From positions 1 through 64,000 of the forward strand of contig ONWR01000003.1 of assembly GCA_900321605.1 (NCBI GenBank): a stretch of DNA of 64,000 nt, in the 5' to 3' direction. A program made the translations under genes and the position numbers. Origin of the DNA: an uncultured Bacteroidales bacterium (lineage in GTDB: Bacteria; Bacteroidota; Bacteroidia; Bacteroidales; Paludibacteraceae). Below are positions 1 to 64,000 of this stretch, piece after piece; position 1 is the first letter of the stretch; each line of letters opens with the position of its first letter. Under the pieces are notes generated by a model, which was not told the DNA's origin, ran no database searches, and saw only the letters and a program-made list of their open reading frames with translations.

Positions 1-366
1 GCGCTTCGCTTGGAGCAAGGAGTAAAGACCGCTTCGCTAAAGGACAATAGACTAATTTGTTCCGACTCTGACTACCAAACTGCCGAACTCATCGGCAACA
101 AGCTTATCCTGCATATGGCTGCCGCCTATCGAATGATCAAAGGTGCTGAGCAACCCTCTGTCCCCAAGATTCAACCACTCGACCAACGCGCTATGCTCCT
201 CTCTCTCCTTCCTCCCGAGTTTGAGACGAAGACGCTATTGGACGAAGCGAAGTCTCAAGGAATTTCACGTCGGACGGTAATCTATTGGAATGATGAATGG
301 CAGCAGACAGGTGCTGTTCAAAAGATCCGGCACGGAGTGTATAGGAAGAGCCTCGCTTCCGCATAG
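1..366 (+). CDS. C-terminal part of a DUF3987/VirE-type primase-helicase-like protein (5' truncated by window edge)
   Basis: The frame is open from the first base and ends at TAG 364-366, so the start lies outside the window. The visible 121 residues end in a winged-helix-like segment (SRRTVIYWNDEW, then VQKIRHGVYRK). This resembles the tail of the DUF3987 proteins that Bacteroidales carry next to a small DNA-binding protein. That family assignment is from memory of the family's ending and is tentative. The first 45 bases hold two GCTTCGC-containing palindromic units like those found in the uvrD linker and at 55 kb, so the repeat system may have entered this gene too. The stop is followed by about 190 non-coding bases with a large inverted repeat. 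Confidence 0.5.
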   Translation, partial: ALRLEQGVKTASLKDNRLICSDSDYQTAELIGNKLILHMAAAYRMIKGAEQPSVPKIQPLDQRAMLLSLLPPEFETKTLLDEAKSQGISRRTVIYWNDEWQQTGAVQKIRHGVYRKSLASA

Positions 367-472
367 GACATACCCCCGTGAATATATAACGAATGACTAA
401 GAATATATAAGAATCACTAACGATTTATCAGCCAAACATGGCTGATGAATAAAAAAAATGACATTGCACTAT

Positions 473-525
473 TTGCACTATTTGCACTTTGAGAAGCGAA
501 AGTGCAGAAAGTGCAAATAGTGCAA
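473..525. repeat. 18-bp perfect inverted repeat
   Basis: The left arm (473-490, TTGCACTATTTGCACTTT) and right arm (508-525) are exact reverse complements separated by 17 bases. The left side is built from TTTGCAC direct repeats. The 60 bases before it (about 385-430, GAATATATAA-like units) resemble 47,390-47,430, which also precedes an inverted repeat. The RNA would form a strong stem-loop just before the gene at 561. It has no T-run, so it is not a classical terminator. Confidence 0.75.
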
Positions 526-560
526 GATCAAAAAATTATTAAAAGAAAGGAAAAAAAATT

Positions 561-953
561 ATGGCACACTATGTACCTACAGACGGTTTTGAGAATTTCA
601 CCGGCGCATTGAGCAAAAAGAAAATTCAAGGCGTTCATCACATGACTGTTACCCGCCGCAAAAAGGTTAAGGATCCGTTGACGGGCGAGGTGGTCGGTTT
701 TGGACCCAAGGAGATCTTCTCGCAGAATCATCGTGACTATAAAGAGAACCCGTTGACGCAGGGCGAGACCAAGCAACGTGGTAAATGGTCGCAAGCCTGC
801 CGTGAAGCACCTCTTATCTGCCGTGACAAGAACCACCCTCGTTTTATGGAGATGTACGAACGTTGGCGCGCTCAACTGAGTTCCAACGAGCCTTGCAAGC
901 AGTTCCCGAACTTCGTGAGAGCGGTGTTAGCAAGCGAAAAGAGTCCGAATTAA
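561..953 (+). CDS. Hypothetical protein, 130 aa
   Basis: I do not recognise the family. The product is basic and hydrophilic, has no signal peptide or membrane segment, and starts MAHYVPTDGFENFTGAL. A central SQNHRDYKENPLTQGE segment is followed by Arg/Lys-rich helices. The ATG at 561 follows an A-rich leader typical of Bacteroidetes, and an opposite-strand ORF here is only its shadow. A good hairpin terminator overlaps the stop codon, supporting a real, independently ended transcript. Its place behind a DUF3987-like gene recalls the Bacteroidales arrangement of such a gene with a small nucleic-acid-binding protein, but no such domain can be shown here. Confidence 0.65.
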   Translation: MAHYVPTDGFENFTGALSKKKIQGVHHMTVTRRKKVKDPLTGEVVGFGPKEIFSQNHRDYKENPLTQGETKQRGKWSQACREAPLICRDKNHPRFMEMYERWRAQLSSNEPCKQFPNFVRAVLASEKSPN

Positions 954-965
954 CGGGCTCTTTTT
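940..965 (+). terminator. Rho-independent terminator
   Basis: AGAGTCCG (940-947) pairs with CGGGCTCT (954-961), with one G-T wobble, across a 6-base loop, followed by a T-run at 961-965. The stop codon of the preceding gene (951-953) lies in the loop. Confidence 0.8.
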
Positions 966-972
966 CTATTTT

Positions 973-1000
973 GACCATCGACTATCGACTAACGACCATC
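973..1000. repeat. Heptamer island, consensus GACYAWC, 4 units
   Basis: Four tandem 7-bp units run into the stop codon of the minus-strand gene (999-1001). A 31-base stretch ending at 1000 is identical to one at 11,340-11,370, 10 kb away, and related units occur at 47,665-47,692. Confidence 0.9.
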
Positions 1001-3347
1001 ATTCTTCCGTCCACCGTGATACTTTATACTCCGAAGGGGTGAGGGTTGTGGAGGCTTTGAAGCAGGTGGCGAAATAATGAGGATTACTGAAACCGCAAGC
1101 ATAAGCGACCTCTTTGACGGAGAGATCGGTCTGCGTCAGCAGCGAACAAGCATGTTTGATACGCGCGGCTTGCAGGAAATCCTTGGGCGAGAGGTTGAAT
1201 AGTTCGTGCATCTTTCGGGTCAGCGACGAACGGCTCATACCCATGGTGGTCATCAAATCATCCACACTGATATCCATATTACCCATATTCTTTTCCATAA
1301 AGGCAGTCAGGGTCTGGATGAACTGCTCATTCTTATTCAGATAGCCGGCAACCATCACTTCCGGCAACGGAGCTTGCGGTATATCTTGTCTATTTTGCAA
1401 GGCAGACAAACGCTCCTGAACGTCCAGATAAGCCTCCAAGGCTTCTTTACGTTTCTTCCTAAGGGCACGCATATGCAGCAGGGAAATGATGATGGTGAGC
1501 AGCGCTGCAAAAGCTCCGACAAGCACTATTGTCCGACCGAAAGTGCTTTCCATGAAGGTCGGTTCGACGATAATAACAAGCCGTCGTACGTTGTTTTGCC
1601 ATTGTTGGTAGGCGTTGGTGGAGCAGATATCCAAGATATATTCTCCCGGGTGCAGGTCAGGTAGTTGTATTTCTGCCACCGACGAAGCGGCACTCCAAGA
1701 AGCCTCCTTCGAATCTTTTTTATCGAACCGATAGCGGTATAAGACAGCACCGCAGTTTCTGAAATCCAATGCCGAGAACCATACGCCAAGACTGCGTTCC
1801 TTAGGCGAAAGGACGATCCTGCTCACTGTGTCCACACCGTACTCCATGGGTCCGTTGCTGCGTTGGAGCGCGCTGATGGCGATCCGAACAGGTTTGGTCT
1901 CTGGTTGCAGATCCGAACGGTTCAATAGCATCAACCCGTCATGCGGAGCTACCAGAAGTCGTGCGTTACCGAGATCCAAGGGCGGTACTTCGCCTAAAAT
2001 AAGGTGTTCATTGCCCGTATAATTGAAAAAGGCGCTTTCGAAATTGACAATCCGGTTCGTATACGTATGGAGCAGACTTAAGGCATTATTGCCTTGCAGC
2101 AGTAGTGTACTGTCGTTCCACGGCATGATCTCATAGACGATGTCGCTTGCCAAACCGTCCTTGGTAGTCAAGTGTTCAAAGCTCCATTTGCCGGCTTGAA
2201 TATCGCTCAGCCGAATGCTGTTTAATCCTCCACCTTCCGTGCCGATAAATAGCTTCCCGTGATGCTCCGAAAGACACATAACGGCATCGCTACTGAGCGA
2301 ATGACTATTCCCTGTTTCGCGTTGGTGCAAGGCAATAAGTCCGTCTCTCAATTCGAGCAAACCGGTAGTGGTGGCAGCGAACAAGGAGCCATCCGTACTT
2401 TTTAGCAAACGCCGAATATACATCCCTTCGGTGCCGGGTACTTGCTCAAATTCTGAATTCTGAAATCTGAAATCTGAATTCTCCCTCACCCATAATCCAA
2501 ACCCATACGTAGCGACCCATAGTCCCTGCTCGTCCGGGAGGATGTCATACGCGTTGCGCACGTTCGAATACGTTTGCTTCCGTTTGCCGTCTATCTCAAT
2601 GAGTGCACCGGGTTTGGTACCTAACCAAACATGGCCGTCTTCGGTCTCGCGGATACAATAGACAGGCGCACCGAAATCTTCCGTCCGGATTATATGCAAC
2701 GTGCTGTCATAGACTGTCACTTGGTTCGTATATCGTCGGGCTGTCCAAATCTCACCGTTCGAGCGTTGGGCTATATACCGCACTTCATCCTTTCCTATCC
2801 GTTTTCCGTGCGGTATAACAGGCGTAGCGATATACAGACCATGCTCATCTATCAACCACACGTTCTCCGCCGGATCGACATACTTATAGCGGATGTTTTT
2901 CAGTCGGGTAAGACCGGTTTGGAAAGTGAGATCCTTACGCCTATAATTGGGGTCATGGTTCGCACGAAGCCGTTCTTGCACCTCCGCTCGCTGTGCAGCC
3001 GAGAGCGTATCAAACGCACACGTACGCGTATTAAATAGGAATATACTGTCTTCTACCAGACAATAGAGGTTGTTGTCTTTGGTCAGTTTGATATGTCGAA
3101 ACTTATCCGATGGAGTAGAGATATTATCCCCGGGTCGGGTTTTGAACACCACAAAACGAGTCCCGTCGAAACGGTTCAGACCGTTCCAAGTAGCTACCCA
3201 AACCATGCCCGTGGAGTCTTGTACCACATGCGACGTGAGCCAATGACTCAATCCATTCCTATCATCAAAAAAACGCAAACGGTACTCCGTAGCGGAAAGT
3301 GAAAGATGCAAAGTGAAAAGTGAAAGGATAATAACTAAGCGTCTCAT
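999..3347 (-). CDS. Two-component-propeller sensor fused to AraC-type DNA-binding domain
   Basis: A 782-aa membrane regulator. It has a signal peptide (residues 1-18), beta-propeller repeats of the Reg_prop type (for example MVWVATWNGLNRFDG near residue 50), a Y_Y_Y-like domain (about 535-600), one membrane helix (about 605-630), a short cytoplasmic linker and a C-terminal AraC helix-turn-helix (about 675-775, ending near YACGFSNPHYFATCFK). Unlike classical hybrid two-component systems it has no histidine-kinase or receiver domain, so the signal would pass directly from periplasm to DNA. The ATG at 3347 is chosen because the upstream TTG at 3371 lies inside the -7 box. It is divergent from the pectin esterase gene, so pectin fragments are a plausible signal (inference). 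Heptamer islands at 2449-2483 and 3300-3327 are translated within it. Confidence 0.88.
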   Translation of the reverse strand: MRRLVIILSLFTLHLSLSATEYRLRFFDDRNGLSHWLTSHVVQDSTGMVWVATWNGLNRFDGTRFVVFKTRPGDNISTPSDKFRHIKLTKDNNLYCLVEDSIFLFNTRTCAFDTLSAAQRAEVQERLRANHDPNYRRKDLTFQTGLTRLKNIRYKYVDPAENVWLIDEHGLYIATPVIPHGKRIGKDEVRYIAQRSNGEIWTARRYTNQVTVYDSTLHIIRTEDFGAPVYCIRETEDGHVWLGTKPGALIEIDGKRKQTYSNVRNAYDILPDEQGLWVATYGFGLWVRENSDFRFQNSEFEQVPGTEGMYIRRLLKSTDGSLFAATTTGLLELRDGLIALHQRETGNSHSLSSDAVMCLSEHHGKLFIGTEGGGLNSIRLSDIQAGKWSFEHLTTKDGLASDIVYEIMPWNDSTLLLQGNNALSLLHTYTNRIVNFESAFFNYTGNEHLILGEVPPLDLGNARLLVAPHDGLMLLNRSDLQPETKPVRIAISALQRSNGPMEYGVDTVSRIVLSPKERSLGVWFSALDFRNCGAVLYRYRFDKKDSKEASWSAASSVAEIQLPDLHPGEYILDICSTNAYQQWQNNVRRLVIIVEPTFMESTFGRTIVLVGAFAALLTIIISLLHMRALRKKRKEALEAYLDVQERLSALQNRQDIPQAPLPEVMVAGYLNKNEQFIQTLTAFMEKNMGNMDISVDDLMTTMGMSRSSLTRKMHELFNLSPKDFLQAARIKHACSLLTQTDLSVKEVAYACGFSNPHYFATCFKASTTLTPSEYKVSRWTEE
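2449..2483. repeat. Heptamer island inside sensor gene, AAWTCTG, 5 units
   Basis: Five 7-bp units are read in frame on the minus strand as the segment NSDFRFQNSEFE between propeller blades. The same unit family occurs in ribD at 32,801-32,835. Confidence 0.9.
3300..3327. repeat. Heptamer island in signal-peptide codons, TGAAARG, 4 units
   Basis: Four 7-bp units encode part of the hydrophobic signal sequence (LSLFTLHLSLS) of the minus-strand sensor. A related island (GRTGAAA) lies at 19,297-19,325. Confidence 0.8.
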
Positions 3348-3368
3348 GGTTCTTTTCAATTGAGGGTG

Positions 3369-3400
3369 CAAAGGTACTAAAAAAATCCGAATGCGCCAAT
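3369..3400 (-). promoter_or_regulatory. Promoter of the sensor gene
   Basis: A TACCTTTG -7 box (complement of 3369-3376) lies about 20 bases upstream of the ATG at 3347. The -33 region (about 3396-3400) is a weak match. Confidence 0.7.
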
Positions 3401-3462
3401 ATTTTTGTGTAAAAATTGATTGATTTGTGTGTTTTTTGTTATTTTATACGTCTTTGGTGAGT

Positions 3463-3499
3463 TTTTGTACGCCCCTATGCGCGAATTATTGTACTTTTG
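3463..3499 (+). promoter_or_regulatory. Promoter of the pectin esterase gene
   Basis: TACTTTTG at 3492-3499 is the -7 box, with a TTTTTG stretch about 23 bases upstream. The region between 3377 and 3491 separates it from the divergent sensor promoter and is where a shared operator would be expected. Confidence 0.7.
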
Positions 3500-3549
3500 C
3501 CGCCGTATTTGAAAACTTTCAGTTTAACAATTTAATAATTTTATTCACC

Positions 3550-6500
3550 ATGAAAAAAATCTTATCGATTTTCGTAGCCATGATGCTTTGCCTGCCGATG
3601 ATGCAGGGAGCCATCAAAGTACACACCATCGGCGATTCAACGATGGCGGAGTATGATGAGAGTACGACGGATAAACGAGGTTGGGGTATGTACCTCGGTT
3701 CGTTCTTCGATCCGGCTTTCGTCACAGTTAATAACCGTGGTAAGTCGGGAGCCGACACCCGTGGCTTCTACACCGGAGCTGCTTATTGGCCTTCCGTAAA
3801 GAGCCAGATGAGCGCCGGAGACTACCTCATCATCCAGTTTGCTCACAACGACGAGGGTACCGTGACCTATGGTATGGACAACTTGGAGTACGCTGATTAT
3901 TGTGCAGCCAACGGTCTCCCTGCTCCTTCCGATGCACGCGGTACGAACCCGCAGACCACCTATCGTGAGATGTTGGGTCATTTCATCGATGAGGCACGTG
4001 CTATGGGTGTTACGCCGATCTTGGTAGGTCCTATCTGCCGTGCGTATTTCAACGGTAATGACATCCGCCGTAATGGTCAGCACGACCTCGGTGACAAGTT
4101 CTCCAAGATCGAGAACGGTGTTCTCTACGAGAACCAGAGCCTGCCTGCCGGTGACTCCACGATGAGTTATGTACACGCTATGCGTGAGGTAGGAAAAGCG
4201 AAGAACGTACCGTTCATCAACCTCACCGAGGCTACTCGCCAACTCTATCTCTCTTACGGCGAGACCCAATGTATGAGTCTGCTGTTCTGTGAAGGTGATA
4301 AGACTCACACCAACGCTATGGGAGGTAATCTCGTAGCCCGTACCGCAGCGCAGATGCTCAAGAACGCAGGTATCCTTGCAGAGCATATCAATATCCCGAC
4401 GGACATCTCTGCTAACCCCTCTTCTATCGCCATCGGCGAGACCTATTGCGGTGTACCGCAGAACAAAGAGTTCCTGCTCACCGGTTATGGTCTTGAGCCC
4501 GCAGCCGGAAATGTGACCATTACTGCAACGGCTAACCTCCAAGTGTCGATCGATAAGACCAACTACGCTTCTACCGCCCAGGCTTCGTATGAAGGCGGTT
4601 CGATGTTCCAGAAAGTGTTTGTACGTGCCAACTATACCGAAGGCGGTGAGCAGTTGGATACCGTCTATGTCACTTCGGGTGAGCATGTGATTGCTGTTCC
4701 TGTTTCCGCAACAGCTATCTCGCTCGTCGGCGGTGCTGCTATCAGTGCTACTTGGGCTTTGAGCAGCAAGACCGACATGACTGCTGTAGTCGAGGGACCG
4801 GTGGCAGCAGAGCTGAAGATGAAGAATATGATGGCAGCTGACACCAAATCCGAGTTCTCCGACGGCGAATCGAGCACCATAACGATGGTTCGTTTCCACA
4901 ACGCAGACGCTTCGGGCACTAAGACTGCGTGGCCCACAGATGAGATCGATGAGAACGCTAACCGTTACATGGATTTCGTCATCACTGCACCGACCAACAT
5001 GGAGCTGCAGATCTCCAGCATCTCTCTGGATATAGCAGCGCACAGTACTTCCGCTATGTGTTACCACATCAACACCGGTATCGGTAATAAGTTCACAGAC
5101 GTGAAGACCATCGCCGAGAAGACCAACATGACCAATAAGACTATCTACCCCTTGCAGTTAGCAACGACCATCAAGGTACCTGCAGCCAAGACGCTCCACG
5201 TACGCGTGCTGCCTTGGCATCAGAATGCAAGCGGAAGCGGCAAGTATATATGCGTCAAGAACGTCCTTATCGAAGGACAAGCCTTTGAGTCGGACACCAT
5301 CGGTGTACCCGATCCGGAGGAAGGCGAAGAGCCGGGAGACGACCCCGGTGACGATCCTGACCCGCAACCCGATCAGCCGGTAGCAGAAGGAAACACTACC
5401 TTCACTTGGGCTGTTTGCAATGAGGCTCAAGCGGCGGTTACTTCGACTCTTCCGGACTATATCAACGCTACAAGCATGGCTGCCGGAACAGGCCTGACCT
5501 TAGGTTCAAGAACCTTTGCAGCCAACTCTGGTGTGACGATGACTACCTTCATGCCTGCTACCTCCAATGCCGGTAATGTGGAATCCGTTATGGTGGAATA
5601 TGCCGTAGAGATGAAGAAAGGTGTTACTTTCACCCTCAAAGGCATCTCTTATGAGGCCATCAAACACGGAACAGACGGTGCTTCGTACAGCTGGAGCTAC
5701 GTAGTAGATGGCGTGGAATCGGACATCATGACCGTTAGCCAGGAAGAGTTGCTGCGCGATAATAATACTTCGGGCACTCCGGCGCTCAAACACAAACAAA
5801 CCTTCGAGAACGTAGCCGGACGCAAAGTGGCTATCCGTTTCTATGTTTCCGGATTTGGTAATACCAAGAACTTCGCCCTCTCTAACCTCCAACTCATCGG
5901 TGACATCACCGGCGAACCGGTCGTTCGGGCGTTCCAGAACTTCAAGATCGATTTCCGCCAGGATCCTTATACTGTCCTGCTGCCCGAAGGCGGCGAACTG
6001 CCGACCGGTGTGGAAGTCAGCGGTTTGACCTATAACGATGCGCAACACGGCGTGAAGAACGTGACCATCACGGTGCCGGTGGACGATGCAGTCAAGTTCA
6101 CCATCGGTTCCTGCCAGTTCGGCAAACATACCGTGACCGTAACCAAGAACGGTGAGCCCTATGCGACTATCGACAACAACAATGGTTGCGACTCCCAGAC
6201 CAGTTTCAATCATTTCGTAGAATGGACCTACAACGAAGAAGAAGCCGCTACGCTCGTCTTCACCATGACAGGCGGATTCATGCCGTTCTTCGCTGCCGAA
6301 GCTACGGAGTTCGTACCCGAGGTAGAGGTGCGTTATTACGACACGGATGGCAAGACCCTCATCGGTTCCGAGAAAGTACCGGGCAGCTCTGCTCTGGTAT
6401 ATAAATACGGTGCAACGGACGTGACCGTACCGGAAGGAATGACTTTCCGTGGTTGGTTCACCGACGCTTCGCTGACGGCAACGAAAGTGAAAGAGGGTAC

Positions 6501-8235
6501 ACCGCTTACCCAAAACACCAACCTCTATGCGCAGGTTCGTATCGTGGAGGTAGCCGAGACCGGACGTATCTACGAGTACGACATGCGTGTCGCATCCTTC
6601 GATCCCGAGGAGCATGAGTTGCTCGCCACCAATGGTGGCCGTTACAACGACGGACAGCACGGCTGGGTCTTCTCCAATGGAAACACGCTCTCGCTCGAAG
6701 TAGCCGGCAACGCGCTCATCGTAGTCGGCGTCTGCAAGTACTCCGCTACCAGCACCACCGAGATCAAAGATGCTGCCGGCAATACCGTCGGGCAGTTAGA
6801 CGTAGTGAAGAACGAGACCGCAGACGGTTCCGAGCAAGTGATCCGTTATACCGGAGAGGCTACTACCCTCACGTTCTATTTCACCGCAACGAACTACATC
6901 CATTATATTAAGGTTTATCACGTGTCATCCGTGCCCGTGAAGAACGAAGCAGGCTATTACATGATCCAAGCAGGTGATGCCGCAGCCTTCATCTTGGCGC
7001 TGGAGACCGCTGAGTCGGGCGATAAGATCTTCCTGCCCAACGGAACATACGACTTAGGCGAGAAAGTGCTGACGAAGATCGCCAAGGACAATATCGCCAT
7101 CATCGGTGAGTCCATGGACGGAACGATCATCCGGAACGCACCGGACTTCCGTAATGAAGGTATCGGTACCACCGCTACTATCTTGATTCCGAAGAATATC
7201 ACCAACACCTATCTGCAAGATCTGACCCTCCAGAACGCGCTCGATTACTATGCTGCGCTCGATGCAGGTCAAGGTGGTGCACGCGCCGTTGCTTTGCAGG
7301 ATCAGGGTACCAAGACCATCTGCAAGAACGTCAAACTGCTCTCCTATCAAGACACCTATTACAGCAACCTCCCGGGAGCTGTGAAGTACTTCGACGATTG
7401 CGAGATCCATGGTACAGTGGACTTCATCTGTGGTGATGGTAGTGTTTATTTCAAGAACAACCTCCTCTACGCAGAGAAACGCAACCGTAACGGCAGTGGT
7501 AGCGATGCCCTGACTGCTGCTAACAACCCCGCTACGGACAAAGGTTACGTCTTCGTGGATTGTACAATCCAGAGTGAGTGTCCTGTTGTGTCCCTTGGTC
7601 GTGCTTGGAATGGTCAACCCTCGGTTGCCTTCATCAACGCACTCGTGGACTACAGCGCAGGAGAGTTTGCTTTTGAGGGTAACGGCATCCAGCGTTGGAC
7701 CAAAGAGCTTATGAACGCAGGCGCATGGCCGCTCTTCGGAGAGTACAACATGCACTTGGCTGACGGTACCGTCCTCACGCCGGCAAGCAATGTGGTTCAG
7801 TTCGTTGACAAGAATGTGACGCCGAACGAGACTCGCGAGATAGAGACCGTTCTCACGGCAGAGCAAGCTGCGGCGTACACCATGGAATATACCCTCGGAT
7901 CATGGGCTGCTACGGCGGCAAATGATGCGGCACAGGTCGAACTGACTTGTACGGACGGTCAATGGGCTGAAACCGACGCTACCGTCTTCCTCGTGAACCG
8001 CAATGGAGTCCTGACGATGGAGAATACCCTGCCTGCTTTGGAAGAAGGTATGATCGTACGCGCTGCTAACGCACGTGGTGGCTTCGGCAAACCGGCTACG
8101 ATCATTGATACCGAAACCGGAGTAGAGAATGTACAAAGTGACGATGTACAATGTACAAAGATCATTGAAAACGGCGTGCTATACATCATTAAAGACGGTA
8201 AGAAATACAACGCCCAAGGAATCCGAATCCAATAA
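3550..8235 (+). CDS. Secreted bifunctional rhamnogalacturonan/pectin acetylesterase - pectin methylesterase
   Basis: A 1561-aa secreted enzyme. The ATG at 3550 gives a clean signal peptide; the longer upstream frame crosses the promoter. Residues 25-265 are an SGNH esterase (GDSTM with catalytic Ser about 30, a GKSG block, FAHND, and GDKTHT carrying the Asp/His). Residues about 455-575 form a beta domain shared with the acetylesterase at 25,661. An acidic linker (589-609) follows, then two copies of a module containing YNDxQHG with an InlB-type repeat between them (about 923-995). A pectinesterase beta-helix covers about 1130-1430, with QDTYY, DFICG and LGRAWNG as the active-site motifs. The last 30 residues are the shared C-terminal tail. 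One chain would remove both acetyl and methyl groups from pectin outside the cell. Confidence 0.93.
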   Translation: MKKILSIFVAMMLCLPMMQGAIKVHTIGDSTMAEYDESTTDKRGWGMYLGSFFDPAFVTVNNRGKSGADTRGFYTGAAYWPSVKSQMSAGDYLIIQFAHNDEGTVTYGMDNLEYADYCAANGLPAPSDARGTNPQTTYREMLGHFIDEARAMGVTPILVGPICRAYFNGNDIRRNGQHDLGDKFSKIENGVLYENQSLPAGDSTMSYVHAMREVGKAKNVPFINLTEATRQLYLSYGETQCMSLLFCEGDKTHTNAMGGNLVARTAAQMLKNAGILAEHINIPTDISANPSSIAIGETYCGVPQNKEFLLTGYGLEPAAGNVTITATANLQVSIDKTNYASTAQASYEGGSMFQKVFVRANYTEGGEQLDTVYVTSGEHVIAVPVSATAISLVGGAAISATWALSSKTDMTAVVEGPVAAELKMKNMMAADTKSEFSDGESSTITMVRFHNADASGTKTAWPTDEIDENANRYMDFVITAPTNMELQISSISLDIAAHSTSAMCYHINTGIGNKFTDVKTIAEKTNMTNKTIYPLQLATTIKVPAAKTLHVRVLPWHQNASGSGKYICVKNVLIEGQAFESDTIGVPDPEEGEEPGDDPGDDPDPQPDQPVAEGNTTFTWAVCNEAQAAVTSTLPDYINATSMAAGTGLTLGSRTFAANSGVTMTTFMPATSNAGNVESVMVEYAVEMKKGVTFTLKGISYEAIKHGTDGASYSWSYVVDGVESDIMTVSQEELLRDNNTSGTPALKHKQTFENVAGRKVAIRFYVSGFGNTKNFALSNLQLIGDITGEPVVRAFQNFKIDFRQDPYTVLLPEGGELPTGVEVSGLTYNDAQHGVKNVTITVPVDDAVKFTIGSCQFGKHTVTVTKNGEPYATIDNNNGCDSQTSFNHFVEWTYNEEEAATLVFTMTGGFMPFFAAEATEFVPEVEVRYYDTDGKTLIGSEKVPGSSALVYKYGATDVTVPEGMTFRGWFTDASLTATKVKEGTPLTQNTNLYAQVRIVEVAETGRIYEYDMRVASFDPEEHELLATNGGRYNDGQHGWVFSNGNTLSLEVAGNALIVVGVCKYSATSTTEIKDAAGNTVGQLDVVKNETADGSEQVIRYTGEATTLTFYFTATNYIHYIKVYHVSSVPVKNEAGYYMIQAGDAAAFILALETAESGDKIFLPNGTYDLGEKVLTKIAKDNIAIIGESMDGTIIRNAPDFRNEGIGTTATILIPKNITNTYLQDLTLQNALDYYAALDAGQGGARAVALQDQGTKTICKNVKLLSYQDTYYSNLPGAVKYFDDCEIHGTVDFICGDGSVYFKNNLLYAEKRNRNGSGSDALTAANNPATDKGYVFVDCTIQSECPVVSLGRAWNGQPSVAFINALVDYSAGEFAFEGNGIQRWTKELMNAGAWPLFGEYNMHLADGTVLTPASNVVQFVDKNVTPNETREIETVLTAEQAAAYTMEYTLGSWAATAANDAAQVELTCTDGQWAETDATVFLVNRNGVLTMENTLPALEEGMIVRAANARGGFGKPATIIDTETGVENVQSDDVQCTKIIENGVLYIIKDGKKYNAQGIRIQ

Positions 8236-8259
8236 ATTCACTTATCAAAAAACACAAAC

Positions 8260-11052
8260 ATGAGAAATTATTTAAAGACATTTGCAATGCTGCTATTGAT
8301 GGCAGTATGCAGCATGGGGGCTAAGGCTGCCACCGTAAGCGATCTCGTGGCAATCGATTACGACTACGTATTTATTGCCGATGACATGACCAACAATGGA
8401 ACAGAGAAACCTGTCGCTAACACGCTTTATGCGGACGGACATATCTTTGCTCCTACCGCGAACTCGGTGGCTACCAACAAAGGAAACAGTACCTTTGCCG
8501 GTGGAACGCACCTCAACAGCCTTCGTCTGAAGAATGCACAAGACCGTTTGGCATTCAAGGTAAGCGGTCCTTGTACCGTCACTTTCTACACCTATTCTGA
8601 TGCAGCACGCGGAATTCTGGTTAGCAAGACGGATAATGTAACGACTGCCGAAGATGCTTTTGCTGCACAACCCGCTTCTACGCCCGTTTGGACGGTGGCT
8701 TTGGACGAGGCAGGTGTGTATTATCTGACTTCTTACAATAACGATTTCTTCTTTGCGGGCTTTGAGATCGTCTTCCCGGATGATCCCGCGGCGGTGACTT
8801 TCGGCGTAACACGCGAGGTGGCTTCCGTTACTTCTACTTCGTCCGATGCACTAGCTAACGGCTATGCCGTTGCAGAGGATGTGTTGGTTGATCCGTCGGT
8901 AGCAGGTATCAGCATAGCGATGAACTATCCAAGCGCAAACGTGCTGACCAATAAAGGTCGTGCCATCTATTGGTACGATGGTACAGCAAGCAAAAACTGC
9001 TATGTAGATAAAGGCGTCAAGAACTACCGCAACCAAATAGGGGATGATGTCTTCACCGAACTCAACGAAGGTATCTATTTCAGTTTTGACATGACGGTAG
9101 CAGATGGCTATAAGCTGTCCCTCCAACGTCTCATCTCCGACGTATTGAAAAGTAACAGTAACACGCACTACGTAGTGAAAATCTACAATAACGGTTTGTT
9201 GCTCCGTACCTTTGATGAAGTAGAAGCTACGGCTACAACCTCTGACATGAAGCGTAGCATCGGCATCGCCAATGATCCTTCCTTGCAGAACCTGACCGGT
9301 ACCGTTACCGTCAAGCTGTTCTTCTGGAATACCGCCAGCGCACAATATGTGGCTATCAAAGACTTGCAGGTGAAAGCACTCGTTTCCCATATCGCAGACG
9401 GTACGCAGACATTCGGTCTGACCCGTACGGTGGATACTGAAGTGACCACTTCATCCGATTCACAAGCTTCCGGCTATGCCGTTTCCGATGACGCGTTGGT
9501 TGACCCTTCTGCAGAGGGGATCACGATTGCCAAGAACTTTGGTTCGCAGAATTCATTGACCAACAAAGGTCGCAAACTCTATTGGTATAATGAAGGCAAA
9601 CAAGAGTGTTATGCTGACAACGGTACTCCTAACTACCGCAACTATATCTATGCTACAGAAGAAAACGTGAACGCTTTGGATGAGCGTTGCTACTATGGCT
9701 TCGACATGACAGTTGCATTAGGCAAACAAGTGTCCATTAAAATGCTCACCTCGGATGTCTTCTCTGATGCTTTGGATGCTTCCTACCAAGTGAAGATCTA
9801 CAATAATGGTGAGGTCATCAAGACCTTAGATGTAGTTGGTCCGAATGCCGGAGGAACCGCAGATATGAAGCGTGTTGTTAACCTCTCTGAGGAGACTGCA
9901 CTGCAAGGTCTGAAAGGTACCGTTTCGGTCAAAATGTTCTGGTGGAGCGCTTCCAACGGCAAGTACCTCGATGTCAAAGATCTGAATGTAGCGGCTTTGG
10001 TAGAAGACGCACAGGGCGAAGGTGTCAAAGGTCTTGTCTTTACGGACTTTGAGCCTGCAAAGAATCCGACCTTCAACGAGGGCGAAGTAACCGCTTCTTT
10101 CTCCAATGCCAATAACAATATCATCTCCCCTGCAACAGAGAGCCGTGGTGTCCGCATGCAGTCGCAATATGGCATCACCAGCCTCAAAGTGGAAGTACCG
10201 GCTGATTCGTACATCAGCGAGGTGGTCTTCGTTTGGAATAAGAAAGGCAACCTGAACGGAGGTACGAATTTCCTTGATCTGCTCATTACCAACAGTAGCG
10301 ACGTACAAGTAAGCACCTTACAAGAATCCGAGCAAAAGAATGAGACCACATGGTCTTGCGGCGAAGTACGCGAATCGGAACTTACGTTTGCACAGCAGAC
10401 TCCGGGTGACTTCTATTGCCATTCGATCCGTGTCACCTATCTCCCGAAACCGACGGTTCAGCAGTATGTGCGTACGCATACCCACATGTACCTCAACACC
10501 CTCTGCTTCCCATATCAGATTGATTCATACACCGGTGCTACTTTCTACACCATGCTCTACAAAGCAGGCGGAACGGCTGCTGAACCGGCTGAGATCTATC
10601 TCCAAGAGCATGTGGGCGCACTCGAAGCAGGCAAACCGTATTTCTATGTACCCGAAGGTACAGAACTCGTTTGCAACTACTCCGGTGAGTACACCGCAGC
10701 AGATAACGATGGTAATGGTACTTATGGCGTTTATGCCGATATGACGGATGTCGCTTCGGGTATGTACGTGACCTACAACAACCTCTTCACCAAAGCCGGT
10801 TCCAACGTCAAACTCCGTGAGTACCGCGCGTATGTGGATATGAGCGAAGTAAGCGTTGATCAGCAAGGTCCGTCTTATGTTCCTGGACGCCGCGTGCTCC
10901 GAGTAAGCAATGCCAACGCACCATCATCCGCTACGGACATCAATAATGTATCCGCCAAGTTTGGCGGATCTGAGAAGATCCTCGAAAACGGCGTCCTCTA
11001 TATCATCAAAAACGGTGCTAAATACAATGCACAAGGACAAATGGTAAAATGA
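8260..11052 (+). CDS. Secreted protein with two tandem ~195-residue domains, unknown function
   Basis: A 930-aa protein with a signal peptide, 24 bases downstream of the esterase gene and probably cotranscribed. Residues about 175-370 and 378-580 are clear copies of one domain: both begin with TFG(V/L)TR, contain LTNKGR followed by YWY, then FDMTVA, VKIYNNG and DMKR. A further beta-rich region and the shared tail (ILENGVLYIIKNGAKYNAQG) follow. I do not recognise the repeated domain. Operon position suggests a carbohydrate-binding or surface-scaffold role in pectin use, which is inference. The linker before the tail contains the palindrome at 10,951-10,968 in place of the GTACA units that other tails carry. 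Confidence 0.8.
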   Translation: MRNYLKTFAMLLLMAVCSMGAKAATVSDLVAIDYDYVFIADDMTNNGTEKPVANTLYADGHIFAPTANSVATNKGNSTFAGGTHLNSLRLKNAQDRLAFKVSGPCTVTFYTYSDAARGILVSKTDNVTTAEDAFAAQPASTPVWTVALDEAGVYYLTSYNNDFFFAGFEIVFPDDPAAVTFGVTREVASVTSTSSDALANGYAVAEDVLVDPSVAGISIAMNYPSANVLTNKGRAIYWYDGTASKNCYVDKGVKNYRNQIGDDVFTELNEGIYFSFDMTVADGYKLSLQRLISDVLKSNSNTHYVVKIYNNGLLLRTFDEVEATATTSDMKRSIGIANDPSLQNLTGTVTVKLFFWNTASAQYVAIKDLQVKALVSHIADGTQTFGLTRTVDTEVTTSSDSQASGYAVSDDALVDPSAEGITIAKNFGSQNSLTNKGRKLYWYNEGKQECYADNGTPNYRNYIYATEENVNALDERCYYGFDMTVALGKQVSIKMLTSDVFSDALDASYQVKIYNNGEVIKTLDVVGPNAGGTADMKRVVNLSEETALQGLKGTVSVKMFWWSASNGKYLDVKDLNVAALVEDAQGEGVKGLVFTDFEPAKNPTFNEGEVTASFSNANNNIISPATESRGVRMQSQYGITSLKVEVPADSYISEVVFVWNKKGNLNGGTNFLDLLITNSSDVQVSTLQESEQKNETTWSCGEVRESELTFAQQTPGDFYCHSIRVTYLPKPTVQQYVRTHTHMYLNTLCFPYQIDSYTGATFYTMLYKAGGTAAEPAEIYLQEHVGALEAGKPYFYVPEGTELVCNYSGEYTAADNDGNGTYGVYADMTDVASGMYVTYNNLFTKAGSNVKLREYRAYVDMSEVSVDQQGPSYVPGRRVLRVSNANAPSSATDINNVSAKFGGSEKILENGVLYIIKNGAKYNAQGQMVK
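10951..10968. repeat. TCCGCC...GGCGGA palindrome inside coding sequence
   Basis: TCCGCCAA, a 2-base spacer and TTGGCGGA form a perfect 8-bp stem, translated as part of SAKFGGS. A near copy is non-coding at 62,238-62,255 after gapA. Confidence 0.8.
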
Positions 11053-11086
11053 GAAAATAGGTAAATGAAAAATTGTGAAAAATAAT

Positions 11087-11215
11087 ATGAAACGTATATA
11101 TATTTATCCGGCAACGGAAACAATGCCCATGAATCCGACATCGGTTCTCTGCGCGAGCGACGCCACCGGTTTCGGTGTAGAAAACACACCAATAGATGAC
11201 ACTATTATCTCTTAA
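11087..11215 (+). CDS. Small ORF, 42 aa, conserved-looking peptide
   Basis: An ATG at 11,087 to TAA at 11,213-11,215 encodes a peptide beginning MKRIYIYPATETMPM, with LCASDATGFGVE in the middle. I recall many small Bacteroidales hypothetical proteins of this shape (Met-Lys, an aromatic/Pro/Thr-Glu start, then an (L/M)CAS-like turn), often beside secreted-protein genes; no function is known to me. It lies 34 bases after the secreted protein gene and before a hairpin terminator at 11,309, so it probably belongs to the pectin transcript. It has no signal peptide or membrane helix. The leader is A-rich and built from 7-8-bp units like those in prmC. Confidence 0.55.
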   Translation: MKRIYIYPATETMPMNPTSVLCASDATGFGVENTPIDDTIIS

Positions 11216-11308
11216 GTTCGTATTGTATTATACGTCTTTATAGTTAATAGCATAGGTCTTTGCCGCTGCATTCCTCCTTGCTATCATCTATGGAGTTGTA
11301 AAACGAAA

Positions 11309-11337
11309 TAAAATGCGTCCGATCGGGCGCATTTTAT
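11309..11337 (+). terminator. Rho-independent terminator of the pectin transcript
   Basis: AAAATGCGTCC and GGGCGCATTTT pair around a short GATC loop, with one G-T wobble, followed by T-rich sequence. Between the small ORF and this hairpin (11,216-11,308) I see no gene or other feature. Confidence 0.75.
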
Positions 11338-11342
11338 TGTTT

Positions 11343-11377
11343 GACCATCGACTATCGACTAACGACCATCGACTAAT
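11343..11377. repeat. Heptamer island, GACYAWC, 5 units
   Basis: Five tandem 7-bp units. The first four, plus the three preceding bases, are identical to 970-1000. It lies just before the promoter of the AraC gene. Confidence 0.9.
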
Positions 11378-11398
11378 TTTAAATTTTTAATTGATTTA

Positions 11399-11430
11399 TT
11401 TGCATATATGCAAAAAAAAGTGTACCTTTG
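11399..11430 (+). promoter_or_regulatory. Promoter of the AraC-MATE-PepD operon
   Basis: TTTGC at 11,399-11,403 and TACCTTTG at 11,423-11,430 are separated by 19 bases, the standard Bacteroidetes arrangement. The 5' leader is about 30 bases. Confidence 0.9.
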
Positions 11431-11462
11431 CAGCTGATTTGTGGAAAAATTGGCAGTTTAGA

Positions 11463-12662
11463 ATGAAATTCAATCTTTTTAATACCCGTTCGATTCGGGA
11501 ATTGTGGTATGACTACAGATCCGAATTTGTTTTTGGAGCGGTGTTATTGCTGATGATGGTGGTTAGCTTCTTTGTGGGAACATTGTTCTCCGAGCAACTG
11601 ATGGATGCCATCATCATTCCGCTTGAATATATCGGCACGTTAGCTGTTTGTTTCTTCGGCGCTTTTCTTTTGTTTCGTCATCAGGAGGATAACACCATAC
11701 GCCGTTCATGGGCCATCGTGCTGTTGGTGTGGGGATGTATCCAGTTAGTGTTGTTGTGTTTGAGATATATCTTGGGCATCAAGGCTGTAGGCGGCACTCC
11801 CGACGATCCGTTTTTTAATGCCTCGGTGACGGTAGGAAACATCTTGGCTTTTCTGCTTTATATCTATCCTACTCAAGTCTTGCGACCCGGGTGGTTGAAC
11901 TGGTGGCGATCGGTGTTGCTGCTCCTTCCGATGATCGTGCTGGGTGTGGTGGATTATTTTGTGGAAGCGGATCTGTTGAAGCTGATCATGATCTATCCGG
12001 CTGTGATATTTCTGTTGCTCTGCCGCCATGTGCGCAAGTACCGTCAGTGGTGCGAGGATAACTTCTCCACGATGGACGATATAGATGTACAATGGATAGT
12101 GAGGTATTTGACGATGCTTTTTATCGTAGGTGCTTCGTTCTATTTCATCGTCTTTTGTTTCGTTCCGAACCGCATCTTCACCCAGCAATGGATTCTCCTT
12201 TTTATCCTTTCCTATACGACAGAACGTGTGCTTTTCCGTCCGGATCCATGGAGTAAGATCCGGCAGGATGTGCTCCCGGATGCTAAGGAATTGGACGATG
12301 GAGAGCCCGAATCTACGGAGGTGGATCAAGCCCATGTAGAGGTGATTGATAAGTGGATCAAGCGGAAGAAGCCCTTTCTTCATCCCGAGTTTCAGTTGAT
12401 GGATCTGCGTCAGGTCTTACCGATGAACAGAACCTATCTGAGCCAGCTGATCAATAATGCCTACGGATGCAGTTTCTATCAGTGGGTGAACACCTTGCGC
12501 GTGGAGGAGGCGAAGCGGCTGATGACGACGAAGCCGGATCTCAAGATGCAGGACATCGCCAACAAGTGCGGTTTCTCGTCCCGACAAGCCTTACACCGTG
12601 CTTTCCTGCGCGAAACAGGCATCACGCCCCGTGATTTCCTTGCTCAGCCGAATAATCAGTGA
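11463..12662 (+). CDS. Membrane-anchored AraC-family transcriptional regulator
   Basis: A 399-aa protein. The N-terminal half has about six membrane helices (first GAVLLLMMVVSFFVG), and the C-terminal 100 residues are an AraC helix-turn-helix (second helix-turn-helix near IANKCGFSSRQALHRAF, ending GITPRDFL). The ATG at 11,463 is chosen because the longer frame would start before the promoter. It lies 4 bases before a MATE efflux gene in one operon, so it may control that pump in response to a membrane-sensed signal (inference). Confidence 0.87.
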   Translation: MKFNLFNTRSIRELWYDYRSEFVFGAVLLLMMVVSFFVGTLFSEQLMDAIIIPLEYIGTLAVCFFGAFLLFRHQEDNTIRRSWAIVLLVWGCIQLVLLCLRYILGIKAVGGTPDDPFFNASVTVGNILAFLLYIYPTQVLRPGWLNWWRSVLLLLPMIVLGVVDYFVEADLLKLIMIYPAVIFLLLCRHVRKYRQWCEDNFSTMDDIDVQWIVRYLTMLFIVGASFYFIVFCFVPNRIFTQQWILLFILSYTTERVLFRPDPWSKIRQDVLPDAKELDDGEPESTEVDQAHVEVIDKWIKRKKPFLHPEFQLMDLRQVLPMNRTYLSQLINNAYGCSFYQWVNTLRVEEAKRLMTTKPDLKMQDIANKCGFSSRQALHRAFLRETGITPRDFLAQPNNQ

Positions 12663-12666
12663 TTGA

Positions 12667-14103
12667 ATGAATACTTTCTCCGCATATCTGCCGTATTACA
12701 AACGCAACCTGAAGGTGGCGTTTCCGGTGATGCTGACCCAGTTAGGAGCTGCCATGGTGGCGTTCTTTGATTCGGTCATGGTCGGTCATTACGGCACTGC
12801 CGATCTGGCTGCGGTCAGTTTCTCGAATGCGATCTTTTTTACCGTGATGGTGTTCGCGATGGGCGCTGTGATGGGTATCACGCCTTTAGTGGGGCATGTT
12901 CACGGCAGATTGGAGAAGATCCTCGAAGGGCAGAAACCGGACTCCGAGAACCCGCTGCCGGTCAATACTGAGGAGGAGATTGCTCATAAGCACGAGCAGA
13001 TCACCTCGTATCTGGTGAACGGACTCGTCTATACGGCGCTGCTCTGTGTCGCTTCGCTGGCACTGTTAGCCCCTTGTATCCCGTACTTGGACGCTTTCGG
13101 TCAGGAACCCGAAGTCGTCTCCTGCGCGCGTACGTACTATATACTGATAGTCATATCGATCGTGCCCTTCCTGCTTTTCTGCTTCTCGCGGCAGTTCCTC
13201 GAAGGACTCGGAAACACCTTTGTGGCGATGATGATCACGATCGGCTGCAACCTGCTCAATATAGGTCTTAATTGGGTGTTTATCTTCGGTCATTGGGGCT
13301 TTGAGCCGATGGGAGCAGAGGGAGCAGGTTTGGCTACGCTGATCTCGCGATGTCTGATGCCCGTCTGTTTCTTCATAGCGATGGGCTGCAAGGCAGAATG
13401 GAGAAGGTACCTGACAGGTATGAAGCGAAGGCTTATCACCCGTCGTGAGGTGGAGCATCTGCTGACCATCGGCGTACCGATCGGCATGCAGTCGTTTGCG
13501 GAAGCTTTTCTGTTCACGGCTTCGTTCGTCATCATAGGCTGGATCAACAAAGAGGCGTTAGCGGCTCACCATATAGCGAACCAGATGTGCGATCTGACGT
13601 TCATGCTTGCTATGGGTATCGGTGCGGCTACTACGATCCGCGTCTCGCACCAGATGGGTAAGGGCGACCTGCATGCAGTCAAGATGGCGAGTCATGCGTC
13701 CGTACACCTCTGCCTGCTGATGAACACGATCGGCGCAGCGGTCATGATCTTGGGTCGGCACAGCCTGCCGTACTTGTTCACGGAGGATCCGGAGGTGATC
13801 CCGACGGCTTCGACGCTGCTGCTCATAGGCGGACTGTTCCAATACGCAGACGGCTTGCAGTGCATCGGTGCTGCGATGCTGAGAGGTATTCAGGATGTCC
13901 GTGCTCCGATGCGTATAGCCCTGTTCTCGTATATAGCGATCGGTCTGCCTTTGGGACTGACCCTCGCGTTCCCCGTAGGACTCGGAGCCGAAGGAATGTG
14001 GTTAGCGTTCATCGTCGCTTTGGCGATACCCGCGATCCTCTATCATATACGTTTTAATCGACAACTCAAACAATTGAAATATGAAAACGAAGAGAGTATT
14101 TGA
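12667..14103 (+). CDS. MATE family multidrug/Na+ efflux transporter
   Basis: A 478-aa inner-membrane protein with about 12 helices in two related halves. It opens with YYKRNLKVAFPVMLTQLG and FFDSVMVGHYGTADLAAVS, typical of MatE (NorM-like) transporters. Such proteins export cationic compounds in exchange for Na+ or H+; the substrate cannot be read from sequence. It starts 4 bases after the AraC stop and its last 23 bases overlap pepD, so the three genes are translationally linked. The hydrophilic loop around residues 75-110 (KPDSENPLPVNTEEE) is somewhat long for the family. Confidence 0.93.
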   Translation: MNTFSAYLPYYKRNLKVAFPVMLTQLGAAMVAFFDSVMVGHYGTADLAAVSFSNAIFFTVMVFAMGAVMGITPLVGHVHGRLEKILEGQKPDSENPLPVNTEEEIAHKHEQITSYLVNGLVYTALLCVASLALLAPCIPYLDAFGQEPEVVSCARTYYILIVISIVPFLLFCFSRQFLEGLGNTFVAMMITIGCNLLNIGLNWVFIFGHWGFEPMGAEGAGLATLISRCLMPVCFFIAMGCKAEWRRYLTGMKRRLITRREVEHLLTIGVPIGMQSFAEAFLFTASFVIIGWINKEALAAHHIANQMCDLTFMLAMGIGAATTIRVSHQMGKGDLHAVKMASHASVHLCLLMNTIGAAVMILGRHSLPYLFTEDPEVIPTASTLLLIGGLFQYADGLQCIGAAMLRGIQDVRAPMRIALFSYIAIGLPLGLTLAFPVGLGAEGMWLAFIVALAIPAILYHIRFNRQLKQLKYENEESI

Positions 14104-15550
14104 CATCTTTGCAGAGATCTGCAAGGTGCCGCGCCCCTCTAAACACGAGGAGCAGATCAGTCAATGGTTGCAGTCTTTTGCCAAGGAGCATGGTATCGAG
14201 TGCGTAGCCGACGAGGCGATGAACGTCATCATGCGCGTACCTGCTACCGCCGGATACGAAGACCACGAAGGCGTCATCCTGCAAGCCCACATGGATATGG
14301 TAGCCGAGAAAGACGGTAACGTAGAGCACGATTTTCTCAAAGACCCCATTGAGACCTATATAGACGGAGATTGGTTGAAAGCGAAAGGTACGACCCTCGG
14401 TGCCGACGACGGTATCGGTATCTCCATGGCTTTGGCGATCATCACCGATCCAGAGTTGCAGCACCCTGCTATCGAGTGCCTCTTCACCGTGGACGAAGAG
14501 ACCGGTCTGACCGGCGCGATGAAGCTCCAAGACGGTATGCTTCGTTCCAAACGACTTATTAACATCGACTCCGAGGACGACGGACAGATCTTCATCGGCT
14601 GCGCCGGAGGTATCGACACCCTCGCGAAGATGCACTATGAACCGGTGAATAATACATCGTACATTCTTCCTTCGTACATCGCAGTCCGCTTGTCTGTAAG
14701 CGGATTGATGGGCGGTCACTCGGGTGATGATATCAACAAAGGTCGCGCGAATGCAAACCAACTGCTCGTATGGTTCTTGGCGCGTATCTGGCCGCAGGCG
14801 GAGATCCGGTTAGCCTCTATCCAAGGCGGTAACCTCCGCAACGCTATCGCTCGTGAGGCGGAAGCGGTTCTCGTCATTCCGTTTGCCTACAAAGAGCAGA
14901 TCCGTGTGGAATGGAACCACTACGTGGCGCAGATGGAGCATGTGTTTGGAGAAGTGGAGAAAGAGATGCGTCTGGAGTTAGAGACCACCGATATGCCTAA
15001 GACGTTTATCCCTGCCGAGAAAGCGTGCAGGCTCATCATGGCGCTCTGCGAATGTCCGCACGGCATGATCGCAATGAGCAGCGAGATGCCGGGACTCGTG
15101 GAGACATCGACGAACCTTGCTTCTATCAAGATGAAACAATCGTGCCTCGAAGGGGCTAAGAAAGAGGACTATATCGAGATCAATACCTCGCAGCGTTCGT
15201 CCAAAGAGACCTCGAAACATCACCTCAAATGGGTCGTTGAGCAGGCACTCTCGATGGCTTGCGACGAAGTGACGCACGGAGACGGCTACCCGGGATGGAA
15301 TCCGAATCCTCATTCGGCTCTGTTGGGGGTAGTGAAAAAAGCATACATGGATCTGTTCAAGACCGAGCCGAAAGTGCTGGCTATCCATGCCGGTCTGGAG
15401 TGCGGTCTGTTCTTGGAGAAATACCCGTACTTGGATATGGTGTCTGTAGGTCCGCAGATGTACGGCGTACACAGCCCGCAAGAGAGGCTCTCCATCTCTT
15501 CGACGGAGCGCTGCTACCAGTGGCTTTGCCAAACGCTTAGCGCTTTATAG
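14081..15550 (+). CDS. pepD: Cytosolic aminoacyl-histidine dipeptidase (M20)
   Basis: A 489-aa zinc peptidase of usual length. Metal and active-site motifs are in order: QAHMDMVAEKD (about 69-79), LGADDGIG (about 106), DEETGLTGA (about 135) and a late NPNPHSAL-LGV block before the metal-binding histidine near the end (YGVHSPQER). It hydrolyses dipeptides such as Xaa-His in the cytoplasm. The start overlaps the MATE gene by 23 bases. The TCCGCTT...AAGCGGA palindrome at 14,685-14,704 falls in LSVSGL codons just before the conserved GGHSGDD motif. It is convergent with the rRNA methyltransferase gene, overlapping by 6 bases. Confidence 0.95.
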   Translation: MKTKRVFDIFAEICKVPRPSKHEEQISQWLQSFAKEHGIECVADEAMNVIMRVPATAGYEDHEGVILQAHMDMVAEKDGNVEHDFLKDPIETYIDGDWLKAKGTTLGADDGIGISMALAIITDPELQHPAIECLFTVDEETGLTGAMKLQDGMLRSKRLINIDSEDDGQIFIGCAGGIDTLAKMHYEPVNNTSYILPSYIAVRLSVSGLMGGHSGDDINKGRANANQLLVWFLARIWPQAEIRLASIQGGNLRNAIAREAEAVLVIPFAYKEQIRVEWNHYVAQMEHVFGEVEKEMRLELETTDMPKTFIPAEKACRLIMALCECPHGMIAMSSEMPGLVETSTNLASIKMKQSCLEGAKKEDYIEINTSQRSSKETSKHHLKWVVEQALSMACDEVTHGDGYPGWNPNPHSALLGVVKKAYMDLFKTEPKVLAIHAGLECGLFLEKYPYLDMVSVGPQMYGVHSPQERLSISSTERCYQWLCQTLSAL

Positions 15551-16885
15551 TTTGCGGATTCTCCACTCGTTGGGGTAGAGGTTGTTGAGGCGGTTACCCA
15601 CGTTCTTGGCAAAACCGATAGGCACGCCTTCGTAGGTCAAGAGTACCAAACCAAGCGGTACACCGCCCAACGCCAACGCCTCGGTACGGAGATAAGAAAG
15701 TGCCTGCTCTCGATTCAGCGGCACGTTAGGGAAGGCCTCCTTACGGAGGTCTTTCAGCATACTTAGGCTATGCTGCGGCGCGATACCTTTGCCGCGCTCT
15801 TCGCCCAAACCGAAGCCCGTTGAGATACAGGTCAGTTGGGTAGAGAGGAAATCGATAATCTCTTTGTATTTGAGGGGATACGCCGTAGCAAACCGGTCGG
15901 AGTAACGGATTGCCCAGTTATCCGGATTCTGCAACCAACTGCGCATCACCGGCATATACTCGGGATGCGGCATGTTCGGCTCTTTCTTCAGGGGCTTGAT
16001 CTTCACCTGCTGAAGGGGCTCGTCGTTCTTGCGCAGGACGCATATATAGAACCCTTCGCCTTTGGTCTTGTGCGGGTAGAAATGGTATCCCAAGCTGCCT
16101 TCCGTAATACCCCAGTTCGGATCATAGTCCAACGGCAGCACTTCGGCTCCGAGACTGTCCGCAATCCATTCTGCGTTCTTCTCGTTTTCCTCTTCGTTGA
16201 AGGTACAAGTGGAGTAGATGAGGATACCGCCGGGTTTGAGTGCATCCCATACATCCATGAGGATACTGCGCTGCCTCTCGGCACACTGACGCACTGCCTG
16301 CAGACTCCATTCGGTACGAGCCTGCTCGTCCTTGCGGAACATACCTTCTCCCGAACAAGGAGCATCCACCAATATGCAGTCGAACAGATGTTTGCAACGC
16401 TCTCCGTATTCGGCAGCGGAGTTGTGAGTGACGACGGTGTTGCCGTTTCCCCATTTCTGTATGTTCTCGCTGAGCACGAACACGCGCTGACGCACTACTT
16501 CGTTGCTCAGCAGCAGTCCGTCCATACCTAAATACTCGCTGATGAGGGTACTCTTACCTCCGGGCGCTGCGCAGAGATCCAACACGATAGAAGAGGAATC
16601 CACGTACTGCTCCAGAGCCTGCTGGATGAACATGGACGAAGCCTCTTGCACATAATAGCACCCGGCGTGAAAAAGGGGATCGAGGGTGAACTGAGGACGC
16701 TCACTCAGATAGTACCCGTCCACATGCCAAGGCACCTCGTCTGTGTCACACTCAAAAGTGAGCACATCCAGCTTGGTATTCAGACGGATAGACGTAACAG
16801 GCTCCGTCTCCAGCGCCCGTACCAACAACTCCGCCTCATGACCCATTTGTTGGTGCATACTCTCTATGAAATCGACAGGTAACAT
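15545..16885 (-). CDS. rsmF: RsmF/NOL1-NOP2-Sun family 16S rRNA m5C methyltransferase
   Basis: A 446-aa SAM-dependent methyltransferase. It has a SAM motif CAAPGGKSTL (about 100), the catalytic block DAPCSGEGMFRKD (about 180) and the second cysteine in YSTCTFNEEENE (about 225). The C-terminal third is the RsmF-type extra domain ending in a PUA-like fold. It would methylate a cytosine in small-subunit rRNA, though the exact position is not certain, so the symbol is by family. The ATG at 16,885 is used because the longer frame runs into its own -7 box. It is divergent from the helicase gene, with interleaved promoters. Confidence 0.85.
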   Translation of the reverse strand: MLPVDFIESMHQQMGHEAELLVRALETEPVTSIRLNTKLDVLTFECDTDEVPWHVDGYYLSERPQFTLDPLFHAGCYYVQEASSMFIQQALEQYVDSSSIVLDLCAAPGGKSTLISEYLGMDGLLLSNEVVRQRVFVLSENIQKWGNGNTVVTHNSAAEYGERCKHLFDCILVDAPCSGEGMFRKDEQARTEWSLQAVRQCAERQRSILMDVWDALKPGGILIYSTCTFNEEENEKNAEWIADSLGAEVLPLDYDPNWGITEGSLGYHFYPHKTKGEGFYICVLRKNDEPLQQVKIKPLKKEPNMPHPEYMPVMRSWLQNPDNWAIRYSDRFATAYPLKYKEIIDFLSTQLTCISTGFGLGEERGKGIAPQHSLSMLKDLRKEAFPNVPLNREQALSYLRTEALALGGVPLGLVLLTYEGVPIGFAKNVGNRLNNLYPNEWRIRKL

Positions 16886-16907
16886 CGTCACTTTTGAAAA
16901 TTTTGCG

Positions 16908-16939
16908 CAAAGGTACAAAAAAATTTGCAAATGTGCAAA
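16908..16939 (-). promoter_or_regulatory. Promoter of the rRNA methyltransferase gene
   Basis: On the minus strand TTTGC (complement of 16,935-16,939), 19 bases, TACCTTTG (complement of 16,908-16,915). Its -33 box lies inside the spacer of the divergent helicase promoter. Confidence 0.88.
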
Positions 16940-16955
16940 AAAAAATGTACCTTTG
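16924..16955 (+). promoter_or_regulatory. Promoter of the UvrD/PcrA helicase gene
   Basis: TTTGC at 16,924-16,928, 19 bases, TACCTTTG at 16,948-16,955. It interleaves symmetrically with the opposite promoter, so the two polymerases should exclude each other. Confidence 0.9.
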
Positions 16956-16971
16956 CACGCTTTTTTATGAA

Positions 16972-19233
16972 ATGATGAACTTTTTAGACCAATTAAATAG
17001 TGTGCAGCGTGCTGCAGCGGAGTGTACCGAGGGTCCTTCGCTGATTGTAGCAGCAGCGGGTTCGGGTAAGACGCGCGTACTTACCTATAAGATCGCGTAC
17101 GTGATGCAGCAGGGCGTTCCGGCGTCGGCTATCATGGCGCTCACGTTTACCAACAAAGCGGCTCGTGAGATGAAGGAGCGCATACAGAAACTCGTCGGTA
17201 CCGACGCGCGCTATCTGATGATGGGTACCTTCCATAGTGTGTGCTGCAAACTGCTTCGTCCCGAGGCGGATAAGTTAGGCTACACCAAGGATTTCACCAT
17301 CTATGACACCTCCGACAGCCGTTCGCTCCTTAAAGCGATCTGCAAGGAGCGCGGTTTGGATGATAAGATCTACAAACCCGCCGCCGTGCTTGCCCGGATC
17401 TCGATGCTCAAGAACAACCTCATTTCTCCCGATGAATACGGGAAGAATCAGCAGTTGTTGCGGCAGGACAGAGAGGCGCGTATGTACGAGTTATACGATG
17501 TCTATCGCCTCTATCAGCTTCGCCTGAGAGCAAGCAATGCGATGGATTTTGACGATATCCTGTTGGAGATGCTGCGGCTGATGCAGCTCTTCCCCGAGGT
17601 GCGCGATAAATACCAACAGGCGTTTAGGTATATCTTCGTGGATGAGTACCAAGACACCAATTATGTGCAGTACCTCTTGGTGAAAGAGCTCGCTGCGCCG
17701 CAGAATAACGTCACCGTGGTGGGCGATGATGCACAGTCTATCTATTCCTTCCGAGGAGCGGACATCCGTAATATCCTTAATTTCCAGCAGACCTACAGCG
17801 GTGCTCATCTCTTTAAGTTGGAGCGTAACTACCGCTCGACGCAGAATATCGTCAATGCTGCCAATTCGCTTATTCATAAGAACGAACACCAGATCTTCAA
17901 GCAGGTCTATTCCGAGAAAGAGGAAGGACAACTCCTTTTCCTACAGCCGTATATGGACGACCGTGCGGAAGCGGAAGGGGTAGTGCGCGAGATCGAGCGG
18001 ATGAAGTTTCCGTTGGATGAGATAGCGGTGCTCTACCGTACCAATGCGCAGAGCCGTTCTTTCGAGGGCGAGCTGCGCAAACATAATATCCCGTATCGCA
18101 TCTACGGAGGTACCTCTTTCTATCAGCGCAAGGAGATCAAGGATGCTATCGGCTATTTCCGTTTGGCAGTCAACGGGCGGGATAACGAAGCTCTGCTGCG
18201 TATCGTCGGTTTTCCCGGAAGAGGTATCGGTGAGACGACGATGAAGAAGGTGTCGGAGAACGCGATTGAGCATCACCGTGCGTATCTGGATGTCATGCGT
18301 GCCCCTGAAGCGACAGGGCTCGAAGTGTCGGCAGGAACGGTGAAGAAAATGAAGACTTTTGCTGATCTGATCGCACGTCTGAGCCTCCTGAGCGAGACGA
18401 CCGACGCCTATTCGTTTGCCGAAGAGACGCTTAAGACTACGGGTGTGCTCACCGCCTTGGCACTCGACACCACACCAGAGGGTATCGACCGTGCGCAGAA
18501 CGTACAGGAGTTGCTCAATGCGATACAGGAGTTCGTGCGCCGACGTGCAGAAGAAGGGATTGACTTCACACCCATCAGCGATTTCCTCAGTGAGGTGTCG
18601 CTGCTCACCGACCAAGACGAGAACCTCTCGGATACCACGGAACGCGTGACCCTCATGACCGTACATGCTGCCAAAGGCTTGGAGTTCAGAGCCGTGTTCG
18701 TCGTCGGTTTGGAAGAGAACCTCTTCCCTTCTCAGTTCTGCGTCAAGCCGTCCGAGATAGAGGAAGAACGCCGTCTGCTCTATGTGGCTATCACGCGTGC
18801 TATGGAGCGTTGTTACCTCTCTTTTGCCCGCCAACGGTTCCGTAACGGACAGATCGCTTTCAACTCCCCGAGCCGTTTCCTCAAGGATATCGACCGCCAA
18901 TATATGGAACTATCAAGACCGGCTTCGCCTGACAGAATACAGACCGCGGCAAGACCGCTGACAGAATACAGACCTAATTACACAGTAAATCCGTCTGTCA
19001 GCCCGCAGAGCGGTCTGTCAGCTATGCGATCCGTCAGCGCAGCGGTCAGTCAGCAAAGCGGTCTTTTTGCTCCCGACGACCGAGTGACGCATCGCGTCTT
19101 CGGATTAGGAACGGTCGTGCGGGTCTATCGCGATGAAGTGACAGAGAACGACAAGATAGAGATACGCTTCGATACCCAAGGTACCAAAACGCTGCTTCTG
19201 ACACATGCGAAATTAGAGAAAGTGAACGCTTAG
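16972..19233 (+). CDS. UvrD/PcrA-type superfamily 1A DNA helicase
   Basis: A 753-aa 3'-5' DNA helicase for repair and removal of proteins from DNA. Motifs in order: AAAGSGKTRVLTYK (Walker A), VDEYQDTN (Walker B), GDDAQSIYSFRGA (III), LERNYRSTQNIV (IV), MTVHAAKGLEF (V) and RRLLYVAITRA (VI). The C-terminal 55 residues (from DDRVTHRVFGLGTV) are the Tudor-like domain that binds RNA polymerase in PcrA. Start is ATG 16,972 (or the next codon, 16,975), directly after the promoter. The linker between helicase core and Tudor domain (18,915-19,068) is built from short DNA repeats shared with a non-coding region at 55 kb. Confidence 0.93.
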   Translation: MMNFLDQLNSVQRAAAECTEGPSLIVAAAGSGKTRVLTYKIAYVMQQGVPASAIMALTFTNKAAREMKERIQKLVGTDARYLMMGTFHSVCCKLLRPEADKLGYTKDFTIYDTSDSRSLLKAICKERGLDDKIYKPAAVLARISMLKNNLISPDEYGKNQQLLRQDREARMYELYDVYRLYQLRLRASNAMDFDDILLEMLRLMQLFPEVRDKYQQAFRYIFVDEYQDTNYVQYLLVKELAAPQNNVTVVGDDAQSIYSFRGADIRNILNFQQTYSGAHLFKLERNYRSTQNIVNAANSLIHKNEHQIFKQVYSEKEEGQLLFLQPYMDDRAEAEGVVREIERMKFPLDEIAVLYRTNAQSRSFEGELRKHNIPYRIYGGTSFYQRKEIKDAIGYFRLAVNGRDNEALLRIVGFPGRGIGETTMKKVSENAIEHHRAYLDVMRAPEATGLEVSAGTVKKMKTFADLIARLSLLSETTDAYSFAEETLKTTGVLTALALDTTPEGIDRAQNVQELLNAIQEFVRRRAEEGIDFTPISDFLSEVSLLTDQDENLSDTTERVTLMTVHAAKGLEFRAVFVVGLEENLFPSQFCVKPSEIEEERRLLYVAITRAMERCYLSFARQRFRNGQIAFNSPSRFLKDIDRQYMELSRPASPDRIQTAARPLTEYRPNYTVNPSVSPQSGLSAMRSVSAAVSQQSGLFAPDDRVTHRVFGLGTVVRVYRDEVTENDKIEIRFDTQGTKTLLLTHAKLEKVNA
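18915..19068. repeat. Repeat-built linker in the helicase gene
   Basis: 18,920-18,944 matches 24 of 25 bases of the complement of the unit duplicated at 54,996-55,045; a shorter second copy ends at 18,973. From about 18,994 to 19,065 further units of about 16 bases (CAGCNNAGCGGTCWGT-like) follow. All are in frame and translate as a Ser/Pro/Gln-rich linker. Confidence 0.88.
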
Positions 19234-19817
19234 GCGTACAGACAATAACCGGCGATGCCGGCAAGGACAATCAGCAGAATAGGGTGACTGAAAAAGGATG
19301 TAAGATGAAAGGTGAAAGGCGAAAGTTTTTTGCCTTTTATTAGTTCCGGCAGCACCGTGAAGAGGGCTACTGCTGCGAAGATGATCCAACTGACAGGGTC
19401 AATGAAATTGGTGGGTTTGATGAGCATGAGTGCTGCGGAGGCAATCAGACCGATGACCGTGAAACGCAGGATGCGGAGGGTCTGCTCGAAATACGGATTA
19501 CCTTTGAACCGCTTGTTGAGCCAGAAATATGCCTTGCAGATACTGAGCATGATGATTAGACTCGGCAGGACGATAGCTAAGGTAGCCAGCACGCTTCCCC
19601 ATATACCTGCAGTAGTGTAACCGACATACGTGGCGCAGTTGATACCTATCGGTCCGGGCGTTACCTGACTCACCGCTACGATATCCACAAACTCCTGCTG
19701 CGTCATCCATCCATGCTCCTCCACCTCCATCTGTATCAGCGACAGGATAGCCAAGCCTCCTCCGAACCCGAAGAGACCGATCTTGAAGAATGATATAAAC
19801 AGCTGCAGGTATAGCAA
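19230..19817 (-). CDS. Short chromate transporter subunit (ChrA half)
   Basis: A 195-aa inner-membrane protein with about six helices and the CHR signature FGFGGGLAILSLI near the N terminus, plus SQVTPGPIGINCATYVGY. It is one half of a split ChrA pair: two about 190-aa proteins that together replace the about 400-aa fused form. The family exports chromate or related anions; the physiological substrate here is unknown. It follows the other half with an 8-base gap filled by a heptamer island, and its 3' end overlaps the helicase gene by 4 bases. A second island (19,297-19,325) encodes LSPFTFHLTS between its last helices. Confidence 0.87.
   Translation of the reverse strand: MLYLQLFISFFKIGLFGFGGGLAILSLIQMEVEEHGWMTQQEFVDIVAVSQVTPGPIGINCATYVGYTTAGIWGSVLATLAIVLPSLIIMLSICKAYFWLNKRFKGNPYFEQTLRILRFTVIGLIASAALMLIKPTNFIDPVSWIIFAAVALFTVLPELIKGKKLSPFTFHLTSFFSHPILLIVLAGIAGYCLYA
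19297..19325. repeat. Heptamer island in chromate transporter gene, GRTGAAA, 4 units
   Basis: Four 7-bp units with slight drift, read in frame on the minus strand in the loop before the final helices. Confidence 0.75.
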
Positions 19818-19820
19818 AAT

Positions 19821-19848
19821 AATTGTTAATTGTTAATTGTTAATTTTA
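19821..19848. repeat. Heptamer island, AATTGTT, 4 units
   Basis: Three perfect units and one altered unit cover the stop of the upstream transporter half (19,826-19,828) and reach to 3 bases before the start of the next one. Confidence 0.9.
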
Positions 19849-20359
19849 CAACGAGTAGCGTGCTCACGATGGTGGCGATGATCACCCACACGGGATTGAC
19901 CCTCCCGAGCCAGATGAGCAATGCTGCCGTGACGGGGATAAGCAGATACCATCCGCTCAGTTTGGCGGATTTGGATAACTTGAACAGCGGTGCTGCGATG
20001 AGCGCTACTACTGCCGGACGGATGCCTTTGAAGGCGGCTTCCACAGCAGGCAGTTCTTTCCAGTCCGCAAAAATCATCGCGATAACGAGGATGATCAGGA
20101 AGGAAGGCAGCACCGCGCCTAACACCGCTCCGCATACGCCCTTCCAGCCTCCTATTCTCCAGCCTATGAAAATAGCGGAGTTGACAGCTATCAACCCCGG
20201 TGCGGCTTGCGCCAAAGCAATCATGTTGAGAAACTCCTCTTCGTCAATCCAGCCTTTGGTTTGAACCACTTCGCGCTGAATGAGGGGCAACATGGCGTAT
20301 CCTCCACCAAGGGTGAAGGTGCCGATTTTCAAATATGTCCAAAAAAGTTGAAAAAACAA
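19826..20359 (-). CDS. Short chromate transporter subunit (ChrA half)
   Basis: A 177-aa membrane protein, homologous to its neighbour, with FTLGGGYAMLPLIQREV and AQAAPGLIAVNSAIFIGW. It is the first gene of the split pair. The last codons (KLTINN) come from the heptamer island at 19,821-19,848, so the C terminus has been rewritten by the repeat. A palindrome at 19,951-19,970 translates as SAKLSG. It lies 9 bases after the uridine kinase gene and likely shares its promoter. Confidence 0.87.
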   Translation of the reverse strand: MFFQLFWTYLKIGTFTLGGGYAMLPLIQREVVQTKGWIDEEEFLNMIALAQAAPGLIAVNSAIFIGWRIGGWKGVCGAVLGAVLPSFLIILVIAMIFADWKELPAVEAAFKGIRPAVVALIAAPLFKLSKSAKLSGWYLLIPVTAALLIWLGRVNPVWVIIATIVSTLLVVKLTINN

Positions 20360-20368
20360 TTTAACAGT

Positions 20369-20983
20369 TTACTTGTCGCTAAGTTGCTGTTTAACGAACT
20401 TGGCAAGCATGTTGATTGCTGCGTTGTTGTGTCCGCCCTGCGGCACAATGACATCTGCAAAACGCTTACAAGGCTCGATGAACTGCTCGTGCATCGGTTT
20501 GAGCACGCGTTGGTAACGCTCGATCACCGCTTCAGCCGTTCTGCCACGCTCAATGACATCACGTTTCATGACGCGTATCAGACGGTCATCCGCATCCGCA
20601 TCCACGAAGATCTTCAGATCCATCTGCTTGCGCATGTTGGGTTCGCGCAACGCCATGATACCCTCAACGATGATCACCTCCTTGGGCTCGATATGAATCG
20701 TCTCCTCCGAGCGCGTACACGTTATATAGGAGTATATAGGTTGCTCGATGGCTTGACCCTCCTTGAGCATCGCTATATGCTTCGTCAACAAACTCCAGTC
20801 AAACGCGTCCGGATGGTCAAAGTTGATGTTTTGACGCTCCTCTACGGGCACGTTACTGCTGTCTTTGTAATACGAATCCTGAGGGATGACTACCACTTCG
20901 CCTTTCGGAAGGCGTTCAATGAGTTTTCTGACTACCGTTGTTTTACCCGAGCCGGTACCGCCCGCAATGCCGATGATAAACAT
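20369..20983 (-). CDS. udk: Uridine kinase
   Basis: A 204-aa enzyme of usual length that phosphorylates uridine and cytidine for pyrimidine salvage in the cytoplasm. It has the P-loop GIAGGTGSGKTTV at residues 5-17, QDSYYKD, NFDHPDAFDW and IVEGIMAL, all characteristic. The start at 20,983 is 51 bases downstream of the -7 box. It is first in a minus-strand transcript with the chromate transporter halves; there is no obvious functional link. Confidence 0.96.
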   Translation of the reverse strand: MFIIGIAGGTGSGKTTVVRKLIERLPKGEVVVIPQDSYYKDSSNVPVEERQNINFDHPDAFDWSLLTKHIAMLKEGQAIEQPIYSYITCTRSEETIHIEPKEVIIVEGIMALREPNMRKQMDLKIFVDADADDRLIRVMKRDVIERGRTAEAVIERYQRVLKPMHEQFIEPCKRFADVIVPQGGHNNAAINMLAKFVKQQLSDK

Positions 20984-21033
20984 AAAGACATTTACAATTT
21001 AGTCATTTACGAATTTTTCATTTATTCGGGGTG

Positions 21034-21065
21034 CAAAGGTAGTGTTTTTTTTTGATATATGCAAA
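21034..21065 (-). promoter_or_regulatory. Promoter of udk
   Basis: On the minus strand TTTGC (complement of 21,061-21,065), 19 bases, TACCTTTG (complement of 21,034-21,041). The leader (20,984-21,033) contains TAAATGAC-like 7-8-bp units. Confidence 0.88.
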
Positions 21066-21111
21066 TAATCGACGAAAAAATGTAACAAAATAAAAAATAA
21101 TTGCCAAAAAA

Positions 21112-21143
21112 CTTGCGTATATGAATAATTTGTAGTAATTTTG
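21112..21143 (+). promoter_or_regulatory. Promoter upstream of tRNA-Ser
   Basis: CTTGC at about 21,112-21,116 and TAATTTTG at 21,136-21,143, 19 bases apart. It could serve the tRNA and read on toward exbB. Confidence 0.8.
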
Positions 21144-21201
21144 TAGCCGATTTTGAAAAATCCCCTTTGTGGGTACCCTGAAAAATGCGTTTTAGGGGTA
21201 A

Positions 21202-21289
21202 GGAGAGATGCTCGAGTGGTTGAAGAGGCACGCCTGGAAAGCGTGTAAACTCCAAAAGGGTTTCCGGGGTTCGAATCCCCGTCTCTCCG
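21202..21289 (+). tRNA. tRNA-Ser(GGA)
   Basis: Acceptor GGAGAGA (21,202-21,208) pairs with TCTCTCC (21,282-21,288), with discriminator G at 21,289. The anticodon loop CTGGAAA gives GGA, and there is a long variable arm as expected for serine. The T arm has the TTCGAAT loop. CCA is not encoded. The 3' part is duplicated 118 bases downstream. Confidence 0.95.
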
Positions 21290-21412
21290 CAAGACTTTGA
21301 CATGATTTGAACGTCCAAGCTCGCTTGAGCGGGCAAACATGGTCAAAGGATTGCACAGGATGCCTGTGGCAGACTATGGGGATTACGGAGAAATCCCCGT
21401 CTCTCCGCAAGA
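21274..21412. repeat. Direct repeat of the tRNA-Ser 3' end
   Basis: A 21-base sequence covering the end of the T arm, acceptor and 4 flanking bases (21,274-21,294) recurs exactly at 21,392-21,412. The second copy also pairs with GGGGATT at 21,378-21,384. The 97 bases between hold no gene. This looks like an att-like scar or a partial tRNA duplication. The rest of the stretch up to exbB (21,413-21,477) shows only A-rich leader. Confidence 0.85.
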
Positions 21413-21477
21413 AAAAGAAACACACACATTAACCGAAAAAATAAAACACAAATAAATAACTTAATAAAAAGATTCTC

Positions 21478-22296
21478 ATGAAAAAAGTATTTGCAACCCT
21501 TACGGTGCTGGCTATGCTGACTTTTGGCAGCGCAGCTCTTATGGCACAAGAGGCAGCAGCTCCAGTTGAGGAGGCCGCTGTAGAAAACGTAGATGAAGCT
21601 GCTCCGGCAGTGGAAGAAGTAGCAGAAGCTCCGGCTGAGGAAGCTGGAGGTATGGTCGCTCTTCACAAGACCCTCAAAACCAAATTTATTGAAGGTGGTG
21701 CAGGCTTCATGGCTCTGACACTCGTTACCTTGGTATTCGGTTTGGCTCTCTGTATTGAGCGTATTATCTATCTGTCGCTCAGCAAGACGAACACCAAAGA
21801 GCTGCTTGCTAATATCGAGGCTGCTCTCAAGCAAGGTGGTATTGAGAAGGCTCTGGATGTTTGCCGCAATACTCGCGGTCCGGTGGCTTCGATCTTCTAT
21901 CAGGGCTTGAGCCGTTACGATGAGGGTATCGACGTAGTAGAGAAGACTGTTGCTTCTTATGGTGGCGTACAGCTCGGTCTCTTGGAGAAGAACCTCTCTT
22001 GGATCTCGCTCTTCATCTCGATCGCTCCGTCTCTCGGATTCTTGGGTACCATTATCGGTATGATCGCTGCCTTCGATAAGATCCAGCAAGTTGGTGATAT
22101 CTCCGCTACTGTTGTTGCCGGTGGTATCAAGGTCGCTCTGTTGACTACGTTGCTCGGTTTGATTATTGCTATTGTTCTGCAGTTGTTCTACAACTACATT
22201 CTCAGCCTCATTGAGGGTCTGGTTAATGAAATGGAGGACAGCTCGATTAGCCTGCTCGATATCGTAGTAGAGTACGACGCTGCCCAGAAGAAATAA
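21478..22296 (+). CDS. exbB: ExbB/TolQ/MotA family proton-channel protein
   Basis: A 272-aa inner-membrane protein. After a cleavable-looking signal (residues 1-23) there is an acidic Ala/Glu/Pro-rich segment (24-58), then three helices of the MotA/TolQ/ExbB fold (last two around SLGFLGTIIGMIAAF and KVALLTTLLGLIIAIV). With ExbD it uses the proton gradient to power TonB-dependent outer-membrane uptake. The extra acidic N-terminal segment is longer than in proteobacterial ExbB and is known in Bacteroidetes. It is first gene of the exb operon. No tonB is visible in the window. Confidence 0.93.
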   Translation: MKKVFATLTVLAMLTFGSAALMAQEAAAPVEEAAVENVDEAAPAVEEVAEAPAEEAGGMVALHKTLKTKFIEGGAGFMALTLVTLVFGLALCIERIIYLSLSKTNTKELLANIEAALKQGGIEKALDVCRNTRGPVASIFYQGLSRYDEGIDVVEKTVASYGGVQLGLLEKNLSWISLFISIAPSLGFLGTIIGMIAAFDKIQQVGDISATVVAGGIKVALLTTLLGLIIAIVLQLFYNYILSLIEGLVNEMEDSSISLLDIVVEYDAAQKK

Positions 22297-22305
22297 TAAT
22301 ATAAG

Positions 22306-22326
22306 GTACGCGTACGTACGTGCGCG
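22306..22326. other. 21-base alternating purine-pyrimidine tract
   Basis: A run of GTACGCG, TACGTAC, GTGCGCG type alternates R and Y without a break between exbB and the next gene. It is nearly self-complementary, so it could form a hairpin in the mRNA or Z-DNA. Confidence 0.7.
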
Positions 22327-22356
22327 AACTATAGAACTTATAAATTCTGAGCAATT

Positions 22357-22836
22357 ATGAAAGATTATAAATTATTACCTAAAATTACCCTTTGGACGCT
22401 TTTGGCGTTGGGCATTGTGTTCATCGCAATGTTCTTCCTCGGCGGCTCGAACGGTAGTCTGGAGGTAGCCGGTGATTTCTTGGATATCCCGCGTTTCACC
22501 GATGCATTCCTCACTTGGGTCTACATCTTGGTAGGTCTGGTAGTGCTGATCACCCTTTGTGTGGTTTGTGCCGACTTTGCCAACAACTGGAAGACCAACC
22601 GTCGTAAGGCGTATATGACGCTGGGCGTAGTATGCGGATTCGTTGTTCTCGCATGCCTCTGCTGGTTCCTCGGTAGCCCTGAGAAAATCAATATTATCGG
22701 TTATGAAGGCACAGATAACCAAGGTGCTTGGGCTCAATTGGCCGACGCTGTTATCTATGCTTGTTACTTCCTCATCACCGCTACTATCTGTACGATGATT
22801 TGGGGTGTAATATATACCAAAAAACTGTCGAAGTAA
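22357..22836 (+). CDS. Four-helix membrane protein between exbB and exbD, unknown
   Basis: A 159-aa protein with about four membrane helices (ITLWTLLALGIVFIAMF; VYILVGLVVLITLCVV; GVVCGFVVLACLCWF; a last helix near VIYACYFLITATICTM). It has no named domain I recognise. Related unnamed membrane proteins sit at the same place between exbB and exbD in other Bacteroidales (from memory). The position, 60 bases after exbB and 12 before exbD, suggests an accessory part of the energising complex; this is inference. Confidence 0.75.
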   Translation: MKDYKLLPKITLWTLLALGIVFIAMFFLGGSNGSLEVAGDFLDIPRFTDAFLTWVYILVGLVVLITLCVVCADFANNWKTNRRKAYMTLGVVCGFVVLACLCWFLGSPEKINIIGYEGTDNQGAWAQLADAVIYACYFLITATICTMIWGVIYTKKLSK

Positions 22837-22848
22837 ATCACATTTATC

Positions 22849-23427
22849 ATGGCAAAGAAAATCCCACAGATTAACGCCAGTTCCATGGCCGACATCTCGT
22901 TCCTGTTGCTGATTTTCTTCTTGGTGACCACCTCTATGGATGTAAACCAAGGACTGGCTCGCCGTCTGCCTGCTCCTATTCCGCCCGACCAGAAAGTGGA
23001 GGATAAGGATATCAATAAGCGCAACCTGATGGTGGTCAAGATCAACTCGGCTAACCAATTGATGGTGCAGGGTCAGTTGATGGATGTGAAGCAACTTCGC
23101 GAGAGGGCTAAAGAGTTCATCTTAAACGAGAATAACGCGGATTTCTATCCGAAGTTGTTCGAGGAGGATTTCGGTGCTCCCTTCGGCGTACTCAAGTACA
23201 CCAAGGATCACGTCATCTCCGTTCAGAACGACGTGGATACCCAGTATCAGGCGTATCTCGATGTGCAGAATGAGCTCGTAGCTGCTTATAATGAATTGCG
23301 TGAAGAATGTGCGCAGAAGTATTTCCACAAAGCTTATAGCGAACTCGAAGAGGATCAACAGAAACAGATCCAAAAGATCTATCCTCAGAAGATTTCGGAA
23401 GCTGAACCTAAAAATTACGGTAACTAA
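22849..23427 (+). CDS. exbD: ExbD/TolR biopolymer transport protein
   Basis: A 192-aa protein with a short cytoplasmic start, one membrane helix (ADISFLLLIFFLVTTSMD, including the proton-carrying Asp) and a periplasmic domain. The periplasmic part contains an extra helical insert with FPKLFEED- and QAYLDVQNEL-like segments, longer than the classic 140-residue ExbD. It works with ExbB and the second ExbD one base downstream. Confidence 0.92.
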   Translation: MAKKIPQINASSMADISFLLLIFFLVTTSMDVNQGLARRLPAPIPPDQKVEDKDINKRNLMVVKINSANQLMVQGQLMDVKQLRERAKEFILNENNADFYPKLFEEDFGAPFGVLKYTKDHVISVQNDVDTQYQAYLDVQNELVAAYNELREECAQKYFHKAYSELEEDQQKQIQKIYPQKISEAEPKNYGN

Positions 23428-23428
23428 T

Positions 23429-23899
23429 ATGGCTAAGATACGTAGAAATGAGAAACGTGAGATGCCGGCGTTGAATACGTCGTCCCTCCCTGATATTATC
23501 TTCATGCTGCTGTTCTTCTTCATGTCCGTTACGTCTATGAAAGAGGTCAGCTACAAGGTGCAGTTCAAGAACCCGCAGGCTACTGAGCTCACCAAGCTGG
23601 AGAAGAAATCCCTTGTGCGTTATATCTACGTAGGTACGCCTACAGCAGAGTTCCGCAAGCAGTATGGTGCAGAGACCCGTATCCAGCTCGATGACGCTTT
23701 CGCTGAGACCAGCGAGATCGGCGAGTATATCGTCAATGAGCGTTCGTCCATGAAGGAGTCCGAGCAAGGATTGATGACCGTCTCGATCAAAGCCGACAAG
23801 GAGACACGTATGGGTGTCATCGCTGACATCAAACAAGAGCTCCGTCGCGCTTATGCACTGAAGATCAGTTACGCTGCAACCCAGCGAACCAGTTACTAA
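23429..23899 (+). CDS. exbD: Second ExbD/TolR biopolymer transport protein
   Basis: A 156-aa paralogue starting at ATG 23,429; the longer upstream frame overlaps the first exbD and is discarded. The helix SLPDIIFMLLFFFMSVTSM carries the conserved Asp. The periplasmic part ends near MGVIADIKQELRRAYALKI. Two ExbDs in a row are usual in Bacteroidetes and probably form a hetero-oligomer in the channel. It ends just before a strong terminator. Confidence 0.93.
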   Translation: MAKIRRNEKREMPALNTSSLPDIIFMLLFFFMSVTSMKEVSYKVQFKNPQATELTKLEKKSLVRYIYVGTPTAEFRKQYGAETRIQLDDAFAETSEIGEYIVNERSSMKESEQGLMTVSIKADKETRMGVIADIKQELRRAYALKISYAATQRTSY

Positions 23900-23929
23900 T
23901 CAGTAACCCGATAACAGAAAAAAAGCAAC

Positions 23930-23957
23930 GTTTGTTGCTTTTTTTTTGTCTATTATT
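23930..23957 (+). terminator. Rho-independent terminator of the exb operon
   Basis: AAAGCAAC (23,932-23,939), 4-base loop, GTTGCTTT (23,944-23,951), followed by a T-run. A smaller hairpin (GTTACT/AGTAAC, about 23,891-23,906) spans the stop codon. Confidence 0.92.
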
Positions 23958-23975
23958 AAGGAACTATAGGCAATA

Positions 23976-24007
23976 TTTGCCTATATTGGAGATTTTTTGT
24001 AATTTTG
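23976..24007 (+). promoter_or_regulatory. Promoter of the secreted protein gene at 24,032
   Basis: TTTGC at 23,976-23,980, 19 bases, TAATTTTG at 24,000-24,007, about 25 bases before the ATG. Confidence 0.9.
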
Positions 24008-24031
24008 TCGCCGTTTTGATAAGATATAGGT

Positions 24032-25660
24032 ATGAAAAAGATTTTCTTTCTGATAGCATCGTTGATGCTTAGTATAGGTATTCAAGCGCAGTTAGCATGG
24101 GATACCGAGATGACCAAAAATGATTTTGACAACGCCCAAACCGTTATTTCCAATACGAGTAATGTCAGTTTCTCCAACCCCGTATTAGGTTTAGGAGGCG
24201 GTTTGTCTATTGGTAAATTGACTCTAATTACTCCTTTTACGGACGAGTGTGTGATTGCTTTATCGCAGACAGGTGTGGCAGAGAAGCTCTCTTTTGCTTG
24301 GCAAGGTGGTAGTAGCGGTACGTTCAGCGTCTATCAGTCTGCTGACCATAATAACTGGTCTTTGCTGCTCACCAAGCAAGGTAACACCATCTCTACGGAC
24401 ACCAAGGAGGAGTTGGACTTGGCGACGACTACTCGCTATCTGAAATTCGAGGCATCCGCTCATACTGCGGTTGTATTCCGTAAGATCAAAGTGACGGAAC
24501 TCAAGGAGCTCTCCGCTTCTACGGATGAGTGGCCTTTCGGTAGCGGTATGGTGGATGATGCGGAAGGTCAGAAGAACGTGACGGTCACTTGGACCAATAT
24601 CGTAGCATCGGTCACTTCGACCGATTCGCATTTCTCGGCTTCGCTGACTACTGTAGGTCAGAAAAACCTCATCAATCAGACCACACAACTCACGATTCGT
24701 TATTCGCATTCGGAGGCAGGAGAGCATAGCGGTGAGATCGTCATTGCCGGAGAGGGACGCGAGGTACGTATCGCCGTGTCCGGTCAGACCAGCAAGTACG
24801 ACCAGACCCTTACGTGGATCCAAGACATCAATCAGTGCGTAGCGACCGATCATATCTCGTTCAATGCGTTCACGTCCTCTTCCTTGGATGTAGTCTATGA
24901 GAGTTCGGATGAGAGCGTAGCCTATGTAGAGGGTAACGAACTGGTGGTCGTTTGTGCCGGAGAGGTGACCCTTACCGCTACGCAGCCCGGTAACTATAAG
25001 TTCAATGCGGCGGAGTTTGTCTCCAAGAGTCTGACGATCATCAAAGCCGATCCGATGATCGGTGTGACGGTGGATGATCTGACGTATGGTCAGCCGCTCA
25101 GCGAGGCGCTTATCCATGAGACACTCGGTCAGGTGGAGGGCAGCTTCACGTGGCTTGAGATAGCTCCGGATTCAGTGCTTAACGCAGGAGACTATGCCCT
25201 CTCGTTGCTCTTCAAGCCTGCTGACAGTTGTGTCTATAACGAGCGTACGATCCCTGTTGGACTGCATGTGAACAAAGCGGTCCAGACGATTGTTTGGGAA
25301 GGTCAGGATACTGAACTCATGGTAGGTACCAACGTGCCATCTACGGCGCAGCTGAGTTCCGGTCTGCCGATCACCTATGCCTATACGTCTTGCCTATTGG
25401 CAATCGAGGAAGGTATTATCATTCCGGAGAACGAGGGCGAAGTGACGGTCGTAGCATACCATCCGGGTAATGAGAACTATCTGCCTACGACGGTGATCAT
25501 GGAGACCTTCACCATCACCCCGCAATCGGCTCCTACGGGTGTACAACAACAATTGTCGCCCGAACAGATCCGTCGGGCGAACAAATGGCTCCATGCCGGT
25601 AAGACGTATATCTCTTTCGAGGGAAAAGTATATGATGCGCAGGGCAAACTGCTGTATTGA
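24032..25660 (+). CDS. Secreted Ig-like/MBG-type repeat protein with C-terminal tail
   Basis: A 542-aa protein with signal peptide (cleavage near GIQAQ). A discoidin- or jelly-roll-like N-terminal domain to about residue 150 is followed by a stretch with CDPESC-type or Ig-like strands, and then segments resembling MBG/Ig-like repeats (YDQTLTWIQDIN; FNAFTSSSLDVVYESSDESV; PMIGVTVDDLTYGQPLSE; KAVQTIVWEGQD). The final 25 residues (YISFEGKVYDAQGKLLY) match the shared tail, so it is probably exported to the surface. It has its own promoter. Its stop codon directly abuts that of the convergent acetylesterase gene, and a perfect hairpin covers both stops. Confidence 0.75.
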   Translation: MKKIFFLIASLMLSIGIQAQLAWDTEMTKNDFDNAQTVISNTSNVSFSNPVLGLGGGLSIGKLTLITPFTDECVIALSQTGVAEKLSFAWQGGSSGTFSVYQSADHNNWSLLLTKQGNTISTDTKEELDLATTTRYLKFEASAHTAVVFRKIKVTELKELSASTDEWPFGSGMVDDAEGQKNVTVTWTNIVASVTSTDSHFSASLTTVGQKNLINQTTQLTIRYSHSEAGEHSGEIVIAGEGREVRIAVSGQTSKYDQTLTWIQDINQCVATDHISFNAFTSSSLDVVYESSDESVAYVEGNELVVVCAGEVTLTATQPGNYKFNAAEFVSKSLTIIKADPMIGVTVDDLTYGQPLSEALIHETLGQVEGSFTWLEIAPDSVLNAGDYALSLLFKPADSCVYNERTIPVGLHVNKAVQTIVWEGQDTELMVGTNVPSTAQLSSGLPITYAYTSCLLAIEEGIIIPENEGEVTVVAYHPGNENYLPTTVIMETFTITPQSAPTGVQQQLSPEQIRRANKWLHAGKTYISFEGKVYDAQGKLLY

Positions 25661-25669
25661 TTACAGCAG
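25649..25669. terminator. Perfect hairpin across two abutting convergent stop codons
   Basis: CTGCTGTA (25,649-25,656), 5-base loop, TACAGCAG (25,662-25,669). Both stops (25,658-25,660 forward; 25,661-25,663 reverse) lie in or beside the loop. It has no T-run on either side, so its activity as a two-way terminator is a guess. Confidence 0.6.
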
Positions 25670-26995
25670 TCTCTTGCCCTTCACGCGCAGTTCGCCTACT
25701 TCCAGACGTTTGCCTTTCTGCGGTTGACCATTGGAGTCATACCAAGGCAGAATACGAATATGCAGCGTCTCGCCTGCAGGTACTAAGATGGGTTGGCCGA
25801 GTTCGATCAACTCTTTTTTATTCTTCTTGAGTGCCGTGTTCTCGTAGATAGTAGTCACGCCTTTGAAACTCTCTCCGAAACCGTAGTTGATATGTATATT
25901 CATCCCTGCGCCGCCTTTGGCTTTGATGGGAACGGAGATGGACTCAATGACAAGTCCTTTCTTCTTCTCCGCAGCGATGGTGTATTCGATATAGCGGTTC
26001 GCTACCTCGTCTATCTCTCCGGCAGGCCAAAGACCGCCTGTCGGCATATAGGCTCGTTTGAGCGTTTCAAGGTTCGAGAGCTTAGTGGGTTGCAGCGTCT
26101 CGCTGAACGGTGTGCCTTTGGCAGCGAAAGCGGCTTTCTTGCCGGACTCCTCTATGCCTCGTGCATAGACAGCGTATTGCTCTTTAGAAGGGAAGACGAG
26201 CCAAGGGTGCATCTCAGCCAATTCGGGCGAGTTGATCATCAGTTCGTATGCCAAGCTTGCTACCACCATACCGCCTTCGGCAGAGGTGTGGGTCTTGTCG
26301 CCGCAGTTGAAATAATGGGTCATGCAGTACTCTTTGCCTTGCTGCTCAAAGAACTCGCGGCTCCGTTCGGTCATATCCAGAAACGGCACGCTCATCTCTT
26401 GTGCTACCTCCCGCATACAACGGACGTAGTTTTTATTAGTCGATGGTCCATTAGAGGGCGTTAGATCATGTCTGCCTTCGGCATTGATCTTACCGTCCTT
26501 GAAATACACACGGCAGATAGGGGACATCAGGATCGGTGTCACGCCTTTCTCTCGCGCCTCGCGGATATAGGTGCGCAGAAACTCCTTATAGATCGTGTTC
26601 GGCTCCGTGCCGCGCATGTCGGTCAGGGTATCCTTACCTTCGGCACGCAGACGGGCGTTCTGTTCGTACACATCCTCTCCTTTACATTTCTCGTCGTTAT
26701 GAGCAAACTGGATGATGAGGTAGTCGCCTTCGTGCATCTGGGTCTTGACGGACGGCCAGAGGTTATCCGTGGTGTAGAACGTACGGGTAGAAGCACCCGA
26801 TTTGCCACGGTTATTGACGGTGACGGAGTCGGGGTTGAAGAATGCTTGCAGGTACATACCCCATCCTCGTTTAGGGGTAGCAGCGGGTTTGTAGTCGGAC
26901 ATCGTACTGTCGCCTATCGTGTGTACACGTCTCGGGGCGGCTACCATACTAAGGCACATCGCGGAGAGTGCCAAGAGGGTCAAATGCTTATTCAT
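25661..26995 (-). CDS. Secreted rhamnogalacturonan acetylesterase (SGNH family)
   Basis: A 444-aa enzyme with signal peptide (MNKHLTLLALSAMCLSMVAA). SGNH motifs are HTIGDSTMSDY (catalytic Ser), VNNRGKSGAST, FAHND and GDKTHTSAEG (Asp/His). It removes acetyl groups from rhamnogalacturonan I. It is a homologue of residues 20-575 of the fused enzyme at 3550, including the C-terminal beta domain (ageing as PAGEIDEVANRYIEY versus PTDEIDENANRYMDF), but lacks the pectinesterase half and the tail. The ATG at 26,995 is used, since the upstream extension would lie within the helicase gene; overlap with that gene is 8 bases. It is last in a minus-strand run. Confidence 0.92.
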   Translation of the reverse strand: MNKHLTLLALSAMCLSMVAAPRRVHTIGDSTMSDYKPAATPKRGWGMYLQAFFNPDSVTVNNRGKSGASTRTFYTTDNLWPSVKTQMHEGDYLIIQFAHNDEKCKGEDVYEQNARLRAEGKDTLTDMRGTEPNTIYKEFLRTYIREAREKGVTPILMSPICRVYFKDGKINAEGRHDLTPSNGPSTNKNYVRCMREVAQEMSVPFLDMTERSREFFEQQGKEYCMTHYFNCGDKTHTSAEGGMVVASLAYELMINSPELAEMHPWLVFPSKEQYAVYARGIEESGKKAAFAAKGTPFSETLQPTKLSNLETLKRAYMPTGGLWPAGEIDEVANRYIEYTIAAEKKKGLVIESISVPIKAKGGAGMNIHINYGFGESFKGVTTIYENTALKKNKKELIELGQPILVPAGETLHIRILPWYDSNGQPQKGKRLEVGELRVKGKRLL

Positions 26996-28250
26996 GACGG
27001 TTGTTTTTAGGGTTCTTATTCGGTTTCTTACCGTGCCGGAAACCTCCCGAACGGTGGAAACGGTTCTTGTTGGGACGGTTGTTACTGCGTCCGGCATAGG
27101 CGTTGTCGTCCGGCGCTTCGCCGAGTGCTTCGGGGATAGGCAGACGTTCGATTTCTTTTTTGAGGAACTGCTCAATACGTGCCCAAGGTCGTGCCTCTTC
27201 CGGCGAGACAAGGGTCACCGCTTCGCCGCTGTTCTCTGCTCGCGCAGTACGACCGATACGATGGACGTAGTCTTCAGGATCATGCGGCACATCGTAGTTG
27301 ATGACCAGCGGTACATCGGTCACGTCAATACCTCGGGAGACGACATCGGTTGCTACCAGCACGTCCACCTTGCCGTTTCGGAAATCAAGCATCACCTGAT
27401 CGCGTTCGTTCTGCTCCAAGTCACTGTGCATCGCACGTGCATCTATCTTGAGCGTCCGCAGGGTGCGGGTCAGGTCTTTGACCCGCTGTTTCTTTCCGGC
27501 GAAGATGATCACTTTCTTGAGGTTCTTGCCCTGCAGAGCCAGTTGCACGAACCCGGGTTTCTGTCCCTCATAGAGCCGCGCGCACATCTGGTGGATCGTC
27601 TCCGGCGGACGAGAGACCGCTATCTGCACCTCCACCGGATCACGCATGATCGCTTTCGCCATCTGACGAATCTTAGGAGGCATGGTGGCGGAGAACATAA
27701 TCGTCTGACGGTCGGCAGGCAGTTTGCGAACGATGGTCATGATGTCGTCATAGAATCCCATATCGAGCATTCGGTCTGCCTCATCGAGGATGAAATACTT
27801 GACGCCGGAGAAATCGATGTCGTATATATTCATTTGGCTGAGGAGTCGTCCCGGTGTAGCGATGACCACGTCGGCACCGCGTTGCAGTCCCGTCACCTGC
27901 GTACCCCATGCCCCATTATCCTTACCGCCGTAGATAGCTACGGACGAGAAGGGTACGTAAAAACCGAATCCCTCTATCTGCTGGTCTATCTGCTGCGCTA
28001 ACTCACGCGTAGGCGCCATGATGATCGCGTTCAGTTTGTCGGGATCATGGTCATCGTAGGCGAGGTTAGTGAGTAAAGGCAGGATATACGCAGCCGTCTT
28101 ACCGGTACCCGTCTGGGCACAAGAGATGACGTCCTTGCGATCCAAGATCACCGGAATCGTCTTTTCCTGCACAGGGGTACACTCATCGAAATGCATGTCC
28201 CACAATGCATCCAATACCTCGTCAGAAAGTGCTAATTCATCAAAATACAT
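26988..28250 (-). CDS. DEAD-box ATP-dependent RNA helicase (RhlE-like)
   Basis: A 420-aa cytoplasmic RNA helicase. Motifs: AQTGTGKTAAY (I), PTRELAQQ (Ia), TPGRL (Ib), DEADRMLDMGF (II), SATMP (III), RGIDV and HRIGRTARAENSG (V, VI). The C-terminal 45 residues are basic and Asn-rich (RPNKNRFHRSGG), an RNA-binding tail. It acts in RNA remodelling, often cold or ribosome related. The ATG at 28,250 follows AAGGAC; the TTG six codons upstream is in the previous gene's end. Gap to the epimerase gene is 5 bases. Confidence 0.93.
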   Translation of the reverse strand: MYFDELALSDEVLDALWDMHFDECTPVQEKTIPVILDRKDVISCAQTGTGKTAAYILPLLTNLAYDDHDPDKLNAIIMAPTRELAQQIDQQIEGFGFYVPFSSVAIYGGKDNGAWGTQVTGLQRGADVVIATPGRLLSQMNIYDIDFSGVKYFILDEADRMLDMGFYDDIMTIVRKLPADRQTIMFSATMPPKIRQMAKAIMRDPVEVQIAVSRPPETIHQMCARLYEGQKPGFVQLALQGKNLKKVIIFAGKKQRVKDLTRTLRTLKIDARAMHSDLEQNERDQVMLDFRNGKVDVLVATDVVSRGIDVTDVPLVINYDVPHDPEDYVHRIGRTARAENSGEAVTLVSPEEARPWARIEQFLKKEIERLPIPEALGEAPDDNAYAGRSNNRPNKNRFHRSGGFRHGKKPNKNPKNNRHE

Positions 28251-28255
28251 TGTCC

Positions 28256-29833
<1,578 letters not shown>

Positions 29834-29857
29834 ATTGGTGATTTACTATTTTCGTTT

Positions 29858-31489
29858 TTAGGGTTGAGGGATGTCCTTCTCCTTGCGCTTCCGCTGGAAA
29901 AGACGGCTGAGCCGTTTGCGGAGCTTCTCGCGCATCTGAGCTCTCCAGAGTGCATCTTCCTCCGCTTCATTGGTCATCTGTTTGTAGGTAGCTTCGGCGT
30001 CGGTATCGCTGATGACGAGCAGTTGGTCGCCTACCTGCAGTTCACTTGAACCGGTCGGCACGAAGAAATCCTCTCCCCGACGTACCATCACGATGAGCGT
30101 GTGAGGCGGTAGATCTATCTCGCGAGGAGTGTTTCCTTTGGATAACAGTTGATCTGTCACCTCTACCTCTCGTGCCGAAGACTGTATCTCGTCCGGCAGA
30201 TCCAGATCGAAATGCTCCAACGAACGCGATTCTCGTCCGGGGGTGTCCAACGCTAATTTTTTCGCCATATTTGTCAGTGTGGTACCTTGTATCAGCAGCG
30301 AGACGATCGTGCAGAGGAAGACCACATTGAAGATCAGATCTGCATAAGGAATACCATTGGCTTTGCACATGATAGCGAAGATGATCGGCACGGCACCTTT
30401 GAGTCCTACCCAGCTGAGCATGATACGGTCTCTTTGTCCGAACTGACGGCGGAAAGGCAGCATACACAGCCACACAGCTAACGGTCTGGAGATAAAGATC
30501 ATCACGATACTGATGATCAGACAAGGGATCCATACGCGGTAACGGAACAGTTCCGCCGGCTCTACCATCAGTCCAAGCATCAGGAACATCGCCAACTGAC
30601 TGAGCCAAGTCAGACCGTTGAAGAACGACTTGGTCTGCCTTTTGCGGGTGAACTTATTATTACCGATGATCAAACCGCCTACGTACACGGCGAGATAGGT
30701 GTTACCTTCGAGGTAGTAGGTGATGGAGAAGATGAAGATACAAGCCGTTAGGATCATCACGGGGTATAGCGATTCGTTGCCAAGTTTGACACGGCGCATG
30801 AGCTGTACCAAGCCTTCACCGAAAGCCAAACCGAGCACGGTACCCATCACTAACTGCACGACGATCGTCTGAATGATTGGCAGCGAATCAACGGGACGGG
30901 TCAAACCCACAAACGTGTTGACACTCAGTACGACTCCGATGAGGGTAGTGGTCAGTACGTACGCCATCGGGTCATTGGCACCGGATTCCAACTCGAGCAA
31001 GGGACGCAGGTTGTGCTTCAGACCGATGCCGTTGGTACGGAGAACGGAGAAGACACTGGCACTATCGGTACTCGACATCGTAGCCGCCATCAGCAGCGCT
31101 AACCAGATAGAGACCGTCACCACGGCATTAAGCCAACTGAAGATATAATAGATGATCACGCCCGTGATAGCACAAGTCAGCAGCACACCGAGGGTAGCTA
31201 AGGTGATACCGGGCAGCAATACCGAACGGATGTCATTCAGCTTGGTCTCCAAACCGCCGGTGAAAAGGATGATACACATCGCTACGGTACTCAAGGCTTG
31301 TGCCGTGTCGGTGTCTATCTCCAATGAGTTGGTGCCTAACAACGAAGCGGTTGTGTTCGAACCGAAGATAACACCCACTACCAAGAACAGCAGCAGGGCA
31401 GGGACTCCGTATTTATAACCGATCTTGTCCGCAAAGATACTGATGAAGAACAGCAGCGACAAGAGCAAAAGGATAAACTCAACGTGCAT
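29858..31489 (-). CDS. nhaP2: K+/H+ (CPA1-type) antiporter with RCK_C domain
   Basis: A 543-aa membrane protein. About 12-13 helices of the Na_H_Exchanger fold (start HVEFILLLLSLLFFISIFADKIG, shown in part; a helix with TMSSTDSASVFSVLR carries the ion-site Asp; LESGANDPMAYVL) are followed by a TrkA-C/RCK_C domain at about 455-510 (LPPHTLIVMVRRGEDF, VGDQLLVISD). It exports K+ or Na+ for protons. The C-terminal about 30 residues are Lys/Arg rich. It lies 1 base after the thioredoxin-like gene. Confidence 0.9.
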   Translation of the reverse strand: MHVEFILLLLSLLFFISIFADKIGYKYGVPALLLFLVVGVIFGSNTTASLLGTNSLEIDTDTAQALSTVAMCIILFTGGLETKLNDIRSVLLPGITLATLGVLLTCAITGVIIYYIFSWLNAVVTVSIWLALLMAATMSSTDSASVFSVLRTNGIGLKHNLRPLLELESGANDPMAYVLTTTLIGVVLSVNTFVGLTRPVDSLPIIQTIVVQLVMGTVLGLAFGEGLVQLMRRVKLGNESLYPVMILTACIFIFSITYYLEGNTYLAVYVGGLIIGNNKFTRKRQTKSFFNGLTWLSQLAMFLMLGLMVEPAELFRYRVWIPCLIISIVMIFISRPLAVWLCMLPFRRQFGQRDRIMLSWVGLKGAVPIIFAIMCKANGIPYADLIFNVVFLCTIVSLLIQGTTLTNMAKKLALDTPGRESRSLEHFDLDLPDEIQSSAREVEVTDQLLSKGNTPREIDLPPHTLIVMVRRGEDFFVPTGSSELQVGDQLLVISDTDAEATYKQMTNEAEEDALWRAQMREKLRKRLSRLFQRKRKEKDIPQP

Positions 31490-31490
31490 C

Positions 31491-31916
31491 TTATTCCTTG
31501 TTTCCTAACAAAAACTCATCAATGATCTTCACTATCTCCTCCTTGGGGTACAGTCCTTTGAGCAACATCGGCTTGCCCTCTACCGGTATGTATAATACCT
31601 GCGGAATAGAGCTGATATTGAACACGTACGCTAACTCGCGTTCACGCTCGGTGTCGGCTTTGTAGAACGTCACTTGGTCGCAGTATTTCTGACTCATCTC
31701 CTCCATGATCGGAGCAAGACGTTTACAGGGACCGCACCAAGTGGTGTAGAAATCAATAACACAAGGCTTATTGCCTTTGTACTTCCAATCTTTCTCTGAT
31801 TTGTAGTCAAAAATACGCGCACGGAACTGCTCCGTGGTGATGTACACTACGTCCTCTGCCATGCTCGGCAAGGCAATCAGAACGCATAAAATGGTAATAA
31901 AAATATTCTTTTGCAT
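31491..31916 (-). CDS. Secreted thioredoxin-like protein
   Basis: A 141-aa protein with signal peptide (MQKNIFITILCVLIALPSMA). The thioredoxin active site DFYTTWCGPCKRLAP and the cis-proline segment SSIPQVLYIP are present, so it is a complete redox fold acting in the periplasm as a disulfide reductase or isomerase. The start at 31,916 gives a good signal peptide; an upstream in-frame start would extend into the heptamer island. It lies between ribD and the antiporter gene. Confidence 0.9.
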   Translation of the reverse strand: MQKNIFITILCVLIALPSMAEDVVYITTEQFRARIFDYKSEKDWKYKGNKPCVIDFYTTWCGPCKRLAPIMEEMSQKYCDQVTFYKADTERERELAYVFNISSIPQVLYIPVEGKPMLLKGLYPKEEIVKIIDEFLLGNKE

Positions 31917-31935
31917 ACTACTATAGTTTTCTCCT

Positions 31936-31970
31936 TTCAACTATCAACTTTCAACTATCAACTTTCACCA
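31936..31970. repeat. Heptamer island, WTCAACT, 5 units
   Basis: Five units fill the gap between thioredoxin-like gene and ribD and supply the last codons of ribD (KVDS). Confidence 0.92.
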
Positions 31971-33030
31971 AAGTGTATAGTCTATTTCCGTCAAAAGTCT
32001 CGAATTCATCGGGTAAATCAATCTTCGGTGCCGGTACTCCTTCGCCGATCTTCAGGTCGGGTGCTACCTCTACATGTATCTCGTCCCATATACCGGTCTG
32101 CAATATATGTGCCAAAAGTGTTGTGCCGCCTTCCACGAGGATCGAATGGATATTCCGCTTCGCCAAATCCTCCAATATATACGGCCAATCTGTCCTGTCT
32201 CTATAAACAATCACCGGCTCAATCCCGTGGTAATCCGAAGCCCCTCCCCAAATCCTTGCGTCATCCGGTATGCGGTGATGCCGGTCAAGGGTCACACGAA
32301 TAGGGTTTCGTCCTTCCCAATGGGTATTGAGCAGTCTCGGGTTATCCATCAGCACGGTGTTGGTACCTACCATGATCGCCATGTTCTCTGCCCGCATCTT
32401 ATGTACCAGTTTCTTCGTCTCCGGTGTCGATATCGTCAATGCACCATTGAGGTGTAATTTTGAATTTTTAATTTTTAATTTTGAATTCTGACGGTTTCCA
32501 TCGATGAAACCGTCAGCTGTCTGTGCCCATTTGAGCGTGACGTAAGGTCTTTTTTTCTCGTATAGACAAAGGAATCGTTTGTTCAACTCGCGGCATTCTT
32601 TCTCCAACACGCCTACCACCACTTCGATTCCGGCATCCCGTAACATCTGCACCCCTTTGCCTGCTACCAGCGGGTTCGGGTCTAACATCCCGACTACCAC
32701 ACGTCCTACGCCTTCCTCGATAATCAGTTTCGCGCAAGGCGGCGTCTTCCCGTAATGACTGCACGGCTCAAGGCTGACAAATAGCGTGCAAGTAGAAAGG
32801 TCTGAATACTGACTTCTGAATTCTGAATTCTCAAAATGCTTAAAGCAGTTCACTTCCGCATGCCCTTCACCATACCGTTCGTGCCACCCTTCTGCAAGGA
32901 TAACCTCGGAAGAGTCGGGGTTAGGCTTCCCTACCAAAACTGCCCCGACCATAGGGTTCGGTGCTACGAAATACTCCCCTCGACGGGCGATTTCGATGCA
33001 ATGTGCAATATATTTTTCGTAATTATTCAC
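31951..33030 (-). CDS. ribD: Riboflavin biosynthesis deaminase/reductase
   Basis: A 359-aa bifunctional enzyme: deaminates and reduces the pyrimidine intermediate of riboflavin synthesis. The N-terminal deaminase has zinc ligands in GHAEVN and LEPCSHYGKTPPC (residues about 50-95); the C-terminal reductase has VGTNTVLMDNPRL and LVEGGTTL. There is no ATG near the expected start; GTG at 33,030 (or TTG 33,033) is used. Two heptamer islands are translated inside: ENSEFRSQYSDL between the deaminase HAE and PCxxC motifs (an unusually sensitive place) and NSKLKIKNSKL at the domain junction. Its promoter appears to lie inside divergent prmC. Confidence 0.92.
   Translation of the reverse strand: MNNYEKYIAHCIEIARRGEYFVAPNPMVGAVLVGKPNPDSSEVILAEGWHERYGEGHAEVNCFKHFENSEFRSQYSDLSTCTLFVSLEPCSHYGKTPPCAKLIIEEGVGRVVVGMLDPNPLVAGKGVQMLRDAGIEVVVGVLEKECRELNKRFLCLYEKKRPYVTLKWAQTADGFIDGNRQNSKLKIKNSKLHLNGALTISTPETKKLVHKMRAENMAIMVGTNTVLMDNPRLLNTHWEGRNPIRVTLDRHHRIPDDARIWGGASDYHGIEPVIVYRDRTDWPYILEDLAKRNIHSILVEGGTTLLAHILQTGIWDEIHVEVAPDLKIGEGVPAPKIDLPDEFETFDGNRLYTLVKVDS
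32458..32492. repeat. Heptamer island in ribD, TTTTKAA, 5 units
   Basis: Five 7-bp units encode NSKLKIKNSKLHL (7-residue periodic) between the deaminase and reductase domains. Confidence 0.92.
32801..32835. repeat. Heptamer island in ribD, TCTGAAT, 5 units
   Basis: Five 7-bp units, same family as 2449-2483, translated as ENSEFRSQYSD between the two zinc-ligand motifs of the deaminase domain. Confidence 0.9.
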
Positions 33031-33035
33031 CAAAA

Positions 33036-33067
33036 TTTGTTTATTTGATTTTTTTGTTGTAATTTTG
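33036..33067 (+). promoter_or_regulatory. Promoter of prmC-recX
   Basis: TTTGT at 33,036-33,040, 19 bases, TAATTTTG at 33,060-33,067. Confidence 0.85.
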
Positions 33068-33119
33068 CAGCGAATTTGAAAAAGTAATTGTTTTTAATTG
33101 TTGACCATTGTTGACCCCA

Positions 33120-33161
33120 AAATGTCAAATATCCAATCTCAAATTTCAAATATCCAATCCG
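33120..33161. repeat. Heptamer island at prmC start, AAATNTC/CAATCTC, 6 units
   Basis: Six 7-bp units in which the prmC start codon itself (33,122-33,124) lies; translation gives MSNIQSQ ISNIQSA. A CCGCC/GGCGG hairpin (33,159-33,173) follows at once. The same unit family occurs in the BspA paralogue at 46,973-47,007. Confidence 0.93.
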
Positions 33162-34057
33162 CCTTGCAGGCGGCTTATCCGGCAGATGAAGCTAATGCCT
33201 TAGCTTGGTGGATTGCGGAAGAACTGACCGGTCTTAGTCGTACCGAATTGCAATTTGGGTGCAAAGGTACAAATTTTTCTTCACATATGCAAGAAATCGA
33301 GACAATAATCGACAGATTATTGCATTTTGAGCCTATTCAGTACATCTTTGGGCATACTTTATGGAACGGATTAGATCTTAAGGTCACTCCTTCGACCCTT
33401 ATTCCCCGTCCCGAAACCGCCGAACTGGTGGAACGTATAAATGAGAAAATGCTAAATGACCAACGACCAACGACTAATGACCAACGACCAACGACTGTCT
33501 TGGACATCGGCACCGGTTCCGGTTGTATAGCTATAGCTCTCAAGAAAGCGCATCCCGAATGGTCTGTGACCGGTATAGACATCTCCCCCGAAGCCATCGA
33601 AGTAGCAAAAGAGAATGCCCGCCGCAATAATGTCGATGTGCATTTCGAAGTCGCAGATATTTTCTCTGACCAAATGACCAAATATCTCAATAAATGGTAC
33701 ATGGTAAATGACCAAATGGTAAATGAGAAAATGGTAAATATCGTCGTCTCTAACCCTCCCTATATCTGTGAGAGCGAAAAAGTCTCGATGAAATCGAATG
33801 TTTTGGACTATGAGCCCTCTACTGCCCTCTTTGTTCCCGACTCCGATCCCTTGCTCTTCTACCGACGCATCGCAGAACTCTTCTTCCGTACACCATACAC
33901 CATACACCGTACACCAAAATACCTCTTCTTCGAAATCAACGAAGCCTACGGACCTCAATTATCCGCCATGCTGAGCGGATTAGGTTACACCGATATACAA
34001 ATTCACAAAGATATTTATGGCAAAGACCGAATTATCGAAGCTCGAATGGCTCGCTAA
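33122..34057 (+). CDS. prmC: Peptide chain release factor glutamine methyltransferase
   Basis: A 311-aa SAM enzyme (HemK/PrmC) that methylates the glutamine of the GGQ motif in release factors. The N-terminal helical domain ends at EPIQYIFG; RPETAELV, the SAM motif VLDIGTGSGCIAIAL and the catalytic NPPY (VVSNPPYI) are intact. Remarkably, four heptamer islands are translated: at the N terminus, between RPETAELV and VLDIG (NDQRPTT twice), just before NPPY (MVNDQMVNEKMVN) and near the end (FRTPYTIHRTPK). An antisense promoter lies at codons 47-57. The gene overlaps recX by 41 bases. Confidence 0.93.
   Translation: MSNIQSQISNIQSALQAAYPADEANALAWWIAEELTGLSRTELQFGCKGTNFSSHMQEIETIIDRLLHFEPIQYIFGHTLWNGLDLKVTPSTLIPRPETAELVERINEKMLNDQRPTTNDQRPTTVLDIGTGSGCIAIALKKAHPEWSVTGIDISPEAIEVAKENARRNNVDVHFEVADIFSDQMTKYLNKWYMVNDQMVNEKMVNIVVSNPPYICESEKVSMKSNVLDYEPSTALFVPDSDPLLFYRRIAELFFRTPYTIHRTPKYLFFEINEAYGPQLSAMLSGLGYTDIQIHKDIYGKDRIIEARMAR
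33262..33293 (-). promoter_or_regulatory. Minus-strand promoter inside prmC, probably for ribD
   Basis: On the minus strand CTTGC (complement of 33,289-33,293), 19 bases, TACCTTTG (complement of 33,262-33,269). The flank GGGTGCAAAGGTA is the same as at the udk and sensor promoters. It points to ribD about 230 bases away and no other promoter is seen for ribD. Confidence 0.75.
33440..33499. repeat. Heptamer island in prmC, GACCAAC/GACTAAT, 6 units
   Basis: 33,458-33,499 is six exact 7-bp units with a related leader. The translation is NDQRPTT twice, immediately before the SAM-binding motif. Confidence 0.95.
33668..33740. repeat. 7/8-bp repeat island in prmC, GACCAAAT and GGTAAAT units
   Basis: Two GACCAAAT units, a short gap, then alternating GGTAAAT and GACCAAAT/GAGAAAAT units, in frame just before the catalytic NPPY codons. 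Confidence 0.9.
33888..33915. repeat. Heptamer island in prmC, RTACACC, 4 units
   Basis: Four 7-bp units translated as RTPYTIHRTP near the C terminus. Confidence 0.92.
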
Positions 34058-34490
34058 AGCCCAAGCCTATTGTGCAAAAGCGGAGCACTGTGCTGCCGAC
34101 GTGCGGCGTAAGTTATACGAATGGGGACTGCAAGATGCAGAAATAAAAGATTTCTCGCCCGAAGACGGGCTCGATATCGCCGATTTCATCGAAGAAAATC
34201 TCTACTCCGACCACTTCCTTGATGATGCACGTTTCTGTGCCGCCTATGTGCATGATAAGGTGGAGTATCAGTCTTGGGGACGACTGAAGATCCAAACGGG
34301 TCTACGTGCCCTCCAACTCCCTGAATCAGAGATCTCTCAAGCGCTGAAAAATATCGATGAAATCGCGTATTTTAGCAATTTGCGCAAACTCATTCGTTCC
34401 CGTTCTGCCGACTCCGAAGACAAACGTCTCCGTTTTCTCTCCCAACGCGGTTACACCTTCGATGAGATCAAAAAGTGTTCAGACCGTTAA
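34017..34490 (+). CDS. recX: Regulatory protein RecX
   Basis: A 157-aa helical protein with tandem three-helix RecX repeats: AKAEHCAADVRRKLYEWGL, then ENLYSDHFLDDARFCAAYVHDK with WGRLKIQTGLRAL, and a last repeat ending RGYTFDEIKKC. It inhibits RecA filament growth in the cytoplasm. It overlaps prmC by 41 bases and is read from the same promoter; its 3' end overlaps the convergent lipoprotein gene by 12 bases. Confidence 0.9.
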   Translation: MAKTELSKLEWLAKAQAYCAKAEHCAADVRRKLYEWGLQDAEIKDFSPEDGLDIADFIEENLYSDHFLDDARFCAAYVHDKVEYQSWGRLKIQTGLRALQLPESEISQALKNIDEIAYFSNLRKLIRSRSADSEDKRLRFLSQRGYTFDEIKKCSDR

Positions 34491-35948
34491 GACGTATTTC
34501 CTTAACCACGCATCGATATCCTCTATCCGAGGATCAACATGCTTGCGGACGATTTGTCTTCGATGATAAATCGTCTGTTTTTGTACATTGAGCACGATAG
34601 ACATATCGATGTCCGAAGCACCGATAATAGAGAGAATAGCAAACTGCATATCCGATTCGGTCAAGGCAGGATACTCTTTTTGCAAACGGCTTATAGCTCC
34701 GTCCAAAGCTTTGTCTATAGAGGCAATCAGCTCGTCCAGACTCTCTTTGTTCATCGTCAGTTTCTCGTCCCGATAGGTCTGCAACCATTTTGGAAACTCC
34801 ACTTCTTTGCCTCGCATTCGTTGCATCTCTATCTCACGCGTCAGACTCACTTTCTGTTGCAGCCGTTCCAATGCTAATTGTAACTGCTGTACGTATTTCT
34901 CCCGGAGTGCTTGCAGCTGTCCTGCTTGTTCGCGTCGGCGTTGCTGCCAATAGCGCCAAATGACTATAAACAAGATGATTAATGCTATAATCAGCAAGAC
35001 CAAGATGGCGGATATGATTCGTTGACCCCTTGCTTTTACTCGTTCGCTTTCCGCCATCAGTCGCTCGCGTGCGACATCGTAATGTAAGGATAGCGCGTAC
35101 GTGCGCGACCCTGCGTCGCGTTGCAGTTCGTCTATCTTTCTGTCGTATAGATCTAACAATAGGCGGTAGGCTTCATCTGCTTGACCGCGTTGAAGAAGGA
35201 TCTTGCTTTGCAGATAGGCGTAACTCTGCTCAAACCAATAGGTGTATGCCGAGTCTGTGGGGCGTAAACGCTCTAAATAGAAGGCGGCAGAGTCCGTAGC
35301 ATGTTTTGCTAAGAGCAGTTCCACGATCTCCGAATATCGGGTAGGAACCTTGTACTCTTCGGCTAACTGCTTGCAAACACTCAGACGGTGCGAGACGCTG
35401 TCGGGAAAACATATCTGATAGCGGTAAGCATCTATATCCAATAGCAGCAGATCACTCTTGGCTTCTTGCGCATACTGTTCTGCTTGTGCGAAATACCAAA
35501 GGACGCTGTCCTGTTCGCCGCCGGTGAGTGCCATCGTGCGGGCTATATCGCGATAGGCGCAAGCCAAATAAATGGTGTTGCTGTCCGGATTCAGTAGCGG
35601 AATAGCCTTGCGGTAATAACTCTGCGCGATGTCATACAGCATCTCGCTTTCCGAGGTGTTGCCTAATCGGAACCAAGTTAATCCCAATAACCGGTTTCTT
35701 CTCTCGGACTGCTGATGGTTGATGTCGGAAGGCTGAATAGTAAGCAAAATCTCCTCCGAACGCTTCAAGTATTCGGTTGAACTCTCGTACTGACTACTGC
35801 TGTTGGAGTATGTTCCCTGACGATATAATTCCTCCGCTTCGTCAAGCCGATTTTCTACGTTTGTAGAGCCAAATTGGCAACTCTGCAAGCAAAAAATCAA
35901 GCCCCAAAGCGCTATTTTTGAAACGCGTACAACTTTATTTTTAGTCAT
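34479..35948 (-). CDS. TPR lipoprotein with membrane helix, coiled coil and C-terminal HTH-like domain
   Basis: A 489-aa predicted sensor-regulator. The lipobox-like FCLQSC at residues about 20-25 suggests a lipoprotein start. TPR-like helices cover about 30-290 (for example AQSYYRKAIPLLNP), followed by one membrane helix (AILVLLIIALIILFIVIW), a long Gln/Arg-rich coiled coil and a C-terminal domain with helix-turn-helix-like SIVLNVQKQTIYHRRQIVRKH. Bacteroidales have many such TPR-TM-LuxR-like proteins that may link envelope state to transcription. The exact family is not known to me. ATG 35,948 is preferred to an upstream TTG. No clear promoter is seen. Confidence 0.75.
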   Translation of the reverse strand: MTKNKVVRVSKIALWGLIFCLQSCQFGSTNVENRLDEAEELYRQGTYSNSSSQYESSTEYLKRSEEILLTIQPSDINHQQSERRNRLLGLTWFRLGNTSESEMLYDIAQSYYRKAIPLLNPDSNTIYLACAYRDIARTMALTGGEQDSVLWYFAQAEQYAQEAKSDLLLLDIDAYRYQICFPDSVSHRLSVCKQLAEEYKVPTRYSEIVELLLAKHATDSAAFYLERLRPTDSAYTYWFEQSYAYLQSKILLQRGQADEAYRLLLDLYDRKIDELQRDAGSRTYALSLHYDVARERLMAESERVKARGQRIISAILVLLIIALIILFIVIWRYWQQRRREQAGQLQALREKYVQQLQLALERLQQKVSLTREIEMQRMRGKEVEFPKWLQTYRDEKLTMNKESLDELIASIDKALDGAISRLQKEYPALTESDMQFAILSIIGASDIDMSIVLNVQKQTIYHRRQIVRKHVDPRIEDIDAWLRKYVLTV

Positions 35949-36015
35949 ATTTTGTAAGTTATTGATTATCAATGGTCTTTATTTTGTTAAAATCGGCACT
36001 CGTACAACACCTAAA

Positions 36016-36047
36016 TTTGCACATGTCAAAAAAAAGCAGTACCTTTG
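36016..36047 (+). promoter_or_regulatory. Promoter of the surface-protein block at 36 kb
   Basis: TTTGC at 36,016-36,020, 19 bases, TACCTTTG at 36,040-36,047. The about 100-base leader contains a hairpin CTAATC/GATTAG (about 36,058-36,072). Confidence 0.9.
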
Positions 36048-36145
36048 CACCGGATTTCTAATCTTGGATTAGGGATCCTCGAACGATTGTTTCAAAATTT
36101 ATTTTGGAGCGCAAAATTAGTAAAACTTTTTAACATATGCAAATT

Positions 36146-38377
36146 ATGGAAAAGAAAAATTGTTTTTGTCTGCTTTTTGTAGCCTTTTTACTGTTAAAAG
36201 GAACATGCGCCTACGCGCAAAAGGTTTTTATTGACAGCGTTTATTATACGCTGGACAACACAGCCATGACAGCACAAATAGCGGTACAGAGTAGTAGTAC
36301 CGCCGTTGGTGACATCGTTATTAATGACACAGTGACGTACGAGGGCGCGAATTACGCGGTTACGAGTATGGCAGACGATGCTTTTGCCTATTGCAATCAA
36401 CTGACATCTATCGTATTGCCTCAAACCCTGCGTAATTTAGGTAAAAATGCTTTTCTGAGCTGCACGAGGCTTACCTCCTGTATCATTCCGGACAGTACGA
36501 TCACGGAGATTCCGTTTGAGGCGTTCTTGAAAGCAGGACTCATTGAGTTCCGCGTGCCGGAAGGCGTGACATATATCGAGCAACGTTCGTTTGAGCAGAT
36601 GCCCAACTTGCTGCGCATACACCTTGCTAATTCGGTGAAGTCTGTAAGTCCGTGGGCATTCTATATATTAGACGCGCTTCAAGATCCCATTTACAACGAC
36701 AGCATGTTTGTGTTGATGCCGATGAATTATCAAGGTGCCTATACGATACCGACGGGCATTCAGGCTATATGCAGTAGTGCTTTCTACGGATGTACAAAAA
36801 TTACGAGCCTTACCATACCGGAAGGCGTGAAGCGTATTGAACACTACGGGCTGATGTTCAGTCTCAATGCTGTCATTAAAACGCTCCATCTACCGGCTTC
36901 GTTGGAATATGTTACTCCAGGGGCGATTTTTGGCGGATCATTACGGAAAATCTCTGTTGCTGAAGGCAACACGCACTACACCACTTGGAACAACATGCTT
37001 ATGACTATCAACATGGATACCGTAATATGTTGTCCGGCGGCAATAAATGCCGCTTACACTTTGCCGGAAAGTGTCGTGCATGTTGCTGCTAGTGCTTTCT
37101 CTGTTTCCGCAGTTGATCTGACCATGACCAACGTGCGCTCTATCGGCGAATACGCTTTCGAGGCCAACAGCCTTGGGAAGTATGACAGCAACAGACATTA
37201 TGTCATACCTGAAACGGTGGAAGAAATAGGCGACGAGGCATTCTACCGCTCTTATTCCATGGAGCAGGTAACGATACCTTCCTCGCTTAAACAGATGGGT
37301 GAACAGGTATTTGCTGATAGTCCGAAGCTCAAGAAAGCAATCATCAATAGTCCCATGATCGGTAAAGGACAATTCCGAATCTGCAATAATCTGGAAATCA
37401 TTGAGATAGGTGACAGTCTCAGAGAGATAGGCGCTTATGCTTTCCATAAATGTCCCGCACTATGGTACATCCGGATGCCGAAAGCCAACGCGCATTTCCG
37501 CGCGATAGACGGGGTGCTCTATTCGGCAGACACGACGGCGTTGGCGCTCTATCCGTGCAAGCATGACGGAGAGGAGTTCGTGCTACCGGAAGAAGTAAAC
37601 ACCTTGCGTTCCTCTTCGCTCAGAGCGGTGAAGCTCCGTAAGCTGGTATTGCCGAAAGGTCTGAGTCTAATAGAGAACGAGTTGTTCGGCGGCTATTACT
37701 TGGGTAACGATGACACACCGCTGCTTGATACCATTGTGGCTCCGATGATGTCTGTTCCAGCGGCACAAAGTAATTCGTTCAATCTTCTTAACCAAGCACA
37801 AACGGTGCTTTTAGTACCTTGTGACTCGCTTGCGGAGATCTATCGTGCCAACAGCATCTGGAGGGGCTTTAACATCCAAGTGGACAGTACACTTCTGGAG
37901 CTGCCGGAAAAAGAGCAGGAAGTAGGGACGCAACCCGACGAGCACAGTGTGCAGTTCACATGGCCGGCCGTGGAAGGAGCCACATACTATACTCTCATCA
38001 TCTGGGCGAATGAAGAGCGCACGGAGAAGATTTGTACGCTGACGTTCAACTCCATGGGACAGCTCGTTGAGATCGACTTCTCCAAGCACGCACCTGTACG
38101 TCGGGCGATGAACACCGCTGCTTCCTTCTCGTTCCGTTACAACGGTTTGAGTGAGGGCACCGACTATTGGTTCACGATGACAGCCTCCGATGATAACAAC
38201 AATGAACTCTATTCCGCATCCGGTTCATTCAAAACACTTGGTGAAACTGGGACTACAACGTATTTAGACCAAATCCCGAGTGACCAAGTACAATGCACAA
38301 AGGCGCTGCGCGACGGACAAATCTATATAATGTACAAAGGGACAATGTACAATGTACAAGGAAACCGGATAAAATAA
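36146..38377 (+). CDS. BspA-like leucine-rich-repeat surface protein
   Basis: A 743-aa secreted protein. The signal peptide (NCFCLLFVAFLLLKGTCAYA) is almost identical to that of the next gene. LRR_5-type repeats cover about residues 60-560 (patterns like AFAYCNQLTSIVLPQTL), followed by an Fn3-like domain (about 595-700: VQFTWPAVEGATYY) and the shared tail (LRDGQIYIMYKGTMYNVQG). BspA-like proteins bind host or bacterial surface ligands. ATG 36,146 is chosen over 36,137 by comparison with the next gene. The 3' about 70 bases are nearly identical to the tail copies at 43,150 and 45,220. Confidence 0.88.
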   Translation: MEKKNCFCLLFVAFLLLKGTCAYAQKVFIDSVYYTLDNTAMTAQIAVQSSSTAVGDIVINDTVTYEGANYAVTSMADDAFAYCNQLTSIVLPQTLRNLGKNAFLSCTRLTSCIIPDSTITEIPFEAFLKAGLIEFRVPEGVTYIEQRSFEQMPNLLRIHLANSVKSVSPWAFYILDALQDPIYNDSMFVLMPMNYQGAYTIPTGIQAICSSAFYGCTKITSLTIPEGVKRIEHYGLMFSLNAVIKTLHLPASLEYVTPGAIFGGSLRKISVAEGNTHYTTWNNMLMTINMDTVICCPAAINAAYTLPESVVHVAASAFSVSAVDLTMTNVRSIGEYAFEANSLGKYDSNRHYVIPETVEEIGDEAFYRSYSMEQVTIPSSLKQMGEQVFADSPKLKKAIINSPMIGKGQFRICNNLEIIEIGDSLREIGAYAFHKCPALWYIRMPKANAHFRAIDGVLYSADTTALALYPCKHDGEEFVLPEEVNTLRSSSLRAVKLRKLVLPKGLSLIENELFGGYYLGNDDTPLLDTIVAPMMSVPAAQSNSFNLLNQAQTVLLVPCDSLAEIYRANSIWRGFNIQVDSTLLELPEKEQEVGTQPDEHSVQFTWPAVEGATYYTLIIWANEERTEKICTLTFNSMGQLVEIDFSKHAPVRRAMNTAASFSFRYNGLSEGTDYWFTMTASDDNNNELYSASGSFKTLGETGTTTYLDQIPSDQVQCTKALRDGQIYIMYKGTMYNVQGNRIK

Positions 38378-38397
38378 TCATCAAAAATAGTAGAGTT

Positions 38398-41300
38398 ATG
38401 AAAACGAAAAATGTTTTTTGTCTGCTTTTTGTGGTGTTTTTGCTATTAAAAGGAACATGCGCCTACGCGACGCCTTGGAACGGCGCAACGACTGCACCGG
38501 GTCTGTTGGGAACGACCTATACCGTCACTACGGCGGAACAGCTGGCGTGGGTGGCGCAGCAGAGCCAGACGGATGACTTCGCCGGTTATACCATCCGTCT
38601 GGAAGCGGACATTGACCTCGGCGGCGCGCAGGAGACCCCTCCGAGCTGGACGCCGATAGGCAATGCGGCACACCCGTTTATGGGCGAACTGGACGGCAAC
38701 AACCATGTGATATACAACCTGTATATCCTCAATTCGTTTCCTAGCGGTGCGGGGCTGTTTGCCGAGACAGGAGTCAGTGCGGTGATTCATCATACGGGTC
38801 TTGCGCAAGGTCAGATCATGACCGACGCGACGAGCAATGTGGGCGGTTTCATCGGGATAAATCGCGGCTACCTGCACCACTGCTTCAACATGGCGCAGAT
38901 CATTGCGCACAACGGGGACAATGTGGGTGGTCTGACGGGGACCAACTATGGTCAGATAGCGTACTCGTACAACACGGGTATCATCACCGACGCCAACAAC
39001 CATGTAGGCGGTCTGGCAGGCGTGAACAAAGCCTCCGCGGTGCTGAACGAGTGTTACAACACGGGTTACTGCAAGGGTTCCGACCATGCCGGCGCCCTGT
39101 TCGGTCTGAACGAAGCGCCCGCTTCACAGCTCACCCGTGTCTATTTCGACCAGCAGGTCACCCGGACCTACGTCACCGGCTACGGAGTGAACGATGTGCT
39201 GGACAACACCCTCTATGCCGTGGAGAAAACAGGCACTTTCACTTCCAAGAACAACCCCTTCAACCAACTGCCGGAGTGGAACATCATCCGTGACGGGTAC
39301 TACCGCTATCCCCGTCTGCAATGTTTCGGAGACCATGAGGCGGCACTGGTGTCCGTCAACTGCATCCTACTGGACGCGGACAATCTGCCGGTCGAGCGCG
39401 CCGAAGGAGTGGGCGCTCCGAAGGAAGGCAACGCGCCGCGCAAGCAGTTCGCTCTGTTCGGTGCCAGCGGTTCCGTGTGGTTCTCGCCGAGCGACGAGGT
39501 CATCCATATACGGAGCAACAGCACGGCGGAGGTCGTCCGTCCGTGCGGCAATCAGGAAGTGATCCTCACGGTCACGGAAGGCAGTACCACCAAGCAGATT
39601 TACACCATCGTCAAAGGCTATGAGAAGTTCGACGCCGGCAGGATGGAGGGCGTGAAGACTGCCTGCTGGCGAGAGGAGACCAAACTGATCTCCGCCAACC
39701 ATGACGGCAAGGAACCCTTGGGCGGCAAGGATGACGAACAGGGCGGCGTGTACGGCTACCAGTACATGATTATCCGCGACACGGTGGTCTATGACGAACA
39801 CATGAACCCCGTATCCTATACGCCGATGGACACGTTCTATATGGAGCACAAGCCATACAGCAACTGGAACATGCCGACAGATGTCTCCGGAACGTACGCT
39901 TTCAGGCGCTACACTCATGACTACCAGTGCAAGACGGACTGGACGGAGTCGCCCGGACGGGTCTATATGACGGTTCTCGGTGATTTCGACGCCGGCAAAC
40001 TGTACGATAAACCCGACACGCTGTACGGCGTACTGCCCATCACGTTCACCATAGAGAGCGAACGGGACGCGTCGGGCGGTGCAGGGATATTCAGCTACTT
40101 GTGGAAGATGAAAACGGAAAAAGAGACAAAGAATCCGCTCTATATAGACGGCGTGCCGGTGAACACCGCGTCTTTCAACTTCACGTTCGAGCAACCGGGT
40201 ACCTATGTGTTCACACGCCGCGCGAGCGATGCGATGTGCAGTACCAGCCCCATCGAGTCGGAATCGCCGCATACCGTGGTGGTGTACGAGGCGATTGACC
40301 CTGGGGCGGTGGACTCGTTCGCCATGACCCTATGCAATCCGAAATACTATGGTTCCATCGAAGAAAAATCCCCTGTTTCGGGCGGTAACGGCAATTATAT
40401 TTACCGCTGGACATGCAACGGCGAAGCCATGCTGCACAGCGACACCGTCAGCCTGCCGCTCAACGATTTTGTGATGACGAACGGCAGCAGGTATGTCTTC
40501 CGCCGTCAGGTGAAGGATGACAGCGGTCTCATGGACTGGCTCACTTCGGAGGGGGCGGTGACGCTGTTCGCGGACGGGCTGAGCGACTCCTGCATGGCGG
40601 TCTGCTCGCAGAAGAAGACCGTGAACGTGACGGTCTGCATGTCCGACCTGCCCTATACGGACACCTATACGTTCATAGACGGCCACGCGGAGACCTACAC
40701 GCTGAGTGCGGACAACGAAACGGTGGTGATGCACGACCATACGATAGACGGCTGCCCGATGGAGGTGAGTATCGTCTGTCAGGCGTCCGCCGTTCCGGTG
40801 GTGGACATACAACCGGTGGTGGACCTCTGCCCGTCCGATTCCGCCCTGACCATCCTTTTCGCCGTCCGCGAAGGTAAACCCGACCGATACGACCTTGTCT
40901 TCCCCACCGACGCACAGCAGGCAGGCTTTGTCTCCCGTACAGGAGAGACCCTTCCGGCAGACGGACGGATAGCTGTTCCGATGCCTCAGGGCGTGTCCGC
41001 AGGCACGTATTACATGTCCGTCGTCTTCTATGCCGGCAAAGGCAACTGGTCGTGCAAGAGTGAGACCTACTTCTTCCCTTTCACGCTGCTCACGGACGGT
41101 TTCGTGCACCGCAAGTGGAATGACGTGGTTTTCGTGGACAGCAGTGACAAGAACTGTGAGCCGGATTGTGACGGCGACCTGCAATTCACTGCTTATCAAT
41201 GGTACAAGGACGGGGAACGCGTAGAAGGAGCCACCGGGCAGTACTACCACGAGACAGGCGGTCTGAACGGGTTCTACCAGGTGGAGATGACCGGTTCGGA

Positions 41301-41469
41301 CGGCACCGTCTATCGCAGCTGCGTGTATGAGATGCGTCCGACGGAAGGAATAGACCAAGTACAAAGGGACGATGTACGATGTACGAAGGTCATCCGGGAC
41401 GGACATCTGTATTTGATGGTCGGGGAGAAAATCTATAGTGTTTTCGGACAGGAAATCAAAGGCTTATGA
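38398..41469 (+). CDS. Giant secreted protein with GLUG-type repeats and PKD-like domains (partner of downstream barrel)
   Basis: A 1023-aa protein. ATG 38,398 gives a signal peptide matching that of the preceding gene. GLUG-like repeats (NVGGLTGTNYGQIAYSYNTG, residues about 130-250) resemble those of IgA-peptidase-type surface proteins. Two PKD-like domains (around 580-780), a CPDSD-type Cys region and the penultimate module with FTAYQWYKDGE follow, then the shared tail. The stop overlaps the start of the OmpA-type gene (ATGA), so the two are made together. The stretch 38.5-42.8 kb is visibly richer in G+C than its LRR neighbours (sample lines 53-60% against 43%), a possible sign of separate origin. 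Confidence 0.82.
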   Translation: MKTKNVFCLLFVVFLLLKGTCAYATPWNGATTAPGLLGTTYTVTTAEQLAWVAQQSQTDDFAGYTIRLEADIDLGGAQETPPSWTPIGNAAHPFMGELDGNNHVIYNLYILNSFPSGAGLFAETGVSAVIHHTGLAQGQIMTDATSNVGGFIGINRGYLHHCFNMAQIIAHNGDNVGGLTGTNYGQIAYSYNTGIITDANNHVGGLAGVNKASAVLNECYNTGYCKGSDHAGALFGLNEAPASQLTRVYFDQQVTRTYVTGYGVNDVLDNTLYAVEKTGTFTSKNNPFNQLPEWNIIRDGYYRYPRLQCFGDHEAALVSVNCILLDADNLPVERAEGVGAPKEGNAPRKQFALFGASGSVWFSPSDEVIHIRSNSTAEVVRPCGNQEVILTVTEGSTTKQIYTIVKGYEKFDAGRMEGVKTACWREETKLISANHDGKEPLGGKDDEQGGVYGYQYMIIRDTVVYDEHMNPVSYTPMDTFYMEHKPYSNWNMPTDVSGTYAFRRYTHDYQCKTDWTESPGRVYMTVLGDFDAGKLYDKPDTLYGVLPITFTIESERDASGGAGIFSYLWKMKTEKETKNPLYIDGVPVNTASFNFTFEQPGTYVFTRRASDAMCSTSPIESESPHTVVVYEAIDPGAVDSFAMTLCNPKYYGSIEEKSPVSGGNGNYIYRWTCNGEAMLHSDTVSLPLNDFVMTNGSRYVFRRQVKDDSGLMDWLTSEGAVTLFADGLSDSCMAVCSQKKTVNVTVCMSDLPYTDTYTFIDGHAETYTLSADNETVVMHDHTIDGCPMEVSIVCQASAVPVVDIQPVVDLCPSDSALTILFAVREGKPDRYDLVFPTDAQQAGFVSRTGETLPADGRIAVPMPQGVSAGTYYMSVVFYAGKGNWSCKSETYFFPFTLLTDGFVHRKWNDVVFVDSSDKNCEPDCDGDLQFTAYQWYKDGERVEGATGQYYHETGGLNGFYQVEMTGSDGTVYRSCVYEMRPTEGIDQVQRDDVRCTKVIRDGHLYLMVGEKIYSVFGQEIKGL

Positions 41470-42848
41470 AACGGGTTGTTTATCTGATGACCGTATTGGT
41501 GGTCAGTTGCGGGCTGTACGCCCAAAAGCATTATATCGACCTGCACGCCGGAGTGGGTGTGGGCAGTTGGGGTTATACGCTCCAAGGCGGTTCTACACAG
41601 TTCGGAAACACCTATAGTGCCGGGGTGGGTTACACCTGGTTTTTCCATCCCTGTGTCGGTCTGCAGACCGGCGTACAGGCGGTGCGCCTCTCGTCCTACG
41701 GATCGCTGACGGAGGGCGTCGAGTACGGTCCGCTGACGGATTATCAGGGGGAACAGTACATGCACCGCGTTGCGCTCTCCGGCTGGCGCGAACAGCAGGA
41801 AGGCTGGCTGCTTGAGGTGCCGCTTGGTCTGCGTTTCCGTTATTTTGCAGACGAGGAAAGCCGCGTCGGACTGCATGCTGCTTTCGGTGCTTCTCTGGCA
41901 GTGCCGGTTCATGCCGTGTACCGCGTTTCGGGAACAGCCGCCCATTCGGCATGGTACGAATGGTGGCAGCTGGAACTGCATGACCTGCCCGGACGCTTCG
42001 GAACGGAGGACGTGAAACAGGAGGAGAGTTGCAAGTCACTCCTCGCCACTTTCAATGCCATGGCGTACGCGGAGTTGGGTATGGCTTTCCGTGCCGGACG
42101 GCGCACGCAGATTGTCCTTGCCGCCTATGCGCAGTACGGCATTACGGACTTTTCCAAGGTCAAAAAAGAGGAGCGCACGACTTTGGGTTTTGCCAACAAG
42201 GAGAACGGTTATACGTTCATGCCGGAGTACCATGGACTGCTCGGAACGGACTGCGTTGCGGCGATGCGTCCTTGGACGGCTGGGCTCAAAATCGGACTGT
42301 CCGTATGGCCCGGCAAGACGGACGAGCAGAAAAAGAAGCAGCTGAAGAAACTGGCGGAGCAGTATCCGAAACTGATGCCGGTCCGCGAACAACACGACAC
42401 CGTCTATCTACGCGACACCGTGTATATGCGTGACACCCTTGTGCTGCATGACACCGCCGTGTTGAGCGATATTGAGCAAAAGATGCCGATGACGCGCGAA
42501 CAGGCGCAGCTGGACGAACTGCTGTCCTCCGCCGTCATCTGGTTCCATTTCGACGAGTACAAGCCTGTCCTCGAACCGGCTTATATCCTCGATTCCGTGG
42601 CGGCGATGATGCAGCGTCATCCGAGCTTGCGTATTCAGGTGAACGGACATGCGTGCAGCATAGGCACCGAGCGTTACAACAAACGCCTTGCCTTGCGCCG
42701 TGCGCAGGCCGTGGCGGCGCTGCTGGAACAGAAAATGGTCAGCAGAAAACGCATGAAAGTGGCATCCTACGGCGCGTCACAGCCCTACCGATATAATCCG
42801 AAGCACTCCTATGCCAAGGACCGCCGCGTGGAGATCATTCCGGAATAA
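41466..42848 (+). CDS. Outer-membrane beta-barrel fused to OmpA-type peptidoglycan-binding domain
   Basis: A 460-aa protein with signal peptide (cleaved near CGLYAQ). The N-terminal about 280 residues are a beta-barrel, homologous to the barrels at 51,493 and 55,068 (YTWFFHPCVGLQTGV compared with YAYFFHPNWGVGAGL). A linker with VYLRDTVYMRDT repeats leads to the OmpA C-terminal domain (about 350-460; IQVNGHACSIGTERYNKRLALRRAQAV shown in part, catalytically silent but peptidoglycan-binding). Its ATG overlaps the stop of the giant protein gene. Confidence 0.88.
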   Translation: MKRVVYLMTVLVVSCGLYAQKHYIDLHAGVGVGSWGYTLQGGSTQFGNTYSAGVGYTWFFHPCVGLQTGVQAVRLSSYGSLTEGVEYGPLTDYQGEQYMHRVALSGWREQQEGWLLEVPLGLRFRYFADEESRVGLHAAFGASLAVPVHAVYRVSGTAAHSAWYEWWQLELHDLPGRFGTEDVKQEESCKSLLATFNAMAYAELGMAFRAGRRTQIVLAAYAQYGITDFSKVKKEERTTLGFANKENGYTFMPEYHGLLGTDCVAAMRPWTAGLKIGLSVWPGKTDEQKKKQLKKLAEQYPKLMPVREQHDTVYLRDTVYMRDTLVLHDTAVLSDIEQKMPMTREQAQLDELLSSAVIWFHFDEYKPVLEPAYILDSVAAMMQRHPSLRIQVNGHACSIGTERYNKRLALRRAQAVAALLEQKMVSRKRMKVASYGASQPYRYNPKHSYAKDRRVEIIPE

Positions 42849-42879
42849 GTACAAAATATGCCAAAATGAACGGAAATGA

Positions 42880-42911
42880 TTTGCATATATCAAAAAAAAG
42901 TATTATATTTG
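42880..42911 (+). promoter_or_regulatory. Promoter of the tandem BspA genes
   Basis: TTTGC at 42,880-42,884, 19 bases, TATATTTG at 42,904-42,911. No other promoter is seen before 43,231 or 45,301. Confidence 0.85.
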
Positions 42912-43008
42912 CAGCGTAGTTTTTTCGAGAACGTAAAAAACGCGTGTAATTTACTGAAAATAAAATGAATAGGACGATTTAAGAAAGAACAAAGTCTAGG
43001 ATGATATA

Positions 43009-43221
43009 GTGGTGATACACATCCGGGGACGCAATGCAGAAGAAAAAGCAGTAGAAAGCACCCACGGTTCGTTCCGCACAAAAGGAGAGGGCGAAAGTAC
43101 AGAAGGCCTCATGGATGTACAAGGGGACGATGTACAATGTACAAAGGTGCTTCGCGACGGACAGATCTATATAATGTACAAAGGGACAATGTACAATGTA
43201 CAAGGAAACCAGATAAAATAA
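43009..43221 (+). pseudogene. Orphan C-terminal tail of a deleted BspA-like gene
   Basis: An open frame ends with the complete shared tail (LRDGQIYIMYKGTMYNVQGN) but has no signal peptide, repeats or convincing start (only GTG). The 3' 75 bases are nearly identical to the tail of the gene at 43,231, and the sequence after the stop is identical to that after the next gene's stop. A promoter lies just upstream. It looks like the remnant of the first member of a tandem array whose body was deleted. The rest of 42,849-43,008 holds only the promoter and leader. Confidence 0.75.
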
Positions 43222-43230
43222 TATACGATC

Positions 43231-45291
43231 ATGAAAACGAAAGTATCTATTATTCTTGTTTGCCTGATTTGGATGGCAAGCAGCATGTACGCAACGGTAT
43301 ATACCGGCGTGTGCGGAGAGCATCTGACATGGACACTGAATTCCGAGGACAGCACTCTGGTCATCAGCGGACGTGGAGACATGTCGGGTTGGACGTTCGG
43401 AGATTACGCTTCGCGTGTTTATATCAAGCACATTGTTTTTCCCGAGGGAATGACATCCGTTTATGGCAGAGCCTTTAGTGATTGTCCTGCGTTGGAGTCG
43501 GTGACTCTGCCGGACAGTGTTGTAACCATCGGTATCAGAGCTTTTGAAAGCTGTGGGAGTTTGAGAGTGGCGCGTTTGGGCAAAAATGTCCGGACGATAG
43601 AGCAAGAGGCCTTCAGAAATTGCTCCGCGTTAAAGCACCTGGAACTATCGGATAGTCTAGAATCCATCGGCGTTAGGGCCTTCAATAATTGCGTATCTCT
43701 TACGGACACCGTTGTTTTTCCGGAAACGCTGTCTTCGATCGGTGGAAATGCTTTCGGAGGCGACAGAATAGGCGGTTCCGTTGCCGTATGGAAAGCGCGT
43801 CATTGCCAGACCGGAGAAATAGCAACACCGATGAAACACTTCGCGCATGTTGTTTTTGGAGACAAAGTGGAGTATATCGGTCCGAACTTGTTTTCCAATG
43901 CGTTATTGGACACGGTTATACTACCGGCGAGTATAGATACAATAGAGCACCATGCATTCTATGCAAGCGGGTTAAGCTATATCGAATTGCCACCATCACT
44001 TGTGTATATCGGAAGTGAAGCATTTTACAGAAACCTGTCGTTGAAATCGCTCGTTATTCCTGAAAATATAACCTCTATTCCGAGCTCCATGTGTGGCTGG
44101 TGTAGCGCTCTTGAATCAGTCACATTACCAGACGGGCTTCAAATAATCGGCGAATTCGCTTTTTCCAACTGCTCAGTTTTAAAGCGTTGCGATATTCCCA
44201 CAACGGTTCAAACCATCGGAAATGGTGCTTTTTGTTATTGCTCTTCCTTGCCATCTGTCACCCTGCCAGAAGGCATGACCAGTATTGCAGATATTGCTTT
44301 CCAAAGCTGTAATATGCTAAAAGAGGTTCATTTCCCTCAATCTCTGACTACCATTGGTGACGGTTCTTTTCAAGGGTGTGCCATAGACTCGTTAGGTTTG
44401 CCGCCATCCCTCAACACTATCGGCGAATATGCATTCTTAAATCTGGTCAATTTGAAAGAACTGATTATTCCTGACGAAGTGCGACAGATTAAGTCCCGTG
44501 CCTTTGAAGGTTGTTCGGGGTTAAAGAAAGTGGTCATCGGTAAAAAGACGGCAATGATCGATGCCGATGCATTCAAGAATGACTATATGCTCATAGAGAT
44601 CCGTAGCCGTGCGGCGTACCCGCCGTTAGTACAGAGTTATACTTTTGCAGGCGTGCCTGATAGCACCTGGCTTTTCGTGCCGGTTCAGAGTATTGCCGCT
44701 TACGCGGAGGATCCTGTTTGGGGACGATTCCGGATGCCGAAAGAAGAGGAGATCAACTATGTGACCGTCGATGCCGAAGAGACCACGGCAAACTTTGTCT
44801 GGCCGACGGATAGCACCGCTTCTTCCTACCAGATAGATATCTACAAGGACGGCGCAGTGTTCTGTAAACTGACGTTGGGCAACAGAGGACAGCTGTTAGG
44901 AATCTCATTCAACGCCCCGTCGCGGAGCAATCCGGGAAGCACCATTCCGGTTTCGCTTTCGTTCAATGTAACCGGTTTGGATGAAGCCACGCGGTATAAC
45001 TACGTACTCTCCGCGTTGAGCGCAAACGGCACACCTATTCACGTCTATACCGGAGCTTTCGCGACAACCGGCTATTCGGGTGATAAACCCGTTGGTGACG
45101 GTCAGGAGGTCATCCCGACACCGCCTGTCATTCCCGCGGATCCTGAAGCATCAGAAACACCCACCGGAGTGGAAGGTCTCACGGATGTACAAGGAGACGA
45201 TGTACAATGTACAAAGGTGCTTCGCGACGGACAACTCTATTTGATGTACAAAGGGACGATGTACAATGTACAAGGAAATCAACTGAAATAA
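43231..45291 (+). CDS. BspA-like leucine-rich-repeat surface protein
   Basis: A 686-aa secreted protein. Signal peptide MKTKVSIILVCLIWMASSMYA; N-terminal CGEHLTWTLNSEDSTLVISG, the usual start of BspA proteins; about 16 LRR_5 repeats (for example IGIRAFESCGSLRVARLG); an Fn3-like domain (about 530-620); a Pro-rich hinge (VIPTPPVIPADPEASETPTG); the shared tail. It is the tandem paralogue of the next gene; 51 bases around the two starts are identical. Surface adhesion is the known role of the family. Confidence 0.92.
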   Translation: MKTKVSIILVCLIWMASSMYATVYTGVCGEHLTWTLNSEDSTLVISGRGDMSGWTFGDYASRVYIKHIVFPEGMTSVYGRAFSDCPALESVTLPDSVVTIGIRAFESCGSLRVARLGKNVRTIEQEAFRNCSALKHLELSDSLESIGVRAFNNCVSLTDTVVFPETLSSIGGNAFGGDRIGGSVAVWKARHCQTGEIATPMKHFAHVVFGDKVEYIGPNLFSNALLDTVILPASIDTIEHHAFYASGLSYIELPPSLVYIGSEAFYRNLSLKSLVIPENITSIPSSMCGWCSALESVTLPDGLQIIGEFAFSNCSVLKRCDIPTTVQTIGNGAFCYCSSLPSVTLPEGMTSIADIAFQSCNMLKEVHFPQSLTTIGDGSFQGCAIDSLGLPPSLNTIGEYAFLNLVNLKELIIPDEVRQIKSRAFEGCSGLKKVVIGKKTAMIDADAFKNDYMLIEIRSRAAYPPLVQSYTFAGVPDSTWLFVPVQSIAAYAEDPVWGRFRMPKEEEINYVTVDAEETTANFVWPTDSTASSYQIDIYKDGAVFCKLTLGNRGQLLGISFNAPSRSNPGSTIPVSLSFNVTGLDEATRYNYVLSALSANGTPIHVYTGAFATTGYSGDKPVGDGQEVIPTPPVIPADPEASETPTGVEGLTDVQGDDVQCTKVLRDGQLYLMYKGTMYNVQGNQLK

Positions 45292-45300
45292 TATACGATC

Positions 45301-47367
45301 ATGAAAACGAAAGTATCTATTATTCTTGTTTGCCTGACGATGATGGCAAATAGCTTGTATGCGACGGTTTATAACGGCGTGTGCGGGGAACATCTGACAT
45401 GGAGTTATGACACGGAGACGGCGCACATGACCATTGAGGGCTACGGCGAGTTGAAGAACACAGTCGATAGTCTCTGGTGGAACAAACAGGTGTTGCAGGC
45501 TTCGTCGTGGTCAACGAACTATAAGACGTACTATCCTTATAACTCGTGCAAAACGATTTCGCTGCCGGAAGGGCTGACGGGATTCAGCGGTGCGACATTC
45601 CGGGATTGGTGGAACCTGACGGCGTGCGAGATCCCCGAAGGCGTGACAAAAATACCTGCTTACCTATTTGAGAGCTGTTACCAGCTGAAAGAGATCAAAC
45701 TGCCTAACTCGGTGGACACCGTGGGACAATACGCCTTCAGCAACTGTACGACGATGGTAAAGTGCGATTTGGGCAAAGGGGTTAAGTATATCGGTCAGAT
45801 GGCCTTCCAGAACTGCTATCACTTGAACTCTGTTCGCTGGTCGGACTGTCTGGAGGAGATAGACGGCAGTATTTTTGACGGCGAACCCGATAGAGCGTCA
45901 TACGACCAAAATAGTGTAGCCACTATTCCGCTTCGGGACACGCTGTTTTTCCCGGCGACGTTCCTCTCAAACAAACAGATCTCGTGGTGCTACCACGATA
46001 GTCCTGTTATTGTTTGGAATGCCAAGAACCCTCCGGCTTCTTCGTCGGTATTTTATAATCTTTACTGCTATTGGAGGGGCGATTTTATCTTCGGTCCGGA
46101 TGTAGAGTTTGTGCCGTCAGGTCTATGCCAGCAGGTACTCATGAAGAAAATCGTGCTGCCTGAGGGCTGTAAATATATCGGTTCAGGCGCCTTCTTGGGT
46201 AACAACAAGTTGGATACAGTTATCCTTCCTTCTACGCTGACAGCTATTCACCAAGAGGCTTTCAAGGGATGTACGAAGATTCAGCGAATCACTATACCTC
46301 AGAAAGTGAAAGCCATCAATTCTTCCGTATTCAACGGGTGTTCAGCCTTGAGGCGAGTCGAGATACCGGATAGCGTCAGCACTATCGGGGATAATGCCTT
46401 CTCAGGATGTCCGAACTTGGATTCTATCGTACTGCCGAAAGAACTGACCATGATCGGCGGAAGTGCGTTCTCGGGGGTTAAGTTGCAAGATTCGCTGGTT
46501 ATTCCCGACAAGGTAATCTCCATTGGCACGAACGCCTTTGAAAACTGGAGTGCGCTCAAGGAGTTGTCGATTGGCAAAAACGTCGTTCTCATCGGGGATA
46601 ATGCCTTCAAGGGCGACAGCGCGATAACACATATTTCCGTCTGGGCAGCTACTCCTCCTGCGGTAAGCGAAGGGACATTGGCGGACATTCCTGACAGTAC
46701 TTTATTGAGTGTGTTACCTGATAGCCGTAAACTTTATCGCGAGCACCCTTATTGGGGACGGTTCCGTATGAGCGATGTACCGGATTCGGCGATGATCCAA
46801 CGTACCGTGACTGTGGATGCTGCGGAAACGACAGCGGATTTCACATGGCCGACAGACAGCGCGGCGCATAGTTATCAGATAGATATATACAAAGACGGCG
46901 CGGTGTTCTGCAAGCTGACGTTAGGCAACAGAGGACAGCTGTTAGGCATCTCCTTCTCCGCGCCGGGCAGAAAAATGTCCAATATGCAATCTCAAATCTC
47001 AAATGCTGACGATAGTCAGCCCTATACCCTCTCCTTCAAAGTGACAGGTCTCGATGCTGCTTCGCGGTATAACTACGTCCTCTCTACCCTCGATGCAACC
47101 GGAACGCCTATTCACGTCTATACCGGAGCTTTTGCGACCACCGGCTATTCGGGCGAAAAGCCTGTTGGTGACGGTCAGGAGATCATCCCGACACCGCCTG
47201 TCATTCCCGCGGATCCCGAAGCATCAGAAACACCCACCGGCATCGAAGAATTATCCGATGAAACCGGCACTTTTGAGGGTTCGAACGGCAAGATTCTCCG
47301 TAATGGTCAACTCCTCATCCGTCACGGCAAAAACTGCTACACCCTCACTGGTCAGGAAATGAAATAA
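45301..47367 (+). CDS. BspA-like leucine-rich-repeat surface protein, tandem paralogue
   Basis: A 688-aa secreted protein with the same architecture as its upstream neighbour (signal peptide, CGEHLTWSYD start, LRR_5 repeats, Fn3-like domain, Pro-rich hinge). The tail differs: ILRNGQLLIRHGKNCYTLTG. A heptamer island at 46,973-47,007 is translated as KMSNMQSQISNA inside the Fn3-like domain, at a place where the neighbour has an unrelated, 9-residue-shorter loop, so the insertion is directly visible by comparison. The gap from the upstream gene is 9 bases. Confidence 0.92.
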   Translation: MKTKVSIILVCLTMMANSLYATVYNGVCGEHLTWSYDTETAHMTIEGYGELKNTVDSLWWNKQVLQASSWSTNYKTYYPYNSCKTISLPEGLTGFSGATFRDWWNLTACEIPEGVTKIPAYLFESCYQLKEIKLPNSVDTVGQYAFSNCTTMVKCDLGKGVKYIGQMAFQNCYHLNSVRWSDCLEEIDGSIFDGEPDRASYDQNSVATIPLRDTLFFPATFLSNKQISWCYHDSPVIVWNAKNPPASSSVFYNLYCYWRGDFIFGPDVEFVPSGLCQQVLMKKIVLPEGCKYIGSGAFLGNNKLDTVILPSTLTAIHQEAFKGCTKIQRITIPQKVKAINSSVFNGCSALRRVEIPDSVSTIGDNAFSGCPNLDSIVLPKELTMIGGSAFSGVKLQDSLVIPDKVISIGTNAFENWSALKELSIGKNVVLIGDNAFKGDSAITHISVWAATPPAVSEGTLADIPDSTLLSVLPDSRKLYREHPYWGRFRMSDVPDSAMIQRTVTVDAAETTADFTWPTDSAAHSYQIDIYKDGAVFCKLTLGNRGQLLGISFSAPGRKMSNMQSQISNADDSQPYTLSFKVTGLDAASRYNYVLSTLDATGTPIHVYTGAFATTGYSGEKPVGDGQEIIPTPPVIPADPEASETPTGIEELSDETGTFEGSNGKILRNGQLLIRHGKNCYTLTGQEMK
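46973..47007. repeat. Heptamer island in BspA paralogue, AAATNTC/CAATCTC, 5 units
   Basis: Five 7-bp units of the prmC-start family; absent from the tandem paralogue at the equivalent place. Confidence 0.93.
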
Positions 47368-47378
47368 CTTACTCTCGT

Positions 47379-47545
47379 TAATCAATAAGGAATCATTAAG
47401 GAATATATAAGGAATCACTAAAGATTTAAACGTTCTGTATTATATACTATGTATATAATACTATATAGATCCATGTATAAAAATTTCTCATGGCAGAAAT
47501 GGCATAAATGGCAAAAGTTTTGCCATTTCTGCCACTTTTGCCAAT
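47379..47545. repeat. Intergenic AT-rich repeats and 13-bp inverted repeat
   Basis: 47,385-47,430 has GGAATATATAAGG-like units close to 385-430. GGCAGAAATGGCA (47,492-47,504) is the exact complement of TGCCATTTCTGCC (47,521-47,533), with an inner ATGGCAAA/TTTGCCAT palindrome. No gene is seen in 47,368-47,600. Confidence 0.75.
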
Positions 47546-47604
47546 GCAAAAAATCAGTTTAACCATAAAAAATAACGAATTAGAAGATTTTTTTTATTCT
47601 TTTC

Positions 47605-47636
47605 CTTGCGTATATCAAAAAAAAGCAGTACTTTTG
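47605..47636 (+). promoter_or_regulatory. Promoter of the giant protein gene at 47.7 kb
   Basis: CTTGC at 47,605-47,609, 19 bases, TACTTTTG at 47,629-47,636. Confidence 0.88.
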
Positions 47637-47664
47637 CATCCGCAAAGGTGAAAATGACCAAATG

Positions 47665-47692
47665 GGCTAACGACTAACGACCATCGACTTAC
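47665..47692. repeat. Heptamer island, GACYAWC family, 4 units
   Basis: GGCTAAC, GACTAAC, GACCATC and GACTTAC lie in the leader, 4 bases before the ATG; same family as 973 and 11,343. Confidence 0.85.
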
Positions 47693-47695
47693 AAA

Positions 47696-50600
47696 ATGAA
47701 ACGTTTCTGGAGCATAGTTTTTGGGATATTGCTTGCGATGCCGGTGGTGGCGCAGGAGGAGCCGCTGTTTACGGACGGAACGCTTCTCTTCCGTGAGGAT
47801 TTCGGCGGTAATGACCCGAACGATCCGGAAGTGATTTCTGATGCCAACGCTGCGCGGGCGGCTGTACTTGGCATGTCCTCTGGTTATATTCCCTGTTTGA
47901 GCCGGACAAGCGGGATGAGTAGCGGAAAGTTTTTGGTAACCAAACAAGGATACCAAAATGGGATTCAGTGGCATATCATGGATGACCACACTTATCCGAA
48001 CGACAAGACAAAAGGCTATCTCTTGCAGATAGACGGACGAGGGGATGATGCGCCGTTCTATACCACCACGATAGAAGATCTCTGCCCCGGTTCGCGTCTC
48101 ACCTTCTCCGCTTATGTGGCGAATGTCATGACTTGGGGACATTATACGAACCCTAACAGGCATGATATCTATCCGCGGATGAAGTTTGTGCTGACCGATC
48201 CCTCTTCGGGGACCGAACTGGCAACCTACGACACAGGTGATATACCATTTGACTCCGCATCCATCGGAGATAATTCGTGTTGGCAGAATTCTGCACATTG
48301 GCGGCTCATCGGTATGAACTTCACCGTGCCGAACGGCACATATCGCGTGAAACTCACTATTTATAATAATGTAGCGCAGAATGGCAGCGGTAATGACTTT
48401 GTGTTGGATGATATTGAGATTCACCTCTGCACACCACCGGTGACGATAGAAGGAGAGACGGAAGTGTGTGAAAACACAGCGACCACCCTCACCGCTAACT
48501 TCAATAACGATGGTACGTTTGCAGAGCCATTAGCTTATAAATGGTGGCACTCTTTAGATAGCGTCACATGGTCGGAAATGTCCGGTTTCAACGGAGAAAT
48601 TCTCACTTTCAATGCCGTACAAAAAAACGACTCGGGTTGGTATAAAGTTGCCGTTTCCGGCGACGGGAATATTGAGAATATCAACTGCCGTGCAATGAGT
48701 GAACCTTTCCGACTGCGCGTGAGCGAATGTGCTGAGAATCTTTGCATCGACGGAACGCTTCTCTTCCGTGAGGATTTCGGCGGTAATGACCCGTCCGATC
48801 CGGATGTTAGCATGGTGAATGTGCCGGGCATGAGCTCGCAGTACTACAACTCCGGCAACAGCTTGGGTAGCGGTAATTATACGATTCGCAAGGAGGGTTG
48901 GTTAAATGGCATCCAATGGCATCGGCAGGATGACCATACCTATCCCGACGATAAGACCCGAGGCTATCTCTTGGAGGTGGACGGGATGGGAGGCGCGGAG
49001 CCGTTCTACAGCACGACAATAGACGGACTTTGTGCCGGAAGCAAACTGACCTTCAGCGCCTATGTGGTCAATGCGCACTATGCAGGACAGCTCGATTATT
49101 TCGGCGGCAGATACATCTATCCGCGAATGAAATTTGTGCTCAAAGACCCGACTACCGGCAGTATTTTAGCCGAGAAATCTACCGGTGACATTCAGCCCGA
49201 TTGGCGTTATGGTACGCCGGAGACTTGGAAATATGCCCGCGAGAACAGCCTGTCTGCGGAGTGGCAGTTGATCGGTATGAACTTTATTGTGCCGGATGGT
49301 ATCGAGTCGATTCAGATGTTTATCTACAATGATGTTGAGCGAAACGGCACCGGAAATGATTTTGCATTAGATGACATCGAGATCCACCTGTGCGCACCAC
49401 CGGTGGCGATAGAAGGAGAGACGGAAGTGTGTGAAAACGTGGCAACAACCCTGACCGCCAACTTGACCAACGATGGTACGTTTGCGGAACCTTTAGCTTA
49501 TAAATGGTGGCACTCTTTAGATAGTGTCACATGGTCGGAAATGTCCGGTTTCAACGGAGAAATCCTCACTTTCAGCACCATCCAGAAAGCCGACTCGGGA
49601 TGGTATAAAGTGGCTGTCTCCAGCGCAGAAAACATCGAGAGCGAGAACTGCCGTGCGATGAGTGAACCCTTCCGACTGAGAGTGAACAAATGTACGGAGG
49701 ATCTCTGCACCGACGGCATACTCCTTTTCCGAGAGGACTTCGGCGGCAATGATCCGTCCGATCCGAGGGTAGGTACCAACCCCGTGCCGGGCATGAGTTA
49801 TACGCAGGCAACCAATGACGTTTTCCGTACTATGGGTTCCGGCAAATATATTGTCACCAAATCCGGTTACTGTAACGGCGATACCACCGGATGGTCTTTG
49901 CCCGGTGCGGACCAATCCACCTATCGCTCCCAATGGTACATTCAGGATGACCATACCTATCCGAACGATTACTCTCGTGGGTATTTTATGGAGATAGACG
50001 GTAGCGGGGGTAATCAGCAGTTCTACCAAACGGAGATAAGCGGTCTTTGCGAAGGTATCGAATTGACTTTCAGCGCCTATGTGGCAAATGTGTTCACATG
50101 GTTTCAATACGATTGGTACACCCGAAACAGGGGGCCGGTTATTGCTCCATGTCTGAAGTTCGTGCTGACGAATCCACAGACAGGTGAGACCTTGGTGGAA
50201 AAGAACACGCAGCAGATTCCGTTTGCGGAGGACTTATCCGTTAAGACCGATTGGCAGTATTCATCACCATGGTATCTGGTGGGTATGAATTTCATTGTAC
50301 CGACCGGTATACCCGCTATCCGGCTTACTATTTACAACAATGTGACCAATGGTAACGGTAATGATTTTGCGTTAGACGATATAGAGATTCGTCTTTGCAT
50401 GACGCCGGACACGATACGGACGGACACGACGGTGTGCGACACGCTTCAGCAGATTGCATGGCGCGGAAAGGAGTATGCCGTTGCGGCTACTCTGCGGGAT
50501 ACGGTATATAGTCACTGCGGGTTTGATAGTATTTACTATGAGTTACACGTAGCCACGAAGCATTGCGAGCCGCCTTGCCCGGAGTTGATCACTATTACGG

Positions 50601-51496
50601 TGGATACGGTGGTTTGCGACACGCTGATGCCGTACCGATGGCGGGATACGCTGTTTACAGAACCTGCTACCTATGAGATTCTGTATAAGAACGAACGGGG
50701 CTGTGACAGTCTGCTCCGTGTACTGACTCTTAATACCCAGATCTGCTGTCCGAAGATGGTGACTATTACCGCTGACACCATGGTTTGTGACACGTTGATG
50801 CCGTATCGCTGGCGAGACACGCTGTTTACAGAACCTGCTACCTATGAGATTCTGTATAAGAACGAACGGGGCTGTGACAGTCTGCTCCGTTTACTGACTT
50901 TAGGTACACAAGTGTGTTGTCCCAATGTGGTGACTATCACTGCGGACACCACGGTCTGCGACACCTTGATGCCTTTTACGTGGACGATAGGCGGTCAGAC
51001 TTTTGTGTTTGAACAAGCAGAGACGCAAGAACGGGAAATGCCACACCCGAAATGGACGGAGTGTACCGGTACGAACTATGTGCTGCGTCTGGATACGTTC
51101 CATTGCGAGAAATTGTGGCAGATCATCGTCAATAAATACAACTGGCAGCTGTTGTTGGACAATGTGAGTTTGTCTCGTTTCTTTCCCCAAAACGCTGCGC
51201 GTACGTATCAATGGTACAAGAACGAAGCCCCGATACCCGGTGCTAACGGCGATGATTACTCCGAGCAGAACGAGCTCTGCGGACGATTCCAACTGCGGGT
51301 AGAGATGGATGATGGTCAGACGATCTGGTCGAATCTCTTGGAGATAGGAAAACCGCAGGTGGAAGAGCCGGTTCGCGTGCGGATCTACGACAGTCATGGT
51401 GTACCGGTGCAGGAAAACCAAGTGTCACACGGAGTGTATCTCTACCGCTATGAGCAGGGAGATCGGAAATGGACGGAGAAGAGACTGATACCATGA
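47696..51496 (+). CDS. Giant secreted protein with three lectin-like repeats (partner of downstream barrel)
   Basis: A 1266-aa protein with signal peptide (MKRFWSIVFGILLAMPVVAQ). Three tandem units of about 330 residues each start LLFREDFGGNDP and contain GNDFALDDIEIHLC, a jelly-roll carbohydrate-binding-like fold, followed by an Ig-like VCENTATTLTANF segment in the first two. Then come three copies of a VVCDTLMPYRWRDTLF...NERGCDSLL repeat common in Bacteroidales surface proteins, a penultimate module with RTYQWYKNE, and a type IX-secretion-like end (RIYDSHGVPVQ, then GVYLYRY). The last stop overlaps the barrel gene (ATGA). Repeat copies are very similar in DNA (48,430-48,560 versus 49,395-49,520), implying recent duplication. 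Confidence 0.85.
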   Translation: MKRFWSIVFGILLAMPVVAQEEPLFTDGTLLFREDFGGNDPNDPEVISDANAARAAVLGMSSGYIPCLSRTSGMSSGKFLVTKQGYQNGIQWHIMDDHTYPNDKTKGYLLQIDGRGDDAPFYTTTIEDLCPGSRLTFSAYVANVMTWGHYTNPNRHDIYPRMKFVLTDPSSGTELATYDTGDIPFDSASIGDNSCWQNSAHWRLIGMNFTVPNGTYRVKLTIYNNVAQNGSGNDFVLDDIEIHLCTPPVTIEGETEVCENTATTLTANFNNDGTFAEPLAYKWWHSLDSVTWSEMSGFNGEILTFNAVQKNDSGWYKVAVSGDGNIENINCRAMSEPFRLRVSECAENLCIDGTLLFREDFGGNDPSDPDVSMVNVPGMSSQYYNSGNSLGSGNYTIRKEGWLNGIQWHRQDDHTYPDDKTRGYLLEVDGMGGAEPFYSTTIDGLCAGSKLTFSAYVVNAHYAGQLDYFGGRYIYPRMKFVLKDPTTGSILAEKSTGDIQPDWRYGTPETWKYARENSLSAEWQLIGMNFIVPDGIESIQMFIYNDVERNGTGNDFALDDIEIHLCAPPVAIEGETEVCENVATTLTANLTNDGTFAEPLAYKWWHSLDSVTWSEMSGFNGEILTFSTIQKADSGWYKVAVSSAENIESENCRAMSEPFRLRVNKCTEDLCTDGILLFREDFGGNDPSDPRVGTNPVPGMSYTQATNDVFRTMGSGKYIVTKSGYCNGDTTGWSLPGADQSTYRSQWYIQDDHTYPNDYSRGYFMEIDGSGGNQQFYQTEISGLCEGIELTFSAYVANVFTWFQYDWYTRNRGPVIAPCLKFVLTNPQTGETLVEKNTQQIPFAEDLSVKTDWQYSSPWYLVGMNFIVPTGIPAIRLTIYNNVTNGNGNDFALDDIEIRLCMTPDTIRTDTTVCDTLQQIAWRGKEYAVAATLRDTVYSHCGFDSIYYELHVATKHCEPPCPELITITVDTVVCDTLMPYRWRDTLFTEPATYEILYKNERGCDSLLRVLTLNTQICCPKMVTITADTMVCDTLMPYRWRDTLFTEPATYEILYKNERGCDSLLRLLTLGTQVCCPNVVTITADTTVCDTLMPFTWTIGGQTFVFEQAETQEREMPHPKWTECTGTNYVLRLDTFHCEKLWQIIVNKYNWQLLLDNVSLSRFFPQNAARTYQWYKNEAPIPGANGDDYSEQNELCGRFQLRVEMDDGQTIWSNLLEIGKPQVEEPVRVRIYDSHGVPVQENQVSHGVYLYRYEQGDRKWTEKRLIP

Positions 51497-52401
51497 GAAG
51501 ACTGTTCTACATACTGATGGTTTTGCCGATGATGGTTCATGCCGAGCACCTGTTTGAAATGGGTATTCACGGCGGTGTTGCAGGCTGGTCTTCGAAAATG
51601 GTCTATGTGAACAAACAAGTTGGTTTTCAGGGCGGTGCGCAGGTTTATTATACCTATCTCTCGCCGTACGTGATTGGTTTTCGAACGGGTCTGAGCTTGG
51701 ATTGCCACCAAGCTGGCTTTGCCAAGACGAATTACGAAGACCAATATACGACTATCGATTTTGATAACCAACGAATGGAGATCGACTATACTATCGGTCG
51801 CCTCACCGAACGCTATATTTCTTGGTCAGTTGGCGTGCCGCTGCAAGTAGCGCTTTCGTATGACCGTTTCTTGTTTTATGTAGGCGCCAAAGCGGTCTTC
51901 CCGATGTCCACATCGTGGAAACAGAAAGCCGCTCATACCGCGCTCTCGGTCTATTATCCGGATTATAACAACCGCGTGGAGGAGTCGTTCCCTTTGGCGG
52001 CTTCGCGGGATTTTGAGATGAGTAACAGCGGCAAAACAGACCTGCCGAAAGTGCAATGGTGGTTAGCCACGGAGCTGAGTTATCGGATCCCTTTGCATAC
52101 ATGGTCGCGCAATCATCGTTCGTACCTCATCGTAGGCGCCTATTTCGACTACTGTTTTACGCCTTACTCGCCGGTTCATAGCTCTGTCGAGAGTATGATT
52201 ATGCTGAGTGACACACGTGACGGTTTTCCGTTGCAAAGGCTCCTCACACCGGTCATGGAAGCTACTCGTCAAGGAAGGCAGTTAGTGAGCCAATGTGCGC
52301 TTTTTGATGTCGGTATCAAACTCTCTTATGCCCTCTCTCCCTATGACCGCGAGACCCGCCAAAAGAGCTTTCCTTGCCGCTGTCTTCCCTTCAGCAGATA
52401 G
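51493..52401 (+). CDS. Outer-membrane beta-barrel protein without OmpA domain
   Basis: A 302-aa protein with signal peptide (MRRLFYILMVLPMMVHA). The barrel is homologous to the N-terminal parts of the proteins at 41,466 and 55,068 (GAQVYYTYLSPYVIGFRTGL aligns with their Y-T-x-F-H-P strands) but has no peptidoglycan-binding domain. It starts inside the stop of the giant protein gene, so translation is coupled. The role is probably as outer-membrane partner of the neighbouring giant protein (inference). Confidence 0.82.
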   Translation: MRRLFYILMVLPMMVHAEHLFEMGIHGGVAGWSSKMVYVNKQVGFQGGAQVYYTYLSPYVIGFRTGLSLDCHQAGFAKTNYEDQYTTIDFDNQRMEIDYTIGRLTERYISWSVGVPLQVALSYDRFLFYVGAKAVFPMSTSWKQKAAHTALSVYYPDYNNRVEESFPLAASRDFEMSNSGKTDLPKVQWWLATELSYRIPLHTWSRNHRSYLIVGAYFDYCFTPYSPVHSSVESMIMLSDTRDGFPLQRLLTPVMEATRQGRQLVSQCALFDVGIKLSYALSPYDRETRQKSFPCRCLPFSR

Positions 52402-52407
52402 CCAAAC

Positions 52408-52430
52408 GCACCCTCTTGGGTGCTTTTTTT
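52408..52430 (+). terminator. Rho-independent terminator
   Basis: GCACCC, loop TCTT, GGGTGC, then seven T, just after the barrel gene. Confidence 0.95.
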
Positions 52431-52449
52431 GTAAAAAAATCTTCATTTA

Positions 52450-52481
52450 TTTGCATATATCCCAAAAAATTATTACCTTTG
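52450..52481 (+). promoter_or_regulatory. Promoter of rfbC-rfbD
   Basis: TTTGC at 52,450-52,454, 19 bases, TACCTTTG at 52,474-52,481. Confidence 0.9.
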
Positions 52482-52497
52482 CACACTTTTTTATAAA

Positions 52498-52526
52498 TTG
52501 TACATCGTAAATTGTTAAATCGTACA
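52498..52526. repeat. 7-bp repeat island in rfbC leader, TYGTAMA, 4 units
   Basis: TTGTACA, TCGTAAA, TTGTTAAA and TCGTACA fill the leader before the ATG. Confidence 0.85.
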
Positions 52527-52533
52527 TAAACTA

Positions 52534-53082
52534 ATGAATATTATTAAGACTCCGATTGAGGGATTGTTGGTGATTGAGCCGCAGGTATTCAAGGATGCAC
52601 GCGGGTATTTCGTGGAGACGTACAACGAGCAGCGTTACCGCGAGGCAGGGATAGATGCGCAGTTCGTGCAGGACAACCAGAGTTGTTCGTCTTACGGTGT
52701 GGTACGCGGTTTGCATTTCCAGCGTCCTCCTTATACGCAGGCTAAGTTAGTGTGCTGCACGGTAGGCAGGGTGTTGGATGTAGCGGTGGATCTGCGAAAG
52801 GACAGCCCCACTTTCGGACAATGGTACAGCGTGGAGTTGAGCGAGGAGAACAAACGGCAGTTCTTTATCCCGAAAGGTTTTGCACACGGCTTCTCGGTGT
52901 TGAGCAATCAGGCTATTTTTACCTATAAATGCGATAACCTCTATCACCCCGAGGCAGATGGCGGACTGCTGCTGAGCGACCCGGATTTGGCGATCGATTG
53001 GCAAGTCCCGGCAGAGTTGCGCATTATAAGCCCCAAAGACACCAAACATCCTAAAATGGCAGAATTCAAAACGCCATTTTGA
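52534..53082 (+). CDS. rfbC: dTDP-4-dehydrorhamnose 3,5-epimerase
   Basis: A 182-aa cupin enzyme of usual length for dTDP-L-rhamnose synthesis. Characteristic segments: FKDARGYFVETYNEQRY, QDNQSCSSYGVVRGLHFQ (catalytic His), VAVDLRKDSPTFGQWYSVEL and FIPKGFAHGFSVLS. The 3' codons form an AAAATGGC/GCCATTTT hairpin (53,053-53,080). It is first gene of the rfbC-rfbD pair; rfbA and rfbB are not in the window. Confidence 0.96.
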   Translation: MNIIKTPIEGLLVIEPQVFKDARGYFVETYNEQRYREAGIDAQFVQDNQSCSSYGVVRGLHFQRPPYTQAKLVCCTVGRVLDVAVDLRKDSPTFGQWYSVELSEENKRQFFIPKGFAHGFSVLSNQAIFTYKCDNLYHPEADGGLLLSDPDLAIDWQVPAELRIISPKDTKHPKMAEFKTPF

Positions 53083-53218
53083 TTGACGATTTGACGATTG
53101 ACGAGGTACGATTGATGGACGATTGAGAATAATTGACGATTGTCCGCCGCGTAAATCGTAAATAAATAAAACTCGTAAATAAATCGTAAATCGTAAATGA
53201 CCAAATCGTAAATAAAGA
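53081..53218. repeat. Intergenic region made wholly of 7-bp repeats (TTGACGA, then CGTAAAT)
   Basis: The whole 138-base gap between rfbC and rfbD is two repeat runs: TTGACGA/ACGATTG units to about 53,140 and CGTAAAT units to 53,215, with small irregular spacers. Confidence 0.93.
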
Positions 53219-53220
53219 AG

Positions 53221-54084
53221 ATGAATATACTTGTAACCGGAAGTAACGGACAGTTAGGCAATGAGATGCGTGTGTTGAGTAAAGAGCACGCGAAACATCG
53301 GTATTTCTTCACGGACGTAGTTCCGGCGGAAGAGACGTTCGCATTGGATATATGCGACAAAGCAGCTGTGTCTGCGTTCGTGGAAGCGCAAGCGATCGAT
53401 CTGATTGTCAATTGTGCTGCTTATACGAATGTAGATAAGGCGGAGGAAGACGAGGCAACGGCGATGAAGATCAATGCTGACGCCTTGGGCGTGTTGGGTA
53501 CGCAGGGTGTGAAGGTCATTCATGTGAGCACCGATTATGTGTTCTCCGGCGATGAGCATGTGCCTTGCCGAGAAACGGATCCGGTGGCTCCGCGTACGGC
53601 GTACGGACGTACCAAATACGCCGGTGAGAAGACCCTGTTGGGGGTTTGTCCCGAGGCGGTGATCCTGCGTACGGCGTGGTTGTACTCGACATACGGCAAT
53701 AACTTCGTGAAGACGATGATCCGTTTGGGCAAAGAGAAAAAAGAGTTAGGCGTGGTCTTTGACCAGATCGGAACCCCGACTTATGCAGCCGACCTCGCAC
53801 AAGCGATCTTTGCCGTGATTGAGTCGCCTGTTTGGCACGCAGGTATCTATCATTTCACGAACGAAGGTGTGTGCTCGTGGTACGATTTTACCCTCGCAAT
53901 CCACGAGGCTGCAGGTATCAACGGATGTCAAGTTCGCCCGATTTTATCGGAAGAATATCAGTACAAGACCCCGCGTCCGCACTACAGCGTACTCGATAAG
54001 TCGAAGTTCAAGAAGACTTTCAACGTTACCATACCTCACTGGCGTGAGAGTTTAGAACGTTGCGTTAAACTGTTAAATAGTTAA
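53221..54084 (+). CDS. rfbD: dTDP-4-dehydrorhamnose reductase
   Basis: A 287-aa SDR enzyme that makes dTDP-L-rhamnose. NILVTGSNGQLGNEM at the N terminus is the nucleotide-binding loop; STDYVFSG and the catalytic YGRTKYAGE are intact; the RTAWLYS segment is typical. The last codons (KLLNS) come from the TGTTAAAT repeat run. It is cotranscribed with rfbC. Confidence 0.96.
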   Translation: MNILVTGSNGQLGNEMRVLSKEHAKHRYFFTDVVPAEETFALDICDKAAVSAFVEAQAIDLIVNCAAYTNVDKAEEDEATAMKINADALGVLGTQGVKVIHVSTDYVFSGDEHVPCRETDPVAPRTAYGRTKYAGEKTLLGVCPEAVILRTAWLYSTYGNNFVKTMIRLGKEKKELGVVFDQIGTPTYAADLAQAIFAVIESPVWHAGIYHFTNEGVCSWYDFTLAIHEAAGINGCQVRPILSEEYQYKTPRPHYSVLDKSKFKKTFNVTIPHWRESLERCVKLLNS

Positions 54085-54145
54085 AATGGTTCACTACGTG
54101 AACGTTAAAGAGTTAAAATGGTCGCTACGCGACGTTAAATGGTTA
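54064..54145. repeat. GTTAAA repeats enclosing two TAC-loop hairpins
   Basis: GTTAAA(N) units alternate with two hairpins: GTTCAC/GTGAAC (54,089-54,103) and GTCGC/GCGAC (54,121-54,133), both with a TAC loop and the same flanks. The stems differ in sequence but both still pair. Confidence 0.88.
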
Positions 54146-54146
54146 G

Positions 54147-54860
54147 ATGAGAGAGACCTTAGAATTTTTGGCAGAGTTGGCGGTAAATAACAACAAAGAT
54201 TGGTTTGACGCTAACAGAGCTCGGTATCAAGCGTGCCGAGATCGATTTGTGGCGTTTTCAACGGAATATATCGCCCGTCTGACGGAGTTCGATCCAACGC
54301 TCAAAGGGCTTCAGCCGAAGGACTGCATCTGGCGCATCAACCGTGACATCCGTTTCTCGGCTGACAAGCGTCCGTATAAAGAGTGGTTTGGGGTCTTTCC
54401 GGCTACCGGTGTACCCGGGCAACCGAAGACGTGGGGCAAGAAATCCATGCGCGGCGGTTATTACGTACATATTCAGCCCGGACAGTGTATGTTTGCTGCC
54501 GGTATATGGGATCCGGGCAAAGAGTTGTTGAAAGCTTTGCGCACGGAGATAGAAGCCAACTACGAAGAGGTGGAGCAGATCATGGGTTCCAAATCATGGA
54601 AGAAATACTTCGCGCAGGATTTTGACAGTTATTGGGGTACGGGTCTGAAGAAAGTGCCCGCGGGTTTTGATCCGAATTTTATACATGCCGAATGGCTCAA
54701 GCATAAGATGTACACGGTGTCGGTGCCGCTGAGCGATGAAATGGTGACTTCTCCCGATTTCATCGAACAAATCATCGACATCGCCAAAGCTGCCAAACCG
54801 ATGAATGACTTCCTCAATTACACCTTCGAGGAATACGGGGAATTCCCGAGTAGGTGCTAA
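54147..54860 (+). CDS. DUF2461 family protein
   Basis: A 237-aa soluble protein matching the DUF2461 (TIGR02453) pattern: NNNKDWFDANRARYQACRD near the N terminus, RINRDIRFSADKRPYKEWFG and GGYYVHIQPGQCMFAAGIWDP. The family's biochemical function is unknown. It starts 62 bases after rfbD behind the hairpin repeats and is followed closely by tRNA-Arg. Confidence 0.92.
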   Translation: MRETLEFLAELAVNNNKDWFDANRARYQACRDRFVAFSTEYIARLTEFDPTLKGLQPKDCIWRINRDIRFSADKRPYKEWFGVFPATGVPGQPKTWGKKSMRGGYYVHIQPGQCMFAAGIWDPGKELLKALRTEIEANYEEVEQIMGSKSWKKYFAQDFDSYWGTGLKKVPAGFDPNFIHAEWLKHKMYTVSVPLSDEMVTSPDFIEQIIDIAKAAKPMNDFLNYTFEEYGEFPSRC

Positions 54861-54869
54861 AGGCACTCG

Positions 54870-54940
54870 GTCTCTTAGTTCAATGGATAGAACAGGGCTC
54901 TCCTAAAGCTCAGATTTGGGTTCGATTCCCAAAGGGACTA
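54870..54940 (+). tRNA. tRNA-Arg(CCU)
   Basis: Acceptor GGTCTCT pairs with AGGGACT (first pair G-U, one more wobble), D stem GTTC/GAAC, anticodon loop CTCCTAA giving CCU, T loop TTCGATT, discriminator A. CCA is not encoded. The variable loop is 4 bases if drawn this way. Confidence 0.9.
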
Positions 54941-54949
54941 CATGTGAAG

Positions 54950-55045
54950 GATTAGTGGGTTAGAGGATTAGTGGGTTAGAGGATAATGTAATTTTGTCTG
55001 TACTCTGTCAGGCGAAGCCGGTCTGTACTCTGTCAGGCGAAGCGG
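54950..55045. repeat. 8-bp repeats plus two copies of a 25-bp unit shared with uvrD
   Basis: 54,950-54,981 is GATTAGTG/GGTTAGAG alternating twice. 54,996-55,020 and 55,021-55,045 are 25-bp copies (one mismatch) of GTCTGTACTCTG plus TCAGGCGAAGCCG; the complement occurs in the uvrD linker with one difference. A TAATTTTG box (54,989-54,996) may be the promoter for the next gene. Confidence 0.92.
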
Positions 55046-55067
55046 TCAACAACAAACAAACTATATC

Positions 55068-56615
55068 ATGAGACACAGAAACGAAGTTAATCGTGCCCTT
55101 GTGGCAAAGAAATGGGTTTTCTTATTGGCACTCTTGTTTCAGATGCCAGTGGTCGCGCAAAACGACACGATTATCCGTCATTACAATGACACGGTCATCC
55201 GTACCGTTACGGATACTGTGGTGAGTACAGTGGAGGTACCGGACAGCGTTGCTAAACAACGTGAGGTGGTTATTGCTGCCGATTCGACCGACCGCCGAGG
55301 ACATTATATCCAAGCGCATGTGGGTTTGGGTTATGGAAGCCTTGGGTATAAGTTGGAAGGACCGGACAACCGCGTGAACGGTTCATTCAGCGCCTTGCTC
55401 CAACTGCAGTACGCTTATTTCTTTCACCCGAACTGGGGCGTAGGAGCCGGTCTTTGGTTTACTAATTATGTATCGTACGCGCATATAGGCGGTCGGTATC
55501 ACTGGCAAGATCAGACCGATACGGACTATGAGCAGCATTATGACCACACCTCGGCGGTGGACACTTGGCGTGAGCGTGAGGCGATATATAACATCGGTAT
55601 TCCTATCTCGATGCAGTTCCAGATGCGCAAGGAGCATTGGAAAGCCGGTATCTTCGCTGCCGTAGGTATAGCACCGTCTTTCTCTGTCTCCAAACGGTAC
55701 AAGGTGCAGGAAGGTGTGATTGACCATTCGGGTTATTATCCGGCATGGAACCTGACGCTGACCGATATGCATGAGTTCGGACGCAAGGACTATAAGGATG
55801 CCCCGCAGTCGAAAGGTAAGATGAGTGTTCGTCCGCAGGCTACGTTCTTTGTGGATCTCGGCGCTTTGTTCCCCGTGACGAAACAGATAGATGTGTTGGT
55901 AGGCGGATATTTCAATATATCGATGAATAATGCCAATAGTTCGACCAAAGAAGACCTCGGTTGGAAGGACGATACATACACCTTCATGAACGAATACAAG
56001 GGTGCCTATGCCACCACTTTGGCAAACGCCTCTCATCCTTGGGAAGCAGGTGTGAAGATCGGTCTCCATTGGCATTATATCAAGCCGGAGAAGCATGAGA
56101 CGGAGGATTATTTCGAGCCGTTCATGCGTGTGGATACCAACCGTACCTATGTGACCCGTCAGGATACGATCCTCATCGCTCGTGCGGACACAACGATTCA
56201 GCCGCAAGAGGAAGAGGCAAAACCCGTTCCGGCACATATCCGCAAGGTGGCGGAAGAGGTGGAGCGGTTTAATAAGATCTATTTCGCTTTTGACAGCTAT
56301 CAGTTGACCAATAAGGCGATGTTCTACCTCAACTCCATCGTAGAGGCGCTGAACCGTGTGCCGGATGCTAAGATCATGATTGACGGTCACGCTTCGTCGG
56401 AAGGTCAGGACGAGTACAACGATATACTCTCTGCTAACCGCGCACGAACGGTCGCAAATTACTTAGCAAGCTGCGGTGTGGACAAGAACCGCATCGTGAC
56501 GGCAGGTCATGGTTCGCGTATCCCGAACGAAGACACGGAACGCGAAGAGATGCGTCGTGACCGCCGTGTGGAGATCAAAGTGGTATATAACGAAAATGTG
56601 GTAATCGAACAATAA
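55068..56615 (+). CDS. Outer-membrane beta-barrel fused to OmpA-type domain
   Basis: A 515-aa protein. An unusually long basic N-terminal region (RNEVNRALVAKK), encoded by a repeated DNA segment, precedes the signal helix. A periplasmic HYNDTVIRTVTDTVVSTV segment is followed by a barrel (about 75-350; YAYFFHPNWGVGAGL, homologous to the barrels at 41,466 and 51,493) and the OmpA domain (about 395-510; IMIDGHASSEGQDEYND, then NRARTVANYLASCGVD). It anchors to peptidoglycan. It lies 12 bases before the giant protein gene. Confidence 0.9.
   Translation: MRHRNEVNRALVAKKWVFLLALLFQMPVVAQNDTIIRHYNDTVIRTVTDTVVSTVEVPDSVAKQREVVIAADSTDRRGHYIQAHVGLGYGSLGYKLEGPDNRVNGSFSALLQLQYAYFFHPNWGVGAGLWFTNYVSYAHIGGRYHWQDQTDTDYEQHYDHTSAVDTWREREAIYNIGIPISMQFQMRKEHWKAGIFAAVGIAPSFSVSKRYKVQEGVIDHSGYYPAWNLTLTDMHEFGRKDYKDAPQSKGKMSVRPQATFFVDLGALFPVTKQIDVLVGGYFNISMNNANSSTKEDLGWKDDTYTFMNEYKGAYATTLANASHPWEAGVKIGLHWHYIKPEKHETEDYFEPFMRVDTNRTYVTRQDTILIARADTTIQPQEEEAKPVPAHIRKVAEEVERFNKIYFAFDSYQLTNKAMFYLNSIVEALNRVPDAKIMIDGHASSEGQDEYNDILSANRARTVANYLASCGVDKNRIVTAGHGSRIPNEDTEREEMRRDRRVEIKVVYNENVVIEQ
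55080..55110. repeat. Dispersed N-terminal element (NEVNRALVAKK), copy 1
   Basis: 26 bases are identical to 56,634-56,659 at the start of the next gene; 18 of 19 of its core (CGTGCCCTTGTGGCTAAGA) also occur non-coding at 62,196-62,214. The core contains a TGCC/GGCA mini-hairpin. Confidence 0.9.
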
Positions 56616-56627
56616 GGAGGGACTACT

Positions 56628-59600
56628 ATGAAGAACGAAGTTAATCGTGCCCTTGTGGCTAAGAAGAACGTTAAATATATAGTTTTAGGCTTATTGATGA
56701 GCATGACGCTGAGCGTGAATGCACGAATGTACACAGCAGGCGAACAGGTGTATCTCAACTCCGACCAGAGTGCCTCCGAAGAGGGAGATCAGAAATTCAA
56801 TTGGAAGAACGATAATGCTAAGTTGTTCCTTTATTTCTTCCAGAGTACCAACGCCTCTAACAACGAATGGATGACGCTGAACCCCACGGAGCCGGGCAGC
56901 AATGTGTTTGTAGGCACGATGAGCGGCAGTAACCCGTGGTACGACCGTGTGATCGTGGTTCGTAAGGATCCGAGCGGTACGGCAGGTAACTGGGATAATA
57001 AATGGAATCAGAGTTGCGACATCAACATACCGGACAACGGTGATTGTAGCTGCAACTTTATCAATATCTACTGCGGAGCAACGGCTAACTGGAAAGGATT
57101 TGCGCCGAAAGCCGGTACGCTTCCTTCGGCTTCCTCGATCGTGAGCGGCGGTGTGACGATGGAGCAGATCAGTATATGCCCGAACGACCTGAACGGACCG
57201 TTCTCGCTGCGGGTCAAGCTGAATGCCACCAAGACGCAGTACGTCTATAGCGACGTGAAAGGGCACGGGTGGTATATGTCGTACGATGGTATCACGTGGA
57301 CGGAAGTGCTGTCCGGTACTACGGGCATAGCGATGGACGGTATCGACGATCAGATTGATCAGAACAAAAACCAGTTACCGGCTACATTGCCTAACGGCGA
57401 GATCTATTATTATCTGCACTCCAGTATCCCCTCCGGAAGGAGACTGATTCAGATCAAGACCAATTCCACCAGTTGTGACCTCGATTGCGAGATCACCTCT
57501 TTTGAGACAGCGGTCTCGAATGTGAACGCCGATGATAACACCTACACGCTGGACGGTATGGTGGCTTTCGGCAAGGCAAGCGGTGATCTGGTGATCTCTT
57601 GCGACGGTGTCTCGACGACGATCACCGACCCGAAGAGTCCGCAGGCTTTCTCGCTGTACGGTGTGCCGGCTGCTACTGAGGACGGAAAGAAAACTACGGC
57701 AACGGCTTATTTCACAGGCGATCAGTCCAACTGCTCCAAGCAAATCACCATTGATGTACCGAATGCCCGCGAGGCGGTGGAAGTGGTGAATGTGGATTCG
57801 TTGACGGGAAAGACCTTTGTGCTCACACCGAAAGACTATGACCCGGCGAACACCTATGTCTGGCTCGCTAACGGCGATACGATCGAAGGCGCACCGCAGG
57901 TACTCGTCATCAATCCGTACTCCAAGGACTCTACCACCACCTATACCTACAAGGAGTATTATCCTGCCAGCGGTTCGATGGAGGATATCATCAAGAACGG
58001 CGACTATGAGGACGCTACCGGTTATGGTACCTACAAGCACCAGAGTACCATCAGCGATAATAATTTCTGGGGCATATACAACAACAGCGCTTCGCAGATG
58101 AATTTCTACGATACCTGTTCGTTGGCAGAGAGCGAGAAGAGCAACGGTTTTGCGGTAGTCCGCAGTGCCTATCATTTCTACCCGACGTACGCCAAGGTAG
58201 AAGCTAAATCCGGTACGAACTTCGCCCTCTTTGATGCAGCAACGGGTGAGGAAGGAGCCAATAAGAAAGCGTGGTACGCAACGACGGCTACCAGCAGTAA
58301 GTTGAAACTGCAGAAAGGTACGACCTATGTGCTCTCTTTCTGGGCAGCGAACATCAATAACTACGGCGAGATGGACAATGCCGCACGGTTCAAATTCCGT
58401 ATCGAGTATAACTCAAAAGTGTGGGAGTCGAGAGAACTGAACTTGGCAGACCCCGAGTTCCGCAATAATATCTGGCATCAATGTTCGCAAACGTTCTTCG
58501 CCGACGAGGATTGTAATAATGTGACGATCTCCGTGGTGAACCTCAATAACAACGTTCTCAATGTAGGTAATGACTTTGCTTTGGATGACATCCAGTTTCA
58601 TCCCATCAGCACGGTGTCGAAAGTGGTGAAGTCGCAACAACAGTTCGTCGTCACCGCCCATGAGCCGAAAGTAGATGCCTTCACGGCAACGGTAGTGCCT
58701 TTGGATTGCGACGCCGAGCCGAACTACACCGTGAAGATGCATGTGGAGTACCAGAACCCCAAAGGACAGCTGGTCATCAAGGATGTGACGACGAACACGG
58801 AGTACCCCTATGCGGTCTCTGCTCCTTTTGACACGCCGACCACCTTGGATACGAATATCGTCATCACCGGTCTGATTCCGGCTACTCATACGTGGGACGC
58901 CTATTTCGAGGATTGGACGACGGCTCAGATCAGCGGTGTGACGACCGATGCGCCGGTGGTACCGACGATAGACACACTCCATATCTCGTTCAGCGACCCG
59001 GGATGTACCGAGTTGACGACGACCTTGACCTTCGATCTGGACTACACCTACCAGCGAGGTACAATGACCTATTGGGTGGATGCACTGCCTAAACAGACAG
59101 CGACCTATACTATCGACGATCCTACCAAACAGACCCTGACCGGTCTGACGGTGGCGAACATCCCTGCGGACGGCAAGAACAACCATGTGCTGCATGTGTC
59201 GTTTGACGGCACGAACAGTTGCGTCAAGGACTATGCCTTGCCGACCGTTCCTTTCTCACCGGTGATCAGTTCGGTGACGGTGAGTGTTCCGACTACAGTG
59301 CAATGCAAAGACAATGATTATCCCGTTTCGGTATCGTTAGTGACTCCGTACGATGCGACAGGACGTAATATCGTGCTCTCCGGCTCGAAAGACACGACTA
59401 TTGTTGCTACAGGAACCAGTACGACCGTCGCTTTCAAACTGACGGATATCGGTGCTGCCGTATCGCACACGGTGATAGCTGCATATGAGGCTACTCCGAC
59501 CTGTACGACCTCCAGCACTCCGTTCACTCCGCCGACACGTGTCAGCTGCGAGAAATTGGATACCACTATCTGTGAGGGTCAGACCGTGACTTGGAAAGGC

Positions 59601-60326
59601 ACCGTTTATTCAGGAACGGTAGGACAGACGGATACAATCGTGGTAGGTCTTGACAGCCTTATCCTCACCGTTTATGCCGTACCGGCTATCACGATCAAAC
59701 CGATGGATATGTTCTGCGACAACGAGGCGAACATCCTCATTCCGTTTAAGACTACAGCAGGTAATCCGGATGTGTTTGACGTGGTGATCAACGATGTGCA
59801 TTATGCCGGTACAGCCGTGGGTTCGGACATCTCCTTCACGCGCGGTGCCGAACTGGTAGCAGGTGATTATACCGCTACGGTGACGGTAGGCGAGTCGGGT
59901 TCGGAATGCTCGTCGCAAGCTACGGTGAACTTCACCTTGGCTGCCGGAGATCTGATGTACAGCAAATGGACGGACGTGCTCTTTATCAGCAATGCCGATA
60001 ACCGTTTTGTCTCCTATCAGTGGTATCGCAACGGTTCGCTGATGTACGGCGAGACCCAGCAGAGACTGTATTACAGCAAAGGACTGAAGGGTACCTATCA
60101 GTGCGTCATGACCACCAAGGACGGCAAGACCATCTACACCTGTCCGCAGGACTTCGAGGACGTGCAGCCGAGCCGTAGTGCAGGACCGGAACCGAATAAG
60201 GTGCAGACCGAGATGTACGACGCGATGGGTCGTGCGATCAAGGGGCAACCGAGTAAAGGTATCTACGTCGTTATCGAAGAGATAGACGGTGAGCGTACTG
60301 CCAAAAAAATCATCGTGAATGAGTAA
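56628..60326 (+). CDS. Giant secreted protein with lectin-like domain and type IX-like C terminus (partner of upstream barrel)
   Basis: A 1232-aa protein. The start region repeats the NEVNRALVAKK element, followed by a signal helix. An N-terminal SusF/SusE-like or beta domain and Cys-containing segments lead to a jelly-roll domain (about 460-660; GNDFALDDIQFHP as in the 47.7-kb protein), Ig-like stretches, a CEGQTVTWKGTVYSG repeat, and the penultimate module (KWTDVLFISNADN, FVSYQWYRNGS). The end (EMYDAMGRAIKG, then KGIYVVIEE) resembles a type IX secretion signal. It overlaps rnhA by 8 bases. Confidence 0.83.
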   Translation: MKNEVNRALVAKKNVKYIVLGLLMSMTLSVNARMYTAGEQVYLNSDQSASEEGDQKFNWKNDNAKLFLYFFQSTNASNNEWMTLNPTEPGSNVFVGTMSGSNPWYDRVIVVRKDPSGTAGNWDNKWNQSCDINIPDNGDCSCNFINIYCGATANWKGFAPKAGTLPSASSIVSGGVTMEQISICPNDLNGPFSLRVKLNATKTQYVYSDVKGHGWYMSYDGITWTEVLSGTTGIAMDGIDDQIDQNKNQLPATLPNGEIYYYLHSSIPSGRRLIQIKTNSTSCDLDCEITSFETAVSNVNADDNTYTLDGMVAFGKASGDLVISCDGVSTTITDPKSPQAFSLYGVPAATEDGKKTTATAYFTGDQSNCSKQITIDVPNAREAVEVVNVDSLTGKTFVLTPKDYDPANTYVWLANGDTIEGAPQVLVINPYSKDSTTTYTYKEYYPASGSMEDIIKNGDYEDATGYGTYKHQSTISDNNFWGIYNNSASQMNFYDTCSLAESEKSNGFAVVRSAYHFYPTYAKVEAKSGTNFALFDAATGEEGANKKAWYATTATSSKLKLQKGTTYVLSFWAANINNYGEMDNAARFKFRIEYNSKVWESRELNLADPEFRNNIWHQCSQTFFADEDCNNVTISVVNLNNNVLNVGNDFALDDIQFHPISTVSKVVKSQQQFVVTAHEPKVDAFTATVVPLDCDAEPNYTVKMHVEYQNPKGQLVIKDVTTNTEYPYAVSAPFDTPTTLDTNIVITGLIPATHTWDAYFEDWTTAQISGVTTDAPVVPTIDTLHISFSDPGCTELTTTLTFDLDYTYQRGTMTYWVDALPKQTATYTIDDPTKQTLTGLTVANIPADGKNNHVLHVSFDGTNSCVKDYALPTVPFSPVISSVTVSVPTTVQCKDNDYPVSVSLVTPYDATGRNIVLSGSKDTTIVATGTSTTVAFKLTDIGAAVSHTVIAAYEATPTCTTSSTPFTPPTRVSCEKLDTTICEGQTVTWKGTVYSGTVGQTDTIVVGLDSLILTVYAVPAITIKPMDMFCDNEANILIPFKTTAGNPDVFDVVINDVHYAGTAVGSDISFTRGAELVAGDYTATVTVGESGSECSSQATVNFTLAAGDLMYSKWTDVLFISNADNRFVSYQWYRNGSLMYGETQQRLYYSKGLKGTYQCVMTTKDGKTIYTCPQDFEDVQPSRSAGPEPNKVQTEMYDAMGRAIKGQPSKGIYVVIEEIDGERTAKKIIVNE

Positions 60327-60948
60327 GAAAAAAGCAGCATATTACGTCGTGTGGTCCGGTAAGACCCCCGGTATCTATGATACATGGGAGGACTGCGAAG
60401 CACAGGTCAAGGGTGTTCAGGGAGCGAAATACAAAGGTTTCGCTTCCCGTCCCGAAGCCGAGCAGGCTTTCGCCTCTTCGCCGGAGAACTACATCATCCG
60501 CAAACCGAAGGCAGAGAAAGAAGAAAATGGTCAACTCTCCAATCCTATTCTCCCTGCTTTGGCGGTCGATGCCGCATGTAGCGGCAACCCGGGTGTGATG
60601 GAGTTTCGGGGCGTGATAGCCGACACCGGTACCGAGGTCTTCCACCGCGGACCGTTCAACGGCGGAACAAATAACATCGGTGAGTTCTTGGCCATCGTGC
60701 TCGGTTTGGCGTACCTCAAGCAGAACAACCTGCCGTGGGTACTTTATACCGACAGCCGTACGGCGCTTTCATGGCTTAAAAAAGGTCACGCGGATACCAA
60801 GATCGAATGGAATGCCCAAAACCAAGACCTCTTTTTCATGCTCCGCAAGGCGGAGATGTGGCTTCATGATAACACTTGGACAACCCCTATCTATAAATGG
60901 GACACAAAATCGTGGGGAGAGATTCCTGCGGACTTTGGACGCAAATAA
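60319..60948 (+). CDS. rnhA: Ribonuclease H with viroplasmin-type N-terminal domain
   Basis: A 209-aa enzyme. The N-terminal 50 residues (YYVVWSGKTPGIYDTWEDC) are the caulimovirus-viroplasmin hybrid-binding domain found in Bacteroidetes and eukaryotic RNase H1. The catalytic domain has AVDAACSGNPG (first Asp), NNIGEFLAIVLGL (Glu) and VLYTDSRTALSW (Asp). It degrades the RNA of RNA-DNA hybrids. Its start overlaps the previous gene by 8 bases although the functions are unrelated. Confidence 0.95.
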   Translation: MSKKKAAYYVVWSGKTPGIYDTWEDCEAQVKGVQGAKYKGFASRPEAEQAFASSPENYIIRKPKAEKEENGQLSNPILPALAVDAACSGNPGVMEFRGVIADTGTEVFHRGPFNGGTNNIGEFLAIVLGLAYLKQNNLPWVLYTDSRTALSWLKKGHADTKIEWNAQNQDLFFMLRKAEMWLHDNTWTTPIYKWDTKSWGEIPADFGRK

Positions 60949-61000
60949 AGCGCTTTTTTGCAAAAAAAACATTACAAAATTAAGATTTTTGTACGATTTA

Positions 61001-61032
61001 TTTGCATACATGCGAAAAAAGTAGTAATTTTG
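61001..61032 (+). promoter_or_regulatory. Promoter of gapA
   Basis: TTTGC at 61,001-61,005, 19 bases, TAATTTTG at 61,025-61,032. It gives an unusually long leader of about 75 A-rich bases, often seen for highly expressed genes. Confidence 0.92.
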
Positions 61033-61113
61033 TAGCGCTTTTCAAAGAAAAGAGTTTTGGAAACACAGACAAACGAAATCAAACAAAAATAACAATTAAA
61101 ACAATTTATTACT

Positions 61114-62181
61114 ATGACAAAAGTAGCAATTAACGGTTTCGGCCGTATTGGTCGTCTGGCATTCCGTCAGATGTTCGAAGCTGAGGGTTATGAGGTAGTT
61201 GCAATCAACGACCTGACCAGCCCGAAGATGTTGGCACACCTTCTGAAGTACGACACCGCTCAGGGTGGTTTCGCAGGCAAGTTCGGTGAGGGCAAGCACA
61301 CTGTAGCATACAAAGACGCAGTTCTCGCAGAGGACGGTAAGACCGTCGTTACTCCGGGTTCGATCACTGTTGACGGCAAGGAGATCACTATCTACGCTAA
61401 GCCGAATGCAGCTGAGCTGCCTTGGGGTGAGCTGGGCATCGACGTAGTTCTCGAGTGCACCGGTTTCTATACCTCGAAAGCAAAAGCTGAGGCTCATATC
61501 CAAGCCGGCGCTAAGAAAGTAGTTATCTCTGCTCCCGCAGGTAACGACCTTCCGACCATCGTTTACAACGTTAACCACAAGACCCTGACCCCGGCAGATA
61601 AAGTTATCTCCGCAGCTTCTTGTACGACCAACTGCCTCGCTCCGATGGCAGCAGCTCTTCACAAATACGCTCCGATCCAGAGCGGTATCATGAGTACTAT
61701 CCACGCTTACACCGGTGACCAGATGATTCTGGACGGTCCGCAACGTAAGGGTGACCTCCGTCGTAGCCGTGCGGGTGCTCAGAACATCGTTCCGAACAGC
61801 ACCGGTGCTGCTAAGGCTATCGGTCTCGTTATCCCTGAGCTGAACGGCAAGCTGATCGGTAGCGCACAGCGCGTTCCGACTCCGACCGGTTCTACCACTA
61901 TCTTGGTAGCAGTAGTTAAGGGTAAAGACATCACCAAAGAGGGTATCAACGCAGCTATGAAGGCTGCTCAGACCGAGTCCTTCGGTTACACCGAGGATGA
62001 GATCGTATCGAGCGATGTAATCGGTATGAAGTTCGGTTCGCTCTTCGACGCTACTCAGACCATGGTAGCTAAGATCGACGAGGATACCTATCAGGTACAG
62101 GTAGTTAGCTGGTACGACAACGAGAACAGCTATACCAGCCAGATGGTTCGTACTATCAAGTACCTCGCTGAGCTGCACTAA
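61114..62181 (+). CDS. gapA: Glyceraldehyde-3-phosphate dehydrogenase
   Basis: A 355-aa glycolytic enzyme. It has the NAD site [17 protein letters not shown] at the N terminus, catalytic [11 protein letters not shown] (Cys about 168), HAYTGDQ and the C-terminal [12 protein letters not shown]. Codon use is strongly biased (runs of GGT, GCT, AAG), in line with high expression. The 3' codons KYLAELH are followed by a degenerate second copy (KTYSAELK) after the stop. A full-length opposite-strand frame exists but is a shadow of this bias. Confidence 0.98.
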
Positions 62182-62183
62182 TC

Positions 62184-62255
62184 AGCGAAGTACGTCGTGC
62201 CCCTGTGGCTAAGACGTACTCAGCTGAGCTGAAGTAATCCGCCAATCTTGGCGGA
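62184..62255. repeat. Post-gapA repeat cluster: gapA-end duplicate, NRALVAKK core, palindrome
   Basis: 62,196-62,214 is the CGTGCCCCTGTGGCTAAGA core seen at the starts of two surface genes. 62,220-62,237 repeats gapA's terminal GCTGAGCTGNANTAATC. 62,238-62,255 is the TCCGCCAA/TTGGCGGA palindrome. Confidence 0.82.
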
Positions 62256-62261
62256 TACAAA

Positions 62262-62299
62262 AAAAAATGACGTACGTACTTGCGTATGTCATTTTTTTT
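62262..62299 (+). terminator. Terminator hairpin overlapping the next promoter
   Basis: AAATGACGTACG (62,265-62,276) pairs with CGTATGTCATTT (62,283-62,294), one wobble, 6-base loop, A-run before and T-run after. It contains the -33 box of the downstream promoter. Confidence 0.75.
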
Positions 62300-62310
62300 G
62301 TGTATCTTTG
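62279..62310 (+). promoter_or_regulatory. Promoter of the DUF2130 gene
   Basis: CTTGC at 62,279-62,283, 19 bases, TATCTTTG at 62,303-62,310. Confidence 0.85.
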
Positions 62311-62332
62311 CACCGCAAAACGGTCACGTAGT

Positions 62333-63493
62333 ATGAAAGAGTTAAAATGTCCCAAATGCGGCAACACGTTCAGCGTTGATGAAGCGGATTATGCCTTGCT
62401 GCTTAATCAGGTGAAAAACAGTGAGTTTGAGCAAGAGTTAGCTCGTCGGATCCATGAGTTAGAGCGTGCGCAGCAGGCTCGTCAGGAGGCGGAGTTGGCT
62501 TCTATCAAAGCGCAGTTATCCGAGCAAAAGAGCCGTTCGGAGCTTCAGTTGCAGACGATGCAGGCACAGTTACAACAAGCCGACCAGCAGAAACAGATTG
62601 CGGTCATGCAGTTACGCCAACAGGCTACCGAGGCATATGCCAAGAAAGAGCAAGAGTTGGCTGTCCTGCGCAATCAGATGGCGGAGCAAGTCAAGGCGCT
62701 GCAAGACCAAGTGGCGTATTACAAGGATATGAAACTGCGTCTGTCCACGAAGATGGTCGGAGAGACCCTCGAGCAGCATTGTGCTACCGAGTTCGCACGC
62801 ATCCGTCCGCTCTTCCCCTATGCGTATTTCGAGAAGGACAACGAGGTGGTGGAAGGTACGAAAGGCGATTTTGTCTTCCGTGACAGTTCAGACGACGGGG
62901 TGGAGTATATCTCCATCATGTTCGAGATGAAGAACGAGAACGATGAGACCGCCACCAAGCATAAGAACGAGGATTTCCTGACCAAGTTAGACGCCGACCG
63001 CCGCAAGAAAGGATGCGAGTATGCGGTCTTAGTCTCGCTCTTGGAGCCGGATAGCGATCTGTACAACGGCGGTATCGTCGATATGAGTCACCGTTATGAG
63101 AAGATGTACGTCATCCGTCCGCAGTTCTTTGTGCCGCTCATCACGCTCTTATGCCAGACGAGCCGGAAGAGCCTCGATGCCAAACGCGAGTTGGCGTTGG
63201 TCAAAGCGCAGCAGGTGGACGTAACGAATTTCGAAGAGAAACTGATGGCGTTCAAGGACGGTTTCGGACGCAATGTGCGGCTTGCCAATGAGCGGTTCCA
63301 AGATGCGATAGACGAGATAGACAAGACTATCGCTCACCTCACCAAGGTACGTGAGAACCTGATCAAATCGGGTGATAACCTCAATGCGGCGGATAAGAAA
63401 CTACAAGACGTGACCATCAAACGTCTCACGTACGGCAACCCGACCATGAAAGCTAAGTTCGAAGAGGCTCAAGCAAAGAGCAATCCTACCTGA
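62333..63493 (+). CDS. DUF2130 family coiled-coil protein with zinc-ribbon start
   Basis: A 386-aa cytoplasmic protein. A short CPKCGNTF motif at residues 5-12 suggests a half zinc ribbon. A long Gln/Glu/Lys coiled coil covers about 35-155, followed by the DUF2130 domain with a nuclease-like core (GTKGDFVFRD, then EMKNENDETATKHKNEDFL) and a C-terminal helical part. The fold resembles PD-(D/E)XK nucleases by the D...ExK pattern, but activity is not shown. ATG 62,333 directly follows the promoter. Its end overlaps feoB by 25 bases. Confidence 0.9.
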   Translation: MKELKCPKCGNTFSVDEADYALLLNQVKNSEFEQELARRIHELERAQQARQEAELASIKAQLSEQKSRSELQLQTMQAQLQQADQQKQIAVMQLRQQATEAYAKKEQELAVLRNQMAEQVKALQDQVAYYKDMKLRLSTKMVGETLEQHCATEFARIRPLFPYAYFEKDNEVVEGTKGDFVFRDSSDDGVEYISIMFEMKNENDETATKHKNEDFLTKLDADRRKKGCEYAVLVSLLEPDSDLYNGGIVDMSHRYEKMYVIRPQFFVPLITLLCQTSRKSLDAKRELALVKAQQVDVTNFEEKLMAFKDGFGRNVRLANERFQDAIDEIDKTIAHLTKVRENLIKSGDNLNAADKKLQDVTIKRLTYGNPTMKAKFEEAQAKSNPT

Positions 63494-64000
63494 TAGACGA
63501 TAAACGAGATCAGCCAAGCGAGGAAAAGGGAGTTGAAGACCGTGAACCACGCCCATTTTCTGCCTGCTTCGCGGTGCAGCGTAGCGATAGTGGCGATGCA
63601 GGGGAAATAGAGCAGTACGAACAGCATAAAACTGAAGGCGGTCAGCGGTGTGAAACCGGCGGAAGACAGATCGCCACCATAGAGAATCGCAAGGGTCGAG
63701 ACGATGGCTTCTTTGGCAGGCAGACCCGTGAGCAGGCAGACCGACATTTTCCAATCAAAGCCCAGCGGCGCCATGATCGGCGAGACAAACTGACCGATAG
63801 CAGCGAGGTACGAGTGCTCCAAGTCGTCCAAGTCCTGCGTCGGGAAATACTCCAATGCCCAGATGATGATCGATGCCCAGAGGATGACTGTGCAGATCTT
63901 CTGCAGATAGTCCGCCACGCGTTCCCAGATATGCGCAAGGGTGTTATGGAACCTCGGCATATGGAACTCCGGTAACTCGTTTACGGTGTCGTCGTTGTCC
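63469..64000 (-). CDS. feoB: Ferrous iron transport protein B, C-terminal part (5' end beyond window)
   Basis: The frame runs off the right edge; only the last 177 residues are seen. ELPEFHMPRFHNTLAHIWER and VADYLQKICTVILWASIIIWAL are typical of the second Gate region of FeoB, followed by GLPAKEAIVSTLAILYGG and TAFSFMLFVLLYFPCIATIATL. The usual FeoB membrane domain imports Fe2+ driven by a GTPase domain that lies outside the window. It is convergent with the DUF2130 gene. Confidence 0.93.
   Translation of the reverse strand, partial: DNDDTVNELPEFHMPRFHNTLAHIWERVADYLQKICTVILWASIIIWALEYFPTQDLDDLEHSYLAAIGQFVSPIMAPLGFDWKMSVCLLTGLPAKEAIVSTLAILYGGDLSSAGFTPLTAFSFMLFVLLYFPCIATIATLHREAGRKWAWFTVFNSLFLAWLISFIVYQVGLLFA

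What the first reader, a model, noticed from the sequence alone, without database searches (positions are those of the whole stretch)
973..53218. A genome-wide 7-bp-period repeat system with many different unit sequences
At least twenty islands of 3-8 tandem units, nearly all with a period of exactly 7 bp (a few 8), occur in this 64-kb window. Units differ widely (GACYAWC, AAWTCTG, TTGAGAG, WTCAACT, TTTTKAA, RTACACC, CGTAAAT, AATTGTT, AAATNTC), so shared ancestry of one sequence does not explain them; the common property is the period. They lie in spacers, across start and stop codons, and in frame inside genes. Heptanucleotide tandem repeats are known from heterocyst-forming cyanobacteria; I know of no description of a multi-unit system in Bacteroidales. 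A template-switching or polymerase-slippage process with fixed 7-base geometry is one possible cause (inference).
Basis: partly seen in the sequence, partly recalled or inferred. Interest (0 to 1): 0.92.

Follow-up and report, generated by a model that had tools for sequence, protein, structure and literature searches.

The report
Seven-base repeat arrays in gut bacteria
An uncultured gut bacterium and many of its relatives carry many tiny tandem repeats with a unit of seven bases, in the gaps between genes and in loops of essential proteins, where the repeat is often lost or swapped for another between strains; seven-base repeats are a known oddity of bacterial genomes, and this lineage makes their origin testable.

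Summary
The window holds 17-20 period-7 islands; a 585,755-base sample of the genome holds 141 (241 per Mb), against 1 in total for periods 2-6. The host is an uncultured Bacteroidales (Paludibacteraceae). Congeners range from none found to similar density.

The claim that units are unrelated is only partly right. Units recur (collision probability 0.033 against 0.002 for random spacer heptamers), share a loose consensus, and form species dialects.

Against a close strain (RUG454), 40 of 46 comparable islands differ: altered, swapped for another unit, or absent. Inside genes all 11 length changes are multiples of 3. In two housekeeping genes, RibD and PrmC, different species carry different units, mostly at the same few loops. 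One 93-bp tract holding an array is identical between RUG454 and another species, so some swaps are recombination.

Best reading: heptanucleotide simple-sequence repeats (a known class), copied from existing arrays and turned over fast, with selection leaving them mainly in spacers and protein loops. The 7-nt polymerase idea dates from 2007 (as quoted by two later papers). Why seven is unexplained. New variant of a known kind.

The parts
973..1000 (+). GACCATC-type heptad array at the stop end of the AraC/two-component propeller gene 999-3371(-)
   Evidence: gene domains
2449..2482 (+). AATTCTG array inside the same gene; no heptad array in RUG454, net difference 21 bp
8128..8158 (+). AATGTAC array near the 3' end of the large ORF 3427-8235
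   Evidence: sequence shown
11343..11375 (+). GACTATC/GACCATC array upstream of an AraC-type gene; its first units repeat the 973 array in order
19293..19325 (+). AAAGGTG array inside a chromate-transporter gene; altered but of the same length in RUG454
19820..19845 (+). TAATTGT array across the stop end of chromate-transporter gene 19826-20359(-) and the gap to the next transporter gene; in RUG454 the units read TAATTTT at the same total length (concerted change)
28378..28420 (+). AGTTGAG array inside an NAD-epimerase-family gene; absent in RUG454 (39 bp net)
31928..31967 (+). TCAACTA/TCAACTT array at the border between a thioredoxin-like gene and ribD; absent in RUG454
32456..32491 (+). AATTTTG array inside ribD (about aa 181-193); absent in RUG454 (21 bp net)
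32802..32831 (+). TCTGAAT array inside ribD (about aa 68-77); identical in RUG454
33120..33158 (+). AAATATC array at the N-terminus of prmC; absent in RUG454
33455..33495 (+). GACCAAC array in prmC before methyltransferase motif I (about aa 119-132); replaced by an AAATCTK array in RUG454
33691..33739 (+). TAAATGG-type degenerate array in prmC before the NPPY motif (about aa 197-213); replaced in RUG454, largely verbatim in L109 and L062
33886..33915 (+). TACACCA array in prmC (about aa 262-272); different content in RUG454, similar array in L063 and L117
38329..38359 (+). AATGTAC array at the 3' end of the LRR gene 36137-38377
41369..41386 (+). ACGATGT array inside ORF 38293-41469
43173..43203 (+). 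AATGTAC array upstream of the LRR gene 43231-45291
46988..47004 (+). short AATCTCA array inside ORF 45301-47367
53180..53198 (+). TAAATCG array in the spacer between the dTDP-sugar isomerase gene and the RmlD-type gene

Best explanation
These are heptanucleotide simple-sequence repeat arrays of a lineage in which they are made and lost very fast. Inferred working: replication or repair synthesis tends to realign by seven nucleotides, so arrays grow, shrink and homogenise in steps of seven. Existing arrays are copied to other places of the genome, probably by template switching or annealing at short matches, which gives a shared vocabulary of units with a loose RTT-containing consensus and a species dialect. 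Homologous exchange of short tracts between strains and species moves some arrays between orthologous sites. Selection removes arrays from most coding sequence and leaves them mainly in spacers and protein loops, and inside genes keeps only those whose net length preserves the reading frame. Shown: period, recurrence of units, fast turnover between two strains, frame preservation, loop placement in two proteins, and one clear between-species tract. Inferred: the enzymology, the direction of change at each site, and why seven. I see no sign of a regulatory function.
For: Period 7 against all others, and almost no periods 2-6, with period 7 leading inside genes too (49 islands against 0-8 for periods 6, 8-12, 15, 18 and 21). 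Turnover: of 46 own islands bracketed in RUG454, 5 segments and 1 further island are identical, 21 lack a heptad array, 8 keep the unit, 7 have a unit 1-2 changes away, 4 have another unit. In genes 11 of 19 bracketed islands differ in length, all 11 by multiples of 3, against 5 of 150 bracketed control gene segments. Of the 8 pairs that keep the unit, 5 keep the length and 3 differ, by 21, 28 and 59 bp; a further 7-bp step is; concerted change at 19820. Vocabulary. Copying: 132 of 141 islands have an array-level match elsewhere in the sample, 46 of 131 share an exact 24-mer. Sites: 37 of 109 RibD and 47 of 92 PrmC loci (partly the same genomes twice) carry islands, mostly at a few shared places with different units; the window's are at or beside gaps against solved structures, and three of the four in PrmC fall in low-confidence loops of its model, the fourth at the N-terminus only partly. 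Exchange: 93 identical bases holding the array between RUG454 and L109.
Against: In spacers, islands change length no more clearly than control spacers (11 of 17 against 35 of 73). Long identical tracts with other species are not concentrated on arrays: of exact matches of 45 bp or more, 1 of 13 for RUG454 and 0 of 21 for the window overlap a strict island (two of the 21 cover the degenerate array at 33691-33739), so exchange is a general feature of the region. A systematic alignment scan found 0 of 790 cross-species island windows against 148 hits in control windows, though it also missed the known case. Only 48 of 115 islands match three units of the degenerate pattern RTTDRNV, and the reversed pattern also matches arrays, so the consensus is weak. 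Sharing of 24-mers may partly follow from the shared vocabulary alone. I could not show an insertion with known ancestral state. The only gene family tested against array density, reverse transcriptase, does not go with it.
Confidence: 0.6

Rival explanations
1. Each array is born on the spot by polymerase slippage or template switching with a fixed 7-base geometry from whatever local sequence is there.
For: Sharp period 7 with almost no shorter periods; length steps of 7, 21 and 28 in arrays that keep their unit; different units at the same site in different species.
Against: Units recur about 17 times more often than random spacer heptamers of this genome would (0.033 against 0.0019). Of 21 alleles without an array, the two longest matches to the array (14 and 16 bp) are residual arrays; the others share 3-8 bp, with a permuted mean of 4.2 over all 21.
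Confidence: 0.15
2. Turnover is wholly due to homologous exchange of short tracts with other species; arrays themselves are old and change slowly.
For: 93-bp identical tract holding the array between RUG454 and L109; 75 and 60 bp at the third prmC cell between the window and L109 and L062; substitutions between the two strains are strongly clustered (50-bp bins: mean 2.39, variance 13.26), heptad islands lie in 6 of 13 clusters, and in 4 of the 13 one allele is closer to another species than any of 55 quiet windows (maximum 92.9%).
Against: Steps of seven and concerted unit change occur between strains; 9 of the 13 clusters show no such donor-like allele in the 79 loci searched; recurrence of units at unlinked places suggests copying within the genome.
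Confidence: 0.12
3. The arrays are miniature selfish elements moved by a dedicated enzyme, like the palindromic elements of Rickettsia that sit in frame in genes.
For: Recurrence at many places, in-frame presence in housekeeping genes, loop placement; other short cassettes occupy the same kind of cell.
Against: No excess of hairpin stability: predicted energy of 5-unit arrays is like that of position-permuted units. No fixed unit or length; by eye, no target duplication at the few clean insertions.
Confidence: 0.08
4. They are regulatory sites (binding sites, or translation control as suggested for TAACTGA repeats of Beggiatoaceae).
For: Nearly half (68 of 141) lie in spacers, which are about 13% of the sample; a regulatory role was proposed for TAACTGA repeats.
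Against: Islands are fewer per kb in divergent, promoter-only spacers (11 in 16.4 kb) than in tandem (72 in 47.9 kb) or convergent ones (9 in 5.8 kb); 49 of 141 lie inside genes; units and presence differ between close strains.
Confidence: 0.05

Closest known systems
Heptanucleotide long simple-sequence repeats of bacterial genomes (2007 survey by Mrazek and colleagues, seen only as quoted in PMC4679880 and PMC4692102)
   Same: Excess of tandem repeats with 7-nt units, patchy between genomes.
   Different: Here a third of islands lie inside genes although 7 is not a multiple of 3; many unit families share one genome and one loose consensus; strain-level replacement at fixed cells is documented.
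TAACTGA direct repeats of Beggiatoaceae, cyanobacteria and five Bacteroidetes (MacGregor 2015, PMC4679880; abstract and three sections read)
   Same: Short heptamer arrays, mostly intergenic; indels mostly in 7-nt steps between two close cyanobacterial strains; mixed heptamer assemblages; Paludibacter propionicigenes has two sets.
   Different: There one unit is followed and in the main species most sets lie just upstream of start codons; here TAACTGA is not among the 51 unit classes of 134 islands.
Heptanucleotide repeats of cyanobacteria, including the P6b stem of the Nostoc tRNA-Leu intron (PMC3488679, passages read; the STRR families are recalled)
   Same: Degenerate heptads of different classes at one fixed site, varying in number and by added non-heptad segments between genotypes.
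   Different: That is one RNA stem; here many sites, some of them protein loops.
GGGAATC / GGGGAYT heptamers of Xanthomonas and Nostoc (PMC4692102, passages read)
   Same: Genome-wide heptamer arrays with length and sequence variation between related genomes at mostly the same gene pairs.
   Different: Those are G-quadruplex-type units; here no G-run unit is common.
Rickettsia palindromic elements (passages in PMC10969869)
   Same: Small repeats kept in frame inside metabolic genes.
   Different: Those are palindromic elements of about 150 bp with a conserved peptide; these are heptad arrays of about 30 bp without an excess of hairpin potential.

Membership tests
Heptanucleotide long simple-sequence repeats | Tandem repeats longer than chance with a dominant 7-nt unit | tested here: met
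   17 against 0.17 in the window; 141 islands in 585,755 bases
Heptanucleotide long simple-sequence repeats | Coding repeats favour units that are multiples of 3 | tested here: not met
   Inside genes period 7 leads: 49 against 0-8 for periods 6, 8-12, 15, 18 and 21. This is a tendency reported for the class rather than a strict criterion
TAACTGA direct repeats | The unit TAACTGA | tested here: not met
   Canonical class AACTGAT is absent from the 51 classes of 134 islands listed; arrays shorter than about 17 bp were not scored
TAACTGA direct repeats | Location just upstream of start codons | tested here: inconclusive
   49 of 141 islands are in genes and 24 span a gene border; distances to start codons were not measured
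Rickettsia palindromic elements / MITEs | Inverted-repeat structure of about 100-150 bp | tested here: not met
   Median island length 32 bp; no excess of hairpin stability over permuted units
Rickettsia palindromic elements / MITEs | In-frame occurrence in protein-coding genes | tested here: met
   11 of 11 in-gene length differences between the two strains are multiples of 3
Products of a template-RNA reverse transcriptase | Reverse transcriptase in every array-rich genome | tested here: not met
   No RVT_1 match in the own genome or in G049, which has the highest index; 14 of 61 genomes have a match and their index does not differ
Phase-variable contingency loci | Repeat-number change switches a gene on and off within a clone | not testable with these tools
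   Only one assembly per strain was compared; in-gene changes keep the frame

The most novel reading that the evidence does not exclude
These genomes carry a copying process with a hard 7-nucleotide register that uses existing arrays as templates: an RTT-like anchor repeated every seven bases lets many arrays prime on one another, so a self-perpetuating vocabulary of heptads is written again and again into the same loops and spacers, and the whole process is switched on and off between congeners.
Probability: 0.2. Interest if true: 0.9.

Novelty: new variant of a known kind. Interest (0 to 1): 0.6.

Why it matters
Why seven is the favourite long repeat unit of bacteria is, as far as the papers I saw say, unsettled since the 2007 survey that they quote. 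Here congeners range from no island in 40-80 kb sampled to about 240 per Mb, arrays turn over within what looks like one species, and in-gene cells give a frame-constrained control, so rate, template and enzyme can be looked for by comparing congeners. The finding also shows that loops of housekeeping enzymes in this lineage are filled with fast-changing repeat-coded peptide, which matters for anyone aligning or annotating these proteins, and that comparison of strains can be confused by swapped cells.

Tried and rejected
Reverse transcriptase as the source: absent from the own genome; no difference in array index between the 14 genomes with and the 42 tabulated genomes without a match (medians 38 and 34 per Mb, p = 0.22). 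Hairpin-free units as the common property: energy of 5-unit arrays not different from permuted units. Units drawn from common genomic heptamers: observed classes are about as frequent in spacers (0.0021 against 0.0019) and rarer in genes (0.0007 against 0.0011) than random draws. Local seeding from the allele without an array: the excess in longest common substring (5.67 against 4.23) rests mainly on 2 of 21 loci that keep a residual array. Promoter or terminator sites: placement does not fit. Multiple-alignment scan for cross-species arrays: 0 of 790 island windows, 148 control hits; it also missed the known RUG454-L109 tract, so I count it as uninformative.

Limits of the index: it is the sum of the four columns, the reversed control included, because the reversed pattern also hits arrays. 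It counts overlapping positions and fits some dialects better than others: G043 has about 25 per Mb by index but 112 islands per Mb in its sample. Order-wide 130 of 198 genomes match, but samples of two high-index genomes of other families held few islands (G205 1 in 33,813 bases of small contigs, G250 5 in 200,000), so I do not claim equal density outside the genus.

Rows dropped: islands with N; islands too near a piece end or without both flanks in the RUG454 sample (141 to 46 in the fate count). For the correlation of index with RibD identity 56 of 61 genomes were tabulated: G000, G021, G032, G044 and G053 were left out (the query itself and those with no or only a weak RibD match).
Full report
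WHAT IS THERE. Tandem Repeats Finder gives 28 period-7 rows in the window, 20 with three or more copies. A scan for runs of s[i]=s[i+p] gives 17 period-7 islands against 0.17 expected from 30 fourth-order Markov copies, and 0-3 for every other period from 3 to 25 apart from the harmonics 14 and 21. The window is in contig 25 of an assembly of 2,315,634 bases in 64 contigs. RibD relatives in named records are titled uncultured Bacteroidales or Paludibacteraceae, many from rumen and gut. In 585,755 sampled bases of the genome there are 141 islands of score 12 or more (241 per Mb, 0.82% of bases, median length 32, longest 80), against 1 for periods 2-6 together, 38 for 8, 17 for 9, 9 for 10 and 15 for 11.

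WHERE. My ORF-based gene calls (436 genes, 87% coding) place 68 islands in spacers, 49 in genes and 24 across gene borders. Spacers between divergent genes, where promoters must be, hold fewer per kb (11 in 16.4 kb) than tandem (72 in 47.9 kb) and convergent ones (9 in 5.8 kb). In genes, where an orientation could be assigned, the RTT strand is antisense in 21 and sense in 8 (20 undecided), as expected if stop codons in the sense direction are removed.

UNITS. The 134 islands of score 10 or more in the first 464,000 bases fall into 51 classes (rotation and strand removed); the commonest are AAAAATT (11) and AACGACC (10). A circular, strand-free alignment of units gives a similar loose consensus (TCAATTK and TCAAYTN, that is, RTT followed by GA on the other strand) for 115 islands of this genome and 188 of other genomes, well above units with permuted positions (own: log-likelihood -6.28 against -7.10, s.d. 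0.06; others: -6.26 against -7.08, s.d. 0.04). It is weak: 48 of 115 islands match three units of RTTDRNV. Two islands of this genome have the same class with probability 0.033; position-permuted units give 0.004, random spacer heptamers 0.0019, and an own island against one of other species 0.010. G049 and G050 have another favourite, AACTATC. So there is a shared vocabulary with species dialects, not independent units. 132 of 141 islands have an array-level match elsewhere in the sample, 70 with a match running 15 bp or more into a flank, and 46 of the 131 islands of 24 bp or more share an exact 24-mer with another island.

STRAIN COMPARISON. L059 belongs to RUG454. Its RibD is 94% identical to the window's; aligned DNA blocks of the region are 88-97% identical for blocks over 400 bp and 94% overall with the variable cells included. 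Of 141 own islands, 46 could be bracketed by both flanks in the 285,129 bases (partly overlapping pieces) of RUG454 held: 5 identical, 1 with the island identical, 21 without a heptad array, 8 with the same unit, 7 with a unit one or two changes away, 4 with another unit; flanks of the 40 changed ones are 87-99% identical. Inside genes 11 of 19 differ in length and all 11 differences are multiples of 3 (4 are multiples of 7); control gene segments differ in 5 of 150 bracketed (400 placed). In spacers it is 11 of 17 against 35 of 73 bracketed controls, so there the arrays are not clearly worse than spacers in general. Examples: GACCAAC array against AAATCTK array in prmC; GTCGTTA arrays against ATTGAAA and GAGAGTT arrays; TAATTGT against TAATTTT with every unit changed and the length kept. 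The reverse comparison (51 RUG454 islands, 33 bracketed, some counted twice) gives 6 identical, 19 with and 8 without a heptad array in the own genome.

SPECIES COMPARISON. In RibD 37 of 109 loci and in PrmC 47 of 92 loci hold a heptad island of score 10 or more (the two locus sets partly repeat the same genomes; positions are in ORF coordinates). Most lie at a few shared places, with many different units. In the window's proteins these places are at or beside gaps against solved RibD and PrmC (HemK) sequences, and in PrmC they lie between conserved motifs of 36 aligned relatives. The PrmC model (mean pLDDT 85.6) drops at residues 1-8 and in the blocks 121-130, 201-210 and 261-270; the window's arrays are coded at about residues 7-20, 119-132, 197-213 and 262-272. 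Other short repeated cassettes fill the same kind of cell.

HOW ARRAYS ARE SWAPPED. At the prmC cell before motif I, RUG454 and L109, another species by RibD identity (75%), share 93 identical bases that hold the whole array, while flanking 60-column blocks fall to 78-92%; the window, presumably of the same species as RUG454, has a different array and different neighbouring codons. At the third prmC cell the window shares 75 bp with L109 and 60 bp with L062 while RUG454 differs. Substitutions between window and RUG454 are strongly clustered (50-bp bins: mean 2.39, variance 13.26; 51 empty bins against 18 expected); heptad islands lie in 6 of the 13 clusters, and in 4 of the 13 one allele is closer to another species than any of 55 quiet windows. 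Long identical tracts with other species are, however, spread over the region and not centred on arrays.

DISTRIBUTION. A degenerate pattern index (sum of four columns) over 61 genomes of the genus ranges from 0 (G013, G028, G048) to 1166 (G049), own genome 370. Direct samples: no island in 80 kb of G029, 60 kb of G028 and 40 kb of G020; 10 per Mb in G016 and G038, 36 in G037, 112 in G043, 125 in G007, 100 in 40 kb of G014; 228 in G049 and 190 in G050. Index and samples agree only roughly. Index per Mb rises with RibD identity to the own genome (Spearman 0.53, 56 genomes); the 22 with 72% identity or more all have about 25 per Mb or more. Across the order 130 of 198 genomes match the pattern, patchily even within genera, with the caveat told under Tried and rejected.

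KNOWN OR NEW. Two papers, read in part, say that a 2007 survey found heptamers the commonest long simple-sequence repeat in most or many bacterial genomes and proposed a 7-nt polymerase contact as cause (passages, introduction); I did not see that survey itself. TAACTGA heptamers are in print for five Bacteroidetes including Paludibacter. My searches for heptanucleotide tandem repeats with Bacteroidetes, for heptamer repeats with Bacteroidales, and for Paludibacteraceae with tandem repeats brought up no description of a multi-unit system or of in-gene swapped cells in this group; only open-licence papers were searched. I therefore call it a new variant of a known kind.

WHAT IS SHOWN AND WHAT IS INFERRED. 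Shown: the period, its near exclusiveness, the vocabulary, fast turnover between two strains, frame preservation, loop placement in two proteins, and one clear between-species tract. Inferred: that arrays are copied by template switching or annealing, that a 7-nt register belongs to a polymerase, and that the loops are merely tolerated. Not known: the enzyme, and why seven.

Noticed in passing
window 38329-38359, 43173-43203, 8128-8158: At the first two places a near-identical stretch with GTACAAT heptads reads (by eye) as a peptide tail like RDGQIYIMYKGTMYNVQG, which resembles a C-terminal sorting tail of secreted proteins; at 8128 a heptad array lies just before a similar tail. The heptad word may have spread from or into these tails.
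   Followed up: partly
window 54996-55047; RUG454 allele opposite L027:10217; L027:6546: Cassettes of about 20-25 bp with GCTTCGCCTGACAG and palindromic CCCCTTGTGGGGAGG-type cassettes occupy the same kind of variable cells as the heptads.
   Followed up: partly
window 36137-38377 and L077: The BspA-type LRR gene shares identical tracts of 136, 122 and 83 bp with another species, a sign of short-tract exchange or transfer between species.
   Followed up: partly
window 11374-11441, 16892-16972, 21013-21090: Stretches of about 60-80 bp recur at many places of RUG454, apparently dispersed repeats.
   Followed up: no
window 54948-54984: An 8/16-bp array (AGGATTAG) begins a few bases after the tRNA-Arg gene at 54869-54941.
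   Followed up: no
window 50610-50973: A 171-bp unit is repeated about twice in tandem inside ORF 47696-51496.
   Followed up: no
genus samples L059-L138: Period 11 is commoner than period 8 in several relatives (20 against 2 in L101-L138), whereas period 8 is second after 7 in the own genome.
   Followed up: no
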